Shown in pieces: positions 1 through 64,000 of a stretch of 64,000 bases of DNA. The translations under genes were made by a program, and so were the position numbers. Source of the DNA: Cornus controversa. Its lineage: Eukaryota > Streptophyta > Magnoliopsida > Cornales > Cornaceae. Position 1 is the first letter of the stretch; every line of letters begins with the position of its first letter. The notes beneath the pieces are model-generated. The model did not search any database, was not told the DNA's origin, and was given only the letters and a program-made list of their open reading frames with translations. The stretch covers positions 31,081,730 to 31,145,729 of the forward strand of contig CM048854.1 in NCBI GenBank assembly GCA_026545225.1, in the 5' to 3' direction.

Positions 1-764
1 ATACACTCTAAATTTAACTGTGGACTGTTTTTTGTGAACTATTGTGGCAGACATGCCAAACAAGTAATTATAGTAAGAGTAAGACTATCAAGAGCTTTCT
101 TTTCTCATGACCAGAATTATAAATTTTTCATACTGATCATTAGATTGAGAGATTTATTAAAATATTTAATTGATTTTTAAAATTTTTTAAAAACTATCTC
201 AATAAAATGGTTAATAAAAAATTTGTGAAAGAAATTAGTTATGATATTAAAACTAACACAATCAATTCAAGATGATGATCACCAACAGTCTATTAGATTA
301 ATTTAACAAAAAATTAAAAGGAATTGGCATCATTAGGTACTAGAATATATAATATATAAAATTCTTGTCAAATTTCTATTTAGAACATTCCGCGTTTAAT
401 TTATTAATTCTTATATATTCTTCAAGTTTCTCTAACTTTAGATTGATTCAAAATTGTTTATGAACTATTGATTTTATCACAATTATTGCTAGTGATGATT
501 GCATTGCTGATGATTATATGTTATATACTATGTGGCCCAGTTAAGATTGCTAAATTCAAAGAATTTAAAGTGTTCAAAAGAATCATATGATTCATATCAC
601 CAAGTGAAATAAAGTAGTTTAACAAAAAATGAGAGCATATGCATGTACAGAGGAAATCAGTGGCAGAGGGAAAGAGATCTTGGAAATTTTGTGAAAGCAG
701 TGAAGAGGATTTTGGAAGGCACGGATAAAATGTTTGAATAAAACATGATAGTGGTAATTATCAC
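1..764. repeat. Duplicated upstream block, copy 1 (partner near 47936-48650)
   Basis: No gene is seen. The opening bases, with the tract gtggactgttttttgtgaac, recur near 47,960, and the order of similar tracts is kept to about 740 against 48,640 (for example acatgatagtggtaa in both). It is a diverged direct duplication lying upstream of mTERF copy A, as the partner lies upstream of copy G. The small ORF within it has no recognisable motif and is not called. Confidence 0.7.
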
Positions 765-767
765 TAA

Positions 768-1344
768 GGCTTTGTTTGGTTAGATAGAAATAGCAAGAAA
801 GAAAAATAAATAGAGATTTTTTGAACATTTTAAGAGTTTGGTTAGCAAGAAAAGAAATTTTTTGTAGAAAATTAATTTTCCATAATGACCTAACTTTCCC
901 CTAAACTTTTCCTACGAAAAACACAAGAAAATTTTGTTTTCTTGAGGAAGTTATATGAAATTACAATTACACTTCCGATTTACTCTCGAAAATAAAATGT
1001 CTTTATGCATAATTTTTTAGAAAAATAGTATTATAGTTTATCTCTCTCTCTGACTGTCCTATAATTTTTTTATTTAGATTCTTATATTACTTTTATTTTT
1101 TGAAAAAGACCTAAAATATTTATTCAATATAAATGTATTCTGATATATTGTCTTATTTAATGAATATAAGGACAGTTTAAGTAAATCATAATATTTTCTG
1201 GTCATTTTCTACTATCAACCATGAAATGGTACTTTTTCACAACTTGAAAAAAATTCATGCTAACCAAATGAATCCTAGAAATTTTATTTTTCTTTCTTTC
1301 AGTTTCACTTTTCACTATTGATTTTCATCTAACCAAACGAATGC
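768..1344. mobile_element. PIF/Harbinger-type MITE, TAA target duplication
   Basis: Imperfect terminal inverted repeats GGCTTTGTTTGGTTAGAT (left) and GCATTCGTTTGGTTAGAT (right, reverse complement) are flanked by TAA at 765-767 and 1345-1347. A 3-bp TWA duplication with a GG...GTTTGG terminus is typical of Tourist-like elements. A second, inner pair of similar repeats (agtttggttagca near 828 and tgctaaccaaatgaat near 1258) suggests partial internal duplication. No coding capacity. Confidence 0.7.
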
Positions 1345-1439
1345 TAAGATGGTACTTAACCTAGCTCGTGATATCTTTTCAACCTTACAAAATAGAAGGG
1401 TTTCAATGCTTGTAAGGACAAATTATGTGAGTGTGTTAT

Positions 1440-1447
1440 TTGTTGTG

Positions 1448-1510
<63 letters not shown>
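1440..1510. repeat. (TA)n microsatellite
   Basis: About 70 bases of nearly perfect TA dinucleotide. The paralogous site near 9,460-9,490 also carries a shorter TA-rich tract, so the repeat predates the duplication and later expanded here. It lies directly before the LTR-like insertion. Confidence 0.95.
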
Positions 1511-1511
<1 letters not shown>

Positions 1512-2671
1512 TGTATGTCAAAAGTATAAAAACGAGGAGTGGATTTAATTTCGAAACTTAAAGAAAGCCAAAGTTGGGTTTTTCCCTATGCGGGTAGAAC
1601 CTTACCGCGACCCACCCTATGCAGGTGGACCCTTCTTGCTACCCGATGGGTCGCAAGAGGATCTTTTGAGCACCCTGGCCAACTATGAGTGGACTGGTTG
1701 AGATGGCAAGTGAATTGGTTATGAGGATCATATAGTAGTTGTAGGTAACTTTAATCCGCAAAAGCATTAAAAGCGGGCACGAGTGACTTTAACTTGCGAA
1801 GGTGTTGAAAGCGGTCGAGAGTGACTTTAACTCGCGAATGATAGGGAATGAGTGGGGGCAACCTCCCCTCATGGGTATGTTTTGGTTAATGCCTTGGCAC
1901 ATCCCAAGGTTGTGAGAAATCATGGAAGAATGGGCGATCATGTGGCTCCAAGCTCATGACCCCGATTGATAACTCTCATAGTAGGGACCGTATGAAGGAT
2001 TACAAGCTCTTCTCTGCAAGATAGAAAATAACTAATCGCAATGTTACTTCTAGCCTTGAAGGGTTGGAGCTTGTATGAAGTCATAGTGGTTCTCAGGTCA
2101 TTTCTGGCACATAAGTGCACTGTGATATGACCCGGGTGTCATATTAGAGCATATGACGTCATAAGCCCATCAGGGAAGATAGGTTGAGTGTGGAATAGAG
2201 GATTGAGAGAAAGGCTCGTTGAGGTCTAAAGCATAATTGTATGACTCGTGAGGGGTATTATGTATTCTGCTATAAATAGAATAGTGCATAATACTTACCT
2301 GTGATCATGGAAGAGATGCCCCTGGCTTCAACCAAGTATAACAAAAGAAGGGACACATGGCATGATGAACTTGTGCCGCGTAGGATGATAGCTATCAAAG
2401 GCTCATACCTAAGGCCTATAAATATCCCATGGTGTGAAGACAGTTAGTCAATTCTGACCCCCTTCCCTCTCCTAGTCATATTTGCTTTCTCTCTCTCCCA
2501 TCTCATCTTCAGCTCTTTCTTTTTCATACATTTTAAACCTAGTTATACATACTTTTTCTCTCCTCTATTATGGTGCCTTCTTCACACAAATTCATATGTT
2601 CTAACTTCTTCTTTATCATCCAGATTGATGTTAGTCATTCCCTCTCTATAATTTGAACCTCTACCTTTACA
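1512..2671 (+). mobile_element. Probable solo LTR (fossil), lineage uncertain
   Basis: This segment is absent from the paralogous unit-B sequence, where the flanks join near 9,480. It begins TGTATGTC and ends CTTTACA, giving TG...CA termini, and is flanked by ataag (1507-1511) and ataaa (2672-2676), a 5-bp duplication with one difference. TATA-like promoter motifs (ctataaatag near 2270, ctataaatat near 2417) fit an LTR. No internal coding part or second LTR is present, so a solo LTR is inferred. Lineage cannot be assigned by eye. Confidence 0.55.
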
Positions 2672-2693
2672 ATAAATAACATATTATTAATTT

Positions 2694-3366
2694 GGCCAAA
2701 ATGTAATAAACCCCCCCCTCTCTGGTTTCAAACTAGTGCACAATACCCCCTCTTCTTTTTTTGGGTGTAACAAACGCCCTCCAACAAATTTGTGCAATTT
2801 GCTCCTATTTGGCACTATTTGGAATAAAAATTGACTTAAAATAACAAAAATACTCTCACAAATAAAAAATAAAAATAAATAACAAATTAATTTACTGAAA
2901 ATTACAAAAAAAAATTTTAATTTGTCAAAAAATTTACCCAAAAAAAAGAACTTTAATTAACCAAATTTTTTTGGGTATTTTTTGACAAATTAAAATACCG
3001 AAAATATTACAAAAAAGTTCTTTTCAAGAAATAACAAAAAAAAGAACTTTAATTTGTCGAAAAATACCAAAACAATTACAAAAAATACCAAAATAAACTT
3101 ATCGAAAAAAAATTGGTGAATTAAAGTTCTTTTTTTTGGTTAAATTTTTTTGACAATTAAAGTTATTTTTTTTGGTATTTTTCAGTAAATTAATCAATTT
3201 TTATTTTTTATTTGTGAGGGTATTTTTGTCATTTTATATCAAATTTTAATCCAAATAGGAGCAAATTGCACCAATTTGTAAGTTGGAGGGTATTTGTTGC
3301 ACCCAAAAAAAGGAGAGGGGTATTGTGCACTATTTTGAAACCTAAGGGGTTTATTGCACTTTGGCC
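2694..3366. mobile_element. Mutator-type foldback MITE with 9-bp target duplication
   Basis: Long inverted repeats: the left end GGCCAAAATGTAATAAACCC pairs with the right end read in reverse (GGCCAAAGTGCAATAAACCC), and the pairing extends for roughly 250 bases inward with decay. Exact 9-bp duplications TATTAATTT flank it at 2685-2693 and 3367-3375, the size expected for MULEs. It is non-coding. The unit-B paralogue near 9,490 lacks it. Confidence 0.85.
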
Positions 3367-3375
3367 TATTAATTT

Positions 3376-4487
3376 TTTCAGTATAGCATTGAACAATTCC
3401 CTGTTTTAAATAAAAATTCGTAAATCTCTTCCTTTTATTGAGTCTGCACAAGCTTGACTATTGAAACGTCATGACGAATCAATGCTTAACAACGAGTAGA
3501 AATAGAAGTTGAAACAAAAATAACACAAGGAAAAGTTTCAAGAGTACTCAAATGAGCTAATAATAATAATAAACTAGTATAACATAGTAAAAAAATGTTG
3601 ACATGGAATAAAAAAATAAGAATAATGATTTATAATCTGATTCAGTCGAATCTGAGTAATTTTTATGTGACTGAGCTACTCACATAAGCCCCTTTCAAAC
3701 TAGTCTTACGTGAGACTAGCTATCATTACTTAAAAAACAAAGAGCAATGATATTAAAACCAAAGTAGTAGAAATGGTAATATTTAATGAAATAAGTTTGC
3801 AATTCTTGAATGTATTGAATGAATGAGATATCCAGCTAGACATATCACATCATTGGTAAACTCAATGAAAATGCACCACTCAATGAAATTGAGAGCAATT
3901 TCTATATGTAAGTGGAATCAATGATGTGATATGGTCAAGTCACTAATATTTACAAAAATTCCAAGAATGCAAAATCATTCAGCTAAGGTTCCCTCTCAAA
4001 CATCGTTTGAAAATAATTATTCAGAAACAATTGGGTATGTTAAATGTAGTATCTTTATTTATGCTTAGCAATATAACATTAGGTTCGTTTTAAAAGCAAT
4101 TGAATAACTTGGCAATACCAAGTATAACATCATCCATAATCAATAGTCAATGAAAATAATCAAAATTGCTAATTTATGTAAAATAAAATGTTGTGATACT
4201 CTTGTGAACCAAACGTTATAAAATTATGGGCGAATTATGAAAAAGACTTAAATAGGCAACAAAATTCAAGCATACGCACATTTTAGGAACTTAGGACTTT
4301 GGACCAGCCCATCTAAAGGTTGGGCTGGGACTTTAACTCCATCAGACATTTTCATACAAGTGTCTATTTGGGTCTAAGGCTTTAAACCTCCCGCTGTTGT
4401 AAAGCTGAACAACCCCCTACAGAGAGCTCGAACTAAGGTTCAGGGCAACTCTGTTCATCATTCAAACACTTTCAGAGAACCAGAGAT
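3376..4487 (+). promoter_or_regulatory. Upstream block of mTERF copy A (shared with B, G and H)
   Basis: Non-coding, AT-rich. It carries tracts found in the same order upstream of copies B (9,490-10,440 and 10,830-11,080), G (52,430-53,000) and H (60,410-60,780 and 62,335-62,550). The proximal conserved part around 4,300-4,480 includes accagcccatct, ccatcagacattttcata and gtaaagctgaa. This is the likely promoter and 5' UTR region, but I see no unambiguous TATA box or transcription start. Confidence 0.6.
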
Positions 4488-4585
4488 ATGAAGCTCCCCA
4501 CTTTACAGGCAAGTAGTCAGCTCTACGCTCTCTGCTGTGATTGATAGCATATTATATGTGTATATAATATAATACATCCTTCAAG
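4488..4585 (+). promoter_or_regulatory. mTERF A leader: short uORF and candidate GC-AG intron
   Basis: An upstream ATG at 4488 opens MKLPTLQASS..., stopping at 4544. Inside it lies CAG|GCAAGT at 4509, the strong consensus for a GC-type 5' splice site, and cttcaag at 4579-4585 can serve as 3' site, giving a 77-base intron. If spliced, the uORF becomes MKLPTLQK and its stop overlaps the mTERF start as ATGA. The donor is retained in copies A, B, D, F, G and H. Splicing itself is inferred. Confidence 0.5.
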
Positions 4586-4587
4586 AA

Positions 4588-5739
4588 ATGACAATATATA
4601 TCTGCAAAAGTCTCATTTCACTCTCTCTCAAGAACAATTCATATCTCAACAAAACTCGAATCTCCCTTTTCTCTTTCCTCTTCTTCTCTTCCTCTCCACA
4701 AGAGCAACCAAAAATACCCATTGCAGTGGCCGATTACTTGCTTGATAGACACAACTTTTCTCCTGAAACTGCTTCGAAAATCTCTTCCGTCGTAACGTAT
4801 CTGAAAAACCCTGAAAATTCCGATTCAATCCTCTCATTTCTCCAGGAAAGTGGTTTTTCGAAGACCCATCTTGAGCAAGTCATCAAACGCATGCCTCAAG
4901 TTCTCTCTGCAAATCTTGAGCACACCATCAAACCCAAAATCAATATTTTTCAAGACTTAGGATTTTATACTAGCGACGTTGTGGAAATTGTTTCGTCTGA
5001 TCCATGGATTCTAACCCGTAGCGTTGATAATCGGCTTGGGCCGTCAATTTTAGCATTGAAGAGTGTTTTGGATTCGAATTTGAATTTGTGTAGGCTCTTA
5101 AAGATGTCTGCTTGGTTTCTGAATTATGATTTGGAGAAAACTATGATACCCAATATAGAATTTTTGAAGAGCTGTGGTATTAGTTCGTCGCAAATAACCC
5201 GATATGTCTATAATTTCCCTAGATTTTTATTGCATAAACCGACGAGTATTAAAGAATTTGTGAAGAGGGTCGATGAGATGGGCTTTGACAGGAAGTCTAA
5301 GATGTTTCTTCATGCCATTGGGGCTATTAGTTCGATGACTATAGAGAATTGGGAGTTGAAGTTGGAGCTTTTTAGGAGTTTGGGGTTTTCAGAAGATGAC
5401 ATTTTGTTAGTTTTTAGGAGGGCGCCTCAGGTGTTTGCTGTGTCAGAGAGGAAAATTAAGGCGATAACACAGCTTTTCCTTAGCATGGACAAAGTTGATA
5501 TCTCATTTGTTGTTAAACACGCAGACTTACTTGCTCACAGTGTTGAAAAGAGGCTTAAACCACGGTTAAGAGTTCTGGAGGTTTTGGAAAGGAGGAATTT
5601 GCTTCTAAAAAAGCCTAGTTTGACGACTGTATGCAAGATCACTGATAAGAAGTTCAATGAGAAATATGTACTCCCTTATTCGAATGAAGTTGGCGAATTA
5701 TTCAAGGTTAACAGCAGAAATTTGTGCTTAAGATCATGA
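4588..5739 (+). CDS. mTERF family protein, copy A (intact frame, altered C-terminus)
   Basis: Intronless 383-codon frame for a plant mTERF, a helical-repeat nucleic-acid-binding protein that acts in mitochondria or chloroplasts in organelle transcription, RNA splicing or transcript ends. Residues 1-36 are rich in Ser, Leu and Lys with few acids and end FLFFSSS, as expected for an organelle transit peptide. From about residue 84 it shows degenerate mTERF repeats with the family's buried prolines (MPQVL, DPWIL, FPRFL, APQVF). The start is the ATG shared by all fuller paralogues. A 14-base deletion next to AAGGTTAAC shifts the last residues to SRNLCLRS instead of the KGSLTAEICA of copy D. This is one of two copies with no premature stop. 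Individual function and target are unknown. Confidence 0.9.
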   Translation: MTIYICKSLISLSLKNNSYLNKTRISLFSFLFFSSSPQEQPKIPIAVADYLLDRHNFSPETASKISSVVTYLKNPENSDSILSFLQESGFSKTHLEQVIKRMPQVLSANLEHTIKPKINIFQDLGFYTSDVVEIVSSDPWILTRSVDNRLGPSILALKSVLDSNLNLCRLLKMSAWFLNYDLEKTMIPNIEFLKSCGISSSQITRYVYNFPRFLLHKPTSIKEFVKRVDEMGFDRKSKMFLHAIGAISSMTIENWELKLELFRSLGFSEDDILLVFRRAPQVFAVSERKIKAITQLFLSMDKVDISFVVKHADLLAHSVEKRLKPRLRVLEVLERRNLLLKKPSLTTVCKITDKKFNEKYVLPYSNEVGELFKVNSRNLCLRS

Positions 5740-6435
5740 CATCCTGTGTAACAAGGCAGGTTGAGACTGAATCTTTTTTCGAAAAAGATAATGACTTGGC
5801 TGCATAGCATGGCATGTAAGTAGGTACTCTTTTGCACAAGATATTCACATTTTTTCTTGTATCCATATAGTGTACTACTACTCTGAAAAACATGGATTGA
5901 TTTTCCAGATAAGTGTCTCATTTTATTTGGTTTCTTCTACTTCACATCCCAATATTTAGTCGCAGAAGAGTGTAAGTTGATTCATCCCAGGGCATTTGTA
6001 GTTTGTGGGGCGTCTATGATTCTGCATTATGACGCCTTTTTAGCCACTAGAAAGCTCTATTTATTTTTCATTCAAGCCACCTTTGATCGTGTTATGCTCA
6101 GAAATCGAATTATGTAGAGATAGTATTACCAATGATGTAGCTGATCTCATTCAGATGATTCTAAGATAAGAGTTACTATAGCAGCTGAGTTAGTCTGCGT
6201 TGCAACTGACCAAGTTTTTTAAATTTCAATAGCAATTAAAGGCATGTAGATATGGTAGCTAGTGGCAAGGCCATCTTGTGAAAATTGGATCAATTGAGTT
6301 CAGCAGTAGGCTAAATACAACCAAGCATTAACTGCCAATATTATAAACAGTGTGGTGGCTCATGACTTTGCTGGTCCGTTTCATAGATTCTATTTTTGTT
6401 TCCTATTCCTTTCCTTGCATTGTTGATTGTTTTGT
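5740..6435 (+). other. 3' flank of mTERF A, shared with all units
   Basis: Non-coding sequence duplicated downstream of the other copies. It begins agatcatgacatcc and contains the position of the candidate 3' UTR intron. In this copy the donor reads catgtaagtagg rather than the caggtaagtagg of copies B, D and G, while the acceptor tgattttccag is kept near 5,910. Near 6,265 the sequence agctagtggcaaggcc is the empty site of the TRIM insertion found in units D and G. Confidence 0.7.
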
Positions 6436-6436
6436 T

Positions 6437-6646
6437 TCTCATTATATCTATATTATCTCTGTAGACATTAAAAAATTACATAATGGACCCAAAATACAAT
6501 TTGGATTTATCTTCAGTTTAGCCCACTTTGATATGTGGCTCAATGAGTCAGATAATTTGAAGCCCAGACCCATCACAAATAAATGAGTTATGGGCTGGTC
6601 TAAATTGTCTGAGAAGTCAAAGCACACTTGAAAATGGATCTAATGG

Positions 6647-6698
<52 letters not shown>

Positions 6699-7133
6699 AA
6701 TTATCAAAATTATCATAAAAGATAATTATAGAACAATTATCAAAAGAAAAGAAAGTTACAAATTTACCCTTCCGGTGAGCCTATAAATAAAGGTCCAAAG
6801 GTGGGAGAAGGAGGACCAGAAGATTTTCAGAAAAAGTTGAAATTCAGCAGAAGTTTTCACTCAAAGTTCAAAGCTCCAAAGCATCGAAGGAAAAGAACAA
6901 AAAGCACATCATCCACGTGCCGTTCTTCACCAAAGTTTCAATCCAATTCAAGATCAAGCTCTAGCAGCCCTTGAAGCCGGATTACAAAGGAGATCGAATC
7001 AGATGACTTTATCTTCATATTTCTTTTGTAAAGATTTACAGAAAATTGTATCCATCTTTTCTTAAATTAATAAAATCGATTATTTGTCACTAATTTTCGT
7101 TCCTATATTTTCGGACACGAAATTTGTGTGTAC
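6437..7133. mobile_element. Unclassified ~0.7-kb insertion relative to unit F
   Basis: Unit F, read inverted near 28,950, joins gattgttctg directly to ttatcgcaattatg. Here about 700 bases lie between the equivalent points. The insert holds a (TA)n tract at 6651-6692, a TATA-like cctataaataaagg near 6,780, a polyadenylation-like aattaataaaatcg near 7,070, and ends gtgtgtaca. That resembles an LTR promoter and leader, but I could not find a clean target duplication. A deletion in unit F is the alternative. Confidence 0.4.
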
Positions 7134-7520
7134 AATCGCAATTATGTTAATGAAATCATTTTACTCTACCCAAAGAACAAAATTCATGTCTTATTGCAAC
7201 CTCAAGTCAGTCCATGAAGCTAACAAACTTGTTAATCAAAAGGTTAAACTGGTAAATCTTACTCTCTCTAAATGAAATTACAAAATTTAGAGTAGAGATG
7301 TGGACATTATAAAAGCTTTATTTATTTATGTAGAATTACTCGTATATTTGGGTTAAAATTTGAGAAAATCTTATAAATTTGTACCTGCCCTGAACCAGAC
7401 TTTAAGATATTGTAATGTCCTAAAATTTGAGGCATTCCAGAAGGGTGTGTTGTCGTTGAAGTGAAAATGACTGACAGTGAAGGGTTTAGTAAGGAAGAGA
7501 ATTTTTGCACAGTAGGAGAA
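7134..7520 (-). pseudogene. bHLH112-like exon remnant and flank, copy beside mTERF A
   Basis: The reverse strand is homologous to 28,560-28,930. Near 7,430-7,500 it reads FSSLLNPSLSVIFTS and, one base out of phase, a remnant of the HFNNNRAFWNAS motif that is better kept at 28,406-28,650. It is non-functional. Its interest is positional: the same bHLH fragment lies beyond the 3' flank of both mTERF A and mTERF F, so one duplication moved both. Confidence 0.45.
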
Positions 7521-7734
7521 AAATCATTTGAGATATGATATGGACATTATAATATCTTACATTCATATTGTTGTATGTACATGTCTGCCCACCAAGCTAT
7601 ATGTCAAATGCAGTTCCAAATACTAAAAATCAGTCTTGCATGCTTTAAGGGAAACACTCACACTCACCAGGGCACTGACACAATAAGAAAATTGGAGTCA
7701 AACAATGTTGATTCAAGCAGTTCATAGTGGCACC

Positions 7735-8352
7735 CTAGGAAGCACGGACACGGAATACGGACACAACACGATACGGATACGGCGATACGACAAATCTCAA
7801 AAAAATAGGATACGGACACGACAAAGATACGTTAAATAAATAAATAAATAAAAATATAATATTATACATAAAATATTAATTTTTATTCTTCAACCATACA
7901 ATAAATATAGTTAAAGTAATTATACAAAATATAAGAAGTTAAAATCTAGACATTCACTATCTTTTTTAATATTTTTTACAATGACTCACTTACTTGAGGG
8001 TTTTAAAAATATTTTTATTTTATTATTAAATGAGCCTTATTTTCTTATCTATAAAGTTTTTAATATTACAATTTTAACCCCATTTTATAGAGCAAAAAAT
8101 TACAAATTTGTCTTAAAAAGTATCCCAGCCGTATCCCAGACGTATCCTAAACGTATCCCAGACGTATTCTGGCCGTATCTCTCGCGTATCTTAGCTGTAT
8201 CCCCGCGTATCCTAACCGTATCCGATATTAAAATAAAAAATAAAAAAATGGGATACTCCTTAGCCGTATCGGACATGTATCCGGCCGTATCCGTATCGGA
8301 TACGTGTCCGATACAGCCACGGCACTATATTTAAAGTATCCGTGCTTTGTAG
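7735..8352. mobile_element. hAT-type MITE with exact 8-bp duplication
   Basis: Termini CTAGGAAGCACGGACAC and, reversed, CTACAAAGCACGGATAC are flanked by exact 8-bp repeats GTGGCACC at 7727-7734 and 8353-8360. The interior is dominated by variants of ACGTATCC and CCGTATCC. The local duplicate at 8,449-8,545 reads through the same site (cacagtggcagctaagatc) without the element, giving an empty site. Non-coding; the ORF at 7981-8334 is spurious. Confidence 0.8.
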
Positions 8353-8360
8353 GTGGCACC

Positions 8361-8545
8361 TAAGATCATGAGTCAGTGCCCCTATATGAAGGATTAAGCA
8401 TATGAGCTTTGCTCTAATATTAAACTGCTTTTCAAATTTATTTGTTCTGTTGATTCAAGCAGTTCACAGTGGCAGCTAAGATCATGAGTCAGTGGCCCCC
8501 ATATGAAGGATTAAGCATATGAGCTCTGCTGTAACATTGTCTGCT
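8361..8545 (+). repeat. Local tandem duplication of ~110 bp
   Basis: The segment gttgattcaagcagttca...gaaggattaagcatatgagct occurs once around 7,709-8,425, now split by the hAT MITE, and again at about 8,449-8,545. It carries no gene. Confidence 0.75.
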
Positions 8546-9488
8546 ATAATAGTGCTGTAATTTTTTCACATATTTAAAACATGTGGGTGTCCTGTTTCTA
8601 AAATTATTGTCGTTGAGACTTGTAGGGTGGGGAGAAGATGCTTGGAAGTGGAGAAGTTGAGTTTTAAAGCAAGTTTTTTACTTGTGAAAGTTGAGTGGAT
8701 GATGTGAAGAGTGAAGACCCCCAAGAGATTCCTGATCCTCTTGTCTTTCTTGTAGTCCCACTTTTAACTTGTAATTGACTTCATCCCTCAACAAGAAGTT
8801 TAGATTAGGGCTTATATAGTGCTCTTTCTAAAATTCCCTTTTCAAGAAACATGATGAGATGCTAACTCTTACCCTCATACTACTACATAATACCCATATC
8901 ATGTCTCTCTTTTTAAAAGACTGTGCATTAAATATATATTGTTAGGAAAATGATAAACACAACGTATTTCAATATTTTTTTATCTCGAAAGACATGACTG
9001 TTGATTTGTGTATTATGTATTGCAGAGAAAGCCGTTGGAGTTCATTCAGACTTGAACCCGAAAATTGTCGAAATAATTCCGTCTTCGATTCTGGTTTAAA
9101 TTATAAGTTTATATTTGTGTGCAATTTGTTTGTTGGAATGCGAATCCGACTGGGGCATATGCAATATAATGGATTCTATAGCTTTGGTTCTTGACCCTAT
9201 TATATAACTATAAGAAATGTCTTAGTCTGATATTAGATATGGGTATATTCTTCGATGGGTTGTAGGTTGTAATTAGTATTAAAGAGAAGGTTGTTTAATA
9301 AGATTAATGTGGAGGAGGAGATAAAGCAAGAATGAGACACGGATCAAGATGAGGCATAGCAGGAAATTTGTATGCCTCACCATTTCGATCTTATAAAATA
9401 GAAGGGTTTCAATTCTCGGAAGGACAAATTATGTGAACATGTTATTAGTCGGGACTATCTATATATATACATATATTATATATATAAC
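8546..9488. other. Intergenic; holds a duplicated block at ~8690-8905
   Basis: No gene is recognised. About 8,690-8,905 matches 45,710-45,930 in direct orientation, sharing gatgatgtgaagagtg, caagaagtttagatta and tatagtgctctttctaaaat. Around 9,390-9,460 the sequence matches 1,375-1,440 upstream of copy A, so this is the start of unit B. The ORF at 8994-9194 shows no motif and is not supported. Confidence 0.6.
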
Positions 9489-10440
9489 ATATTAGCAATT
9501 TTTTCATATAGCATCGAACAATTTCCTGTTTTAAATAAAAATTTGTAAAATATCTTTCTTTTATTGAGTTTGCACAAGATTGACTATTGAAAGGCCACGA
9601 CGAATCAATGCTCTACAAGGAGTAAAAATTAAAGTTCAAACAAAAATAACACAATTTAACTTTAGAGTAACAATATAATACAATCACGTTGGACTAACTT
9701 AATGACATCTTTTTTCTTTCTTTTTTTCTTATCTTATTTAGTTCTTTACTTAAAATTTTTGGTTCCATAAAGCATACAAATCTTCCTTGACTTTCAAAGT
9801 TATTATTATTATTATTATTTTGGGTTAAAGATAAAAACTGGTTTAACATAGTAAAAAATGTAGACAAGGAATAAACAAACAAGGATAATGATTTATAGTT
9901 CCATTAGAACTGGTCTTGGTAATTTTTATGTCGATGAGGTGATGGACCCTCACATAAGCCTCTTTCGAAATTCGGATTACGTATCACTACTCAAATAATA
10001 AATAGCAATGATATTAAAACCAAATAGGAAACAAAACATTTAAAAAAATAAGATTGCATTTCTTGGATGCATTAGATGAATGGAAATATTATGGAAGTGG
10101 AATTAATTTCATTGAATGATGTTTTTTAATTAGGTGGGTATAATAATGATATGATATGTTCGGATCATCTAATATTTACTCGAATTCTAAAAAATGCAAA
10201 CTCATTTCGGCAAGGTTTCCGCTCTCAAACTTCGATTTGAAAATAATTATTCAAAAACAATTGGTATGCTCAGGAATATAACATTAGGTCCTCCATGCAA
10301 GCAATTAAATAACTTGGCAATAACAATTATAACATCATCCATAATTAATAGTCAATGAAAATAATAAAACAACGCATTTTAAAACTGTGATGGTTATGAA
10401 TTCATCAGAATTCTGCAATTAAGCATGCTTATGCGAGAGT
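9489..10440 (+). promoter_or_regulatory. Upstream block of mTERF copy B
   Basis: Non-coding and homologous to 3,376-4,200. Shared tracts include tgttttaaataaaaattt, gacgaatcaatgctc and caattataacatcatcc. Around 9,800 there is a short ATT trinucleotide run. No promoter motif can be named. Confidence 0.6.
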
Positions 10441-10479
10441 AGTACCAGAATAAGTGATCCTCTAAAAAGTCTCTGATTC

Positions 10480-10800
10480 AAGTGAGCCGATAATATTGTA
10501 CCAAATAGAGTGAGGGATTACAGATGATATCAGAGCTGGACCCAACCGGATGTGTGCCAATGAAGATGTTGGGCGTTCAAGGGGGTGAATTGTGGAGACT
10601 TTAGTTGCGGACACATAGGTGGACGAGTGCAAGAATCACTGTCAAGCTACTGCATTAAGACTAACGAGGATGTTGGACCTCCAAGAGGAATTGATTGTGA
10701 AAACTTTAATTGCGAGCATGTAGGTGCACTAAAGGCTTCACAATCCCACATTGTGGATTCCGTCTTTAAATGTAATGAGTTCTTTTGAAATAAAAGCCGA
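10480..10800 (+). mobile_element. TRIM-type retroelement fossil, internal part
   Basis: Inserted in unit B relative to units A and G. It carries atatcagagctggaccc, resembling the tRNA-Met primer-binding region plus leader of TRIM (terminal-repeat retrotransposon in miniature) elements, followed by gtgtgccaatgaagatgttg. A related stretch repeats about 110 bases later (gaggatgttggacctccaag). No coding genes belong to this family, and no clear LTRs remain. It is a fragment. Confidence 0.5.
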
Positions 10801-10829
10801 AAAGAAAATCATACATGGTGGAGTGGGCA

Positions 10830-11194
10830 TAAAATCTTATAAAATTATGGCCGAATTATGAAAAAGACTTGATAGGCAACAAAATTCAAGCATACACACA
10901 TTTTAGGAACTTTGGACTTTGGACCAGCCCATCTAATGTTTGGGCTGTGACTTTCACTCCATCAGACATTTTCATACCAGTTTCTATTTGGGCTTAAGGC
11001 TTTAAACTCTAGCTGTTGTAAAGCTGAAGAACCCCTACAGAGCTGGAACAACCATCATCCAAACACTTTCAGAGAACCAGAAATATGAAGCTCTCCACTT
11101 TACAGGCAAGTAGTCATCTCTACACTCTCTGCTGTGATTAATAGCATATTATGTGTATATAATATAATATATCACTGGACATATCCTTCAAGAA
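10830..11194 (+). promoter_or_regulatory. mTERF B proximal upstream region and leader
   Basis: Homologous to 4,210-4,587. The uORF begins at 11084 (MKLSTLQASS...). The CAG|GCAAGT donor and the cttcaag acceptor before the mTERF ATG are both retained, so the leader architecture is intact even though the coding frame is not. Confidence 0.55.
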
Positions 11195-12340
11195 ATGACA
11201 ATATATATCTGCAAAAGTCTCATTTCACTCTCTCTCAAGAACAATTCATATCTCAACAAAACTTGAATCTCTCTTTTCTCTTTCCTCTTCTTCTCTTCCT
11301 CTCCACAAAAGCAACCAAAAAGGCCCATTGCAGTGGCCGATTACTTGCTTGATAGACACAACTTCTCTCCTGAAACTGCTTCGAAAGTCTCTTCCGTCGT
11401 AACGTATCTGAAAAACCCTCAAAAGTCCGATTCAATTCTTTCATTTCTCGAGGAATGTGGTTTTTCGAAGACCCATCTTGAGCGAATCATCAAACAACTG
11501 CCTCAAGTTCTCTCTGCAAATCTTGAGCGCTCCATCAAACCCAAAATCAAGGTTCTTCTAGACTTGGGATTTTCTTCTAGCGACGTTGTGGAAATTGTTT
11601 CGTGTGGCCCATCGATTCTAATTCGTAGCGTTGATAATCGGCTTGGCCCGTCAATTTTAGCATTGAAGAGTGCTCTGGGTTCGAATTTGGATGTGTGTAG
11701 GCTCTTAAAGATATCTGGGTGGTTTCTGAATCTTGATTTGGAGAAAACTATGATACCCAATATAGAATTTTTGAAGAGCTGTGGTATTAGTCCGTCGCAA
11801 ATAACCCGATCTGTTTATATTTACCCTAGACTTTTCTTGCATAAACCGACGAGTATTAAAGAATTTGTCAAGAGGGTTGATGAGATGGGCTTTGACAGGA
11901 AGTCTATGATGTTTCTTCATGCCATTCGGACTATTAGTTCGATGACTATAGAGAATTGGGAGTTGAAATTGGAGCTTTTTAGGAGTTTGGGGTTTTCAGA
12001 AGATGACATTTTGTCAGCTTTTAGGAGGGCGCCTCAGGCGTTTGCTGTCTCAGAGAGGAAAATTAAGGAGATGACACAGCTTTTCCTTAGCATGGGCAAA
12101 GTTGAAATCTCATTTGTTGTTAATCACCCAGAGTTACTTGTTTACAGTGTTGAAAATAGGCTTAAGCCACGGCTAAGAGTTCTGGAGGCTTTGGAAAGGA
12201 GGAATTTGCTTCCAAAAAAGCCTCCTCTGACAACTGTATGCAGGATCACTGATAAGAAATTCTTTGAGAAATATGTACTCCCTTATTCGAATGAAGTTGG
12301 CAAATTGTTCATGGTTAACAAGGGCTCATTGACAGCTTAA
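11195..12340 (+). pseudogene. mTERF copy B, one nonsense codon in the transit peptide
   Basis: Aligned with copies A and D the frame runs from the ATG at 11195 to the TAA at 12338-12340, 382 codons, with no frameshift. The only interruption is TGA at 11264-11266 (codon 24) where the paralogues have CGA (Arg), a C-to-T change at a CpG. The first in-frame ATG after it lies well inside the repeats (KTMIPN), so re-initiation would lose the transit peptide and the first repeats. The rest is well kept, with mTERF prolines LPQVL, GPSIL, YPRLF, APQAF and HPELL. A 12-base in-frame deletion removes the end of the usual C-terminus. It is probably a young pseudogene. Confidence 0.85.
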
Positions 12341-13365
12341 GATCATGACATCCTGTGTCACTTCATGATTTAATACATAGAGGCAGGCTGAGACTGAATC
12401 TTTTTTCGAAAAACCATATGACTTGGCTGCTTAACATGGCAGGTAAGTAGGTACTCTTTTGCACTGGAGATTCACATTTTTTCTTGTATCCAAACCGTGG
12501 ACTACTGTGAAAAGCATGGATTAATATTCCAGGTGGCTGTCCCATTTCAAATGAGTTGAAATATATCATTAATTTAACGTTTCTTTTTGTTTCAAATTTT
12601 CAATTGAGGCATCATGTTGAATTATAGGTATCAAAAATTTCTCAAGCTTTCTCATTTTGTGCGTCATGCAATGATTACTAAGTTTCTGTATGTTCAGCCG
12701 TGGATCTTATTCTTCACTTTTAATTTTCTCATTGTGTGTGATCATATGTTATTACAAGTTTTGTTTATCATTTATATTCCTACTTACAGTGCTCATGCAT
12801 GTCAGTACGGATCTACTAATAACATATGATCACACACAATTCATCGAGTACTTCTTAATTGTCCTCCTTCAGCATCTCTAATCTTTTTTAATTTCCTATC
12901 TATCTTTTAGGAACTTCCGAGATGATTCTGGTGTAGGTGGATTTATCCGAGGGCATATTTGTAGCTTGTGGGGCGTCTATGATTCTCCTCATTCAAGCCA
13001 CATTTGATCTTGTTTTCCTCAGAATCGAACTCTGTAGAGATGCACACAGCTAGCTGATGAGATTTTGGTTGATTCTACTAGTATTAAGATTGTATTACCA
13101 ATGAAGTAGCTGATCTCATTCAGATGAATCTAAGCTAGCAGCTGATTAGTCTGCGTCGTTATTATATTGGATGAGGTAGTTGCTACCGATGAAGTGTTAT
13201 TTTCTCAATATATTATCTTAATTTAACATTTCTTTTTGTTTCAAATTTTCAATTGAGGCATCATGTTGAATAATCCCGATAGGTATTATATTTTGCTCAA
13301 GCTTTCTCATTTTAATTTTCTCATTGTGCATGATTATGTACTATTATAAGTTTTGTTTATCATTT
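12341..13365 (+). other. 3' flank of mTERF B with an internal second copy
   Basis: The shared downstream block, including caggtaagtagg near 12,439 and an acceptor-like attccag near 12,530 (candidate 3' UTR intron). Part of the block, containing caattgaggcatcatgttgaat, occurs at 12,560-12,790 and again at 13,195-13,365. The second copy is cut by the retroelement nest and appears to resume at 19,840. Confidence 0.65.
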
Positions 13366-14015
13366 TATCAAACTTCTTTTACACACACGAGCTCCAGAAG
13401 AGCCGTGTCATTGATGTTCAACAGATATACGCAAGTGATAATTTAGCAGATTCATTCACTAAAACACTTCTGACTACAATATTCAAGAAGTTGGTGTACA
13501 ATATTAGAATAAGTCAACTCAAAGGTCTTTTATATTGAATTAATGACTACAATATTCAAGAAGTTGGTGTACAATATTAGAATAAGTCAACTCAAAGGTC
13601 TTTCATATTGAATTAATGAGGGAAAACAATTGTTTGAAAAGGTATTAACACATTAACTCTTTTTCCATTCATTCAGCTTTTGTCCCATTGGATTTTCCTG
13701 GCAAGGCTTTAATGAAACAGTTTTGATCCATGCAATACCATTTTCAGATACACAAGAATATTGTACTCTTTTGTCTTCGTTAAGTTTTTATCTCAATGGG
13801 TTTTCTTTACAAGATTTTAATGAGACATATTCTTAGTATAGTTGATCCCAATAAGACATATTTTTAGTGTAATGGATTCCAAGGGAGAGTGTTGCATAGG
13901 TGGCCTCCACTCATTAATACCATTCATGTATTGGAGTGTGAATGCAATTGTATTTACATGATGGTTTGTAGGCGTCGAATTATGGAATGGCGATGAAGCA
14001 AGGTGGTAACAATTG
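13366..14015 (+). mobile_element. Ty1-copia fossil: RNase H end and start of 3' LTR
   Basis: The conceptual translation shows the characteristic end of copia RNase H (ASDNLADSFTKTL, then KKLVYNIRISQLKGLL), followed by a non-coding spacer, a polypurine-like ccaagggagagtg and the LTR start tgttgcatagg near 13,893. The LTR part matches, inverted, the LTR of the larger copia fossil at 37,140. A stretch of about 70 bases is tandemly duplicated around 13,471-13,618. The element is 5'-truncated and broken. Confidence 0.75.
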
Positions 14016-15324
14016 AAGGCTTTGGGTCTATTTGGTATCTGTTTCGTTTTTGTGTTTTTGTTTTTGATCAGCTACCCTAGCAAAAAAGGGGCACAAAACG
14101 TGTTTTGTGGATGCCCGTTTTGTTTCAACAGTGTTGAAACGTTTGCAATTTTGAGGCTCATAATTGAAACACCAATTCGGTGTTTTTGGGTGTTTCAGTT
14201 ATTGTAGCACATCAACGACCACTGTAGTGCTACCACAATCCAAAACACACTTAAAACACAACGTTCGAAGTATAAAAGGAAAATGCAAAAACCCTGGCCA
14301 TTTTTTTCTCATCGACGATCCATGCTCTTTGGCGATTCAAGGAGATCCATCGTCATGTGGTCATTTTTGCGAATATCACCACAATTCGTAGCCTGTTGGA
14401 GTAAATCTTCACTCCTTGAATCGTAGTTCAAAACCCTTGACCTTCGTCTGCCTTTTTTTCTCTCATCTAGCATTACTAGGTTTGGAGAGCTTGTTTTGAA
14501 CCATAGATCTGCGCCCTCATTCGATTTCAAAGCAAAAGTTGGATTTCTTGAGGTAAGCCCTAACTTGATTTAATAAGTTCAAGCATAAATCTGCTTTCTT
14601 GGGTCATAGGGATTGTGAATTCTTGGTTTTGGATCATAGGGATTATGTTTCCAATTGGAAAAGCATGGTTTTAACTTGTATACTAGTTTGCTTCATCAAA
14701 TGGAAATGAAGATGATCATTTGGTACTGTTTTGAGCGTCTTGCAATCACTAAAATCTTCCGTTGAAAAATGTGTAGCAACATCTAGAATATTGAAAATCT
14801 GTTATGTAAAATCCCTATATGAAAAATATGTTTTTTTTTTCTTTTGAAAAAGTATGTTTATATATGTAAATGACTTTATCCATTGCCTCTTGGAACTTCT
14901 ATCACTGAAACTTCTCTCTGAGTGTAATTTGAAATTGTTTAATTCCTATTCTAGCTCCAAATATATCTAAAGGAAGTCAGAAATGATGTGAATGAAAAGT
15001 CCTATAGACTTCCTGTAGTCATGCATGCTGAGAATAAAGATGAGATGATGGCAGTCATCTTGTTGACCTGTTCACTATATATTTTCCAACTCCTACAATT
15101 TTAGGTGTCTGGTTATAGGTGAAGGGGTTTCAGGCATGTTGTTTTGGTGAATCTGTGGTTGTGGATTTTTTTTATGAACCAATAGACCATTGGCTTGTCG
15201 TGACTAAACGTTGTGATGTTTGTTTAAATGGTTAGGATTCAAAATAGGCTTCATCTTTATTTTTCAGTTCCTTTACACCCAATTTAGTTGTGAATATAAA
15301 AGAAGAAAAGAGGGAAAACATGAA

Positions 15325-15367
<43 letters not shown>

Positions 15368-15925
15368 CACTAATTGATTACTTTACATGTACACATGCAT
15401 GTGCTAATCATTCATTTACTATTTTTTCTGTACTCGTCTATTCCCAATCTAGTATTGTTGTCTAGCGTACAACATTTGCTATTTTTTTTTTATGAGAACT
15501 GACCTTAAATTGAAGTACAAGAGACAAGATCAATGTTACTCTCTTAAAAGTTAATTCTTTTTTTTGACTCGTTTTGTCTTGAACAGATTTTGATCCGATT
15601 ATTAGTTCGAACAGTGAAAATTCCGAAACAGAGAGAAATAATAATCATATATTGGGGGTTAGGGTTCTTATGTCTTTTTTTTTTTTTTTTTTTTGCATAG
15701 TGAAATCTTTTGTCATCTGTGTGTTTATTGTGGTATTTGATTTTCAAATTTTTTTTTTGCTCCCATTGCAAATTTTAAAATGTATTTTTTATTTGCTCTA
15801 CGGTGGTTTTCAATTTATTTACCACTATTACTTAGAAAGGAGATAGAACCTTGACCTTTTTTGGCTGATTTTCTATTTATTTTTATTTATTGTCATATTA
15901 ATGCTTTAAATGATTATATGTGTGT
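14016..15925. other. Unassigned insert, AT-rich, no recognised gene
   Basis: No confident feature apart from simple repeats. The left edge gggtctatttggtatctgtttcg resembles a MITE terminus but I found no matching right terminus. A (TA)n tract lies at 15,331-15,364, and there are homopolymer T runs near 15,668. Short ORFs here are low-complexity. Confidence 0.5.
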
Positions 15926-17153
15926 TTTAAATGTAAAATACATGTTTTGGGGACTTATATAAGGTCCAGATAAATTTTCGAAACGTTTAGCAAAAGTTAA
16001 CTTTTTAATATTCGGTGGGCAAGGTGTGGATCCTGTGGGCCCGAAAAATTCAAAAGTGTCGAAATGACACCAAATTTGAAAAGTAACTTAAATAAAATAT
16101 TTAATGCGTTACAGAGTCGATTTCGAATCAATCGGAGTCACCAAAATTAAAAATCGAGTCCAAAAAAGTTTAGTGAAAAGTTAGTGACATTTTTATAAAG
16201 TAGGTCTATAAATAGAAAGAGTAGAATGCATAATTTACATTCTCCCAATCTCATCAGCCGTGAGGAGTAATATAGATATATATACATATATCTCTACATC
16301 TTCTTCCATTCTCCATTAAATTAAAGGGACTTGGGGTGAGAATTAGAAGACGTTGAAGAAGAGAAAAATGGTCTACATATTGAGGTCCCGAGTTTGATTC
16401 GCCTGGAATCGAATTCGGAGAAAGTTGATTTTTTTTTTGTAAGAATTGGAGAAATCATTTGGAAGTTCGTCCAAATTAAGGTAGGGATGTCTAACCCATA
16501 GAATCGAGAGTTTTTGTGAGTATATTGGTTGTTAAGGCAACCAATTGATTATGTGAGTATAATTAGATATTTTTCAATATTAAAGCATGCTAAATTATGT
16601 CATTTAGTAAATTCTCTATTTTAATGGATGTAGTTATGTGTTTGATAATTTGTTTTGAAAGCATGATTGAATGTGAAAGCATGTTTAAATACCAATATAA
16701 ATGATATGAAATGTGCAATGTGTAAAGCATGATTTATTGTCAATATAAGTGATATGAAATGTGGAATATGTAAAACATGTTTAATATGAATGCATGTGAT
16801 ACCTATTTGGAGATTGTGTAAGCATGATAATTAAATGCTACATTAGCTTGAATTATATGTACACGTTTGACATGAGCATTTGAATCTATCTTCATTCATT
16901 GGGAAGCATATGGTGAGGGTCGTGAGCTACATTAGGCAGTATAGTCCTCTTGACAACTGACGATGTAATTCGATCAAGAGAACCTCGTGGGAGTGATCCA
17001 GTAAAGGAGCTCCAATATAATGGAAGATAATACCCCCTAAAATGGAGTCATATGATGAGGTGATCAGGTCAATGAGCCTCGGTTAGGTGGGATTGGGCGG
17101 TCCATAAAATCGAAACCCAATAATTGTGTGAAGAGTATAAGAGAGTTATGCAT

Positions 17154-17938
17154 GGGTGCGTTTAGTAATGTTCTTGTTTTTTTGTTTTTGCAGTCTCAAA
17201 AAAGAAAAAACTTAATTTTGCTTTTCCGAATGAAAATATAAAATAGAAATAACGTTTATTAATACTTATTATTGTCACAATTTTGAAAACAGAAAACAAA
17301 TAAGAGTGTTTAGTAATATATTATTTTTCTTTTTTACAATATTAATTTTTTATTTTATTTTTAATTCATCAAATCTTAAAGTGAATCGCTCTCATCGTAC
17401 AAGTGAGACCTACACTTTCACAATTCAATGGATGAACACCCTCTTCACTACACATTCAGTGATACATTCTCACTCTACAAATCATTATCTTAATAAAATA
17501 CAACATCTAATTTAACTTTAGTATGTGATGGATAATATATTTAACATATAGTATATAATAATAAATAATAAATATTAAATAATATCTCATATGTAGTAAT
17601 ATTATAAATTAATTATAATATAATATTTACAATTATAATTATAATATAATATAATTAAATTAAATTAATTACAATTACATTTAAAATTAGAATATAATAT
17701 TTCATGTAGGAATGAACAGTGACCATGTAGTAACAATACCAAAAACGTTTTTGAACTACAGTGCTAAAAACAGAAGAAACACCTTTTTTATATTTTCTCT
17801 TTTCTTCACAAAAATGAAAAACGTTTTCTACCATTGAAAAACAAAAACATATTACTAAACATAGTTTTTGTTTTTGTTTCTACTTTTTGAGGATTGACAA
17901 CAAAAAGTAAAAAACGTTTTTCGTTAGTGAACATACCC
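17154..17938. mobile_element. Non-autonomous TIR element inside the gypsy LTR
   Basis: Ends GGGTGCGTTTAGTAATG and, reversed, GGGTATGTTCACTAACG form imperfect terminal inverted repeats. The subterminal sequence is rich in tttttgtttttg and its complement, and CAT repeats flank the element (17151-17153 and 17939-17941). The 3-bp size fits PIF/Harbinger, but CAT is not its preferred TWA, so the superfamily is uncertain. No coding capacity. Confidence 0.55.
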
Positions 17939-18153
17939 CATACTATGTTGCATTATATGTTGCTTATGATGTGGTTGTGATATTCGAATACTTGCCTAAC
18001 ATGATTAGATGCAAATGTATACTTATGTGGTATTTACGAAACTTGTGAAATTGTGTTTTAGACATTTTTACTGAGCGTGTGGTTGTTCATCCCACGAGTA
18101 TTAACTTTTTTCAAGGAATGAGAAAGAAGTGATGGAGTCTCTCCAATAGTAAA

Positions 18154-19537
18154 TGATGTGACCAAAATTATTTTTCTTTTGTAGCTTACTATTGTCTATC
18201 AAAATATAATTTAAACCACTCGCAAGAGAACGAATTTTTGTAGATACGGTTCTATATAGAGGGTATCAATTTCACGAGGACTACGTAGGTGAATTGCACT
18301 ATTGAGAGAGAACTTTCAATTTAATCCTAAAAACATAATTTTTGGTTTGAATTTGGAATTATTTCGTAAAATGTAAAAACATTAAAAATAAAGAGTTTGT
18401 AAAGTTGAGAGAGAGAGCTAGGGGTGGTTTTCACCTTTAGCCATTTAACGTGTCCAAATATGTAGCAAATGGGACTTTATATAATTATATGCAACACAAT
18501 GTCATTAGGCTTGTGGCCTACAATGACATATTAAAAGATAAACATGATTTCTAACTAAACATAACACATCTTTAACAAGCATAGTCCTTTAACATATCTA
18601 CTTATCCTACCTTCTAAATGTACCTAAGTGCATCCGAACTACCCTATTTTGGCATGGGCTATATAAGCAAGAAACATCACATTCCATTAAAAATCATTAC
18701 AAAACCATCATTTACATTTTTTTGTGAAAGTTGTAAATGTTGAGCTTCAAAATGAAATATTTCTACTCTAAGACAAGATGAAGAAATGATATCAAATAAA
18801 TATATTGAAGAGGTTCACAAATATTATACAAAACACTAGGCTAAGTAATCAACATATAAATATAAATCCCAAAGTTGTTACAAAATGAACAAGTTACATG
18901 GCTAGGGGTTTCACCCACACCCTAGATGAAAAGTTAGTTGAACATGGGAGACTTGCAATCCTCCATGCACAGAGATATGAAGCTCCAAAGGGTCTGGTTT
19001 TGCTCTTCTCCTCCCCCTCCAAGATGATATATCTCTTTTTGTTCAAAACATGCATATATCTCCATCCACAAGTGTTCTTGGGTCCCACCATGCCTATATA
19101 TCTATATAATCCACCTAATATATATATGCTCCCTTCATATGTCTCTTTGAAGTCAGAAAATCCTCCAAAAGGACGTGCAAAGGTCATTCATGAATGAAAG
19201 TGGCAAGACAAGTGGACAAGTGGCCAACTTGCAGTCCGCAGAATCTCGACTGTGGGAAATTGAAGTTTCACACAATCGAGATTTCGATCATGCGAAATGT
19301 CTGTTTCGCACAATCGAGATTTCGATTGTGCGAAATCAGCATTTCGATTGTGCGAAATGCCTTCATGAATTTCTTGATTCCTTCACTTCCACATCTTTTG
19401 ATCGGAAACATCGACTTTTTTGGGACAAAACCTAAAATTCAACAAAAACACAAAAATAGCATAAAAATATCTAAGTAAACATGGAATCAACATATGCAAT
19501 TAAGAAGGGTTAAATGTGCAGCACTGAACACTTATCA
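18154..19537 (-). mobile_element. Solo LTR, Tat/Athila-like (fossil)
   Basis: Read on the minus strand it starts TGATAAGTGTTCAGTG and ends GGTCACATCA. The TGATAAG start and the stretch tcctcgtgaaattgataccc near the end resemble LTRs of the Tat/Athila group of Ty3-gypsy elements. It is flanked by gtaaa (18149-18153) and ataaa (19538-19542), a 5-bp duplication with one difference. There is no internal region, so it is an LTR-LTR recombination product. It holds repeated arms of cgcacaatcgagatttcg at 19,270-19,360. Confidence 0.65.
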
Positions 19538-19838
19538 ATAAAGTTGACGTGAAGCGATATCGGTTTATTTAAAGACTTAAAACGATTTATTTGAATGCAT
19601 ATCCAGATCATGAACACGTAAAGACCACTTATATTTTGAGAACATGTATTGTTTATGCTTTATGGTTGTATACGTTTAAATACGGTTTTAAGCATGTGTT
19701 GTTTATGTCTTATGATTTCATATATTATAAGCATGGTATTGAGTATGGTAGAATGTTAGATGATGCAAATGATAATAACAGGTGTGTGTGGTATACATGT
19801 GGGGTCTCATGATGAGAATAACCATTGTATTCTACATT

Positions 19839-20020
19839 ACTGCGTCCTTTTACATCTCATTCAAGCCACCTTTGATTGTGTTATCCTCATAATCGAATTA
19901 TGTAGAGATTTGGTTGATTCTAGTGCCAAGATGGTATTACCAATGAGATATGGTAGCTACGGGCAAGGCCATCTTGTGCAAATTGGATGAAAATTTACTG
20001 TTCGATTTGCAGTAGAGAGA
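19839..20020 (+). other. Fragment of shared mTERF 3' flank
   Basis: Matches 6,060-6,300 and 55,310-55,560 in plus orientation (cattcaagccacctttgat, gtattaccaatgag, caaggccatcttgtg). It is the probable continuation of the block broken at 13,365, separated by about 6.5 kb of insertions. Confidence 0.65.
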
Positions 20021-20035
20021 GCTACAAACCCCTTT

Positions 20036-20233
20036 TTAGTGGAATATTTGATGTGATAAATTGGTTACATTTCGAAACGGGCCGTTACGCCTCAAAGAGA
20101 GTTTTGATGTGGAGTGATGTTGCTCAGAGAGTTTGACCATGGCGGTTGTCTGATTTGGAGGCAGTTCAGAGAACACCAACTGGAGGATTGCCAAGAAGAT
20201 GAGGAGAGAGACAGTTATTATGTACCTTCTCAT
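20036..20233 (-). CDS. Possible small secreted protein or receptor 5' exon remnant
   Basis: A 65-residue frame on the minus strand starting MRRYIITVSLLIFLAILQLV, a plausible secretory signal peptide (two basic residues, about 16 hydrophobic ones), then FSELPPNQTTAMVKLSEQ and a basic tail. The longer upstream frame to 20413 is low-complexity Ser/Leu and looks like 5' UTR. I do not recognise the family. It does not end in a CLE-type motif. It could be the first exon of a secreted or receptor-type gene whose remainder is missing, or a chance ORF. There is no paralogue elsewhere in the window. Confidence 0.3.
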   Translation of the reverse strand: MRRYIITVSLLIFLAILQLVFSELPPNQTTAMVKLSEQHHSTSKLSLRRNGPFRNVTNLSHQIFH

Positions 20234-20419
20234 CTTAGCAGCTTGTCCTCCAGAAAATCCTACAACTGAAATTTTTATTGTATAGAGTATTATATATGTA
20301 TCATATATATATATTCTATTTGTTTCAGGTGGGCAGACAGAAAAGGAAGGCAGAGGATAACAGATTGAGGATGGAATAGAGAGAGAGAGAGAGAGGGATT
20401 GGGGGTTTGCCACGAGGGT

Positions 20420-21150
20420 TAGTGTTTGGTTGCTTGGTTGTGCTGTTGACTGAACTCATCACTGCCAATATATTTTCTACTGCCAAAGACTAACAAGAGT
20501 TTTGCTTTGGATTTAAAAAAAAAAACTTTACTGGTACAGTCATGGTTAAGATTCACCACACTCATTTTTTAGAGACCTTAACAAAAATGACGTGTGTGTA
20601 TAAAAACTCGAACATTTTTAATAATCAATGCGGTTTATAATTCACGTAATTCTTCAAATATTCATTAAAAATTTATTTTTATCAAATTTATTGTAAAAGA
20701 ATACGTATGAGTATATTTTAGACTCTTTTGTGCGAGTTCAAAAAAAAAAAAAAACCCCACCTTATGATACATAGGCCGAAATTATTTGGCCGAAAAGGAT
20801 AACCTTGCGCAAGTAACTAGGAGTTCTCTTTTCTTTTCATATGGTAAAAGGAAAAAGACTAATGTACCCTCAATGTTTAGCATAATTGTCACTTAATACC
20901 CTTCTACAACTCCGATACAACAACATTCAAGACCCCTTATAGTGAATGAAAGAAAATATAAAATAATTTTCCACATATTCCTCTTGCTCGAATGAGATTT
21001 GGAAATAGTTTTATCATAAATAGCTTGGAATAAGGAAAACAAAAAAGAAAATGACATATAAAATGACAAAAGATTTTCCATTACTTTCCCTGGTAACTTC
21101 TCTTTACTAATTTCTGTGATAATCAAATAAGAAAAAATAATGAAGAATCA
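20420..21150. other. Intergenic, nothing recognised
   Basis: AT-rich with two long A runs (near 20,513 and 20,738). No gene, no inverted terminal repeats and no similarity to other parts of the window was noticed. Confidence 0.5.
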
Positions 21151-21959
21151 CAGACGCCCCACAAGCTATAAATCCACCTACACTTCTGCTGACTAAATAC
21201 TGGGATGAGAAGTAGAAGAAACCAAACAAGAGAACACTTTGAAAACCTTCTCTAATTTAGTGCTTAATCTCATGTCAAACTAAACAAGAATCAGAATCCT
21301 TCACAAACTAAACCAGAATCATCTCAGATGTTCCTTCAATGGGAAATTTGAAGGACAGACAATTAAGTACTCATCAGTGAATCGAAGTCAAAATTCACCA
21401 TTGCAAGAAACGCCTGCAGAGTGCAGACATCATCATTCGGAATACTGATAGCATTGGAAGAAGCACCTTACTTCCCCAAATCATGGTTATATTGGTATAT
21501 CTATGCTGACATGCATGAAAACTGTAAGTACTAAGTACCAATATACATGATAAACAAAACTTATAATAGCATACAATCATGCACAATGACAAAATTAAAA
21601 GCCAAGAATAAGATCGTGGCTATACATGCAGATACTTAATAATCACTGCCTGACGCACAAAATGAGAAAGCTTGAGCAAAATATAATACCTATCGGGGTT
21701 ATTCAACATGATGCCTCAATTGAAAATTTGAAACAAAAAGAAATGTTAAATTAAGATAATCTATTTCAATTTAAAATGAGACAGTTATCTAGAAACTCAA
21801 TCCATGTTTTTCAGAGTAGTAAACTATATGGATAAAAGAAAAAATGTGCAAAAGAGTATCTGCTTACCTGCCATGCTATGCAGCCAAGTCATTTGCCTTT
21901 TCGAAAAGAGATTCAGCCTCTAGGTATTAAATCATGAAGTGACACAGGAGGTCATGATC
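21150..21959 (-). other. 3' flank of mTERF fragment C
   Basis: Inverted copy of the shared downstream block. It contains agacgccccacaagctataa, the reverse form of caattgaggcatcatgttga, and tacctgccatgctatgcag, which preserves the candidate 3' UTR intron donor on the minus strand near 21,867. Confidence 0.65.
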
Positions 21960-22366
21960 TTAAGCACATATTTCTGCTGTCAACGAGCCCTTGTTAACCT
22001 TGAATAATTCGCCGACTTCATTCGAACAAGGGAGTACATAATTCTCAAAAAACTTCTTATCAGTCATCTTGCATACAGTCGTCAAACTAGGCTTTTTTAG
22101 AAGCAAATTCCTCCTTTCCAAAACCTCCAGAACTCTTAACCGTGGTTTAAGCCTCTTTTCAACACTGTAAACAAGTAACTCTGGGTGATTAACAACAAAT
22201 GAGATATCAATTTTGCCCATGCTAAGGAGAAGCTGTGTTATCTCCTTAATTTTCCTCTCTGACACAGCAAACACATGAGGCGCCCTCCTAAAAACTGACA
22301 AAATGTCATCTTCTGAAAACCCCAAACTCTTAAAAAGCTCCAACTTCAACTCCCAATTCCCTATAT
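21960..22366 (-). pseudogene. mTERF copy C, C-terminal fragment fused to TRIM-derived DNA
   Basis: Codes, on the minus strand, for the last third of the protein (KLELFKSLGFSEDDILSVF onward to KGSLTAEICA) with no frameshift. Homology stops at the sequence encoding the NWELKL motif. Upstream of that point the DNA is the internal region of a TRIM remnant, in the order seen at 55,690-55,820. The N-terminal two thirds, including transit peptide and promoter, are absent, so it cannot encode a targeted mTERF. Confidence 0.9.
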
Positions 22367-22613
22367 TATATTATACTCTCCAATTCTCTTATTGGAATAT
22401 ATTGTTTGGTTGATCTCATCATCAATTTTAGATATAGTTACATCACACAAGTGAATCAAGAACTAGGTCTACCTCTAATACCAACTGTAACAGGTCGGAT
22501 GCTTACTAATGACCCAAAAATCTAAGCTATTGGATAGTGTTACCTACCCATCCATTTATACACATTCTCTTTTTCATTCGGATCCGATGTCGGACAAAAA
22601 AGACCTTCTAACA
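22367..22613 (-). mobile_element. TRIM fossil: one LTR plus primer-binding site (inverted copy)
   Basis: The LTR spans 22486-22613 (128 bp) on the minus strand: TGTTAGAAGGTC...GACCTGTTACA, with the near-terminal cacatcgg-type motif decayed here. Next to it is gttggtattagaggt, resembling a tRNA-Met primer-binding site (tggtatcagagc). The same LTR, site and flank occur at 55,561-55,820. The second LTR is missing. It is broken, and lies at the same relative place as in unit G. Confidence 0.7.
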
Positions 22614-22619
22614 CTTAGC

Positions 22620-23984
22620 CACTAGCTACCATATCTACATGCCTCTGATTGCTATTGAAATTTAAAAAACTTCGTCAGTAGCAACGCAGAGTAACTCAGC
22701 TGCTATAGTAACTCTTTATCTTAGAATCATCTAAATGAGATCAGCTACCTCATTGGTAATACTATCTTGGCACTACAATCAACAAAATCACATCAGCTAT
22801 GGGTCATCTCTACATAATTCGATTATGAGGATAACACGATCAAAGGTAGCTTGAATGAGAAGTAAATAGAGCTGTTTAGCTGCTAAAAGATGACCAACTG
22901 GCATAACGTCCACCTACGTTCTTCTGCGGACTAAATATAGGATGAGAAGTAGAAGAAACCAAACAAGAGAACTTTTTTTTTAACCAGGTTAAGAAATATC
23001 AAATGAAATAAAAACCAGAACAGCAATTAGATTTGATATTCAAAACCTCACCAGCATCAACTCTTCTTTCTGGTAGGTAAAATACACACACACTCACTAT
23101 TGCTCAACTGGCATCAACAGATCAACTCAGATTGTTCATGAGAGTGACCTTAAAAGAGAAGTTTAATTTCTCTTTCCCCTGAAAAGTTTCTAAATCCTTC
23201 TCTACTCTAGTGTTTAATCTCTTGTCAATCCAGTCTCAAGGTGGTAACAGAGTTCCACAAATTAAACCAGAATCATCTCAGAAGTTCCCAAAGATGGGAA
23301 ATTTGTAGGAAAGGAAATGAAAAAAGAAGCCACATCAGATACGATGCAGGAGGACAATTAAGAAGTACTCATCAGTGAATCGAAGTCAAAATTCACTATT
23401 GCAAGAAACACCTGCAGAGTGCAGACATCATTCCGGATACTGCTAGCATTGGAAGAAGTACCTTGCTTTCCCAAATCATGGTTATATTGGTATATCTGTA
23501 CTGACATGCACGAAAAATGTAAGTACTAAGTACCAATATACATGATAAACAAAACCTATAATAGCATACAATCATGCACAAATTTGAAAATTAAAAGCGA
23601 AGAATAAGATCATGGCTATACATGCTGTGTGCAGATACTTAATAATCACTGCCTGCACAAAATGAGAAAGCTTGAGCAAAATATAATACTTATCGGGGTT
23701 ATTGAACATGATGCCTCAATTGAAAATTTGAAACAAAAAGAAATGTTAAATTATGATAATATATTTCAACTCATTTAAAATGAGACAGTTATCTGGAAAA
23801 TCAATCCATGTTTTTCAGACTAGTACACTATATGGATACAAGAAAAAAGGTGAATATCTGGTGCAAAAGAGTACCTACTTACCTGCCATGCTATGCAGCC
23901 AAGTCATTTTCTTTTTCAAAAAAAGATTCAGTCTCATCCTGCCTCTAGGTATTAAATCATGACGTGACACAGGAGGTCATGATC
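22620..23984 (-). other. 3' flank of mTERF D with candidate 3' UTR intron
   Basis: Inverted counterpart of 54,280-55,560, collinear throughout. The candidate intron runs from 23882 to 23791 on the minus strand: donor CAG|GTAAGT, acceptor gattttccag, 92 bases. The ORFs at 23396-23581 and 23753-23962 have no support. Confidence 0.65.
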
Positions 23985-25139
23985 TTAAGCACATATTTCT
24001 GCTGTCAATGAGCCCTTGTTAGCCATGAATAATTCGCCAACTTCGTTTGAATAAGGGAGTACATATTTCTCAGAGAACTTCTTATCAGTGATCTTGCATA
24101 TAGTTGCCAAACTAGTCTTTTTTAGAAGCAAATTCCTCCTTTCCAAAACCTCCAGAATTCTTAGCCGTGGTTTAACCCTATTTTCAACACTGAGAACAAG
24201 TAACTCTGGGTGATTAACAACATATGAGATATCAACTTTGCCCATGCTAAGGAAAAGCTGTGTTAGCTCCTTAATTTTCCTCTCTGACACAGCAAACACA
24301 TGAGGCGCCCTCCTAAAAACTGACAAAATGTCATCTTCTGAAAACCCCAAACTCTTAAAAAGCTCCAACTTCAACTCCCAATTCTCTATAGTCATTGAAC
24401 TAATAGTCCGAATGGCATGAAGAAACATCATAGACTTCCTGTCAAAGCCCATCTCATCAACCCTCTTGACAAATTCTTTAATACTCGTCGGTTTATGCAA
24501 GAAAAGTCTAGGGGAATTATAGACAGATCGGGTTATTTGCGACGAACTAATACCACAGCTCTTCATAAATTCTATATTGGGTATCATAGTTTTCTCCAAA
24601 TCACATTTCAAAAACCACCCAGATATCTTTAAGACCCTAGAAACCTCCATATTCGAACCCAGAACACTCTTCAATGCTAAAATTGCCGGGCCAAGCCTAT
24701 TAGCGCTAGAAGTTAGAATCCAAGGGTCAGACGAAACAATTTCCACAACTTCGCTAGAAGAAAATCCCAAGTCTAGAAAAATTTTGATTTTGGGTTTGAT
24801 GGAGCGCTCAAGATTTGCAGAGAGTACTTGAGGCATGCGTTTGATGACTTGCTCAAGATGGGTCTTTGAAAAACCACTTTCCTCGAGAAATGAAAGAATT
24901 GAATCGAAATTTTCAGGCTTTTTCAGACGCGCTACGACGGAAGAGACTTCCGAAGCAGTTTCAGGAGAAAATTTGTGTCTATCAAGCAAGTAATCGGCCA
25001 CCGCATCGGGGCTTTTTGGCTGCTTTTGTGGTGAGGAAGAGAAGAAGAGGAAAGGGAGAAGTGAGATTCGAGTTTTGTTGAGATATGAAGAGTTCTTGAG
25101 AGAGAGTGAAATGAGACTTTTGCAGATATATATTGTCAT
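23985..25139 (-). CDS. mTERF family protein, copy D (best-preserved member)
   Basis: Complete 384-codon intronless frame. Residues 1-37 (MTIYICKSLISLSLKNSSYL...) form a Ser/Lys/Leu-rich presumptive organelle transit peptide. Tandem mTERF repeats follow at about 84-120, 121-157, 165-196, 197-235, 261-295 and 297-335, each with the hydrophobic-proline signature (MPQVL at 102, DPWIL at 138, SPRLF at 209, APHVF at 278, HPELL at 310). The family binds organelle DNA or RNA through the concave face of these repeats. The ATG at 25139 is chosen because every fuller paralogue has it; an upstream in-frame ATG at 25208 lies in the candidate leader intron. The C-terminus KGSLTAEICA is the ancestral form. 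The specific target is unknown. Confidence 0.92.
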   Translation of the reverse strand: MTIYICKSLISLSLKNSSYLNKTRISLLPFLFFSSSPQKQPKSPDAVADYLLDRHKFSPETASEVSSVVARLKKPENFDSILSFLEESGFSKTHLEQVIKRMPQVLSANLERSIKPKIKIFLDLGFSSSEVVEIVSSDPWILTSSANRLGPAILALKSVLGSNMEVSRVLKISGWFLKCDLEKTMIPNIEFMKSCGISSSQITRSVYNSPRLFLHKPTSIKEFVKRVDEMGFDRKSMMFLHAIRTISSMTIENWELKLELFKSLGFSEDDILSVFRRAPHVFAVSERKIKELTQLFLSMGKVDISYVVNHPELLVLSVENRVKPRLRILEVLERRNLLLKKTSLATICKITDKKFSEKYVLPYSNEVGELFMANKGSLTAEICA

Positions 25140-25141
25140 TT

Positions 25142-25580
25142 CTCGAAGAATCTCCAGTGATGTTACTGATATATTATATATATACACATATAATATGCTA
25201 TAAATCACAGCAAAAAACCTAGAAATGACTACTTGCCTGTAAAGCGGGAAGCTTCATAGATTTGCAGTTATTCGATTTCCTCTCTCTATCATTCTATCTC
25301 TGCTTCTCTGGAAGTGTTGCCCTAAACGAGCCCTGTAGGTTCTTCAGCTTTAAACAACTAGAGGACTAAAGCCTTGAACCCAAATGGACAATGGTATGAA
25401 AATGTCTGATGGAGTGAAAGCCCTAGGCTCCTAGCCCAAGCATTATATGGGCTGGTCCGAAGTTTGTAAAATATATAGGCTTGAATTTTGTTGCTGTTAT
25501 AAATTTAAGAACTATTATATTGGAGAGATGTATATATGTATATGAGAGGGAAGTAAACAGAGAACACACGAGAGTACACG
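25142..25580 (-). promoter_or_regulatory. mTERF D promoter region and leader
   Basis: Minus-strand leader with uORF MKLPALQASSHF from 25254, GC-type donor CAG|GCAAGT at 25236 and acceptor cttcgag at 25142 (95-base candidate intron). Only about 340 bases separate the leader from pseudogene E, so the whole promoter of this intact copy must lie there unless it extends into E. Confidence 0.5.
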
Positions 25581-25581
25581 T

Positions 25582-27231
25582 ATTTCTGCTATCATGAGCT
25601 CTTGTTAATCGCCAACTTCATTCGAACAAGGGAGTACATATTTCTCAAAGAAGTTCTTATCGAGGCTTTTTTGGAAACAAATTCCTCCTTTCCAAGACCT
25701 CCAGAACTCTTGGCCATGGCTTAAGCCTATTTTCAACACTGTAAACAAGCCTGGGTGATTAACAACAAATGAGATATCAAATTTGCCCATGCTAAGGAAA
25801 AGATGTGCTCTCTCCTTAATTTTCATATCTGGCACAGCAAACACCATACGCGCCTGATGAGCGCCGAATGTTCGAACAATCAAGTCTGTGTAATTGTGTA
25901 TTTTAATTCCTTAGTAATGCTTCTTTTATATATATATATATATATTACTTTTAGGGATTTAATGGTCATTTTCCCTAAATGAAGGTAATTAGACTTGGAT
26001 TTCATGGAAGAGAATTGAAGCATAGAGCTATTGGATTTGATATATGAAAGATCCAATGCTGATTGGGCTAAAAAGACAAGTCCAAAAAGAGTGTCCATTG
26101 AGGACACGAGCATTGGGCCAACACAAGTGACCCAAATTAGGGCCCAGTGGATGCTGAGGGCAATCGGTCGCCCTCAAAAGGGCGACCGATCACCCTTCCA
26201 ACCGGGACTGCTCTCTCTCAACTGATTAAACTGAATTTGAAGTTACATTTTCTCATAATCACTAGTTGGTCTTCTCGGAGAGAAAGGTTGCACGAATTTG
26301 GATAGCCATGGAGATGGAGAATTCCACCTTGAAGATAGAGTCTACATCAACCATGAGGAGCTAAATCCCCAATCTAGGAGAATTATGTAACTTTTTCTCT
26401 ATATTTTTGGATAATTTGTATTGAAATTAGTGATTTGACATCTGTATACATATATTGCGTGAGTAGGGCTCAAATTCATGGATGTTCTATGAATTATGAT
26501 TTAATTTGACGAAATTCAATTGCAATTTATGTTGTTCTTGTTTTAGATGAATGTATTATGTGTTTGATTTCAATTCTCTCCTTGTTCTTGTAGTTTAAGG
26601 GGGGAATTCATGCAATTAGGGGTTAATTTGGCAATCTCAATTTGGGCCTTGATGATTCATGCTAAGGAAATATTGATTGTGCTGCAATTAGTATAAATTA
26701 GCTTAGAATTAGTTAGATAGGCACTTCATACCAACCTAAGATGAGTTATACTTGTCCAATTGTGATTGAATTATATCCTTGAAGTTGTTGTGAGCTTGTA
26801 GCCATACAATTTTTGTATACTTGTGTAGCTCTACAATTTGAAAGCAAATATCCAAAAATGAGGGTTAGTGGTGAAGTAATTTCCCTAAATAATTTTATTA
26901 ATCAATTTCTCTCTCTTTTAGTTCAATTCTAGTTAGCTTGTTCAATTTAAGTTATCAACAACAATACTCAACCTATTTGAATCAACTACAGAATAATTTT
27001 GGAATTAGCACGCACTTGATTGTACATAATTACAAGTCTTTGTGGATCGATATCCCATCCCAATAGCCCTATTCTATGGGAATCCATGCTATTACGGGTG
27101 TGAAATTATAATTGATAAAAACCTAACCATAAGATAACACACATCAGCACCCTCCTAAAAAGTAACAAAATGTCATCTTTTGTAAACACCCAAACTTTTA
27201 AAAAGCTCCAACTTCAACTCCCAATTCTCTA
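25582..27231 (-). pseudogene. mTERF copy E, C-terminal fragment split by a solo LTR
   Basis: Two pieces of the same gene on the minus strand: 27147-27231 encodes the region from NWELKL to just before FRRAP, and 25582-25854 carries on to the C-terminus (MGKFDISFVVNHP, then FEKYVLPCSNEVG). They are separated only by the 1,292-bp LTR and its 5-bp duplication. The downstream piece has its own frameshifts and internal deletions. Like copy C it lacks everything upstream of the NWELKL region. It is non-functional. Confidence 0.88.
25855..27146 (+). mobile_element. Solo LTR, Ty3-gypsy type (fossil), inside mTERF E
   Basis: Begins TGATGAGCGCC and ends AACACACATCA. It is flanked by gcgcc (25850-25854) and gcacc (27147-27151), a 5-bp duplication with one CpG-type difference. 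The host sequence on both sides is mTERF coding sequence. The end region gtctttgtggatcgatatc resembles the 3' part of LTRs in the Tat/Athila group. Internal inverted motif cggtcgccctcaaaagggcg near 26,166. No internal region remains. Confidence 0.8.
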
Positions 27232-27252
27232 TATGGTTACCATTCAACATTG

Positions 27253-28225
27253 CTGCATGTGAGTTGCGTGGTGCGGAAGCGGTTGCAAAAAGTATTTTAG
27301 AACCTAGAGAAGGTGAATAGAATCACTTGTTCGTTTGCTTAATTTTTAATTAATTCAATTTTAAGTGCAATTAACCAAACAATTAAAGCAAGCAAATAAA
27401 TAAAGTGCAAGTAAAGAAAAGAATGCACCGGATATACGTGGAAACCCAAGGCGAAAAAAACTACGGAGGGAAGTAGAACGCCTCAGGAAACCAATCCACT
27501 ATAATGAAGCAAAGTATAACAAACTCTGTATCAGACTCACACCCCTCTTCACTCTGTCAAGAATCTGATGCGGAACACCTCAGGCTTATGATTGCGACAA
27601 CACGTCCAACTGCTGCAGACTTTCGGCTAACGTCACGATCCTTACAGAAAGGTTGCTGGAAGAACAACAATACTCAGCAAGTATTTCGTTCCCTTCGTAA
27701 TGCGATCTGGTCACCTTTCTTCCTCAGCAAGTAAAGAACCATCAATCTAATGTTCTGATCAGCAAATAGATTTGATGTAGTCTCTGAACAACTAATCAGA
27801 AGTAAAACACCATCTTAAATATCACTTGTGAAGTGTGAATGTGTGTTCTTAAAAATAGATAGCTCTAATTATATTGTATATACTTTCTCTCTCTAAAAAT
27901 AATAATAGTACAGCCTTATTTTGTAGAGAAAATATGAAAACAAATATATAAGCAAAGGAGTTCTAATTCTACTTGGAAAAGAAGTTAAATACCAAAATAG
28001 AACTCTCCTAGAAGTTTCAAACCCAATAGGAATAGAATTTCCGTCAAAAGTTGTTTCCTATTTGGAACAGGCTAAGTGGGACCAGTGTCAAAAGAATAGG
28101 ACCGGTGGGACTTTGTAAAAACCTGCAGAAACTAAATTACCGAGACAAGTTGAACCGGTCCTAAATATTGGGGACCGGTCCTATTTTGAAAAACCCTAAT
28201 TTTTGCATTTAAACCCTAGTTTTTT
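27253..28225 (-). mobile_element. Ty1-copia LTR-like fossil, ends uncertain
   Basis: On the minus strand the end region reads cgccttgggtttccacgtat followed by a spacer and gcaaccgcttccgcacca, typical of the U5 part of plant copia LTRs. It abuts the truncation point of mTERF E. The outer end and any target duplication are not resolved. The motif ggaccggt recurs near 28,090-28,190. The ORF at 27504-27734 is antisense to this and not called. Confidence 0.45.
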
Positions 28226-28405
28226 AAAATAGTCTCGAAAATAAAAAGTGCAGAGTATCCTCACCATACTTACCTGTACTATATGGTGTTCTTACTGATT
28301 TATCTACTTTCATGCACTTGAATGTCAGCTCGAAGTTGTCGATGATCAATACAAAGAATAATCCGAAAATTACATCTCGATCAATCAGGTTTTGATTACT
28401 GAAAT

Positions 28406-28660
28406 ATGCCAATTACAAATTTATATCTCACACTGCATACTCTATTCGATAGTACTGATCATCCTCAACCACAAGCATCTATATTTGAGAAGCCCTTGAT
28501 GAGCAATCCATCTACAACAACTTATCGGACAAGCTTAAATGATGATTTTTCTTCCTTGCTAAAGCCTTCACTGCCAAAGCTGCAACCTACCAGTCATTTG
28601 CACTTCAACAACAACAGAGCCTTCTGGAATGCCTCAAATTTTAGGACATTATAATATCTT
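28406..28660 (+). pseudogene. bHLH112-like transcription factor, internal exon remnant
   Basis: An open stretch encoding PQPQASIFEKPLM, then LLKPSLPKLQPTSHLHF and NNRAFWNAS. This succession (LFD..PQPQ, LLKPSLPK, LHFxNN..FWNAS) is what I recall from the region N-terminal to the DNA-binding domain in the plant bHLH112/bHLH123-type family. No basic helix-loop-helix domain is present in the window, so this is an orphan exon carried along by duplication. The identification rests on memory of the motif order. A second, more decayed copy lies at 7,134-7,520 on the minus strand. Confidence 0.5.
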
Positions 28661-29061
28661 AAAGATCAGGGGTTCAGGGCAGGTACAAATTTATAAAAAT
28701 TTCTCAAATTTTAACCCAATACAGAAGTAACTCTACGTAAATAAATAAAGCTTTTATAATGTCCACATCTCTACTCTAAATTTTGTAATTTCATTTAGAG
28801 AGAGTAAGATGTACCAGTTTAACCTTTAAAATTCTTTTAGTTTAAGAACTAATAAGTTTATTAGCTCCATGGACTGACTTGAGGTTGCAATAAGACATGA
28901 ATTTTGTTCTTTCGGTAGAGTAAAATGATTTCATTAACATAATTGCGATAACAGAACAATCAACAATGCAAGGAAAGGAAAAGGAAACAGAAATAGAATC
29001 TATGAAACGGACCAGCAAAGTCATGAGCCACCACACTGTTTATAATATTGGCAAGTTAATG
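28661..29061 (-). other. Flank shared between units F and A
   Basis: Inverted relative to 6,340-6,435 and 7,134-7,435 (for example tttagagagagtaagat and ggaccagcaaagtcatgag). It links the bHLH remnant to the mTERF 3' flank. No gene. Confidence 0.65.
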
Positions 29062-29355
29062 CTTGATTGTATCATCACATATGGCTTCATTTCTTAAAAT
29101 TATATTTGCTATGCTATGATGTATTGGATTGAGAATGAATAGAATAACTAAAATTTTGCACATGTTTGTTTGTGAAATTAGGCCTGTTCAACTTGCAATT
29201 CAATTTTCTTGTTTTCATTACCACCACCACCACCACCACAACAGTAATAATAATAATGAAAAGAAAAAAACTTCAAATTCAATTTCAACCAATTTCTCAC
29301 ATCAAATTCCGTCACATTTGTTGTGTGAAGGGGTTCTCTAGAGTCCCTTTTGTTG
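29062..29355. other. ~290-bp insertion in unit F relative to unit A
   Basis: In unit A the flanking sequences join directly near 6,320-6,330. The insert carries an (ACC)n microsatellite at about 29,220-29,240 followed by a TAA/AAT run. No terminal repeats were resolved, so loss from unit A is equally possible. Confidence 0.45.
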
Positions 29356-30216
29356 GATTTAGCCTACTGCTGAACTCCATTGATCAAATTTTCACAAGAT
29401 GGCCTTGCCACTAGCTACCATATCTACATGCCTTTAATTGCTATTGAAATTTATAAAACTTCGTCAGTAGCAATACAGACTAACTCAGCTGCTATAGTAA
29501 CTCTTATCTTTAGAATCATCTAAATGAGATCAGCTACCTCATTGGTAATACTATCTCTACATAATTCGATTTCTGAGTATAACACGATCAAAGGTGGCTT
29601 GAATGAAAGTAAATAGAGCTGTCTGGTTGCTAAAAAGGCGTCATAATGCAGAATCATAGACGCCCCCACAAACTACAAATGCCCTGGAATGAATCAACCT
29701 ACACTCTTCTGCTGACTAAATATTGGGATGAGAAGTAGAAGAAACCAAATAAAATGAGACACTTATCTGGAAAATCAATCCATGTTTTGCAGACAACGTC
29801 ATTCGGGATACTGCTAGCATTGGAAGAAGCACCTTTCTTCCCCCAAATCATGGCTATATTAGTATATCCGTACTGACATGCATGAAAATGATAAACAAAA
29901 CTTACAATAGCATACAATCACTGACTGACGCACAAAAATGAGAAAGCAAAATAAAATACCTATCGGGGTTATTCAACATGATGCCTCAATTGAAAATTTG
30001 AAACAAAAAGAAATGTTAAATTAAGATAATATATTTCAACTCATTTAAAATCAATCCATGTTTTTAAGAGTAGTACACTACATGGATACAAGAAAAAATG
30101 TGAATATCTGGTGCAAAAGAGTACCAACTTACAAGCCATGCTACGCAGCCAAGTCATTTTCTTTTTCAAAAAAAGATTCAGTCTCAGTCTGCCTTGTTAC
30201 ACAGGATGTCATGATC
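29356..30216 (-). other. 3' flank of mTERF F
   Basis: Inverted counterpart of 5,740-6,330. Near 29,405 ccttgccactagctaccata is an uninterrupted (empty) version of the TRIM insertion site occupied in units D and G. The intron donor region here reads cttacaagccatgc, so the GT is kept in an altered context. Confidence 0.65.
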
Positions 30217-31345
30217 TTAAGCACATATTTCTGCCTTGTTAACCTTGAATAATTCGCCAACTTCATTCAAATAAGGGAGTACATATTTCTCATTGAACTT
30301 CTAATCAGTGATCTTGCATACAGTCGTCAAACTAGGCTTTATTAGAAGCAAATTACTCCTTTCCAAAGCCTCCAGAACTCTTAACCGTGGTTTAAGCCTA
30401 TTTTCAACACTGTGAACAAGCAAGTGTGGGTGATTAACAACAAATGAGATATCAACTTTGCCCATGCTAAGGAAAACCTGTGTTATCTCCTTAATTTTCC
30501 TCTCTGACACAGAAAACACCTGAGACGCCCTCCTAAAAACTGACAAAATGTCATCTTCTGAAAACCCCAAACTCTTAAAAAGCTCCAATTTCAACTCCCA
30601 ATTCTCTATAGTCATCGAACTAATAGCCCGAATGGCATGAAGAAACATCTTAGACTTCCTGTCAAACCCCATCTCATCAACCCTCTTCACAAATTCTTTA
30701 ATACTCGTCGGTTTATGCAAGAAAAGTCTAGGAAAAATATAGACCATTCCGATTATTTGCGACGAACTAATACCACACCTCTTCATAAATTCTATATTGG
30801 GTATCATAGTTTTCTCCAAATCATAATTAAAAAACCACCCAGATCTCTTTAAGACCCTAGACAGATCCATATTCGAACCCAAAACACTCTTCAATGCTAA
30901 AATTGATAGGACAAGCCGATTATCAACGCTACGAGCTAGAATCCATGGGTCAGACGTAACAATTTCCACAACGTCGCTAGAAGAAAATCCCAAGTCTTGA
31001 AAAATCTTGATTTTGGGTTTGATGGAGCGCTCAAGATTTGCAGAGAGAAGTTGAGGCATGCGTTTGATGACTTGGTCAAGATGGGTCTTCGAAAAACCAC
31101 TTTCCTCGAGAAATGAAAGGATTGAATCGGACATTTCGGGGTTTTTCAGATACGCTACGACGGAAGAGACTTTCGAAGCCGTGTCTATCAAGCAAGTAAT
31201 CGACCACTGCAACGGGGCTTTTTGGTTGCTTTTGTGGAGAGGAAGAGAAGAAGAGGAAAGGGAGAGGTGAGATTCGAGTTTTGTTGAGATATGAAGAGTT
31301 CTTGAGAGGGAGTAAGGTGAGACTTTTGCAGATATATATTGTCAT
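30217..31345 (-). pseudogene. mTERF copy F, frameshifted and prematurely stopped
   Basis: The start ATG at 31345 and transit peptide (MTIYICKSLTLLPLKNSSYL) are present. A net loss of 17 bases after LLDRH (near 31,185) shifts the frame. The downstream frame is then open for some 300 codons (NFSP...lost; TASKVSSVVAYLKNPEMSD onward) to TAG at 30301-30303, where paralogues have AAG (Lys of ITDKKF). A third deletion removes part of the C-terminal tail, similar to copy A. Repeat signatures MPQLL, DPWIL, FPRLF and HPHLL are otherwise kept. It is probably a pseudogene, although a protein from an internal start cannot be excluded. Confidence 0.88.
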
Positions 31346-31540
31346 ATCTTGAAGGATGTCCAGTGATGTTTATGTTACTCATGTATTATATATATAAACA
31401 TATAATATGCTATAAATCACAGCAAAGAACGTAGAAATAACTACTTGCCTGTAAAGTGGGGAGCTTCATAGATTTGCAGTTATTCGATTTTCTCTCTCTA
31501 CCATTCTCTCCCTGGTTCTCTGGAAGTGTTTGAATGATGT
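31346..31540 (-). promoter_or_regulatory. mTERF F leader, cut short upstream
   Basis: Minus strand: uORF MKLPTLQASSYFYVLCCDL, donor CAG|GCAAGT and the usual ATG context remain. Homology to other units stops at 31,540 (gtgtttgaatgatg), where AT-rich unrelated DNA begins, so the distal promoter has been lost or displaced. Confidence 0.55.
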
Positions 31541-31639
31541 GGGTAAAATTTAATTTCAAAAAGATATATATAAATTACCATTTGAATCTCAAAGTTTAAT
31601 TTTTTAATAAAAATAATTTACTTAAATATATATTTTAAT

Positions 31640-32842
31640 AAAAAAATTACACTTAAATAAAGTGAGAAGGCCTAAATTACAAAGTGATCTATTTTAAAAG
31701 TTAATTTTTCATTTTGATTGAATTAAACAAAATAATCACATATGCATTGAAAATTATTATTCAAATCTAAAATGTCATTTAATCTCTTATTCCAACTCAC
31801 ACTAAACTCCGTTCAGCTCTTCTGTAGCTAAAGGAGCGTTGTGCATGACTAAAGAAAATTTAACAAATTATTTTTTTCGTCTCACCGGAAGAAAATCGAA
31901 TTTATTGCAAAACACCACTGCCTGAATAAATTATTGATCGTTGATCATCTCTCATCACAAAAATATGGTCTCTTATTTTGTTTTAGTGAATTACTTTCTT
32001 TACTTTTCAAAAAAAAAAAAAATTTTGAATTGTATGGCAAATTCATGTGCCAATGGTTCTTAATTTTGAGGTTTTATAAATGTAATGAACGGTTTTACTA
32101 GTCACTTTTTTAACCTGTCATTATTAATTATCTAATTCATATTTGCTTATTTAAATATGTTCTTATTTTGATGTAGTGAACAGACATATTCTATGTAGAA
32201 TGACTCATAACTCATTTGTTGATAAAGGTCAAATTTTGTTTGCATTTTCAGGCATACTTGAAATTTATAGGAGTGTACTTATAAAATTTGAATTTTTCTT
32301 ATCTTTGTGCCCAATGTTTTGATGTAATATCTCTTCCTTATACTCATATTTTTTTAGGCATATCAAATCGAAAAGTTATCCAAGTACATCTGAAAAATCT
32401 ACTTCATTCTCATTCAGATATAATTAATGTGGTTTGATACCACGAGTTCATCCACTTGCATTAATCTAAGATGAAAAATTAGTTGGCTAGCATTCAGGGC
32501 CATATAGGTGGTCTAATTTTGACTACTTTACGACATAAGAGCATATATGCTCACAAGTGCTAGAATTACGTATATTTTGCCTTATTTTATGGGTTTGTTC
32601 ACTTTTACCGGATTATTTTTATATTCTTACAATTTTTCTTAAGTTCTTCAATGAAGGAATTATTTGATACAAGAATGATAATTTGATATTTTGGAATTAG
32701 AAATTGAAGGGCATTTTGGGCTTGAATAATAATTTTCAATGCATATGTAATGTTTGCTTAATTCAACCAAAATGAAAAATAAACTTTTAAAATAGACCAC
32801 TTTGTAATTTAAGTCTCCTAACTTTATTTAAGTGTAGTTTTC
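31640..32842. repeat. Long inverted repeat, arms ~150 bp
   Basis: The arm at 31,640-31,790 (acacttaaataaagtgag, tatgcattgaaaattattat) is the imperfect reverse complement of 32,693-32,842. The spacer is about 0.9 kb and has no ORF of interest. It looks like a TIR or foldback transposon, but the outer limits and target duplication were not resolved. The left arm begins about 100 bases from where unit F homology ends. Confidence 0.7.
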
Positions 32843-32939
32843 TCTATTTTAATTTAGTACATAAATAATAGCTAAATTATAAAATTAGTGAGTACATTAA
32901 ATATTATTTAGTTCAGTTTTTTCAATTCTCTTCCCTAAA

Positions 32940-34170
32940 CGTTTCTCTATTAGTAGTATTTTTTATAAATTAATATTATACTTTAAGAGTTTATGTTCGG
33001 AATGAAGTTAGAGAGATAAGAAATAAAATTAGAAAAAGAATACTTAAATAAATAATTTTACAGTTTTGGAGTTTGTCTTAGGAATGTAGCTAGAGAAAGA
33101 AGAAATAAAATTAGAAAAAAAATACTTATTTAAATAATATTATAGTTTTGGAGTTTGTGTTAGGAATGAAGTTAGAGAGAGAAGAAGTAGAATTAGAAAA
33201 GAATATTTATTTAAGGGTCAAGGAAATGTTATGTTTCTATTTACTTATTAGAATAAATAATATTATAAAAATTTAAACATGCATTATAAAAAATAAAAAA
33301 TGGTGTTTTTTCATTAGTACTTTAGAAAGATTGTGTTTCTATATATTTATTGAAATAAATAATATTATATTTGAGGGGTTTGTGTTAGGGATGGAGTTAG
33401 AGATTGAAGAAATAGAATTAGAAAAAAATACTTATTTAAATAATATTATATTTTAGGAGTATATGTTAGGAATGAAGTTAGTGAGAGAATAAATAGAATT
33501 AGAAAAAATATCTTTATATAAGAATTATAATATATATTTTTTATGTTTTTGCATTTTAAAAATAGAAAGATGGTGTGTTAGGGATGAAGTGTGAGAGAAA
33601 GTATAAATAGAATTAGAAAAGTTATAAAAATAAGAATTATAATTTTATTTTTATTTTTTATGAAATAGGAAGAATTTGTGTTAAGGATGAAGTGTGAACT
33701 AAATTGGAATTCTAACAATTAATAGAAGGAAAATGAAAAAAAAATTGAAATGTTTGACTAATAGAAAGGAAAAAAAAGAGAGAAAGAATTCTAATTATAC
33801 TAAATAAACTGATTTGAAACTCTAAATTGAGTGAAACTAAATTGGAACTCTAACCTAATTAAGCCACTCTGAATGGATTTGAAACTCTTTAGACATTTAA
33901 GGCGAAAAAGAGTTCTAATTAAATTAAATGATTTGAAACTCTGTAAATTATTTTTTCTAATCAAATTATTTGAATTTTAATAATAGAAAGATATTGTGTT
34001 TGGAATGACCTGTAAGAGAAAAAATAAATAGAATTAGAAAATTTATAAAAGTAAGAATTATAATATTATTTTTATTTTTTTTGAAATAGGAAGAGTTTTT
34101 GTTAGGGATAATGTGTGAGGCAAATAATAAATAGAATTAGAAAAGAATACTTGGTGTTTAAGGTTTATGG
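32940..34170. repeat. Degenerate tandem array, unit roughly 100 bp
   Basis: Recurrent tracts gtgttaggaatgaagttaga, gaaatagaattagaaaa and tacttatttaaataatatta occur about nine times in the same order with variable spacing (near 32,990, 33,070, 33,160, 33,380, 33,465, 33,570, 33,675, 33,995 and 34,100). A related tract, tctatatatttatt(t)gaataaataatatta, occurs near 58,265 and 59,035. Non-coding. Confidence 0.65.
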
Positions 34171-36640
34171 AAAGATTATGTTTCTATGTATATATTAGAA
34201 TAAATATATTATAATAAAAAATAAGAATACATTATAAAAATAAAAAATGTACTGAAACTTTTGAACCTCTTTGTACTTTTAGTAATAGTGTGTGTGTGTG
34301 TGTATATATCTTTGACCTTTTATTATTTTGATGGTGAAATAATATACTAATATAAAATTAAAGCTATATGTCAATCACAAGTAACTAAAACTTATAGAAT
34401 TATTATCTAAGATAAAATTCATATGAAAATAATCCTTCGACACAATTTTTTATTTTTTCAAAAAATAAAATTGTACGCAAAAACAATAAAGATGAGTAAA
34501 ATCCTACATATTAAAATATTTATTATATTAAATTATTAATAGTTTTAAAGTTCGTCTTACATAGATAATATATACTTGAGACCATTAAATAATACAAGCA
34601 AACAGTTTTATTTAGAATTAAGAATATACCTTTTAAGTTTAGTTAACAATTTGTTTAAACCTTATTTTATACTTTTTGTACATATCAAGAGGTGGGACCT
34701 AACATTTTAATATAATTACATTAAACATGTTATTATATTTTATGCTCCGAGCTAGTCTTAAATTCTTTCTTTGGGTTTGACCATAATCAACTTTAGTTGA
34801 AACCTTAATTCCAATTTGAAAACTCTGATTTGAAAACCCTAATTCCTATAACATGTACTATTTTAGCATTTCAGTCATAATCATAACAATAATGAAAAAT
34901 AACTATAAGCATAACAATAACATAAAGGAACATCACAAAAAAATTGGAAAGGAGAGATTAATGATGAATAAAAGGAATTAGGGAATTTCGTAACAAACTT
35001 TAAGATAAAGTTGCATTGAAAAAATTTTGAAAATGAGAGATTAATGATAATAAAACTCTTTTGTACAATCATAGAAACAAAAACGACAACGATAAAACAA
35101 TATATATATATATTAATTTGAATAGAGCATTTACCAGTGAGAGAGAAACAAAGAGATCACGTCAATTAAATCGAATAGAAGAAACCGCTAAAGAAACTGT
35201 AAAAACAAAAAATAATAAAAAGTTTTAGACTTTCACAATAATAAAAAGAAGAACCAAAAGGTATAATGATTAATAATGATTGTTTTAACAAATTTTTCAT
35301 TCTTATTCGGTAATTACGTCAAGGTAAATAATCATTTTAATTTTTGCGATGCACATGAGAACCTCTAATATATATATATATATTCTTTGCAACTTATTAC
35401 TTTATTATAACATATGATTTTAGGACTATTGATATTATTTGTATGTGTTAAATAGCGTTTGTGTTAAACTAAAAATGAAGAACGATTGAAAAAAATATTC
35501 AATGATAATAAAATAAAATTACTATTGTAACAAAAATAATATTGTTTAAACAAATTTAAAATTACTTGTTGCTTTTAATTTTTTTAACAATTTATCCTTT
35601 ATGAATTACCGATTTCTACCGTTTTGTAATAAATTATTTTTCCTATTGTTTATGTTCTAAAATATAAAAAAATTATTATTCTTTGAAACTAAGTATAAAT
35701 CTAGTGTGAAGACATTAGATTATTTAACAATAAGATTTTAAATATGCAATATATTATGATTAATCGCACAGTGATACGGATAAGAATTAATGCATTTGTG
35801 CATACTTCAATATTATCATTTATGACATTGAAAGAATAAATATATTTATTTTTAGATAAGATGAATGGTCACTTGATGAAGTATTGAAACTAAAAACTTA
35901 AAAAGTAGGAAAAGGCCTCCTAAATCCCAACTTCATTCAATTCATAAAATAATTATTGCAAAGAAGCTGGTGAGCAACAAATCATAACATGTACGGTATA
36001 CAAGATTATTGTTTCATTAGTTTATATATAGGTGCCTTTTTTTAACTAGTCTATGGTTTGATGCATCAAATAATCATTCGAGCCAATATATCCATCTATC
36101 TACAGTTGTTTAATTAAAAAAAAAAAAAAAACCTAATTGAAATGTGAACCTCTAGTCTTAATTGAAACCAATAATTGTTTAATTCAAAAAGACTTTTAAT
36201 ACATATTTTATTAGTTATATATAACAAGAAAACTTTAATTGAAAATCCTAATTTCAATTTTGAAACCTTAAAGACCCTTAGATTACATGCATGAAAATTG
36301 AAAATATTGTATAAATATGCCCGTTCACTCAATTGAACTTCTTATAATAAATAAGTTGCAAATCTTAAAAAAAACCTCAATAACCACAAATTAATCCCAA
36401 ACTAAAAGCAAACAAAATAGAAACAACTTATAGTCATCAAATAGCCATCAAGAAGATTGAACAAAATGCAGGGACTTGAAATAATTAAATAGCAAGAAAA
36501 GACAAAAATTTGGAGAAAAAATTAAAGAAAACAAATAATAAAAAAAGAAAAGAAACTCACATGAGAGTTGATGTGAGCCAAGAGGAAATCGAATTGAAAT
36601 GACCGTTGATGAAAACTGAGATGACCTGTTGACGAGAGCC
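34171..36640. other. AT-rich intergenic, nothing recognised
   Basis: No gene, no clear terminal repeats. Contains a (TG)n run near 34,287, short TA runs near 35,102 and 35,371, and an A run at 36,118. Minus-strand ORFs here (34881-35072, 36114-36332) are low-complexity and unsupported. Confidence 0.55.
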
Positions 36641-36649
36641 GTGTTTGCA

Positions 36650-36830
36650 TTGGTGTTTGTGATTGTAGGAGTTTTAAAGTTTTGTTTAGGTTATAAATCT
36701 ATTTTTTTATTTAAAAATAAATAAATAATGTAGTGAAACTAAAAAAGGGTTTTGTTTAGGTTATCATTCTATTTTTTTTAATTTAAAAATAAAAAAATAG
36801 TATACTGAAACTAAAAAAAATCTTTTGTAC
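36650..36830. repeat. Tandem duplication, ~90 bp x 2
   Basis: ttttgtttaggttat...ctattttttt...actgaaactaaaaaa occurs at about 36,675-36,745 and 36,750-36,820. The sequence just after it (gagagggaagtaaatagagaac) also occurs near 25,543 in the D promoter region. Confidence 0.6.
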
Positions 36831-37139
36831 TTTTAACAATAGTAGTATAGAATAGATATATGAGAGGGAAGTAAATAGAGAACAAATGAGAGTAAAAGCG
36901 CCTAATTTGTTGCTCAAAAAATAATTCCCAAGAACGCAGAAAACAAAAAACTATTCTAAAAGAAATTATCTTTATAAAAGACAGTTTTTTGAAAACAATT
37001 TTTTTTTTAATTGAGTTTTTAGAAAACATTTCCTAGAAACTGTAAACCAAGCATGTATTTGTACAAAATTTTGACTTTCAATTCTCATAAAACAGAAAAT
37101 TCTTCTCAAAAAATTGAACCAAGCAGACCCAAAGTAACT

Positions 37140-38814
37140 CTTATATTATGTTTCTGGAAAAGTACCCAGGATATAACATATCATCTCCTATTTATATACG
37201 ATCGATCATACCATTACATGAACCAATGACAAGTTTTTAATATCTACCGTCTTGCCTCAATGCCATTCCATAATTCGGTGCCTACAAACCCTAATGTAAA
37301 TACAATTGCATTCACATTGTAATACATGAATGGTATTAAATGAGTGGATCCCACATCTACAACACTCTCCCCTTGGGATGCACTACATTAAGAATATGTC
37401 TCATTAAAACCTTGTAAAGAAAAACCCTGTTAGATAAAAACTTAATAAAGAAAAAAATGTACAATATTATTGTGTATCTGAAAATGGTATTGCATGGATC
37501 AAAACTGTCTCATTAGAACATTGCCAGAAAAACACAGTGGGACAAAACCTAGGTGAAGGAAAAAAGGTTCAGTATACTAATACATTTTCAATCAATTGCT
37601 CTACCTCATTAATTTAGTATGAAGACCTTTAAGTTGACACATTCTAATATTATGCACCAGCTTCTTTAATATTTTAATCGGTGTGTTTTAGTGAATAAGT
37701 CTGCTAAATTATCACTTAAGCGTATCTATTGAACATCAATGTCACGGCTCTTTTAGAGCTCGTGTGTGTACAAAAAAATTGGTTATGCTTGGCTCTATCA
37801 CCTTTGATGTGGCCTCCTCTTATTTGTGTAATACACGTAACATAATTTTCATATTATATTATTGGGATAACATTTATTGAAGAAAGTTTTCATGTTTCTC
37901 GAATATGTTGTACCACAGATCTCAACTAAATGTATTTTTGGCTTGTTTCATGAATTGTCAATATATTAGAGTCATTTGAATAAGTTGTAGTTATTGTCTG
38001 TTTCATAAATCACCATGATATAGTAGTGTTGCCACAAATGAACACATATTCGATTTGTGATCGGGTTTTATGTGAGTCAAAAAGATAACATACATTTGCA
38101 TATCCAATGAACTGTGGTTTGATTCTATTGAATATAATAATCTCATATCAGTTGTTCCATGAAAGTAATGCAGAACGTGTTTGACCACATTCCAATGTCT
38201 CCAAGTTGGTGCAGAACTATACCATGTTAATAAGTTGACCGAAAATGCTATGTTAGGTCAAGGTACATAAGAGCACTGAGTTCACTAAGATATGGTACTT
38301 CAGGATCAAAAAGTTCTTCATCATCGTTTTTAGGGCAAAAATGATCTTTCTTAACATCAAGTGATTGAACAATTATTGGAGAACTCAATGGATGAGCTTT
38401 ATCCATATAAAGGCGCTTCAAGACTTTTTCCATATATGTTGACTGATGGTAAAGAATTCTGCTTCGTAAATGTTTAATCTGTAGGCCAAGACAAATTTTT
38501 TTTGAGATATTTTTATCTCAAATTCTTTCTTTAAATAATTAGCGATAATGGTGATCTCTTCAAGAGCTCCTGCAAAACTCAAATCGTTAACATATACTGA
38601 TATAATAACAAATCCAGATTCTGATTTCTTAATAAAATTACATAGACAAATTGGATTATTCACATAACTTTCTTCTAATAAATACTTACTAAGGTGATTA
38701 TACCACATGCGTCCAGATTACTGTAATCCATACAAGGATTGTTATAACTTGATCAAATACATGGTATATGGTTTTGAGTTATTTGCTTCAGGTATTTTAA
38801 ATCCTTCAGTGATC

Positions 38815-38870
<56 letters not shown>

Positions 38871-41767
38871 TGTTGTACCTACGTCTATTAAACGCTTATT
38901 CAATCCTTCTGAAATTATCAAACTAATCAAGAAATGAAACGTGATTGCATCTATTACTGGAGAGTATGTCTCATCATAGTTAATACCAGGTCTCTGTAAG
39001 AAACTTTATGTTACAAGTCGGGTTTTGTATCTCACAATCTCAATTTTTTTCATTACATTTTTATACAAATATTCATTTGAATCCTACAGGCTTGACATCT
39101 TTAGGTGTCTGGACTACAGGTCCAAACATTGCACGCTTTGTCAATGAATATAACTCGGCTTATATTGTTTCTCTCAATTTTGGCCAATCATTTCTATGTC
39201 AACATTCTTCGATGTTTTGAGGATCCAGATCCTCATTATCTTTTGTAATATCAAGAGAAACTGCAAAAGAAAATATATTGTCGATAATAACTTTATTTTT
39301 ATCCCATATTTTTTATAATTTATTGAGCTCTCATTATTTTCAAGTACTAGTGTTTCCTTTGGAGTTTGTGCCACTTCAAGGGCCTGTGCCTTTTTAGGGG
39401 TTATTTGGTTAAATTGGTTAATTATTTCGGTTACTCCTTTTGTAGGTGTGGCCTCTTCAGGAGCGTTATCTTATTTATACATTTTCTCTTGTGTTTTTTT
39501 CTATTAGGGAATAGAATCTTTTGCACCGAATGGTCTACCACGCTTTAGGTGTGTCTTAGATGCATTTGTTGAAATACTAACAGATTATCCTATAGAAACA
39601 TTAATTCTTGCTAGAATATTTGCAGCTGGTTTATGTGATTTTATTACTTTCTTTGCGTTAGTAAATGCATCTAACAATTTATTTGCAATGCTCTACAAAT
39701 GAATAATCCTCTGAACTTCTAGTTCATATTGATTTGTGCGAGGATTGAAATAAGATAATTCCAAGGCATTTTAAGTGATATCATGTCATTCATTGTGTTG
39801 TTTCTTCTCTCTCCCCCCCTATCTCCCTCCCCCCTATTATAGGTTCAAAATATCTAATAATAGATGAAGAATAGAAACTACATAAATTTCAAGTTTACAC
39901 TAGGGGCCATCTCAGTTCGCTGTGGTGATGCAATCGGAATATGTACGGCACAACCAAATACTCGTAACTGAGAAATATTTGGTTATTGACCAAGTACAAG
40001 TTGTAATGGTAAAAAACTATAATAAGCAGTTAGTCTTATGCGAACTAAGGATGTCGTATGTAATATGGTATCTCTCCAAGGAGATAAAAGTAGCTTTGTT
40101 TTCATAAGTAATGGTCTAGCAATTAGTTGAAAATATTTAATATACATCAATGCTAATTGATATGCAAGAATGATTAAATGCTTGGGATGTAACTTCTTCA
40201 ACATTATCAAGATGGATTGTTTTGATTGGATAATTCAAGAATTGTGCTCGTAATCGAATGATTTGAGCGAGAAGTCTAGCAAATGTAACATTTTGGGTAG
40301 ATAGTAAATTAACATGTGACCATCGTGATAAAATATCTATTACAACCATAAAATAAATAAATGGTCCACATGGTAGATTAATTGGTCCACATATATCCCT
40401 TTGAATTTGTTGTAAAAATGCTGGAGATTCAATAATGACCTTTGAAGGAGACTACCTGACAATTAATTTGCCTTATGAGCAAGTGGTACATGAATAATCT
40501 CTTGTCAAAAGAATATTCAGGTTCTTTAATGGATACCCATGTGAATTCTCAATAATTCGGCACATCATTGTTGACTTTAGATGACCAAGGAGATCGTGTG
40601 AAAATATAAAAATCTTTGGGTTAGAACACTTTAGTTCATCACTACATGTGATTCAATTGTTCTTATAGTCCTATAATATAATCCAAAGAGAAAGCAATGG
40701 ATTTTTCTAATATATGTTTTCTGGTATAAAACAATAGAAGTGATGTAGAGATACTCTGCACTACCTTCATTTATAGTCTCAATATGATATTCGTTACGAT
40801 GGATATCTTTAAAACTCAACAAATTTTTTCTTGATCTGATAGATTACAAAGCATCATTAATGTATAACTTTGTTTCACATGGTAACAAAATATTGTGTTT
40901 TTTAGAACCTTCAATCAGGCTTGTAGGACTTGATATTGTATTAACACTAGCTTCAACTAATGCTATACGAGAAAAATAACCTTTACCTCAAAAGATAGTG
41001 TTTGTTGTTTCATTATCTACTAGATATATATTTTCATAATTTATTTTAGGCACAATCAATGAATTAGTCAGATCCGTGTCTTTTCACATATACAAAACTT
41101 ATATTTGATTACTTTAAAATGAACATAAAAAATAGACAAAATAAAAGTATATTGAAACAAATAGAAGAAAAGTACACTGAAAATAAAAGCACACTGAAAC
41201 TAACATACTAAAAATAAAAGAAAACACATTAATCAGTGCAAACATTTTTATCACCGATTAGATGGTCAATTTTGCCAGTAAGGTTTTCAAAGAAATCAGA
41301 ACATCAAGATGATTAATGTCTACTGGGTCATTGTCATCTATAAAATTCATCTCAATTTCTTTTTCCTTTTCCTTTTCATTTATCGAGGCTTGGTAAAAAT
41401 CATGTAAATGTCTAGCCGTACAACAGATACGTAACTAATGTCTTTTCATACCGTATCTATAGTAAAGTTTCTTTTCATATTTCTTAGAAGGTTTATTTGG
41501 CAAACCTTTCATTTTTGCTTGTTTGAACTCATTTGGATTTTACTTCAGATGGGATGGTGTGGAGTTCCTTCCGTGAAAAATTGAGAAATTATGACCACCA
41601 CGATTATAGCAGTTACTTTTGCCACGATTGTACCCACGACCACATCCACGACCTTCAAAGGAAGATGCATTTGCTTTATGAAATAGTGTTGATTCGGTTT
41701 GACGGGACTGGTGATTTGTCATTAAAAGCTCATTATTTTTTTTAGCCACCAATAAACATGATGTCAC
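37140..41767 (-). mobile_element. Ty1-copia retrotransposon fossil, broken
   Basis: Minus-strand parts in the expected copia order: a gag basic region of the Gly-Arg type (about 41,540-41,767), integrase core (about 39,980-40,350), reverse transcriptase and RNase H pieces (about 38,000-38,710), then a polypurine-like tract and a 3' LTR portion (about 37,140-37,370) sharing sequence with 13,893-14,010. The 5' LTR and the start of gag are not seen. Many breaks, so an old copy. A (TA)n tract at 38,817-38,868 interrupts it. Confidence 0.85.
38817..38868. repeat. (TA)n microsatellite
   Basis: About 50 bases of pure TA inside the copia fossil. ORFs on both strands reading Tyr-Ile repeats come from it and are artefacts. 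Confidence 0.95.
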
Positions 41768-43480
41768 GCTCCAATTTTCAATACCCAGTTAAGAGTGAAG
41801 GAAATGGGGTTATTAATCTCAAGATTTTAACCCAAGGTTATTTGATGATTTTAATGATAACAATTTATTATAGTGTAGATATAATAAATTTATTTGAGTG
41901 TGTATTTTATAAAGTATCAAATTATCTCAAGTATCTTAAAGGTTTTGGACTTCAAAGGAATATACAAGAAGATATATGAAGTCATGTGATCATGGAACTC
42001 AAAGATCAATAATCAAGATCAATGGAAAAGTTGAAGTAGATCCAAGCCATGTGATGATGGAACCTAAGAGCTTAAAGAATTGAAGATCAAAAGACTTAGG
42101 TAGGCTAGTCTTGGGTGAGTACTAGTATTTAATATAAAGTTATCTTTGAAATAACTTCATTTGAAAGCTCAACCCTTGACCTAATAGACTATAAGACCCA
42201 ATGCACTGCATCTATGACTACAAAAGACCCTAGTTTGAAAAAGAAACCATTGTTCAACATTTACACGCACGACTCTCTACGCTATCCATCAATCGACATT
42301 AATTTCTTCTATCTTTCTTTTGCTTCATCCATTAATTTGGTTCTCTCAATTCTCAATTCTCAAAGTATTTGACATTTTCTTGAATTATTATTATTTTTTT
42401 GGAAATTGTTTTGAATTATTATTATTATTATTTTGATAATTCTACTCTGTGTTAATTTCTTTGGCTTTTATTGATTTTCATTTTTTGGGGAAAATTTGTT
42501 AAATGAAATCAACATCTTCTACCTACATGAATTGTTACTATGGAAGACAAGCTTATCTGCAACTTTCAAAGACTTGAAAGAATCCAAGAAAATTTCAACT
42601 GTGCGACAAATTCTTGTGGATTTTTTTGTTGATGTTCAATTGGCACACCACAAGCTGCACCAGCTGCCCCCACCACAAGAGATGACAACTTGTCTTGCAA
42701 TGGTAAGAACAATGATCTTGTCAAGCATTATTATTATATGTTTATAGTTGTCCTTGTAGCTATGTTTATGAAGTGAGGATGATGGGGGTGTAACTTTTGT
42801 TGCTTTAAATATGGTAGTAAAAGGTGTGTTTTTTATGGAGATAAATCTTGTAATGATCCTTTCAATATGAACTGTAATTAACCTTTCAGTACTGTAAGTG
42901 TAATGATATTGTTGGAATTAACCTTTCATTGTAATTATTTCTCCATAAGCAATGTGAACTCAGTCCAGTGCTGTGGTTGAGCTATATTTCAATCTTGCAC
43001 AATTAGCACAAAATCTAGGTTGTACATGCAAACATACACATAAGGGCATACTTACGGTACCTGAGTTAACGAAACCTAGTCTGAACGTTTCAGTATTAAA
43101 TAAGCAATGAACCTTTTAATATGAACTATAATGAACCTTTCAGTGGTTGGAATGCCAATAAGTAACATACAATTCTCCAGACATGTTACCATGCACAAAT
43201 AAGTTATAATGCCAAAACAAAAAACCCAAAATCACAACATACAAACCCATATGAACACACAAATTTCTTTAAATGATAAGTTCTTAAAATTCACAAATCC
43301 ACTAAATACACAAACCACAAATTTTTGTAAATTTTTACAAACTTCAAGTTCTTATAATTCAAAAAACACACAAATAAGTCATCATTGTTCAACTTGAGAT
43401 GTCAAAAACTATTAGCAAAAACACAAATAATTACAAAAATCATCCACACAAAAACCACTAGCAAAAACACATTTGTTCAA
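41768..43480. other. Unassigned; no recognised gene
   Basis: Possible retroelement leader-like text (catgtgatgatggaacctaag) near 42,050, an ATT run near 42,420, and AC-rich sequence at 43,200-43,480. None of the short ORFs shows a known motif. It may include the outer part of the MULE remnant to the right, but I found no terminal inverted repeat. Confidence 0.4.
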
Positions 43481-44540
43481 ATTCACACAATTTTTTTGAA
43501 CTTGATGTCAAACTTTTTTGTTATTGCATGATGCCTTAGAGTCATTCTAAAATCATCAAGTGTTGCAAATTTCAAGCCTATTTCAAGTTCAGCTGAACCC
43601 AAGTCTCTTTGAGAATCAAAATCTTAGGCCCTGTTTGGCAGAGCTTTTGCTTCGACTTTTACATAGAAGAAAAAGAGAAGCAGAAGCTAAATCAGGAAGC
43701 TGGTACCCCCCAGCTTCCTTTAAACGCTCTTTTTGGACTCCGAAACTCTTCCGCCTTACCAATCCAAACACTCTTCAAAACGGCTTTTGAGCTTAAAAAG
43801 TCGAAAGCCGCTTTTCAAAAGCCAATCCAAACAGGGCCTTAGTATCTTCCATCAACCTCATCATCTAATGACCCACAAAAACTCCTTAATTCATCACTGA
43901 GTGCATACTTTGAATCAACATTATAAAAATGTTCATTTTCTTCCTCACTTGGTGATGCATCTTCATCACCCAGTGAAGCATCATCATCACCCATTGCAGA
44001 TTCTACATCACTTAGTGCTGCATCTTTATCACTTATTGAAACTTCAACACCACCCGCTGCAACATTCTCATCACCCATTTGAACCTCCACTACAGCTTCC
44101 ACATCAACCACTCCATGATCTACAACATGTTTAAGTAAAAATATTTTTAGTAATGTAAGCCTCAGCCTCTTATTAGATTCAAAAATCTCAATCACATCAC
44201 CATTAGTTCAATTTTTTTTCAATGACTCACTACCACTGAGTAAAGGTGCTTTATAATAAAAGTCAACTGAACCCCTCCCATAACCTAGTCCTTGGGCAAT
44301 GTTTTGCATTTCAAAATAAGATGTAGTCCAGATCAATATTTTCATATAGATGTACACTACACTACCTCCACTGCATGACAACAACCTAGATATAAATGCC
44401 CCAAACCTACCACCGTGATAATATTCAAGTGTAAATAACTTAGCCATGAGATCTGTCAAAATAAAACATAATCCTTGAACAATGTATTGCATTTCAAGAT
44501 AAGACATGTAGTAAGGATTAATATTTTCATATAGTAGCAC
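43480..44540 (-). pseudogene. MULE transposase, N-terminal half remnant
   Basis: Minus-strand pieces in MULE order. At 44,208-44,470 comes KLFTLEYYHGGRF, then GGSVVYIYMKILIW and MQNIAQGLGYG, the N-terminal domain common in plant MULE proteins. At 43,839-44,195 comes an acidic linker ending SKYALSDELRSF. At 43,490-43,620 comes LEIGLKFATLDDFRMTLRHH followed by TKKFDIKFKK, matching the start of the MuDR-type DNA-binding domain. No catalytic DDE or SWIM zinc finger part is seen. A ~35-residue stretch with MQYIVQGL near 44,500 looks like an imperfect tandem repeat of the MQNIAQGL region. A Tourist MITE splits the linker from the MuDR domain. Confidence 0.75.
43627..43838. mobile_element. Tourist (PIF/Harbinger) MITE, TTA duplication
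   Basis: 212 bp with perfect terminal inverted repeats GGCCCTGTTTGG and exact TTA duplications at 43624-43626 and 43839-43841. Subterminal sequence is also palindromic (agcttttg/caaaagc, aagccg/cggctt). It sits inside the MULE transposase coding remnant and supplies an in-frame TAA at the junction. Confidence 0.92.
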
Positions 44541-45700
44541 ATGTCAAAAAATGAGAAAATGTTAAAAAGGGCCATATTTTGACAATATAAAAGTGCAAAC
44601 AACCCTAATTCACAAAAACCTATCTTAACGTCAAAATTGTTGCATTCCATATGCAAAAGTAATAATAGAAGTGCAAAAAGCCCTAATTTTAAAAGGCTCT
44701 AATTTTCAGAATACCTAATATATATCACATGCAAAAAAGTGCCCAATTTTAATAATTTACAGTACTAAACAACTTGTGTTTGCATCCAGATGGTTTAAGC
44801 TACAAAAGCCCTAATTTTCTAATCATATAAAATTAACAATTTCTTATTAACATTAAAAACTAAAAGCCCTAATTTTATAATCATAAATAGTAATAAATTA
44901 AAAACATACCAACACAGGGACAACCGCCAACACTTGTCTCCACTACTTAATTTTCTTGTCTTTTTTCTAAAAAAGGACCACCACAGGGAACAACAACACC
45001 TCAAAAGCTCGAAAGATAGCCACTACTTCTAATTTTTACTGATAGTGCACTTTGAACGATGCGATACTAGTCCAGAAATATGAGGTTTCGACCTTCGTCT
45101 GGTGTGCAATGGCTATGCAGCGATGTGTGAGGTTTGTCTAGTGTGCAATTGATATAGTGTATACAGAGTAAAGGATACAAGTAGTAACAGCGCGTATACA
45201 AAAGGGGGTTAATGGTTTAAAATAATTAGACCACAAAAATGACGTCGTTCTGACCCTAGACCAAACTAAAAAAAAATTTGTAAAACACATGTCCAAACAG
45301 TCCAGGAGGGTATTTTAGTCATTTTGCCTCATCAAGAAACGTCTGTCAGCTCCATAACCCCCTTCTGCTAGTTGGAGGGGGTTTTTTGTAAAAAAAATAA
45401 TGCATAAGGGGGGTTATTTGCAGAAGCGTGATAGTTTAGGTTTTTTTTTCTTCAAAACTTTCCCTATAGATTAATATCATGACCATGTAAACAATCTAAT
45501 AATAGCCTCTTTTTTAGAAGATCCCTTTTCAAACTGCCCACACTCTTTTCGGAATCTCCCATTGATTATCATTATAGTTCTGTCAAGGGTCAAGTAGTCA
45601 ACTTTTAGAAGATGAAGGACTGACATGCTTAAAAAAAATAGTTCATAGGCTATTTTGCAACTCTGAGAAAATTCAAGTTTTTTTTTTTTTTTGGCACTTT
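44541..45700. other. Flank of the MULE remnant, no gene
   Basis: AT-rich. Around 45,340-45,420 the sequence carries runs such as ggagggggtttttt and aaggggggttatttgc that resemble the subterminal part of MULE-type inverted repeats, but no partner was found on the other side. The ORF at 45477-45794 is unsupported. Confidence 0.4.
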
Positions 45701-45709
45701 TGCCGCGGA

Positions 45710-45930
45710 TGATGTGAAGAGTGCCTAAGAGATTCCTCCTTATCCTTTCTTTTTGTTGTTCCATTCCATTATTCTTCTTCTTTTTCCTTATCAACCAACT
45801 TTTAACTTGTAATTCACTTCATGCCCTCCACAAGAAGTTTAGATTATGGCTCATATAGTGCTCTTTCTAAAATCCCCTTAACAAGAAACATGATGTGATG
45901 CTAACTATTACACTCATACTACTATGTAAT
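45710..45930 (+). repeat. Duplicated block, partner at ~8690-8905
   Basis: Direct, diverged copy: gatgatgtgaagagtg, then acttttaacttgtaatt, caagaagtttagatta and tatagtgctctttctaaaat in the same order. It marks the upstream end of unit G as its partner marks unit B. Confidence 0.65.
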
Positions 45931-46239
45931 AATCGTACTATGACTTTAGTGCACAATGATATTATGCCATCAATGTTAACAATTAATTATATATTATCAC
46001 ATAAGTAAAATGCATTTATATCAGTGAGTTTTATCACTATGTGTCAACATTTAATCAGTTAGTGATATCATATCATCAATATTCCAAAAGCGTTAAAATA
46101 ATTTTTCTTTTTTCTCGGGTGAAAACACCATGTGTCTTTTGGTGCTTCAAGGATTAGTTATTCCATTCTAAGGTTCACATTTAAAACCCATTTTTGTTTT
46201 TCCTTTCTTTTTCCTTAGATGAGGATTGAAATAAATTAA

Positions 46240-47391
46240 GGTAGCTAATATTGGTGCTCCACCAATATCCCCGGGCACTCCACTCACATCATTTTTTATA
46301 ATAAAATTACAAAAGTATCCTTATGTTATACAATTTTTTATTCTTATATTTTTAATACCCTAATTGTCCTTATCTGATAAGGTTAAGATTCTTAGTACTA
46401 CAATGCAACTCTCTCACCTTCTCTCTCCTTTTTTTGCACCAAAATACTTCTCTCTCACATTTCCTCCCTCTCCAAAAATGAAAGATACAATGTCTAAGTT
46501 AGAGGAAGTTATTGATATTGTTAAGACAAGAAATTTTAAAAATCTATGAATCACTCAACCTTAATGTCCATGGTAATATAATTTTTTTGTTCTACTTTAT
46601 TCTTTAGAATATATTTTTTGAATTGGTTTTGAAAATATTATTTTTATTTGTTGAATCAATTTATCAATGTTTATTTTAGAAGTAGAAAATTTTAGGACTC
46701 TATAATGATTAGGAGCATCGATCAAATATATGTGATTAGGATAATAAAAGTTATATAATTAGATTAAAAAGCATTTGAGTTGGAAGCAAATAGTATATCA
46801 ATGAATAAAACCTATCTTGGAAAAAAAATTAATTGTATTTAAAATAAAAGGAAAGTTTAGTTTTACTTAAATAAAATTATGATGTATAATTTTATAAAGA
46901 AACCAAGGAAAGCTTTTTTATTTTAGAAGGAAACTTTTAGAAATTGAGAAATGAAAAGAGAAACGTGATTCTCTTGAATCCTTTTCCAATTGTAATTGTC
47001 ATAATTTAGTTAAGGAGCCTTTGCAGCAAAATTACAATAAAATAATAATAATAAATTGATAGGATGTTTTTCTTCCTTTGCTTTATATATTTTTTTCCTT
47101 CCTTTATGTTTTGTTTGTTTACAAATTGATCGTATGTTTCTAATATTTAATTTGTATTGGTTTATAGAAAATGTACGAAATGAATTGGAAAGAGTCATAC
47201 TGACAACATGATTGAATTGGAATTTTAAGAAAGATAAAAAAGGAATTGGAATTGAGTAGAAGGGCAATTAGAGTATTAAAAATATAAGAATCAATGATTG
47301 TATATCATAGGGACACTTTTGTAATTTTATTATAAAAATAGATATGAGTGGAATGTCAGAGGATATTGGTGGATCGCCAAAATCAGTTGCC
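46240..47391. mobile_element. TIR element with exact 8-bp duplication, family uncertain
   Basis: Left end GGTAGCTAATATTGGTGC pairs with the right end reversed (GGCAACTGATTTTGGCGA). The pairing is strong further in (atccaccaatatcc, ttataataaaattacaaaag). Exact TAAATTAA repeats flank it at 46232-46239 and 47392-47399. An 8-bp duplication fits hAT, while long TIRs fit MULE. Non-coding. A truncated relative lies at 51,686-51,771. Confidence 0.8.
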
Positions 47392-47399
47392 TAAATTAA

Positions 47400-47930
47400 T
47401 CAATTCAGATGAAAGATGCTCCCAACTTGGTGCCAAAATCATTAATTGTTAATGGCATGCCTTTTTTGTCGAAAGAACTAATGATGATATGCAGGAGCAT
47501 TAAAGCAATTTTTTTTCTCTAGAAAGGGTACATAAAAATATTCAATACCTCAGGTATGGTCTCCGCTAATGAGAACTCCACATTTTCCTTGATAATAGGA
47601 ATTGGGGTACTATAGTACCCCCTCGATAGAAGGGTTGGTTATTTCTTTCGAAAAATTATTAGATAGTGTTGAATTATAAATCACTTGGTGGTTCACCCTT
47701 TCTCTACTGGAGTGATTCTCTTTTGTAGTAACCTTTATTCCATGCAACCCTTCAGAACTAAAAATGCCTTTGGGCAATGATGAAAAAAATGAACAAAAGA
47801 GATAAATTTCATCCGATAACACATTGTTAACTTGTGATTTTGAATCGATATGCTAAATTCCATGATATTGGTTCTTACTCAAATAGTGTTTTCCATGTTA
47901 CTTGTATATTTTATCCTAAAAAAGACTAAT
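47400..47930. other. Intergenic, nothing recognised
   Basis: No gene and no paralogy noticed. The short minus-strand ORF at 47610-47822 has no motif. Confidence 0.5.
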
Positions 47931-47935
47931 TGATT

Positions 47936-48650
47936 TTATACCCTCTAAATCTAACCGTGGACTGTTTTTTGTGAACTATTGTCGCAGGCATGCCAACGAG
48001 TAATTATAAGTAAGAATAAAACTATCAAGAGAACTTTCTCCTAACAAGAATTATGAAAATTTCATATTGACTATTAGATAGAGAGATTTATTAAAATATT
48101 CATTTGACTCTTTAAAATTTTCAAAAACTATATCATTAGAACCACATTGACTCGACAATCCTAAGAAAAGCAAAAAGCAAAAATCAAAAATACAAATTGA
48201 GAGGAAGGAAAGCATGAGAAAATGGCTCAATTCCGTTATTACTTTCATCTTTGTCCAATACTACAGAACCATAACAGTCCAGACCCTGTATAATTTCATT
48301 TCATGGCCTGCCTGGCTATCTCTAGTAGTCCATTCAGAGGTTTTTATGGGTTAGGCTCAAGAGTCAAGATGGACTGATGTTTGTAAATTATAATCTAGGG
48401 AACTATGCAAGCCCCATAAGACCATTAAAACCTGAAAAATAAGGCCAGCCTTGTCTTTATGAGGACAATAGGTGAACATATTCACTGGAAACAACAAAAT
48501 GGTTTAACAAAAATGCGAGCATATGCGGTTGGGATTTACCATGTAGAGGGGGTAAGAGACTTGGAAAATTTGTGAAACCAAGGAAGAGGGTGTTTGAAGG
48601 CATAGATAAAAATATAGAATGGAACATGATAGTGGTAAAGAGTCCTAACG
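47936..48650. repeat. Duplicated upstream block, copy 2 (partner 1-764)
   Basis: Direct paralogue of the start of the window, including gtggactgttttttgtgaac, gagatttattaaaatatt and tgtgaaaccaaggaagag. Near 48,640-48,740 it runs into gattcataaaatttgaaacc and attggattgaattgg, which resembles the hexamer-rich hAT-like elements but has no resolved ends. Confidence 0.65.
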
Positions 48651-49477
48651 GATTCATAAAATTTGAAACCAATGCAATCCGATGAGAGCTTTAAATCGAT
48701 CTGATCCAATTCGTTAAATATCGAATTGGATTGAATTGGTTTTATGGATTAGGCTTTTATAAACAACCCAATAGTTTTTACATTTTTCTAGCCTAATGTG
48801 ACATTTAGTAGATGAAATAATTCATTATAACTATATGACAGTTTTTATCATTGTCCATCCTTTAGTTTGATAGTCTGCCTCTAAAGATTAATTGAAATCT
48901 GAAATATGGTAAGACTATTGTAATGATAATATATTAACATCTCATACTTGTAAAACAAATAAAAAATGATTGAGTTATAGAACATTAAAGAAAGAACAGT
49001 TGGGGTAAAGGAGACAAATCTAATCAATAAAATAAATATTAATATCCCATTACTAAAAACCAAAATCATCTAATAAGCTTAGAGGATCTCCAACCGATGC
49101 TTCAGATCCTATGTGGCACATGCAATGGCTACTTTGGGCATCAAAAATAGCTCCAACTAATTCCTCAAATGCTTACTTGACATTTGTAATTCGATAGAAT
49201 ATGTCCAATTTGGCATATAAAAAAGTGTACACCAAATGAATATTTTTAGTTATTTTAATCTATGGGTCTCACAAACAATTGCATGAAATAAAACTTAGCA
49301 GATCTACACGAACGGTAACATTGTCTATAAATTTGGATTTGGGTATTCTTTTTCTCTCATTCAACCATACCCAAAATTTTCATATTTTTCCACCCAACAA
49401 TCTTAATTTCCTGGTGAAGTATCTGAAACCCATACTGATGAAGCCACAAAGGAAAAGACTACTGTTCGAGGTGTCAG

Positions 49478-51061
49478 CTTCACTATGGAAGAAGACCGTC
49501 TTCTCATGAGCGTGTGGCTCAATACCAGTCTTGATGTAGTGCATGAAAACAAGCAAAACAATGCAACTTTTTGGTAATGAATTGGAGAATTCTATCACCA
49601 AAATAAGGAGTTTCACAATGATGGCAAAAGATTAGGGGTGCACACGGTATGGTTCCCCACGGTTCTTGGTGGAACCGAAACCGGAACCGTTACCAACGGT
49701 TCCTGATTTTCGGAATAGGAACCGAAACCGTTAAAGGTTGGAACCGTGAAGAACCGAACCGCGGTTCTCGGTTCGGTTCCGGTTCCGAACCGCGGTTCCT
49801 TAAGATTTTTTTTTTTTTTTTTAATGAAGCTTGAAAATACAAAATATATATATATTCATTAAATAAATGTGAGACCTACAATCTAAAAATGGCACCCTAT
49901 ATACATATAATTATTATATTATATTATATATATATACATTACATACAATAATTATATATAATGTATATATATTATATATAATAATTATATTATCATACAT
50001 TATATATTTATAATGTATTATAAATATAATAATTGTATTATATATAATAATTGTACGATAACATTATATATTTATAATGTATGATAATATAATTATTATA
50101 TATAATATATATACATTATATATAATTATTATATGTAATGTATATATATATAATATATATAGTTATTATATTATATATATATACACATATTTAATATAAA
50201 ACAGTTCCGGTTCCGGTTCCGGTTCCAAGGAACCGTTACCCCCAACGGTTCCGGTTCCGGTTCCGATACGGTTCTACTGGTCTGGAACCGGAACCGTTGG
50301 TAACGGTTCCTAATTTTAGGAACCGGAACCGTAGTCACAGTTCCGGTATGGTTCCCCTCGGTTCTGGTTCCGACGGTTCTTTGTGCACCCCTACAAAAGA
50401 TTAGTTCGAAGGTGAACAAATTTTGTGAATGTTTTTCCACCATAAATGCCAGAAATTAAAGTGGCACTAATGATCAAGTCAAGGTAAAAAATTTTGTATT
50501 AATGTTAAATTTATATGATTTTTTAAAAAATTTTTACATATATTTTTCATATTATAGAATCAAATAAATTGTAAGAAAATCTTTACAAATCATGATTCAC
50601 CTTAGAGCATGCTACCCAAGTTGAGGTACCAACCAAAGTGGATGCAAATGTAAGAACCAACAACAAAGAAGACAATCGCAAAAAGATACAATTTTTTCTC
50701 TTCCACCAACTCATCGTCTTCTAATCCAAGCACTCATATAAATATTGAGTCGGACGAAGGTATCAACAATACTGGCTATGATCACACAACTAGACCACCA
50801 GACAGAAAGGCTTTAAACAAACCCACACTATTGCAGATCTCATCCAAAAAATGATGGAAGAGAAAAAGAAAAGAGATGAAGTAAAAATGGAGCTTCTTAA
50901 GTAGAAGATTGAGCAAGACAAAAAGAAAGTGCAGTTGAAGAAAATGCAGATGGAGATGAAAATTATGAATATGGATACGTCCCATATGTCTGAAGATCAA
51001 AAGCTATATTATTCTAAAAAAAGATGGGAAATTTTGAGAGAAGGATTGGATGATGGTAATT
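49478..51061 (+). pseudogene. Harbinger ORF1 (SANT/Myb-like plus NAM-associated domain) remnant
   Basis: Before the MITE the frame reads FTMEEDRLLMSVWLNTSLDV and then HENKQNNATFW, the SANT/Myb-like start of the accessory protein that helps PIF/Harbinger transposase. After the MITE come KVNKFCECFSTINARN, a Ser-rich linker (SSTNSSSSNPSTHINI) and a Lys/Glu-rich coiled coil ending MNMDTSHMSEDQKLYY, matching the NAM-associated C-terminal domain of this protein. Stop codons replace Trp/Gln-type codons in several places. Related host genes exist, but the enclosing TIRs and TTA duplications show this is the transposon version. Confidence 0.7.
49633..50393. mobile_element. hAT-type MITE rich in GGTTCC/GGAACC
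   Basis: Termini TAGGGGTGCACACGG and, reversed, TAGGGGTGCACAAAG are flanked by exact 8-bp CAAAAGAT at 49625-49632 and 50394-50401. Both ends are dense with GGTTCC and GGAACC hexamers, and the middle 330 bases are nearly pure A/T. It is inserted in the Harbinger ORF1. Non-coding. Confidence 0.9.
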
Positions 51062-51685
51062 GAATTGTATTTTACTTTTTTGAAAATGTATTTTAGTTTC
51101 AATTAATGTAATGTTGTTTGTTTAAATATCTATTGTACTAGCATTTTATAATTATAATAAATTAGTCATTTTATAGCTATTGAATAACACTAGCCGTTTA
51201 CCACCGTTGAATAAAACAAGTCGTTGCAAAATATTTTATAACGTATTATTGTTGTTTAATTAAATTACAAAATATTAATAAATTAATTAATTTGACACAT
51301 CAGGTGGAGTATGCCAAAATACCATATGCCAATTTGCCACATCATTATTCAATTTTTTTTGAGGTATGAAATTTGAAGCATCAATTGGAGATGCTCTTAA
51401 AGCACAAACAAAAAAGAGTACTCCATCCATAGTGATGTCTTAGTATTTTTTAAGATGGTGGGTTTTAGTATTTTTTTTATTGTATGGATAGTGAATAAAT
51501 TACCAAATTTATCCATAGTGATGTCTTAATTGTTTTTATAACTTCAATGCAAGAAGGTTAAATTGGTAATGTTACAAAATATAGTACATTAACTTTTGAG
51601 TTGGGACAAATATTTTAGGACAACAAAAAATAGAAAGGCCGACAATTAATAAGGTACGAGAGAGTATTATATATCTATAATATTT

Positions 51686-51771
51686 GGGAGCTAATATTGG
51701 CGCTCCACAAATATACTAAGACGCTTCACCATCTTTTTCGTTTAAAATCAAATTACAAAAGAGTCCTTACA
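51686..51771 (+). mobile_element. Truncated end of the 46,240-type TIR element
   Basis: gagctaatattggcgctcca, then a cacttc-type stretch and aaatcaaattacaaaagagt follow the left end of the 46,240-47,391 element. Homology ends at 51,771, where GATCCG-rich DNA starts. Confidence 0.6.
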
Positions 51772-52250
51772 CCAAAAAATCCGCGAATCCGGTCCGTTAG
51801 CTAATGGATTAGTGGCGGATTAAAAAATTAAAATCCGTTAGCTACGAATCGGATTGCGGATTGGAGGGTCAGAAATTCGATCCGATCCGTGGCAATATAT
51901 TTATATATATAATTAGTAATTATATGTATAATAATATTATATGCTACCTACTTACATGGGTAAACCTAAAAACTCAATATATATTATATTTGTTTATTTA
52001 ACAATTGTGTTCATTTAAAAAGTGTTTGATCAATTTTTTTTTTGAAAATTTTGAAGTACAAAAAAAAAATTCAAATAGGAGTACTAGGCCAATCCGTCAA
52101 TCCGATTCAATCCGATCCGTTTAATCACGGATCGGATCGGATTGGTGGATTGCTACGGATCGGATTGGATTTTCTCTAATCCGTAATCCGCGGATCGGAT
52201 TAGGATTATGCAAAATCCGATCCGATCCGATTCGTGGCCACCCCTATAAA
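51772..52250. mobile_element. hAT-like element rich in GATCCG/CGGATC, right end only
   Basis: Arrays of aatccg, gatccg and cggatcggat lie on both sides of an AT-rich centre, ending cgtggccacccctata, the same closing text as the GGGGTGCACA-type hAT elements of this window. The left terminus is not identifiable and target duplication is unresolved. A third, weaker array (gcgattcgattcg) follows at 52,280-52,390. Confidence 0.5.
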
Positions 52251-52399
52251 TAAGTATCAGATTGGTTTTTTGAGATACAAATTTGCGATTCGATTCGATA
52301 TGAAACCACAACCAAATCAATGGACTAAAATATTAATCCGAATAGAACGAATCGAATTGAATAGGATCGGATTCATGGATCAAATTAACACTCCCTAAC

Positions 52400-53009
52400 T
52401 GGGACAAACAAAAAACAAAAAAATTCCAAAACCTTTGAATTTAGAGTAATAACATATAATACATCCAGGTGAGATTCACTTAATGACATCTTGTCCTTAT
52501 TTTTCCTTTATCTTGTTTAGTTGGTTAAATCTTTGGGTTCATGTGAGTAAATAAAATATCATCTTCCTCAACTTCAAAAATTATAACACAGTGAAAAATG
52601 TTAACATGGAATAAAAACAAAGATAAAACTGAAATAGAAACCCACTTGTACATTAGTATTTTTTCTTTCAAAGTGAAAGGAAACTAGTCTCACCTAAATG
52701 TGTGATAAATAAATAAATAAAACATGTTGTGGGGCTTCTGTGAACCAAACCTTGTAAAATTATGAGCCAATTATGAAAAAGACCTGGGACTTGGGACTAG
52801 CCCACCTCATGCTTGGGCTAAGACTCTCACTCCATCAGGCATTTTCATTCCAGTGTCCATTTTGGTTTAAGGCTGTAAGCCTCTAGTTGTTTGTAAAGCT
52901 GAAGAACAGACAGAGAGCTCGGACCAGGTTTAAGGAAACACTGTTCATCATTCAAACACTTTCGAGAGAACCAGAGAGAGAGAGAGAGAGAGTCGAATGA
53001 CTGCAAATC
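52400..53009 (+). promoter_or_regulatory. Upstream block of mTERF copy G
   Basis: Homologous to 3,500-4,487 and 9,660-11,083 with internal losses. The proximal part keeps ccatcaggcattttcatt and gtaaagctgaagaac. An (AG)n run at 52,974-52,991 lies just before the uORF. Confidence 0.55.
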
Positions 53010-53010
53010 T

Positions 53011-53123
53011 ATGAAGCTCCCCAGTTTGAAGGCAAGTAGTCATCTCTACATTCTTTACTGTTTTTGATAGCATATTATGTGTGTGTGTATATATATATAA
53101 TACATCACTGGACATCCTTCAAG
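53011..53123 (+). promoter_or_regulatory. mTERF G leader: uORF and candidate GC-AG intron
   Basis: uORF at 53011 (MKLPSLKASSHLYILYCF). Donor AAG|GCAAGT at 53032, acceptor cttcaag at 53123, 92 bases. The sequence after the acceptor is atATGAC, so a spliced uORF (MKLPSLKI) still ends on the TGA that overlaps the mTERF ATG. Confidence 0.5.
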
Positions 53124-53125
53124 AT

Positions 53126-54279
53126 ATGACAATATATATCTGCAGAAGTCTCATCTCACTCTCTCTCAAGAACTCTTCAAATCTCAACAAAACTCGAATC
53201 TCACTTCTCTCCTTCCTCTTCTTCTCTTCCTCTCCACAAAAGCAACCAAAAAGCCCCGTTGCAGTGGCCGATTACTTGCTTGATAGACACAAATTTTCTC
53301 CTGAAACTGCTTCGAAAGTCTCTTCCGTCGTAACGTATCTGAAAAACCCTGAAAAGTCCGATTCAACCCTTTCATTTCTCGAGGAATGTGGTTTTTCGAA
53401 AACCCAGCTTGAGCGAATCATCAAACAGCTGCCTGGAGTTCTCTCTGCAAATCTTGAGCGCACCATCAAACCCAAAATCAAGATTTTTCAAAACTTGGGA
53501 TTTTCTTCCAGCGACGTTGTGGAAATTGTTTCGTTTGACCCATGGATTCTAACTCGTAGTGTTGATAATCGGCTTGGCCCGTCTATTTTAGCATTGAAAA
53601 GTGTTCTGGGTTCGAATATGGATGTGTCTAGGGTCTTAAAGATATCTGGGTGGTTTTTGAAGCGTGATTTGGAGAAAACTATGATACCCAATATAGAATT
53701 TATGAAGAGCTGTGGTATTAGTTCGTCGCAAATAACCCGATTTGTCTATAATTTCCCTAGACTTTTCTTGCATAAACCGACGAGTATTAAAGAATTTGTC
53801 AAGAGGGTTGATGAGATGGGCTTTGACAGGAAGTCTATGATGTTTCTTCATGCCATTCGGACTATTAGTTCAATGACTATAGAGAATTGGGAGTTGAAGT
53901 TGGAGCTTTTTAAGAGTTTGGGGTTTTCAGAAGATGACATTTTGTCAGTTTTTAGGAGGGCGCCTAATGTGTTTGCTGTGTCAGAGAGGAAAATTAAGGA
54001 GATAACACAGCTTTTCCTTAGCATGGGCAAAGTTGATATCTCATTTGTTGTTAATCACCCACGCTTGTTCTCAGTGTTGAAAATAGGCTTAAACCACGGC
54101 TAAGAGTTCTGGAGGCTTTGGAAAGGAGGAATTTGCTTCTAGTAAAGCCTAGTTTGACGACCGTATGCAAAATCACTGATAAGAAGTTCAATGAGAAATA
54201 TGTACTCCCTTATTTGAATGAAGTTGGTGAATTATTCATGGTTAACAAGGGCTCGCTGACAGCAGAAATATGTGCCTAA
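53126..54279 (+). pseudogene. mTERF copy G, one frameshift near the C-terminus
   Basis: ATG at 53126, transit peptide MTIYICRSLISLSLKNSSNL, then mTERF repeats with LPGVL, DPWIL, FPRLF and APNVF, uninterrupted for about 312 codons. A net 4-base loss in the HPELLV region (near 54,069) shifts the frame, which then runs RLFSVLKIGLNHG to a stop at 54103. The remaining ancestral frame continues to the TAA at 54277-54279 (KGSLTAEICA). A 325-residue protein lacking the last repeat could be made. It may be recently inactivated or a truncated active form. It is the closest counterpart of copy D by shared flanks. Confidence 0.85.
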
Positions 54280-55560
54280 GATCATGACCTCCTGTGTCAT
54301 GTCATGATTTAATACCTAGAGGCAGGATGAGACTGAATCTTTTTTTTGAAAAAGAAAATGACTTGGCTGCATAGCATGGCAGGTAAGTAGGTACTCTTTT
54401 GCACCTGATATTCACATTTTTTCTTGTATCCATATAGTGTACTACTCTGAAAAACATGGATTGATTTTCCAGATAACCGTCTCATTTTAAATGAGTTGAA
54501 ATATATTATCATAATTTAACATTTCTTTTTGTTTCAAATTTTCAATTGAGGCATCATGTTGAATAACCCCAAAAATTATTATATTTTGCTCAAGCTTTCT
54601 CATTTTGTGCAGGCAGTGATTATTAAGTATTTGCACACAGCATGTATAGCCATGATCTTATTCTTCGCTTTTAATTTTCAAATTTGTGCATGATTGTATG
54701 CTATTATAGGTTTTGTTTATCATGTATATTGGTACTCTGTACTTACAGTTTTCGTGCATGTCAGTACTGATCTACCAATATAACCATGATTTGGGGAACC
54801 AATGTACTTCTTCCAATGCTGGCAGTATCCCGAATGATGTTGTCTGCACTCTGCAGGTGTTTCTTGCAATAGTGAATTTTGACTTTGATTCACAGATGAG
54901 TACTTCTTAATTGTCCTCCTCCATCGTATCTGATGTGGCTTCTTTTTCCATTTCCTTTCCTACAAATTTCCCATCTTTGGGAACTTCTGAGATGATTCTG
55001 GTTTAATTTGTGGAACTCTGTTACCACCTTGAGACTGGATTGACAAGAGATTAAACACTAAAGTAGAGAAGGATTTAGAAACTTTTCAGGGGAAAGAGAA
55101 ATTAAACTTCTCTTTTAAGGTCACTGTCATGAACAAGCTGATTTGATCTGTTGATGCCAGTTGAGCAATAGTGAGTGTGCGTGCGGTTAAAAAAAAAAAG
55201 TTCTCTTGTTTGGTTTCTTCTACTTCTCATCCTAATATTTAGTCCGCAAAAGAACGTAGGTGGACGTTATGCCAGTTGGTCATCTTTTTAGCAACTAGAC
55301 AGCTCTATTTACTTCTCATTCAAGCTACCTTTGATCGTGTTATCCTCATAATCGAATTATGTAGAGATGACCCATAGCTGATGTGATTTTGTTGATTGTA
55401 GTGCCAAGATAGTATTACCAATGAGGTAGCTGATCTCATTCAGATGATTCTAAGATAAAGAGTTACTATAGCAGCTGAGTTACTCTGCGTTGCTACTGAC
55501 GAAGTTTTTTAAATTTCAATAGCAATCTAAGGCATGTAGATATGGTAGCTAGTGGCTAAG
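54280..55560 (+). other. 3' flank of mTERF G with candidate 3' UTR intron
   Basis: Collinear, inverted, with 22,620-23,984. Candidate intron 54383-54472: donor CAG|GTAAGT, acceptor gattttccag, 90 bases. No coding sequence beyond short unsupported ORFs. Confidence 0.65.
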
Positions 55561-55815
55561 TGTTAGAAGGTCTTTTTTGTCCCACATCGGATCCGAATGA
55601 AAAAGAGAATGGGTATAAGTGGACGAGTAGGTAACACTATCCAATAGCTTAGATTTTTGGGTCATTAGTAAGCTTCCGACCTGTTTCAGTTGGTATTAGA
55701 GGTAGACCCAGTTTTTGATTCACTTGTGTGATGTAACTATATCTAAAATTGATGATGAGATCAACCAAACAATATATTCCAATAAGAGAATTGGAGAGTA
55801 TAATATAATATAGTA
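55561..55815 (+). mobile_element. TRIM fossil: one LTR plus primer-binding site
   Basis: LTR 55561-55688 (128 bp): TGTTAGAAGGTC...GACCTGTTTCA, with tcccacatcggatcc near its start, a hallmark of plant TRIM LTRs. It is followed by gttggtattagaggt, a tRNA-Met-like primer-binding site. The second LTR is absent. The pre-insertion sequence agctagtggcaagg survives in units A and F. Confidence 0.72.
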
Positions 55816-56146
55816 TATGATTTTGTCTTGTCCACCCAAAAAACTGTTAGAGAGAGAGGAGTGATATACAATTTCATTTTTGTCTCTTATACATTTTTTT
55901 TAATTAAATAATATCCTAAAAAATAAATGTATAGAAACCCTACTCGATTGGAGTGCACAAGGTTTGGTTCCAAAATACTTTGAAATGCACGGATTGGTTT
56001 TACTAAACCATGAAACCAAACTGAAAGATTTTAATTATGGAACCGAATCAAATTGAGTCCTCTTGGATGCAAACAATTCTTTGGGGGTGGGTGTGTATGT
56101 ACCAACTAACAAAAAAAATTATATAATCTTATTATATTATATAATT

Positions 56147-56182
<36 letters not shown>

Positions 56183-56591
56183 CGGTTTAGTTCAGTTCAG
56201 ACCGGTTCAGATAGGCATGAAATCATAACCGAAAATTTACACTTTGAAGGTTTTAAAACCGTGATCGAACCGAACTGTAAAAAGTAAAACCGAACTGTCC
56301 AGTTCAGTCTAGATTTTTGTGCACCCCTACTACTTAATAGGAGTATAGATAACTAGGAAAAAACAATAATAGTATAGATAAATAAAATAGAAAGTTTGTG
56401 TTTAATAAAAAGAAAAGTTTGTGTTTCAATCTAGTATTAATTTCAAATTAAGATGGTTTAAAAAAAAGAAGTTTTTGTATATATTTATTTTTGTATATAT
56501 AAATAATTCTAGGGTTGTTATCTTTTATCGTTTGGTTAGATGAAAATTGCAAAAGAAAAAGAAAAAGAACCATAAATTTTTTGAACATTAA
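55816..56591 (+). repeat. Tandem duplication, copy 1 (partner ~58510-58860)
   Basis: cattttgtctcttatacatt-type text, aattaaataatatcctaa, tagtatagataaataaaata and tcgtttggttagatgaaaat recur in the same order from 58,510. Copy 1 is expanded by a hAT MITE (55,948-56,329) and ends at the Harbinger element. Confidence 0.75.
55948..56329. mobile_element. hAT-type MITE rich in GTTCAG/GAACCG
   Basis: Termini TTGGAGTGCACAAGG and, reversed, TAGGGGTGCACAAAA. Flanking 8-mers ctactcga (55940-55947) and ctacttaa (56330-56337) differ only at a CpG. The tandem partner near 58,640 reads aaccctacttaatgg without the element, confirming an insertion. A (TA)n core sits at 56,153-56,180. Confidence 0.8.
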
Positions 56592-57965
56592 TGCTGCTTT
56601 TGGTACGCGGGAATGGAATGGAATGAGTATGGGAATGAAATGGAATAGTCATTCTCATTATATTATTTGGTTGTAAATATGAAATAAAGTAATAATGAAA
56701 TAAATTTTTAATCAAATTCTCTGAAATACCTCTCCTAGTGACAAATAAATTAAACCAACAAATGTGTGGGGGAGGAAGGTGGCGGTGGAGGTGGTGGCGA
56801 CGATGTGGTGGTGGAGGTGGCGGTGGAGGAAGTTGGTGATGTGGAGGTGGTGGAGTGGTGTGGTGGGGGTGGTGGTATGGTGGAGGAAGGTGGTGGTGAT
56901 GCGATGTGGCGGCAATGGTAGTGGAGGAAGGTGGCGATATAGAGGTGGTCGTGGAGGAAGGTGGCGATATGGAGGTGGTGGAGTGGTGTGGTGGGGGTGG
57001 TGGAGGAAGATGACGGTGGTGGTGGCAGTGGTGTGGTGGGGTTGGAGGAGGAAGTGGAGGTGGTGGCGATGCAATGTGGCAGCGACAGTGGTGGAGGAAG
57101 GTGGCGATATAGAGGTGGTGGTGTGGTGGTGGAGGAAGATGGAGGTGCTGGTATGGTGGTGGAGGAAGGTGGTAGTGGTGTGGTGGGGTTGGAGGTGGAG
57201 GTGGTGGCGATGTAATGTGGCGGCGGTGGTGGTGGCAGTGGTGTGGTGGGGTTGGAGGTGGAGGTGGTGGTGATGCAATGTGGTTGCGGCGGTGGTGGAG
57301 GAAGGTGGTGATATAGAGGTGGTGGTGTGGTGGTGGAGGAAGGTGGTGATGTGGAGGTGATGGTATGGTGGTGGAGGAAAGTGGTGGCAGTGGTGTGGTG
57401 GGGTTGGAGGTGGAGGTAGTGGCGATGCAATGTGGCACCGGCAGTGGTGGTGGAGGAAGGTGGCGATATAGCAGTGGTGGTGTGGTGGTGGAGGAAGGTG
57501 GCAATGTGGAGGTGGTGGAGTGGTGTGGTGGCCTGGTGGGGGTGGTGTTATGGTGGTGGAGGAAGGTGGCGGTGGTGGTGGTAGTGTTGTGGTGGAGGTG
57601 GAGGTGGTGGCGATGTGATGTGGCGGCGACGGTGGTTGAGGAAAGTTGCGATATAAAGGTGATGGAGTAGGAAGGTGCTGGGGGTGGTGATGGTGGAGGC
57701 GGCGATGGCTGTGGTGGTAGAGCCGATGGTAGTGGTGGCGGCAGTGATTGGGCCGATGTTATGGTGAAAGTGGTGGAGGTGAAGAGTTTTTTTTTGTAAT
57801 ATGAATTTTTATTTTTAATCTTACTGGAAATAGAATGTCCATTCCATAGGTTTAACTATGGAATGGATTTTCATTCCAAGGGAATGACCATTCTCACCTT
57901 AAAATTCATACCAAATAAATAAATGGTTGAAATGGGCATTCCATTCCGATGTATCAAACATAGCA
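56592..57965. mobile_element. PIF/Harbinger-type element filled by a GGT-rich minisatellite
   Basis: Ends TGCTGCTTTTGGTACG and, reversed, TGCTATGTTTGATACA, each followed inward by repeated GGAATGG/CCATTCC. TAA flanks at 56589-56591 and 57966-57968. The tandem partner near 58,860 reads ttttgaacatcaatagtttg, an empty site. The interior 56,765-57,780 is a purine-strand array of GTGGTGGAGGAAGGTGGCG-like units. Long Pro/His and Gly/Val ORFs on both strands come from that array. Confidence 0.82.
56765..57780 (+). repeat. GGTGGAGGAAGGTGGCGAT-type minisatellite
   Basis: About 1 kb of related units built on gtggtggaggaaggtggcga, tatagaggtggtgg and gcaatgtggc, with a higher-order period of roughly 100-150 bases (the gatgcaatgtggc tract recurs near 57,068, 57,272 and 57,425). 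Strong G-versus-C strand skew. Confined to the Harbinger-type element. Confidence 0.9.
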
Positions 57966-57968
57966 TAA

Positions 57969-58509
57969 GAGTTTGGATATCAAGAAAAGGAAAAAAAAAA
58001 TTGGGAAAAAATGATAAATCCTCCGACTTTCGATAGTTTTCGAATGGGCGCATGTGAGAGGGGTGATGATGACATCATCACTCCTCTCACATTTGTCAAT
58101 TCGGAAATTGCCTAATTCGACTTCTTTATCATCGCTTTTTTTCATAACCACCTAACTTACAATTTATGTTTTGAAAGTGTAAAGTTAAGTTGGAGTTAAA
58201 TCCAAATAGTTTGTAACATTAACTGATAGAAATGAAAAGAATACTTAAAAGAGAGGTTAGGTTTCTATATATTTATTTGAATAAATAATATTATAAAAAA
58301 ATAAAAATATATTATAAAAAAAATAATAATATTTCTTCCGAATTCGATTGTTTCCAAATGAGTTTATGTGGGTGGGTATGACATTATTATCACGTCCCCT
58401 ACTCACAAAAATTCAATTCAACATCTATATCATTGCTCTATAAAAAATGATTGGAAACTCTTTATACTTTGAATAGAAATATAGAGGTAGAGTTTGCATT
58501 CATTACAAT
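57969..58509. other. Remainder of tandem copy 1 with a palindrome
   Basis: Continues the duplicated block interrupted at 56,591. At 58,052-58,090 gtgagaggggtgatgatga and catcatcactcctctcac form a near-perfect hairpin with about 19-base arms. Around 58,145-58,310 it parallels 58,905-59,075. Confidence 0.6.
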
Positions 58510-59150
58510 TTCATTTTGTCTTGTCCGCCTAAAAAATCATTGGAGAGAGAGGTGGGATACACAATTTCATTTTGTCTCTTATACATTTTTTTTAATTAAA
58601 TAATATCATAAGAAATAAAAATATGTATAGAAACCCTACTTAATGGTAGTATAGATAAATAAAATAGAAAAAATTTTGTTTAATAAAAAGAAGAGTTTGT
58701 CTTTTAATCTGGTACTAATTTCAAAGATGGTTTAAAAAAGAGTAGTTTTTTTATATATTTATTTTTTGTATGTATAAATAATTCTAGGATTGTTACATTT
58801 AGGCACCGTTTGGTTAGATGAAAATAGCATAAATGAAAAACAAATATAAATATTTTGAACATCAATAGTTTGGATATTAAGAAGGAAATGTTTGTGGGAA
58901 AGTAAGTTTTTATAACCACCTAACTTATCATTTATGTTTTGGAGGTGTAAAGTTAAGTTGAAGTTAAATCCAAATAGTTACCACCGATAGAAGTGTAAAG
59001 AATACTTTTTGTTTAGGAGTTACAAAAAGGTTATGTTTCTATATTTTTTATTGAATAAATAATATTATAACAAATTAAAAATATATTATAAAAAGTAAAA
59101 AATTAATTGGAAAGTCTTTTAATAGTAGAATAGATATAGATATAAATATT
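58510..59150 (+). repeat. Tandem duplication, copy 2
   Basis: Uninterrupted partner of 55,816-56,591 plus 57,966-58,330. It provides empty sites for both the hAT MITE and the Harbinger-type element. Non-coding. Confidence 0.75.
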
Positions 59151-59164
59151 AAAATTCAAGACTA

Positions 59165-59775
59165 ACTAGTTACTCAAAGTGATTACTTTTGCTATTTAGG
59201 TACAATATTACAAAAAGACGGAAAGATGGACAGTGATATAGTTAATAGGATTTGCGAAGGATGGACAAAATGGAGACAAACTAGTTATATCTTATGTGAC
59301 AAACGAATCTCAAATAAATTAAAAGAAAAATTCTATAGAACGGTTATTAGGTCAGCTATGTTGTATGGAGCAGAGTGTCGGACCTTGAAAAAGAAACAAC
59401 AAAAACGCATTCATGTAGCGGAAATGAGAATGCTACAATGGATGATATGAGTAAGTAGAAAAGATAGGATTTGTAATGACTAGTTAGGGGTAGGTTATGG
59501 TAGCTTCTATTAGTGATAAAATTAAAGAAAGTGAGCTTAGGTAGTATGAGCATATACATCGTAGAACCAAAGATGCACTGATTAGAAGAGAAAAAGTTTG
59601 TATAGAAGGTAAGCGACAAAGAGGCGGACCAAAACTTACATGAGATGAAGTAATTAAAAATTATTTAAAAAAATTAAATATTGTAAAAGACATGTTTTAT
59701 AATAGAATAGAATGGAAAAAAGAATTCATGTGGCCGACCTCATACATATGGGACAAAGGCAAGGATGATGATGAT
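59165..59775 (+). mobile_element. RTE-type LINE, 5'-truncated 3' end
   Basis: Encodes the C-terminal end of a plant RTE reverse transcriptase: GWTKWRQTSYILCDKRI, KLKEKFYRTVIRSAMLYGAE and VAEMRMLQWM, followed after a stop by KDRI, then RRTKDALIRREK and WKKEFMWPTSYIWDKG-like text. It ends in a (GAT)n-type tail (gatgatgatgatatagatat), as RTE elements do. Several in-frame stops mark it as dead. Confidence 0.85.
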
Positions 59776-59793
59776 ATAGATATAAAAATATAT

Positions 59794-60386
59794 GGGTAAA
59801 TTGCACTGACCTCCCTTGAGGTTCAATCAATATACTCAGACCTCCCTTCTTGTTTGCAAAATTACATTAACCTCCTTTGAGGTTTGTATACTAATAACAT
59901 AGACCTCCCCTCCATTAACAACCGTTAACGGTCAACTAGGGAAAAAACTGTTGTCGTGAATTTTGTAACTTTCAATTCTACCTTTCAAAGACATGTAAAG
60001 ACATTATTATACTTGCTAAATCAAGTGAAATTACTTGGTGGGTAGATTTGGGGTTTTGAAGCTTTGGTGTGTTGTATAAATGTATGTATATATTCTTTGT
60101 GGTTCACTGTGTATTTGCTTGGAAAGTTTAGAGAGAGAAAGAAAGAGGTAGAGGGAATAACATATAATCTTATCTTAGGGTCTTTTTAGTCATTTTATGT
60201 TTGTTGACTAGTGAATGAAAATAATACCAAAATAATACAACAACAAGAGGATAGAAATGTAATTTCATCACTGCTAACACCGTTAAACCAACAGTTCTGA
60301 CAAGAGATGATAGTGTAATTTGTTAAACAAGAAGGGAGGTCTGCGTATATTGACTAAATATCTGGAAAAGTCAGTGTAATTTACCC
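59794..60386. mobile_element. Mutator-type MITE with exact 9-bp duplication
   Basis: Ends GGGTAAATTGCACTGAC and, reversed, GGGTAAATTACACTGAC, with exact AAAATATAT at 59785-59793 and 60387-60395. Subterminal repeats of gacctcccttgagg type occur at both ends. Non-coding. It landed next to the LINE tail. Confidence 0.9.
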
Positions 60387-60409
60387 AAAATATATATTAC
60401 ATATTAAAC

Positions 60410-60780
60410 AAAAATTAAGTATTGCATTGAATAAAAAACAAACCACACTAATATTAAAACCGAAGGAGGAAATCAAAACATAGTGGAATAAGTTTGCATT
60501 CCTTGGATGCATTGGGTGAATCCAAGGAATGTAAACTCATTTGGGTAAGGTTTTAGCTTTCAAACTTTGGTTTAATAATAATTATTCAAAAATAAGTGGG
60601 TAGATTTAGGAAAATAACAGTAGGTCAATAGGTCCTTCTTAAAAAGCAATTAAATAACTTTGCAATAACAATTATAACATCATCCATAATTAATTGTCGA
60701 TGAAAATAATAAAAAGTGTTAATTTATGTAAAATAACGTCATGTGTACCAAACCTTATACGGGCAAATTATGAAATGGAG
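60410..60780 (+). promoter_or_regulatory. Upstream block of mTERF H, distal part
   Basis: Homologous to about 3,740-4,230 and 10,010-10,370 (ttgcattccttggatgcatt, aacatcatccataattaat). It is cut at 60,780 by the MULE-like element. Confidence 0.6.
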
Positions 60781-60902
60781 TTTTTTTTTTATTGGTAAAC
60801 TTCATTGACACCCTCTAAGGTTTGAGGTATTGTGATGCGGGTACATCACCGCCCCATTGTTCATCATCATCAACACCACCACCAACCAAAACTGACCCAA
60901 TT

Positions 60903-61247
60903 CCGGCCACCATCATCACCGTTTCTCACCACCGGAACCGAGCTCCATCATCGCCAAGAAGCGAAGAGCCATCATCTTTAACCAAGAGATGCTGAAATTT
61001 GCAAAACGATCTGGACAAACCAATTGATCATTGATTGTTATCTATACGGTAGTACATGTTACTCTGCTGGCCCTCCGGCCACATTATCATCGTTTCTCAC
61101 CACCGGAACCGAGCTCTATCATCGCCGAGAAGCGAAGACCCATCATCTTCAACCAAGAGATGCTAAAATTTGCAAAACGATCTGCACAAACCAATTGATC
61201 GTTGATTGTTCTGTATACGGTAGCACATGTTACTCTGCCGGCCCTCC
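60903..61247 (+). repeat. 172-bp tandem duplication x 2
   Basis: Both units run from ccggccac through tctcaccaccggaaccgagc and aaccaagagatgct to actctgc(t/c)ggccctcc. They differ by a modest number of substitutions. The sequence is C-rich and codon-like, but neither unit has a convincing frame in common with the other. Confidence 0.9.
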
Positions 61248-61730
61248 GCTACCACGCCGCTAATTCCCAACGTCAGCCACCACCATTTCCACTACTCACC
61301 TCTCTCCAATAACTACCACAGAATCACCCAACTGCAAATACAATAAAAAATAACAGGGCACAAAATCAAAGAGGAGAGATCAACCCATCAACTCACATTC
61401 TCTGTTTTAGATCTGAGTTGTTTGAGTTGCAAAACATTCAAATATGTGTGAATGGCTTCAGAGGCTAAGAAGATGTTTACCCAAAACATCGATGGTGGCT
61501 TCAAATCTATTAATAGATTGGGTGTTTGGTGGTGACTGTGGTTGGAATTGTGGTGGTGGTGGTGACTATGGTTGTGGATTGTGGTGGTGGTGGTGAATGT
61601 GGTTGTAGATTGTGGTGGTGGATTTGGTGACTGTGGTTAGGATTGTGGTGGTGGTAACTGTGGTTGTGGATTTGGTGACTGTGGTTTAGGGATGGTGATT
61701 GTGGTTAGTGGCGGTGGTTGTCGTTAGTGG

Positions 61731-62080
61731 CAATGGTTGGAGGAGGAGATGAGAGAGAAAGAAGCAGTTGTGGTGGTGGCTGGTGGTGGTGGTGGTTGGA
61801 GGAAAAGAATAGGGGTGGTGTTGTGGTTGGTGGCGGTGGTGGTTGGAGGAGGAGATGAGAGAGAAAGAAGCAGTAGTGGTGGTTGTGGTGGTGGTTGGAG
61901 GAAAAGAACAGGGGTGGTGGTTGTGGTTGGTGGCGGTGGTGGTTGGAGGAGGAGATGAGAGAGAAAGAAGCGGTGGTGGTGGCTGTGGTTAGGTGGCGGT
62001 GGTGGTTGGAGGAGGAGATGAGAGAGAAAGAAGCGGTGGTGGTGGCTGTGGTTAGGTGGCGGTGGTGGTTGGTGTTTTGG
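61731..62080 (+). repeat. ~65-100-bp minisatellite, GGAGGAGATGAGAGAGAAAG units
   Basis: ggaggagatgagagagaaag occurs four times (near 61,740, 61,843, 61,945 and 62,009), alternating with gtggttggtggcggtggtgg-type spacers. The last two units are almost identical. ORFs on both strands (Pro/His-rich, Gly/Val-rich) follow from the repeat. Confidence 0.88.
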
Positions 62081-62334
62081 TTAGGGTTTGTGGTTGAAGA
62101 AGGTAGAGAGAGAAATGGTGGACATATAATCATGAGAGTAGTTTTGTTATTTTCTAAATCTAATATTTTTATATTAAAATTCGTTTAAATAATCAGGGGC
62201 AGTTAGGACATTTCACTTACTAAAAAATTGAAAATTCTGACAAGAGTGTTAGTGACAAAAAATGACGAAGTTGTAGCTGCATAATAATACCTCAAACCTC
62301 AATGGGTATCAATGAAGTTTACCTTTTTTTTTTT

Positions 62335-62639
62335 GGCTTGGGCTAAGGCTTTCACTCCATCAGATATTTTCAAACCAGTGTCCATTTGGGTTTAAGGCTT
62401 TAAACCTCTTGTTGGTGTAAAGCTGAAAAACCTACAGAGCTCGAACCAGGTTTAGGGCAACACTGTTCATCATTCAAACACTTTCAGAGAACCAGAGATA
62501 GAATGATAGAGAGAAAATCGAATAATTGCAAATCGATTAAGCTCCCCACTTTACAGGCAAGTAGTCATCTCTACACTCTTTGCTGTGATATATATATATA
62601 TATCATACTTCAGTAGCATCACTGGAGATCCTTCAAGAA
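62335..62639 (+). promoter_or_regulatory. mTERF H proximal upstream region and leader
   Basis: Keeps ccatcagatattttcaa, gtaaagctgaaaaac and the donor CAG|GCAAGT near 62,557, but the uORF start codon is lost (gattaagctcccc instead of atgaagctcccc). A (TA)n tract near 62,589 lies in the candidate intron. Confidence 0.5.
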
Positions 62640-63791
62640 ATGACAATATATATTTGCAAAAGTCTCATTTCACTCTCTCAAGAACAATTCATATCTCAAC
62701 AAAACTCGAATCTCTCTTTTCTCTTTCCTCTTCTTCTCTTCCTCTCCACAAAAGCAACCAAAAAGCCCCATTGCAGTGGCCAATTACTTGCTTGATAGAC
62801 ATTAATTTTCTCCTGAACGGCTTCAAAAGTCTCTTCCATCGTAACGTATCTGAAAAGCCCTGAAATGTCCGATTCAATTCTTTCATTTCTCGAGGAAAGT
62901 GGTTTTTCAAAGACCCATCTTGAGCGAATCATCAAACACGTGCCTCAAGTTCTCTCTGCAAATCTTGAGAGCACCATCAAACCCAAAATCAAGGTTCTTC
63001 TAGACTTGGGATTTTCTTCTAGCGATGTTGTGGAATTTGTTTCGTCTGACCCATGGATTCTAACTTATAGCGTTAATCGGTTTGGCCCGTCAATTTTGGC
63101 ATTGAAGAGTGTTCTGGGTTCAAATATGGATGTGTCTAGGCTCTTATAGATATTATCTGGGTGGTTTTTGAAGCATGATTTGGAGAAAACTATGATACCC
63201 AATATAGAATTTATGAAGAGCTGTGGTATTAGTTTGTCGCAAATAACCCGATATGTTTATATTTACCCTAGATTTTTCTTGCTTAAACCGACGAGTATTA
63301 AAGAATTTGTCAAGAGGGTCGATGAGATGGGCTTTGACAGGAAGTCTAAGATGTTTCTTCATGCCATTCGGGCTATTAGTTCGATGACTATAGAGAATTG
63401 GGAGTTGAAGTTGGAGCTTTTTAAGGAGTTTGGGGTTTCAGAGGAACATTTTGTCAGTTTTTAGGAGGATGCCACAGGTGTTTGCTGTGTCAGAGATGAA
63501 AATTAAGGAGATACACAGCTTTTCCTTAGCATGGGCAAATTTGATATCTCATTTGTTGTTGATCACCCAGCATTACTTGCTTACAGTGTTGAAAAGAGGG
63601 TTAAACCACGGCTAAGAGTTCTGGAGGTTTTGGAAAGGAGGAATTTACTTCTAAAAAAGCCTAGTTTGGCAACTGTATGCAGTATCACTGATAAGAAGTT
63701 CTCTGAAAAATATGTACTCTCTTATTCGAATGAAGTTGGCGAATTGTTCATGGTTAACAAGGGCACGTTGACAGCAGAAATATGTGCTTAA
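62640..63791 (+). pseudogene. mTERF copy H, multiply damaged
   Basis: The whole gene is recognisable from ATG (62640) to TAA (63789-63791, KGTLTAEICA). Lesions seen against copy D are a 2-base loss in the transit peptide (tcactctctcaag), a 1-base loss in the SPETAS region near 62,815, an in-frame TAG at 63147-63149 with a 3-base insertion, deletions in the SLGFSEDD region near 63,425-63,450, and a 1-base loss near 63,512. Open pieces between them keep VPQVL, DPWIL, YPRFF, MPQVF and HPALL. It is an old pseudogene compared with B and G. Confidence 0.92.
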
Positions 63792-64000
63792 GATCATGAC
63801 CTCCTGTGTCACTTCATGATTTAATACCTAGAGGCAGCGACTGGATCTTTTTTCGAAAAAGAAAATGACTTCGCTGCATGGCATGGCATGTAAGTAAGTA
63901 CTCTTTTGCACCAGATATTCACATTTTTTCTTGTATCCATATAGTGTACTACTACTCTGAAAATCATGGATTGATTTTCCAGATAACTGTCTCATGTTAT
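63792..64000 (+). other. 3' flank of mTERF H, runs off the window
   Basis: Same block as after the other copies. The candidate intron donor is altered (ggcatgtaagtaag), as in copy A, and the acceptor gattttccag is kept at 63,972-63,982. The window ends inside this block. Confidence 0.65.

Follow-up and report, generated by a model that had tools for sequence, protein, structure and literature searches.

Across nine full-length mTERF copies in Cornus controversa, amino acid change is concentrated at phases that recur from one mTERF repeat to the next, around the conserved proline. This phase-specific concentration is the new observation. The copies, their lesions, the exchange between them, and an excess of amino acid change at these phases in three mTERF groups of the genome were observed directly. 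The cluster is best explained as young and recombining, with copies that have, on balance, probably been kept for diversity of target recognition, following changing organelle transcripts or DNA sites.

Composition and turnover of the cluster

The stretch of DNA analysed here (the window, 64 000 nucleotides) contains eight mTERF members, whole or fragmentary, on both strands: A and B on the plus strand, C to F on the minus strand, and G and H on the plus strand. All eight members of the original prediction were recovered by tblastn with copy D as query, and their lesions were read from a frameshift-aware alignment with D as the reference. The features are listed by position, followed by three copies outside the window.

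4588..5739, plus strand: copy A, mTERF frame open from its ATG; final residues frame-shifted relative to D
11195..12340, plus strand: copy B, stop at codon 24, open beyond it; last few residues shifted
21960..22364, minus strand: copy C, C-terminal fragment, codons 251-384 only
22361..25463, minus strand: D duplicated unit, approximately 3.1 kb, inverted relative to the G unit
23985..25139, minus strand: copy D, intact mTERF frame, 384 aa
24192..24839, minus strand: mTERF repeats of D, codons 101-316, with nine of the 13 high-posterior codons
25557..25856, minus strand: copy E, C-terminal fragment, degenerate
27151..27232, minus strand: tiny ninth remnant, approximately 27 codons of the gene's second half
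30220..31345, minus strand: copy F, frameshift or deletion near codon 56 and stop at codon 353
52789..55813, plus strand: G duplicated unit, partner of the D unit
53126..54276, plus strand: copy G, single frameshift, at codon 312
62640..63791, plus strand: copy H, badly damaged, carrying two stops and four frameshifts
C10:30928851-30929990: copy U1, open frame
C10:30944405-30945554: copy U2, one stop and one frameshift
C9:43.535 Mb: C9 copy, one frameshift

The frames of A and D are open, as predicted, and the alignment to D bears out the single nonsense codon ascribed to B and the single frameshift ascribed to G. The stop in B lies inside the presumed targeting sequence. C and E are indeed C-terminal fragments, E being a degenerate stretch and C being cut at 22361-22365, which is the end point of the D and G units. 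Two copies had been called heavily damaged; this holds for H but not for F, which has two lesions and lacks a few codons near its end. Nor does the placing of every copy in a shared duplicated unit hold for E, which has only approximately 270-320 bp in common with the others.

The D and G units are 91% identical over the gene part and 96-97% over the downstream flank, and G is the sister of D in trees. Exchange between copies is indicated by flanks of unequal age and by the PHI test, in which 0 out of 1000 permutations were as low as observed in the window subfamily and 2 out of 1000 in the C1 cluster. Three (A, D, and U1) of 11 members, counting whole copies and the larger fragments (A-H, U1, U2, and the C9 copy), have open frames. 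Together with the one remnant, the chimeric units, and the exchange between copies, this supports the birth-and-death mode that had been proposed.

Upstream of the window lie U2, at a distance of approximately 136 kb, and the intact U1, at approximately 152 kb; the cluster extends past the window and is larger than was first described. A static single-copy locus is ruled out within this genome by the three outside copies, one of which is on another contig. In the 772-Mb genome, identity falls from 73% for the main matches to 34% for the next-nearest mTERF, and this gap points to a lineage-specific burst; the mTERF family tree has three tight combs on long branches. Predicted tandem PPR frames, most of approximately 627-640 aa, occupy C10:29.55-29.66 Mb and C10:30.05-30.07 Mb, at a distance of 0.9-1.4 Mb from the mTERF cluster, based on a scan in which 150 of 3814 PPR candidates were scored and which does not establish RFL status. 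Within the window, Rfam at gathering thresholds and a tRNA scan gave no match, and Pfam searches of five other long frames gave nothing above cut-off.

Amino acid change at repeat phases

The fast phases are -2, -1, +1, +4, and +5, counted from the proline at the start of the short third helix. At these phases, pN/pS in the window set is 2.03, against 0.72 in the rest of the domain; the corresponding values are 2.09 against 0.68 in the C1 cluster and 2.35 against 0.46 in the C2/C4 group. Permutation of pN at the fast phases gave 0 out of 5000 in the window, in the C2/C4 group, and, with proline anchors only, in C1. The pN phase profiles of the window and C1 clusters are correlated (Spearman 0.68), and among 34 rotations the true register alone reaches 0.68.

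Five phase sets were compared. The inclusion of phases -1 and +5 was guided by the data, a choice against which cross-tests between the window and C1 guard only partly. The set derived from human MTERF1 (-2, +1, +4, and +9), which was found after the sites in the window had been seen, gives a weaker excess (1.72 against 0.81 in the window, 1.29 against 0.80 in C1), and when the phases selected in C1 were carried over to the window the ratio was 1.57 (interval 0.83-3.58). The signal is weak at +9 (R251), is strong at -2 in C1 at one anchor only, and is weaker at -1 in the window set than in C1.

Site tests were confined to the comparison of models M1a and M2a. Thirteen codons have an M2a posterior over 0.8, nine of them in codons 101-316 of D, and eight of these nine are at phases -2, +1, +4, or +5 around the repeat proline. 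The other four of the 13 are outside the tested repeat region; codon 205 is at -5.

Register against human MTERF1

Unlike the present genes, human MTERF1 is not known to form a tandem cluster, and it binds one double-stranded DNA site. It is of the same repeat family, and its structure (PDB 3mva) and substitution mutants put those readout residues that could be located in the same register. Relative to the motif proline (P), the base-readout residues that could be placed are R162 at P-2, R202 and R350 at P+1, and R251 at P+9; of the residues alanine-substituted in PDB titles, F243 is at P+1 and F322 at P+4. The motif prolines of human MTERF1 are described as lining the major groove (PMC4705650).

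The Pfam mTERF domain (PF02536) is present in five frames (A, B, D, F, and G), with E values of 1.9e-30 to 1.6e-38 and scores of 106-133 bits against a cut-off of 23.1. The repeats of D are approximately 33 residues long with three helices, and carry prolines at 103, 139, 210, 279, and 311 and a glycine at 174, in keeping with the mTERF motif and its conserved proline (PMC4705650); the repeat between 210 and 279 is without such a proline. In low-confidence models each anchor opens a short third helix, the helix at 174 not being separate in the second model. These AlphaFold models, from one and from five sequences, are poor (mean pLDDT 53), and from such a query the best Foldseek matches were MTERF3 (3m66, E 2.4e-4) and MTERF1 (3n7q, E 9e-4), with TM of 0.3-0.4. 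By composition only, residues 1-40 of D include no acidic, five basic, and nine serine residues. The genes of the cluster are predicted to encode an organelle nucleic-acid-binding protein.

The copies differ most at positions corresponding to those with which human MTERF1 reads its DNA, a pattern suggestive of the pursuit of changing targets. By this reasoning the residues at the fast phases would contact nucleic acid, the proteins would enter an organelle, and the target would be a fast-changing organelle transcript. Fast change at repeat positions that match the base-readout positions of MTERF1, in three mTERF groups, lends indirect support to the suggestion of an arms race.

Explanations for the phase-specific excess

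Under the preferred explanation, nuclear genes for organelle-type mTERF helical-repeat proteins would form a young cluster that recombines locally and whose turnover involves duplication, inversion, unequal exchange, and loss, with surviving copies retained for diverse target recognition. The proteins would have a scaffold and an N-terminal targeting-like sequence in common and differ in the residues around the proline of each repeat. By analogy with PPR proteins of the restorer-of-fertility-like type, they would most likely serve to track organelle (probably mitochondrial) transcripts or DNA sites as these change.

Alternatively, the copies may be divided among normal organelle transcripts, as in RNA processing or splicing, without conflict with selfish organelle genes. 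On chromosome 1 of Arabidopsis thaliana, a 70-kb tandem array contains nine MTERF genes, several with mitochondrial products, for which the author prefers plant-specific functions and environmental adaptation (Kleine, 2012, PMC3471360), and mTERF15 binds RNA and is required for nad2 intron splicing (PMC7909791). Fast copy loss and short-lived diversity would, however, suit fixed essential targets poorly, and ordinary duties of this kind are somewhat unlikely to account for the cluster. The available text on the A. thaliana array does not describe it as mostly decayed or under site-specific selection, unlike the present cluster (PMC3471360).

Relaxed constraint is unlikely; on this view redundancy lets the copies drift, and the loop next to the proline is simply where the repeat tolerates change best. 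Broken copies are in the majority, full-length copies compared with one another have dN/dS of 0.46-1.23, and the three open frames alone (A, D, and U1) reach only 1.18 at the fast phases against 0.64, which is above the rest but not clearly above 1. However, in both the window set and C1, pN/pS is approximately 2, above the 1 expected under neutrality, with the remainder of the domain at approximately 0.7, and pS is little raised at the fast phases (0.107 against 0.083 and 0.106 against 0.098). The same pattern is seen in the C1 cluster, in which a long open frame is present in 11 out of 12 fetched genes. The single dispersed, non-clustered pair compared has no excess and is less variable at these phases (14 out of 45 residues differ) than elsewhere (121 out of 271).

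The strongly significant PHI results in both clusters and the unequal flank ages raise the question of whether gene conversion has produced the site-model signal, which is very unlikely. In the window set, 2dlnL is 38-55 on single trees, varying with tree and grid, and 30.7 is retained with six segment-specific trees. Under a mosaic-tree null, 0 out of 100 simulations reach 38.1 in the window (null maximum 27.8) and 0 out of 100 reach the 81.7 observed in C1 (null maximum 33.5). The null data sets numbered 40 + 100 + 100, the final 100 + 100 having more optimisation starts; in the smaller earlier run some replicates were negative from imperfect optimisation. Recombination as the sole cause is rejected on the basis of the segment trees and simulations, and the per-phase tallies of pN and pS involve no tree.

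Although tandem repeats are prone to mis-assembly, assembly duplicates or haplotype copies, the reservation raised with the original prediction, can be practically discounted, as identity in the 15 pairs formed by the six full-length copies of the window is 84.7-91.2% across 1.4-2.4 kb, with coding parts of full-length copies differing at approximately 6-10% of sites and whole units at approximately 9-15%, different lesions, and partly unrelated flanks.

Comparison with known systems

Clustered mTERF genes behaving like restorer PPR genes have already been published for cereals, and the present cluster is a known kind of system. For the RFL-mTERF clade, the cereal review cites Melonek and Small (2022). 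The RFL-mTERF genes of cereals are restorer-like, expanded, and clustered, with evolution like that of restorer PPR genes (Walkowiak et al., 2020, PMC7759465; reviewed in PMC10226603). The C. controversa genes are likewise expanded and in clusters, but RFL-mTERF is described mainly for cereals, and the C. controversa genes are candidate members of that clade. Selection at the level of codons or repeat phases is not reported in the available text of these two papers, unlike here, nor was it found for plant mTERFs in the titles and abstract openings of the literature surveyed on mTERF and selection, including PMC7154926 and PMC9791056. The selection test in PMC3017797 concerns NB-LRR genes, among which mTERF pseudogenes sit.

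Restorer-of-fertility-like PPR genes also form clustered, plastic families, in which the residues that recognise bases, located at set places in the repeat, are under diversifying selection (Melonek et al., 2016, PMC5075784). They belong to an unrelated protein family, in which positions 5 and 35 have a known code, whereas no mTERF recognition code was found in the literature searched. It is possible, and is proposed here tentatively, that plant mTERFs have a modular recognition code, with specificity residing at -2/-1, +1, and +4/+5 relative to the proline of each repeat, and that their tandem clusters are a second nuclear system, beside restorer PPR genes, rewriting its code to keep up with changing organelle sequences.

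In PPR proteins, diversifying selection at fixed repeat positions drew attention to the residues that bind RNA and so contributed to the founding of the PPR code (PMC5075784). A PPR-like signal is now present in three mTERF groups of one genome, aligned with the base-reading residues of MTERF1, and a few candidate recognition positions per mTERF repeat can be named. The phase signal would offer a testable route to the targets of clustered mTERFs and to their possible role as restorers.

Copies in the window and beyond

In the 772-Mb genome searched (61 contigs, including the window at C10:31081730-31145729), 163 mTERF exon matches were found. A tblastn search with copy D, the intact 384-aa frame that supplies the codon numbering, identified eight copies and a ninth remnant in the window, and five long frames match Pfam mTERF at 106-133 bits (cut-off 23.1). 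Three further copies, two on contig C10 and one on C9, were identified by DNA search with the D unit. Lesions were scored by frameshift-aware alignment to D.

mTERF copies and their condition
Copy A, plus strand: open; last few residues in a shifted reading frame
Copy B, plus strand: one stop, at codon 24; last few residues in a shifted reading frame
Copy C, minus strand: fragment, codons 251-384 only
Copy D, minus strand: open
Copy E, minus strand: degenerate C-terminal piece, ~270-320 bp in common with other copies
Copy F, minus strand: two lesions
Copy G, plus strand: one frameshift, at codon 312
Copy H, plus strand: two stops and four frameshifts
27151-27232: ninth remnant, ~27 codons
U1, C10:30928851-30929990 (30.928 Mb): open frame
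U2, C10 at 30.944 Mb: one stop and one frameshift
C9 copy, 43.535 Mb: one frameshift

Based on this alignment and the shared lengths, the copy states in the original prediction hold for most copies; the exceptions are F, called heavily damaged but carrying light damage, and E, said to lie in a shared duplicated unit but sharing only the short stretch listed. The 256 kb read around the locus contains no additional copy. The upstream open copy U1 has seven extra codons near codon 43, beside one of the variable codons, in the linker that follows the targeting-like sequence.

In a whole-genome protein search, the main subfamily matches have 73-100 % identity, short split pieces 69-84 %, and fragment E 52 %; there is then a sharp gap to the next match, at 34 %. 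In a tree of 31 sequences (nine subfamily copies and 22 other mTERFs, two of the 24 fetched frames being omitted as short), three groups each form a single tight comb on a long branch: the window subfamily, the C1 cluster (12 of its 14 loci fetched for the tree), and the C2/C4 group of four. The C1 cluster (13.92-14.81 Mb, L048-L059) has 14 loci, mostly intact, and shares the repeat-phase selection signal described below. The C2/C4 group (L044-L047; C4:11.75 Mb and C2:31.70-31.86 Mb) is spread over two contigs; all four of its copies are open, and excess change falls at those repeat phases too.

Other features of the region

There are 3814 PPR candidates genome-wide, a number that together with the 163 mTERF exon matches suggests a land plant. 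Among the best 150 of these, which were scored, tandem PPR frames, most of ~627-640 aa, are present at C10:29.55-29.66 and 30.05-30.07 Mb, 0.9-1.4 Mb from the mTERF cluster on the same chromosome, and are a candidate restorer-like PPR cluster; another PPR cluster is at C6:45.4-46.5 Mb. Within the window, a GGT/ACC-rich minisatellite block (56536-57855; GC 0.44, strong GC skew) yields long frames that overlap in several phases; as Pfam has no match to the longest of them, these frames look compositional. Positions 32001-36000 are very AT-rich (GC 0.22-0.24; GC skew 0.29 in the first half) and contain arrays of 81-82-bp units at 32965-33209 and 33356-33508. A ~690 bp imperfect palindrome (2686-3373, 74 % self-complementary) is possibly a fold-back element, and a 171-bp tandem duplicate with TGGTGG-type minisatellites lies just upstream of copy H (60902-62072).

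Mosaic units

The D unit (22361-25463) and G unit (52789-55813) form an inverted duplicate of ~3 kb, and the break in fragment C is no more than 5 bp from the end of the D/G unit. Between D and G, identity is 96-97 % in the downstream flanks and 74 % in the near upstream flanks, with 76 of ~1146 coding sites different (6.6 %). This unequal divergence indicates that the units are mosaics, with parts of different ages. The PHI tests agree: values as low as observed were seen in 0 of 1000 permutations for the nine full-length window-type copies and in 2 of 1000 for the C1 cluster. Pairwise, the full-length copies have dS of 0.065-0.184 and dN/dS of 0.46-1.23.

Selection on codons

For the nine full-length copies, with damaged codons treated as gaps, comparison of M1a with M2a gave 2ΔlnL of 55.3, with omega ~4 at 8.4 % of codons; the value varies with tree and grid (39.1, 53.4, and 38.1 in other runs). 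It was 30.7 when each of six segments was given its own tree, and 15.5 when the set was limited to the six copies carrying no more than one main lesion. Under nulls simulated without positive selection, an eight-segment tree mosaic reached at most 27.8 (0 of 100 data sets reaching 38.1) and a six-segment mosaic at most 18.2 in 40 data sets, against 53.4 observed. For the C1 cluster, with one truncated frame dropped from the 12 genes fetched, 2ΔlnL was 78.4 or 81.7, with a null maximum of 33.5 and 0 of 100 data sets reaching the observed value.

Thirteen window codons have posteriors > 0.8, nine of them inside the repeat region tested (codons 90-330). Counting phases from the proline (P) that opens the short third helix of each mTERF repeat, eight of these nine are at -2, +1, +4, or +5 of a repeat proline (or glycine 174), the remaining one being codon 205 at phase -5; codons 43, 77, 349, and 356 are outside the region tested. 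The C1 region tested holds 20 of that cluster's 30 high-posterior codons; 14 of the 20 are at -2, -1, +1, +4, or +5, and five of the 10 outside are at the ragged C-terminus.

Tree-free tests of the phases

At phases -2, -1, +1, +4, and +5, pN/pS is 2.03 in the window set (30 codons) versus 0.72 elsewhere (211 codons), 2.09 (40) versus 0.68 (273) in C1, and 2.35 (25) versus 0.46 (220) in the C2/C4 group, where five anchors were used, one a serine. Removing the non-proline anchors (D 174 and C1 241) gave 1.83 versus 0.78 for the window and 2.26 versus 0.72 for C1. Phases picked in the window and tested in C1 gave 1.84 (interval 1.14-3.39); the reverse gave 1.57 (0.83-3.58), an interval that includes 1. 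The pN phase profiles of window and C1 correlate at 0.68, which none of the other rotations among 34 reaches, and the pS profiles at 0.21, which is not significant. For the three open copies alone, pN/pS is 1.18 at the phases versus 0.64 elsewhere, therefore the concentration at these phases is clear, the excess over neutrality is not. In the one dispersed, non-clustered pair compared, the same phases are less variable (14 of 45 versus 121 of 271 residues).

Register against human MTERF1

In human MTERF1, motif prolines are reported to line the major groove, with direct readout by R162, R202, R251, R350, and R387 (PMC4705650). With numbering set as chain position plus 72, which the residue types fit and for which PDB titles name R162A, F243A, and F322A, R162 is at P-2, R202 and R350 at P+1, and R251 at P+9; the alanine-replaced F243 and F322 are at P+1 and P+4. 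This placement excludes R387 and Y288, whose position is not assignable, and E165 (P+1) and R169 (P+5) agree in register only. The MTERF1-derived set (-2, +1, +4, +9) gave pN/pS of 1.72 versus 0.81 in the window and 1.29 versus 0.80 in C1. Variable residues are R/Q/H/C at codon 101, S/R/Y/H at 144, C/R/Y/L/H/F at 179, and L/H/Y at 316, kinds that are frequent at nucleic-acid contacts. The target of MTERF1 is double-stranded DNA, whereas plant mTERF15 is reported as RNA-binding (PMC7909791); we therefore only infer that the MTERF1 register applies to these plant proteins.

Clustered mTERFs are already known, and the window cluster is another case: a 70-kb tandem array of nine MTERF genes is reported for A. 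thaliana (PMC3471360), a clustered clade evolving like restorer-like PPRs for wheat (PMC7759465), and links for rye and barley (PMC8571214, PMC8431178, PMC8035072, PMC7154926). The repeat-phase selection pattern was not found in the literature searched on selection and mTERF. Conflict with selfish organelle genes is a hypothesis, and the pattern names recognition positions that can be tested.
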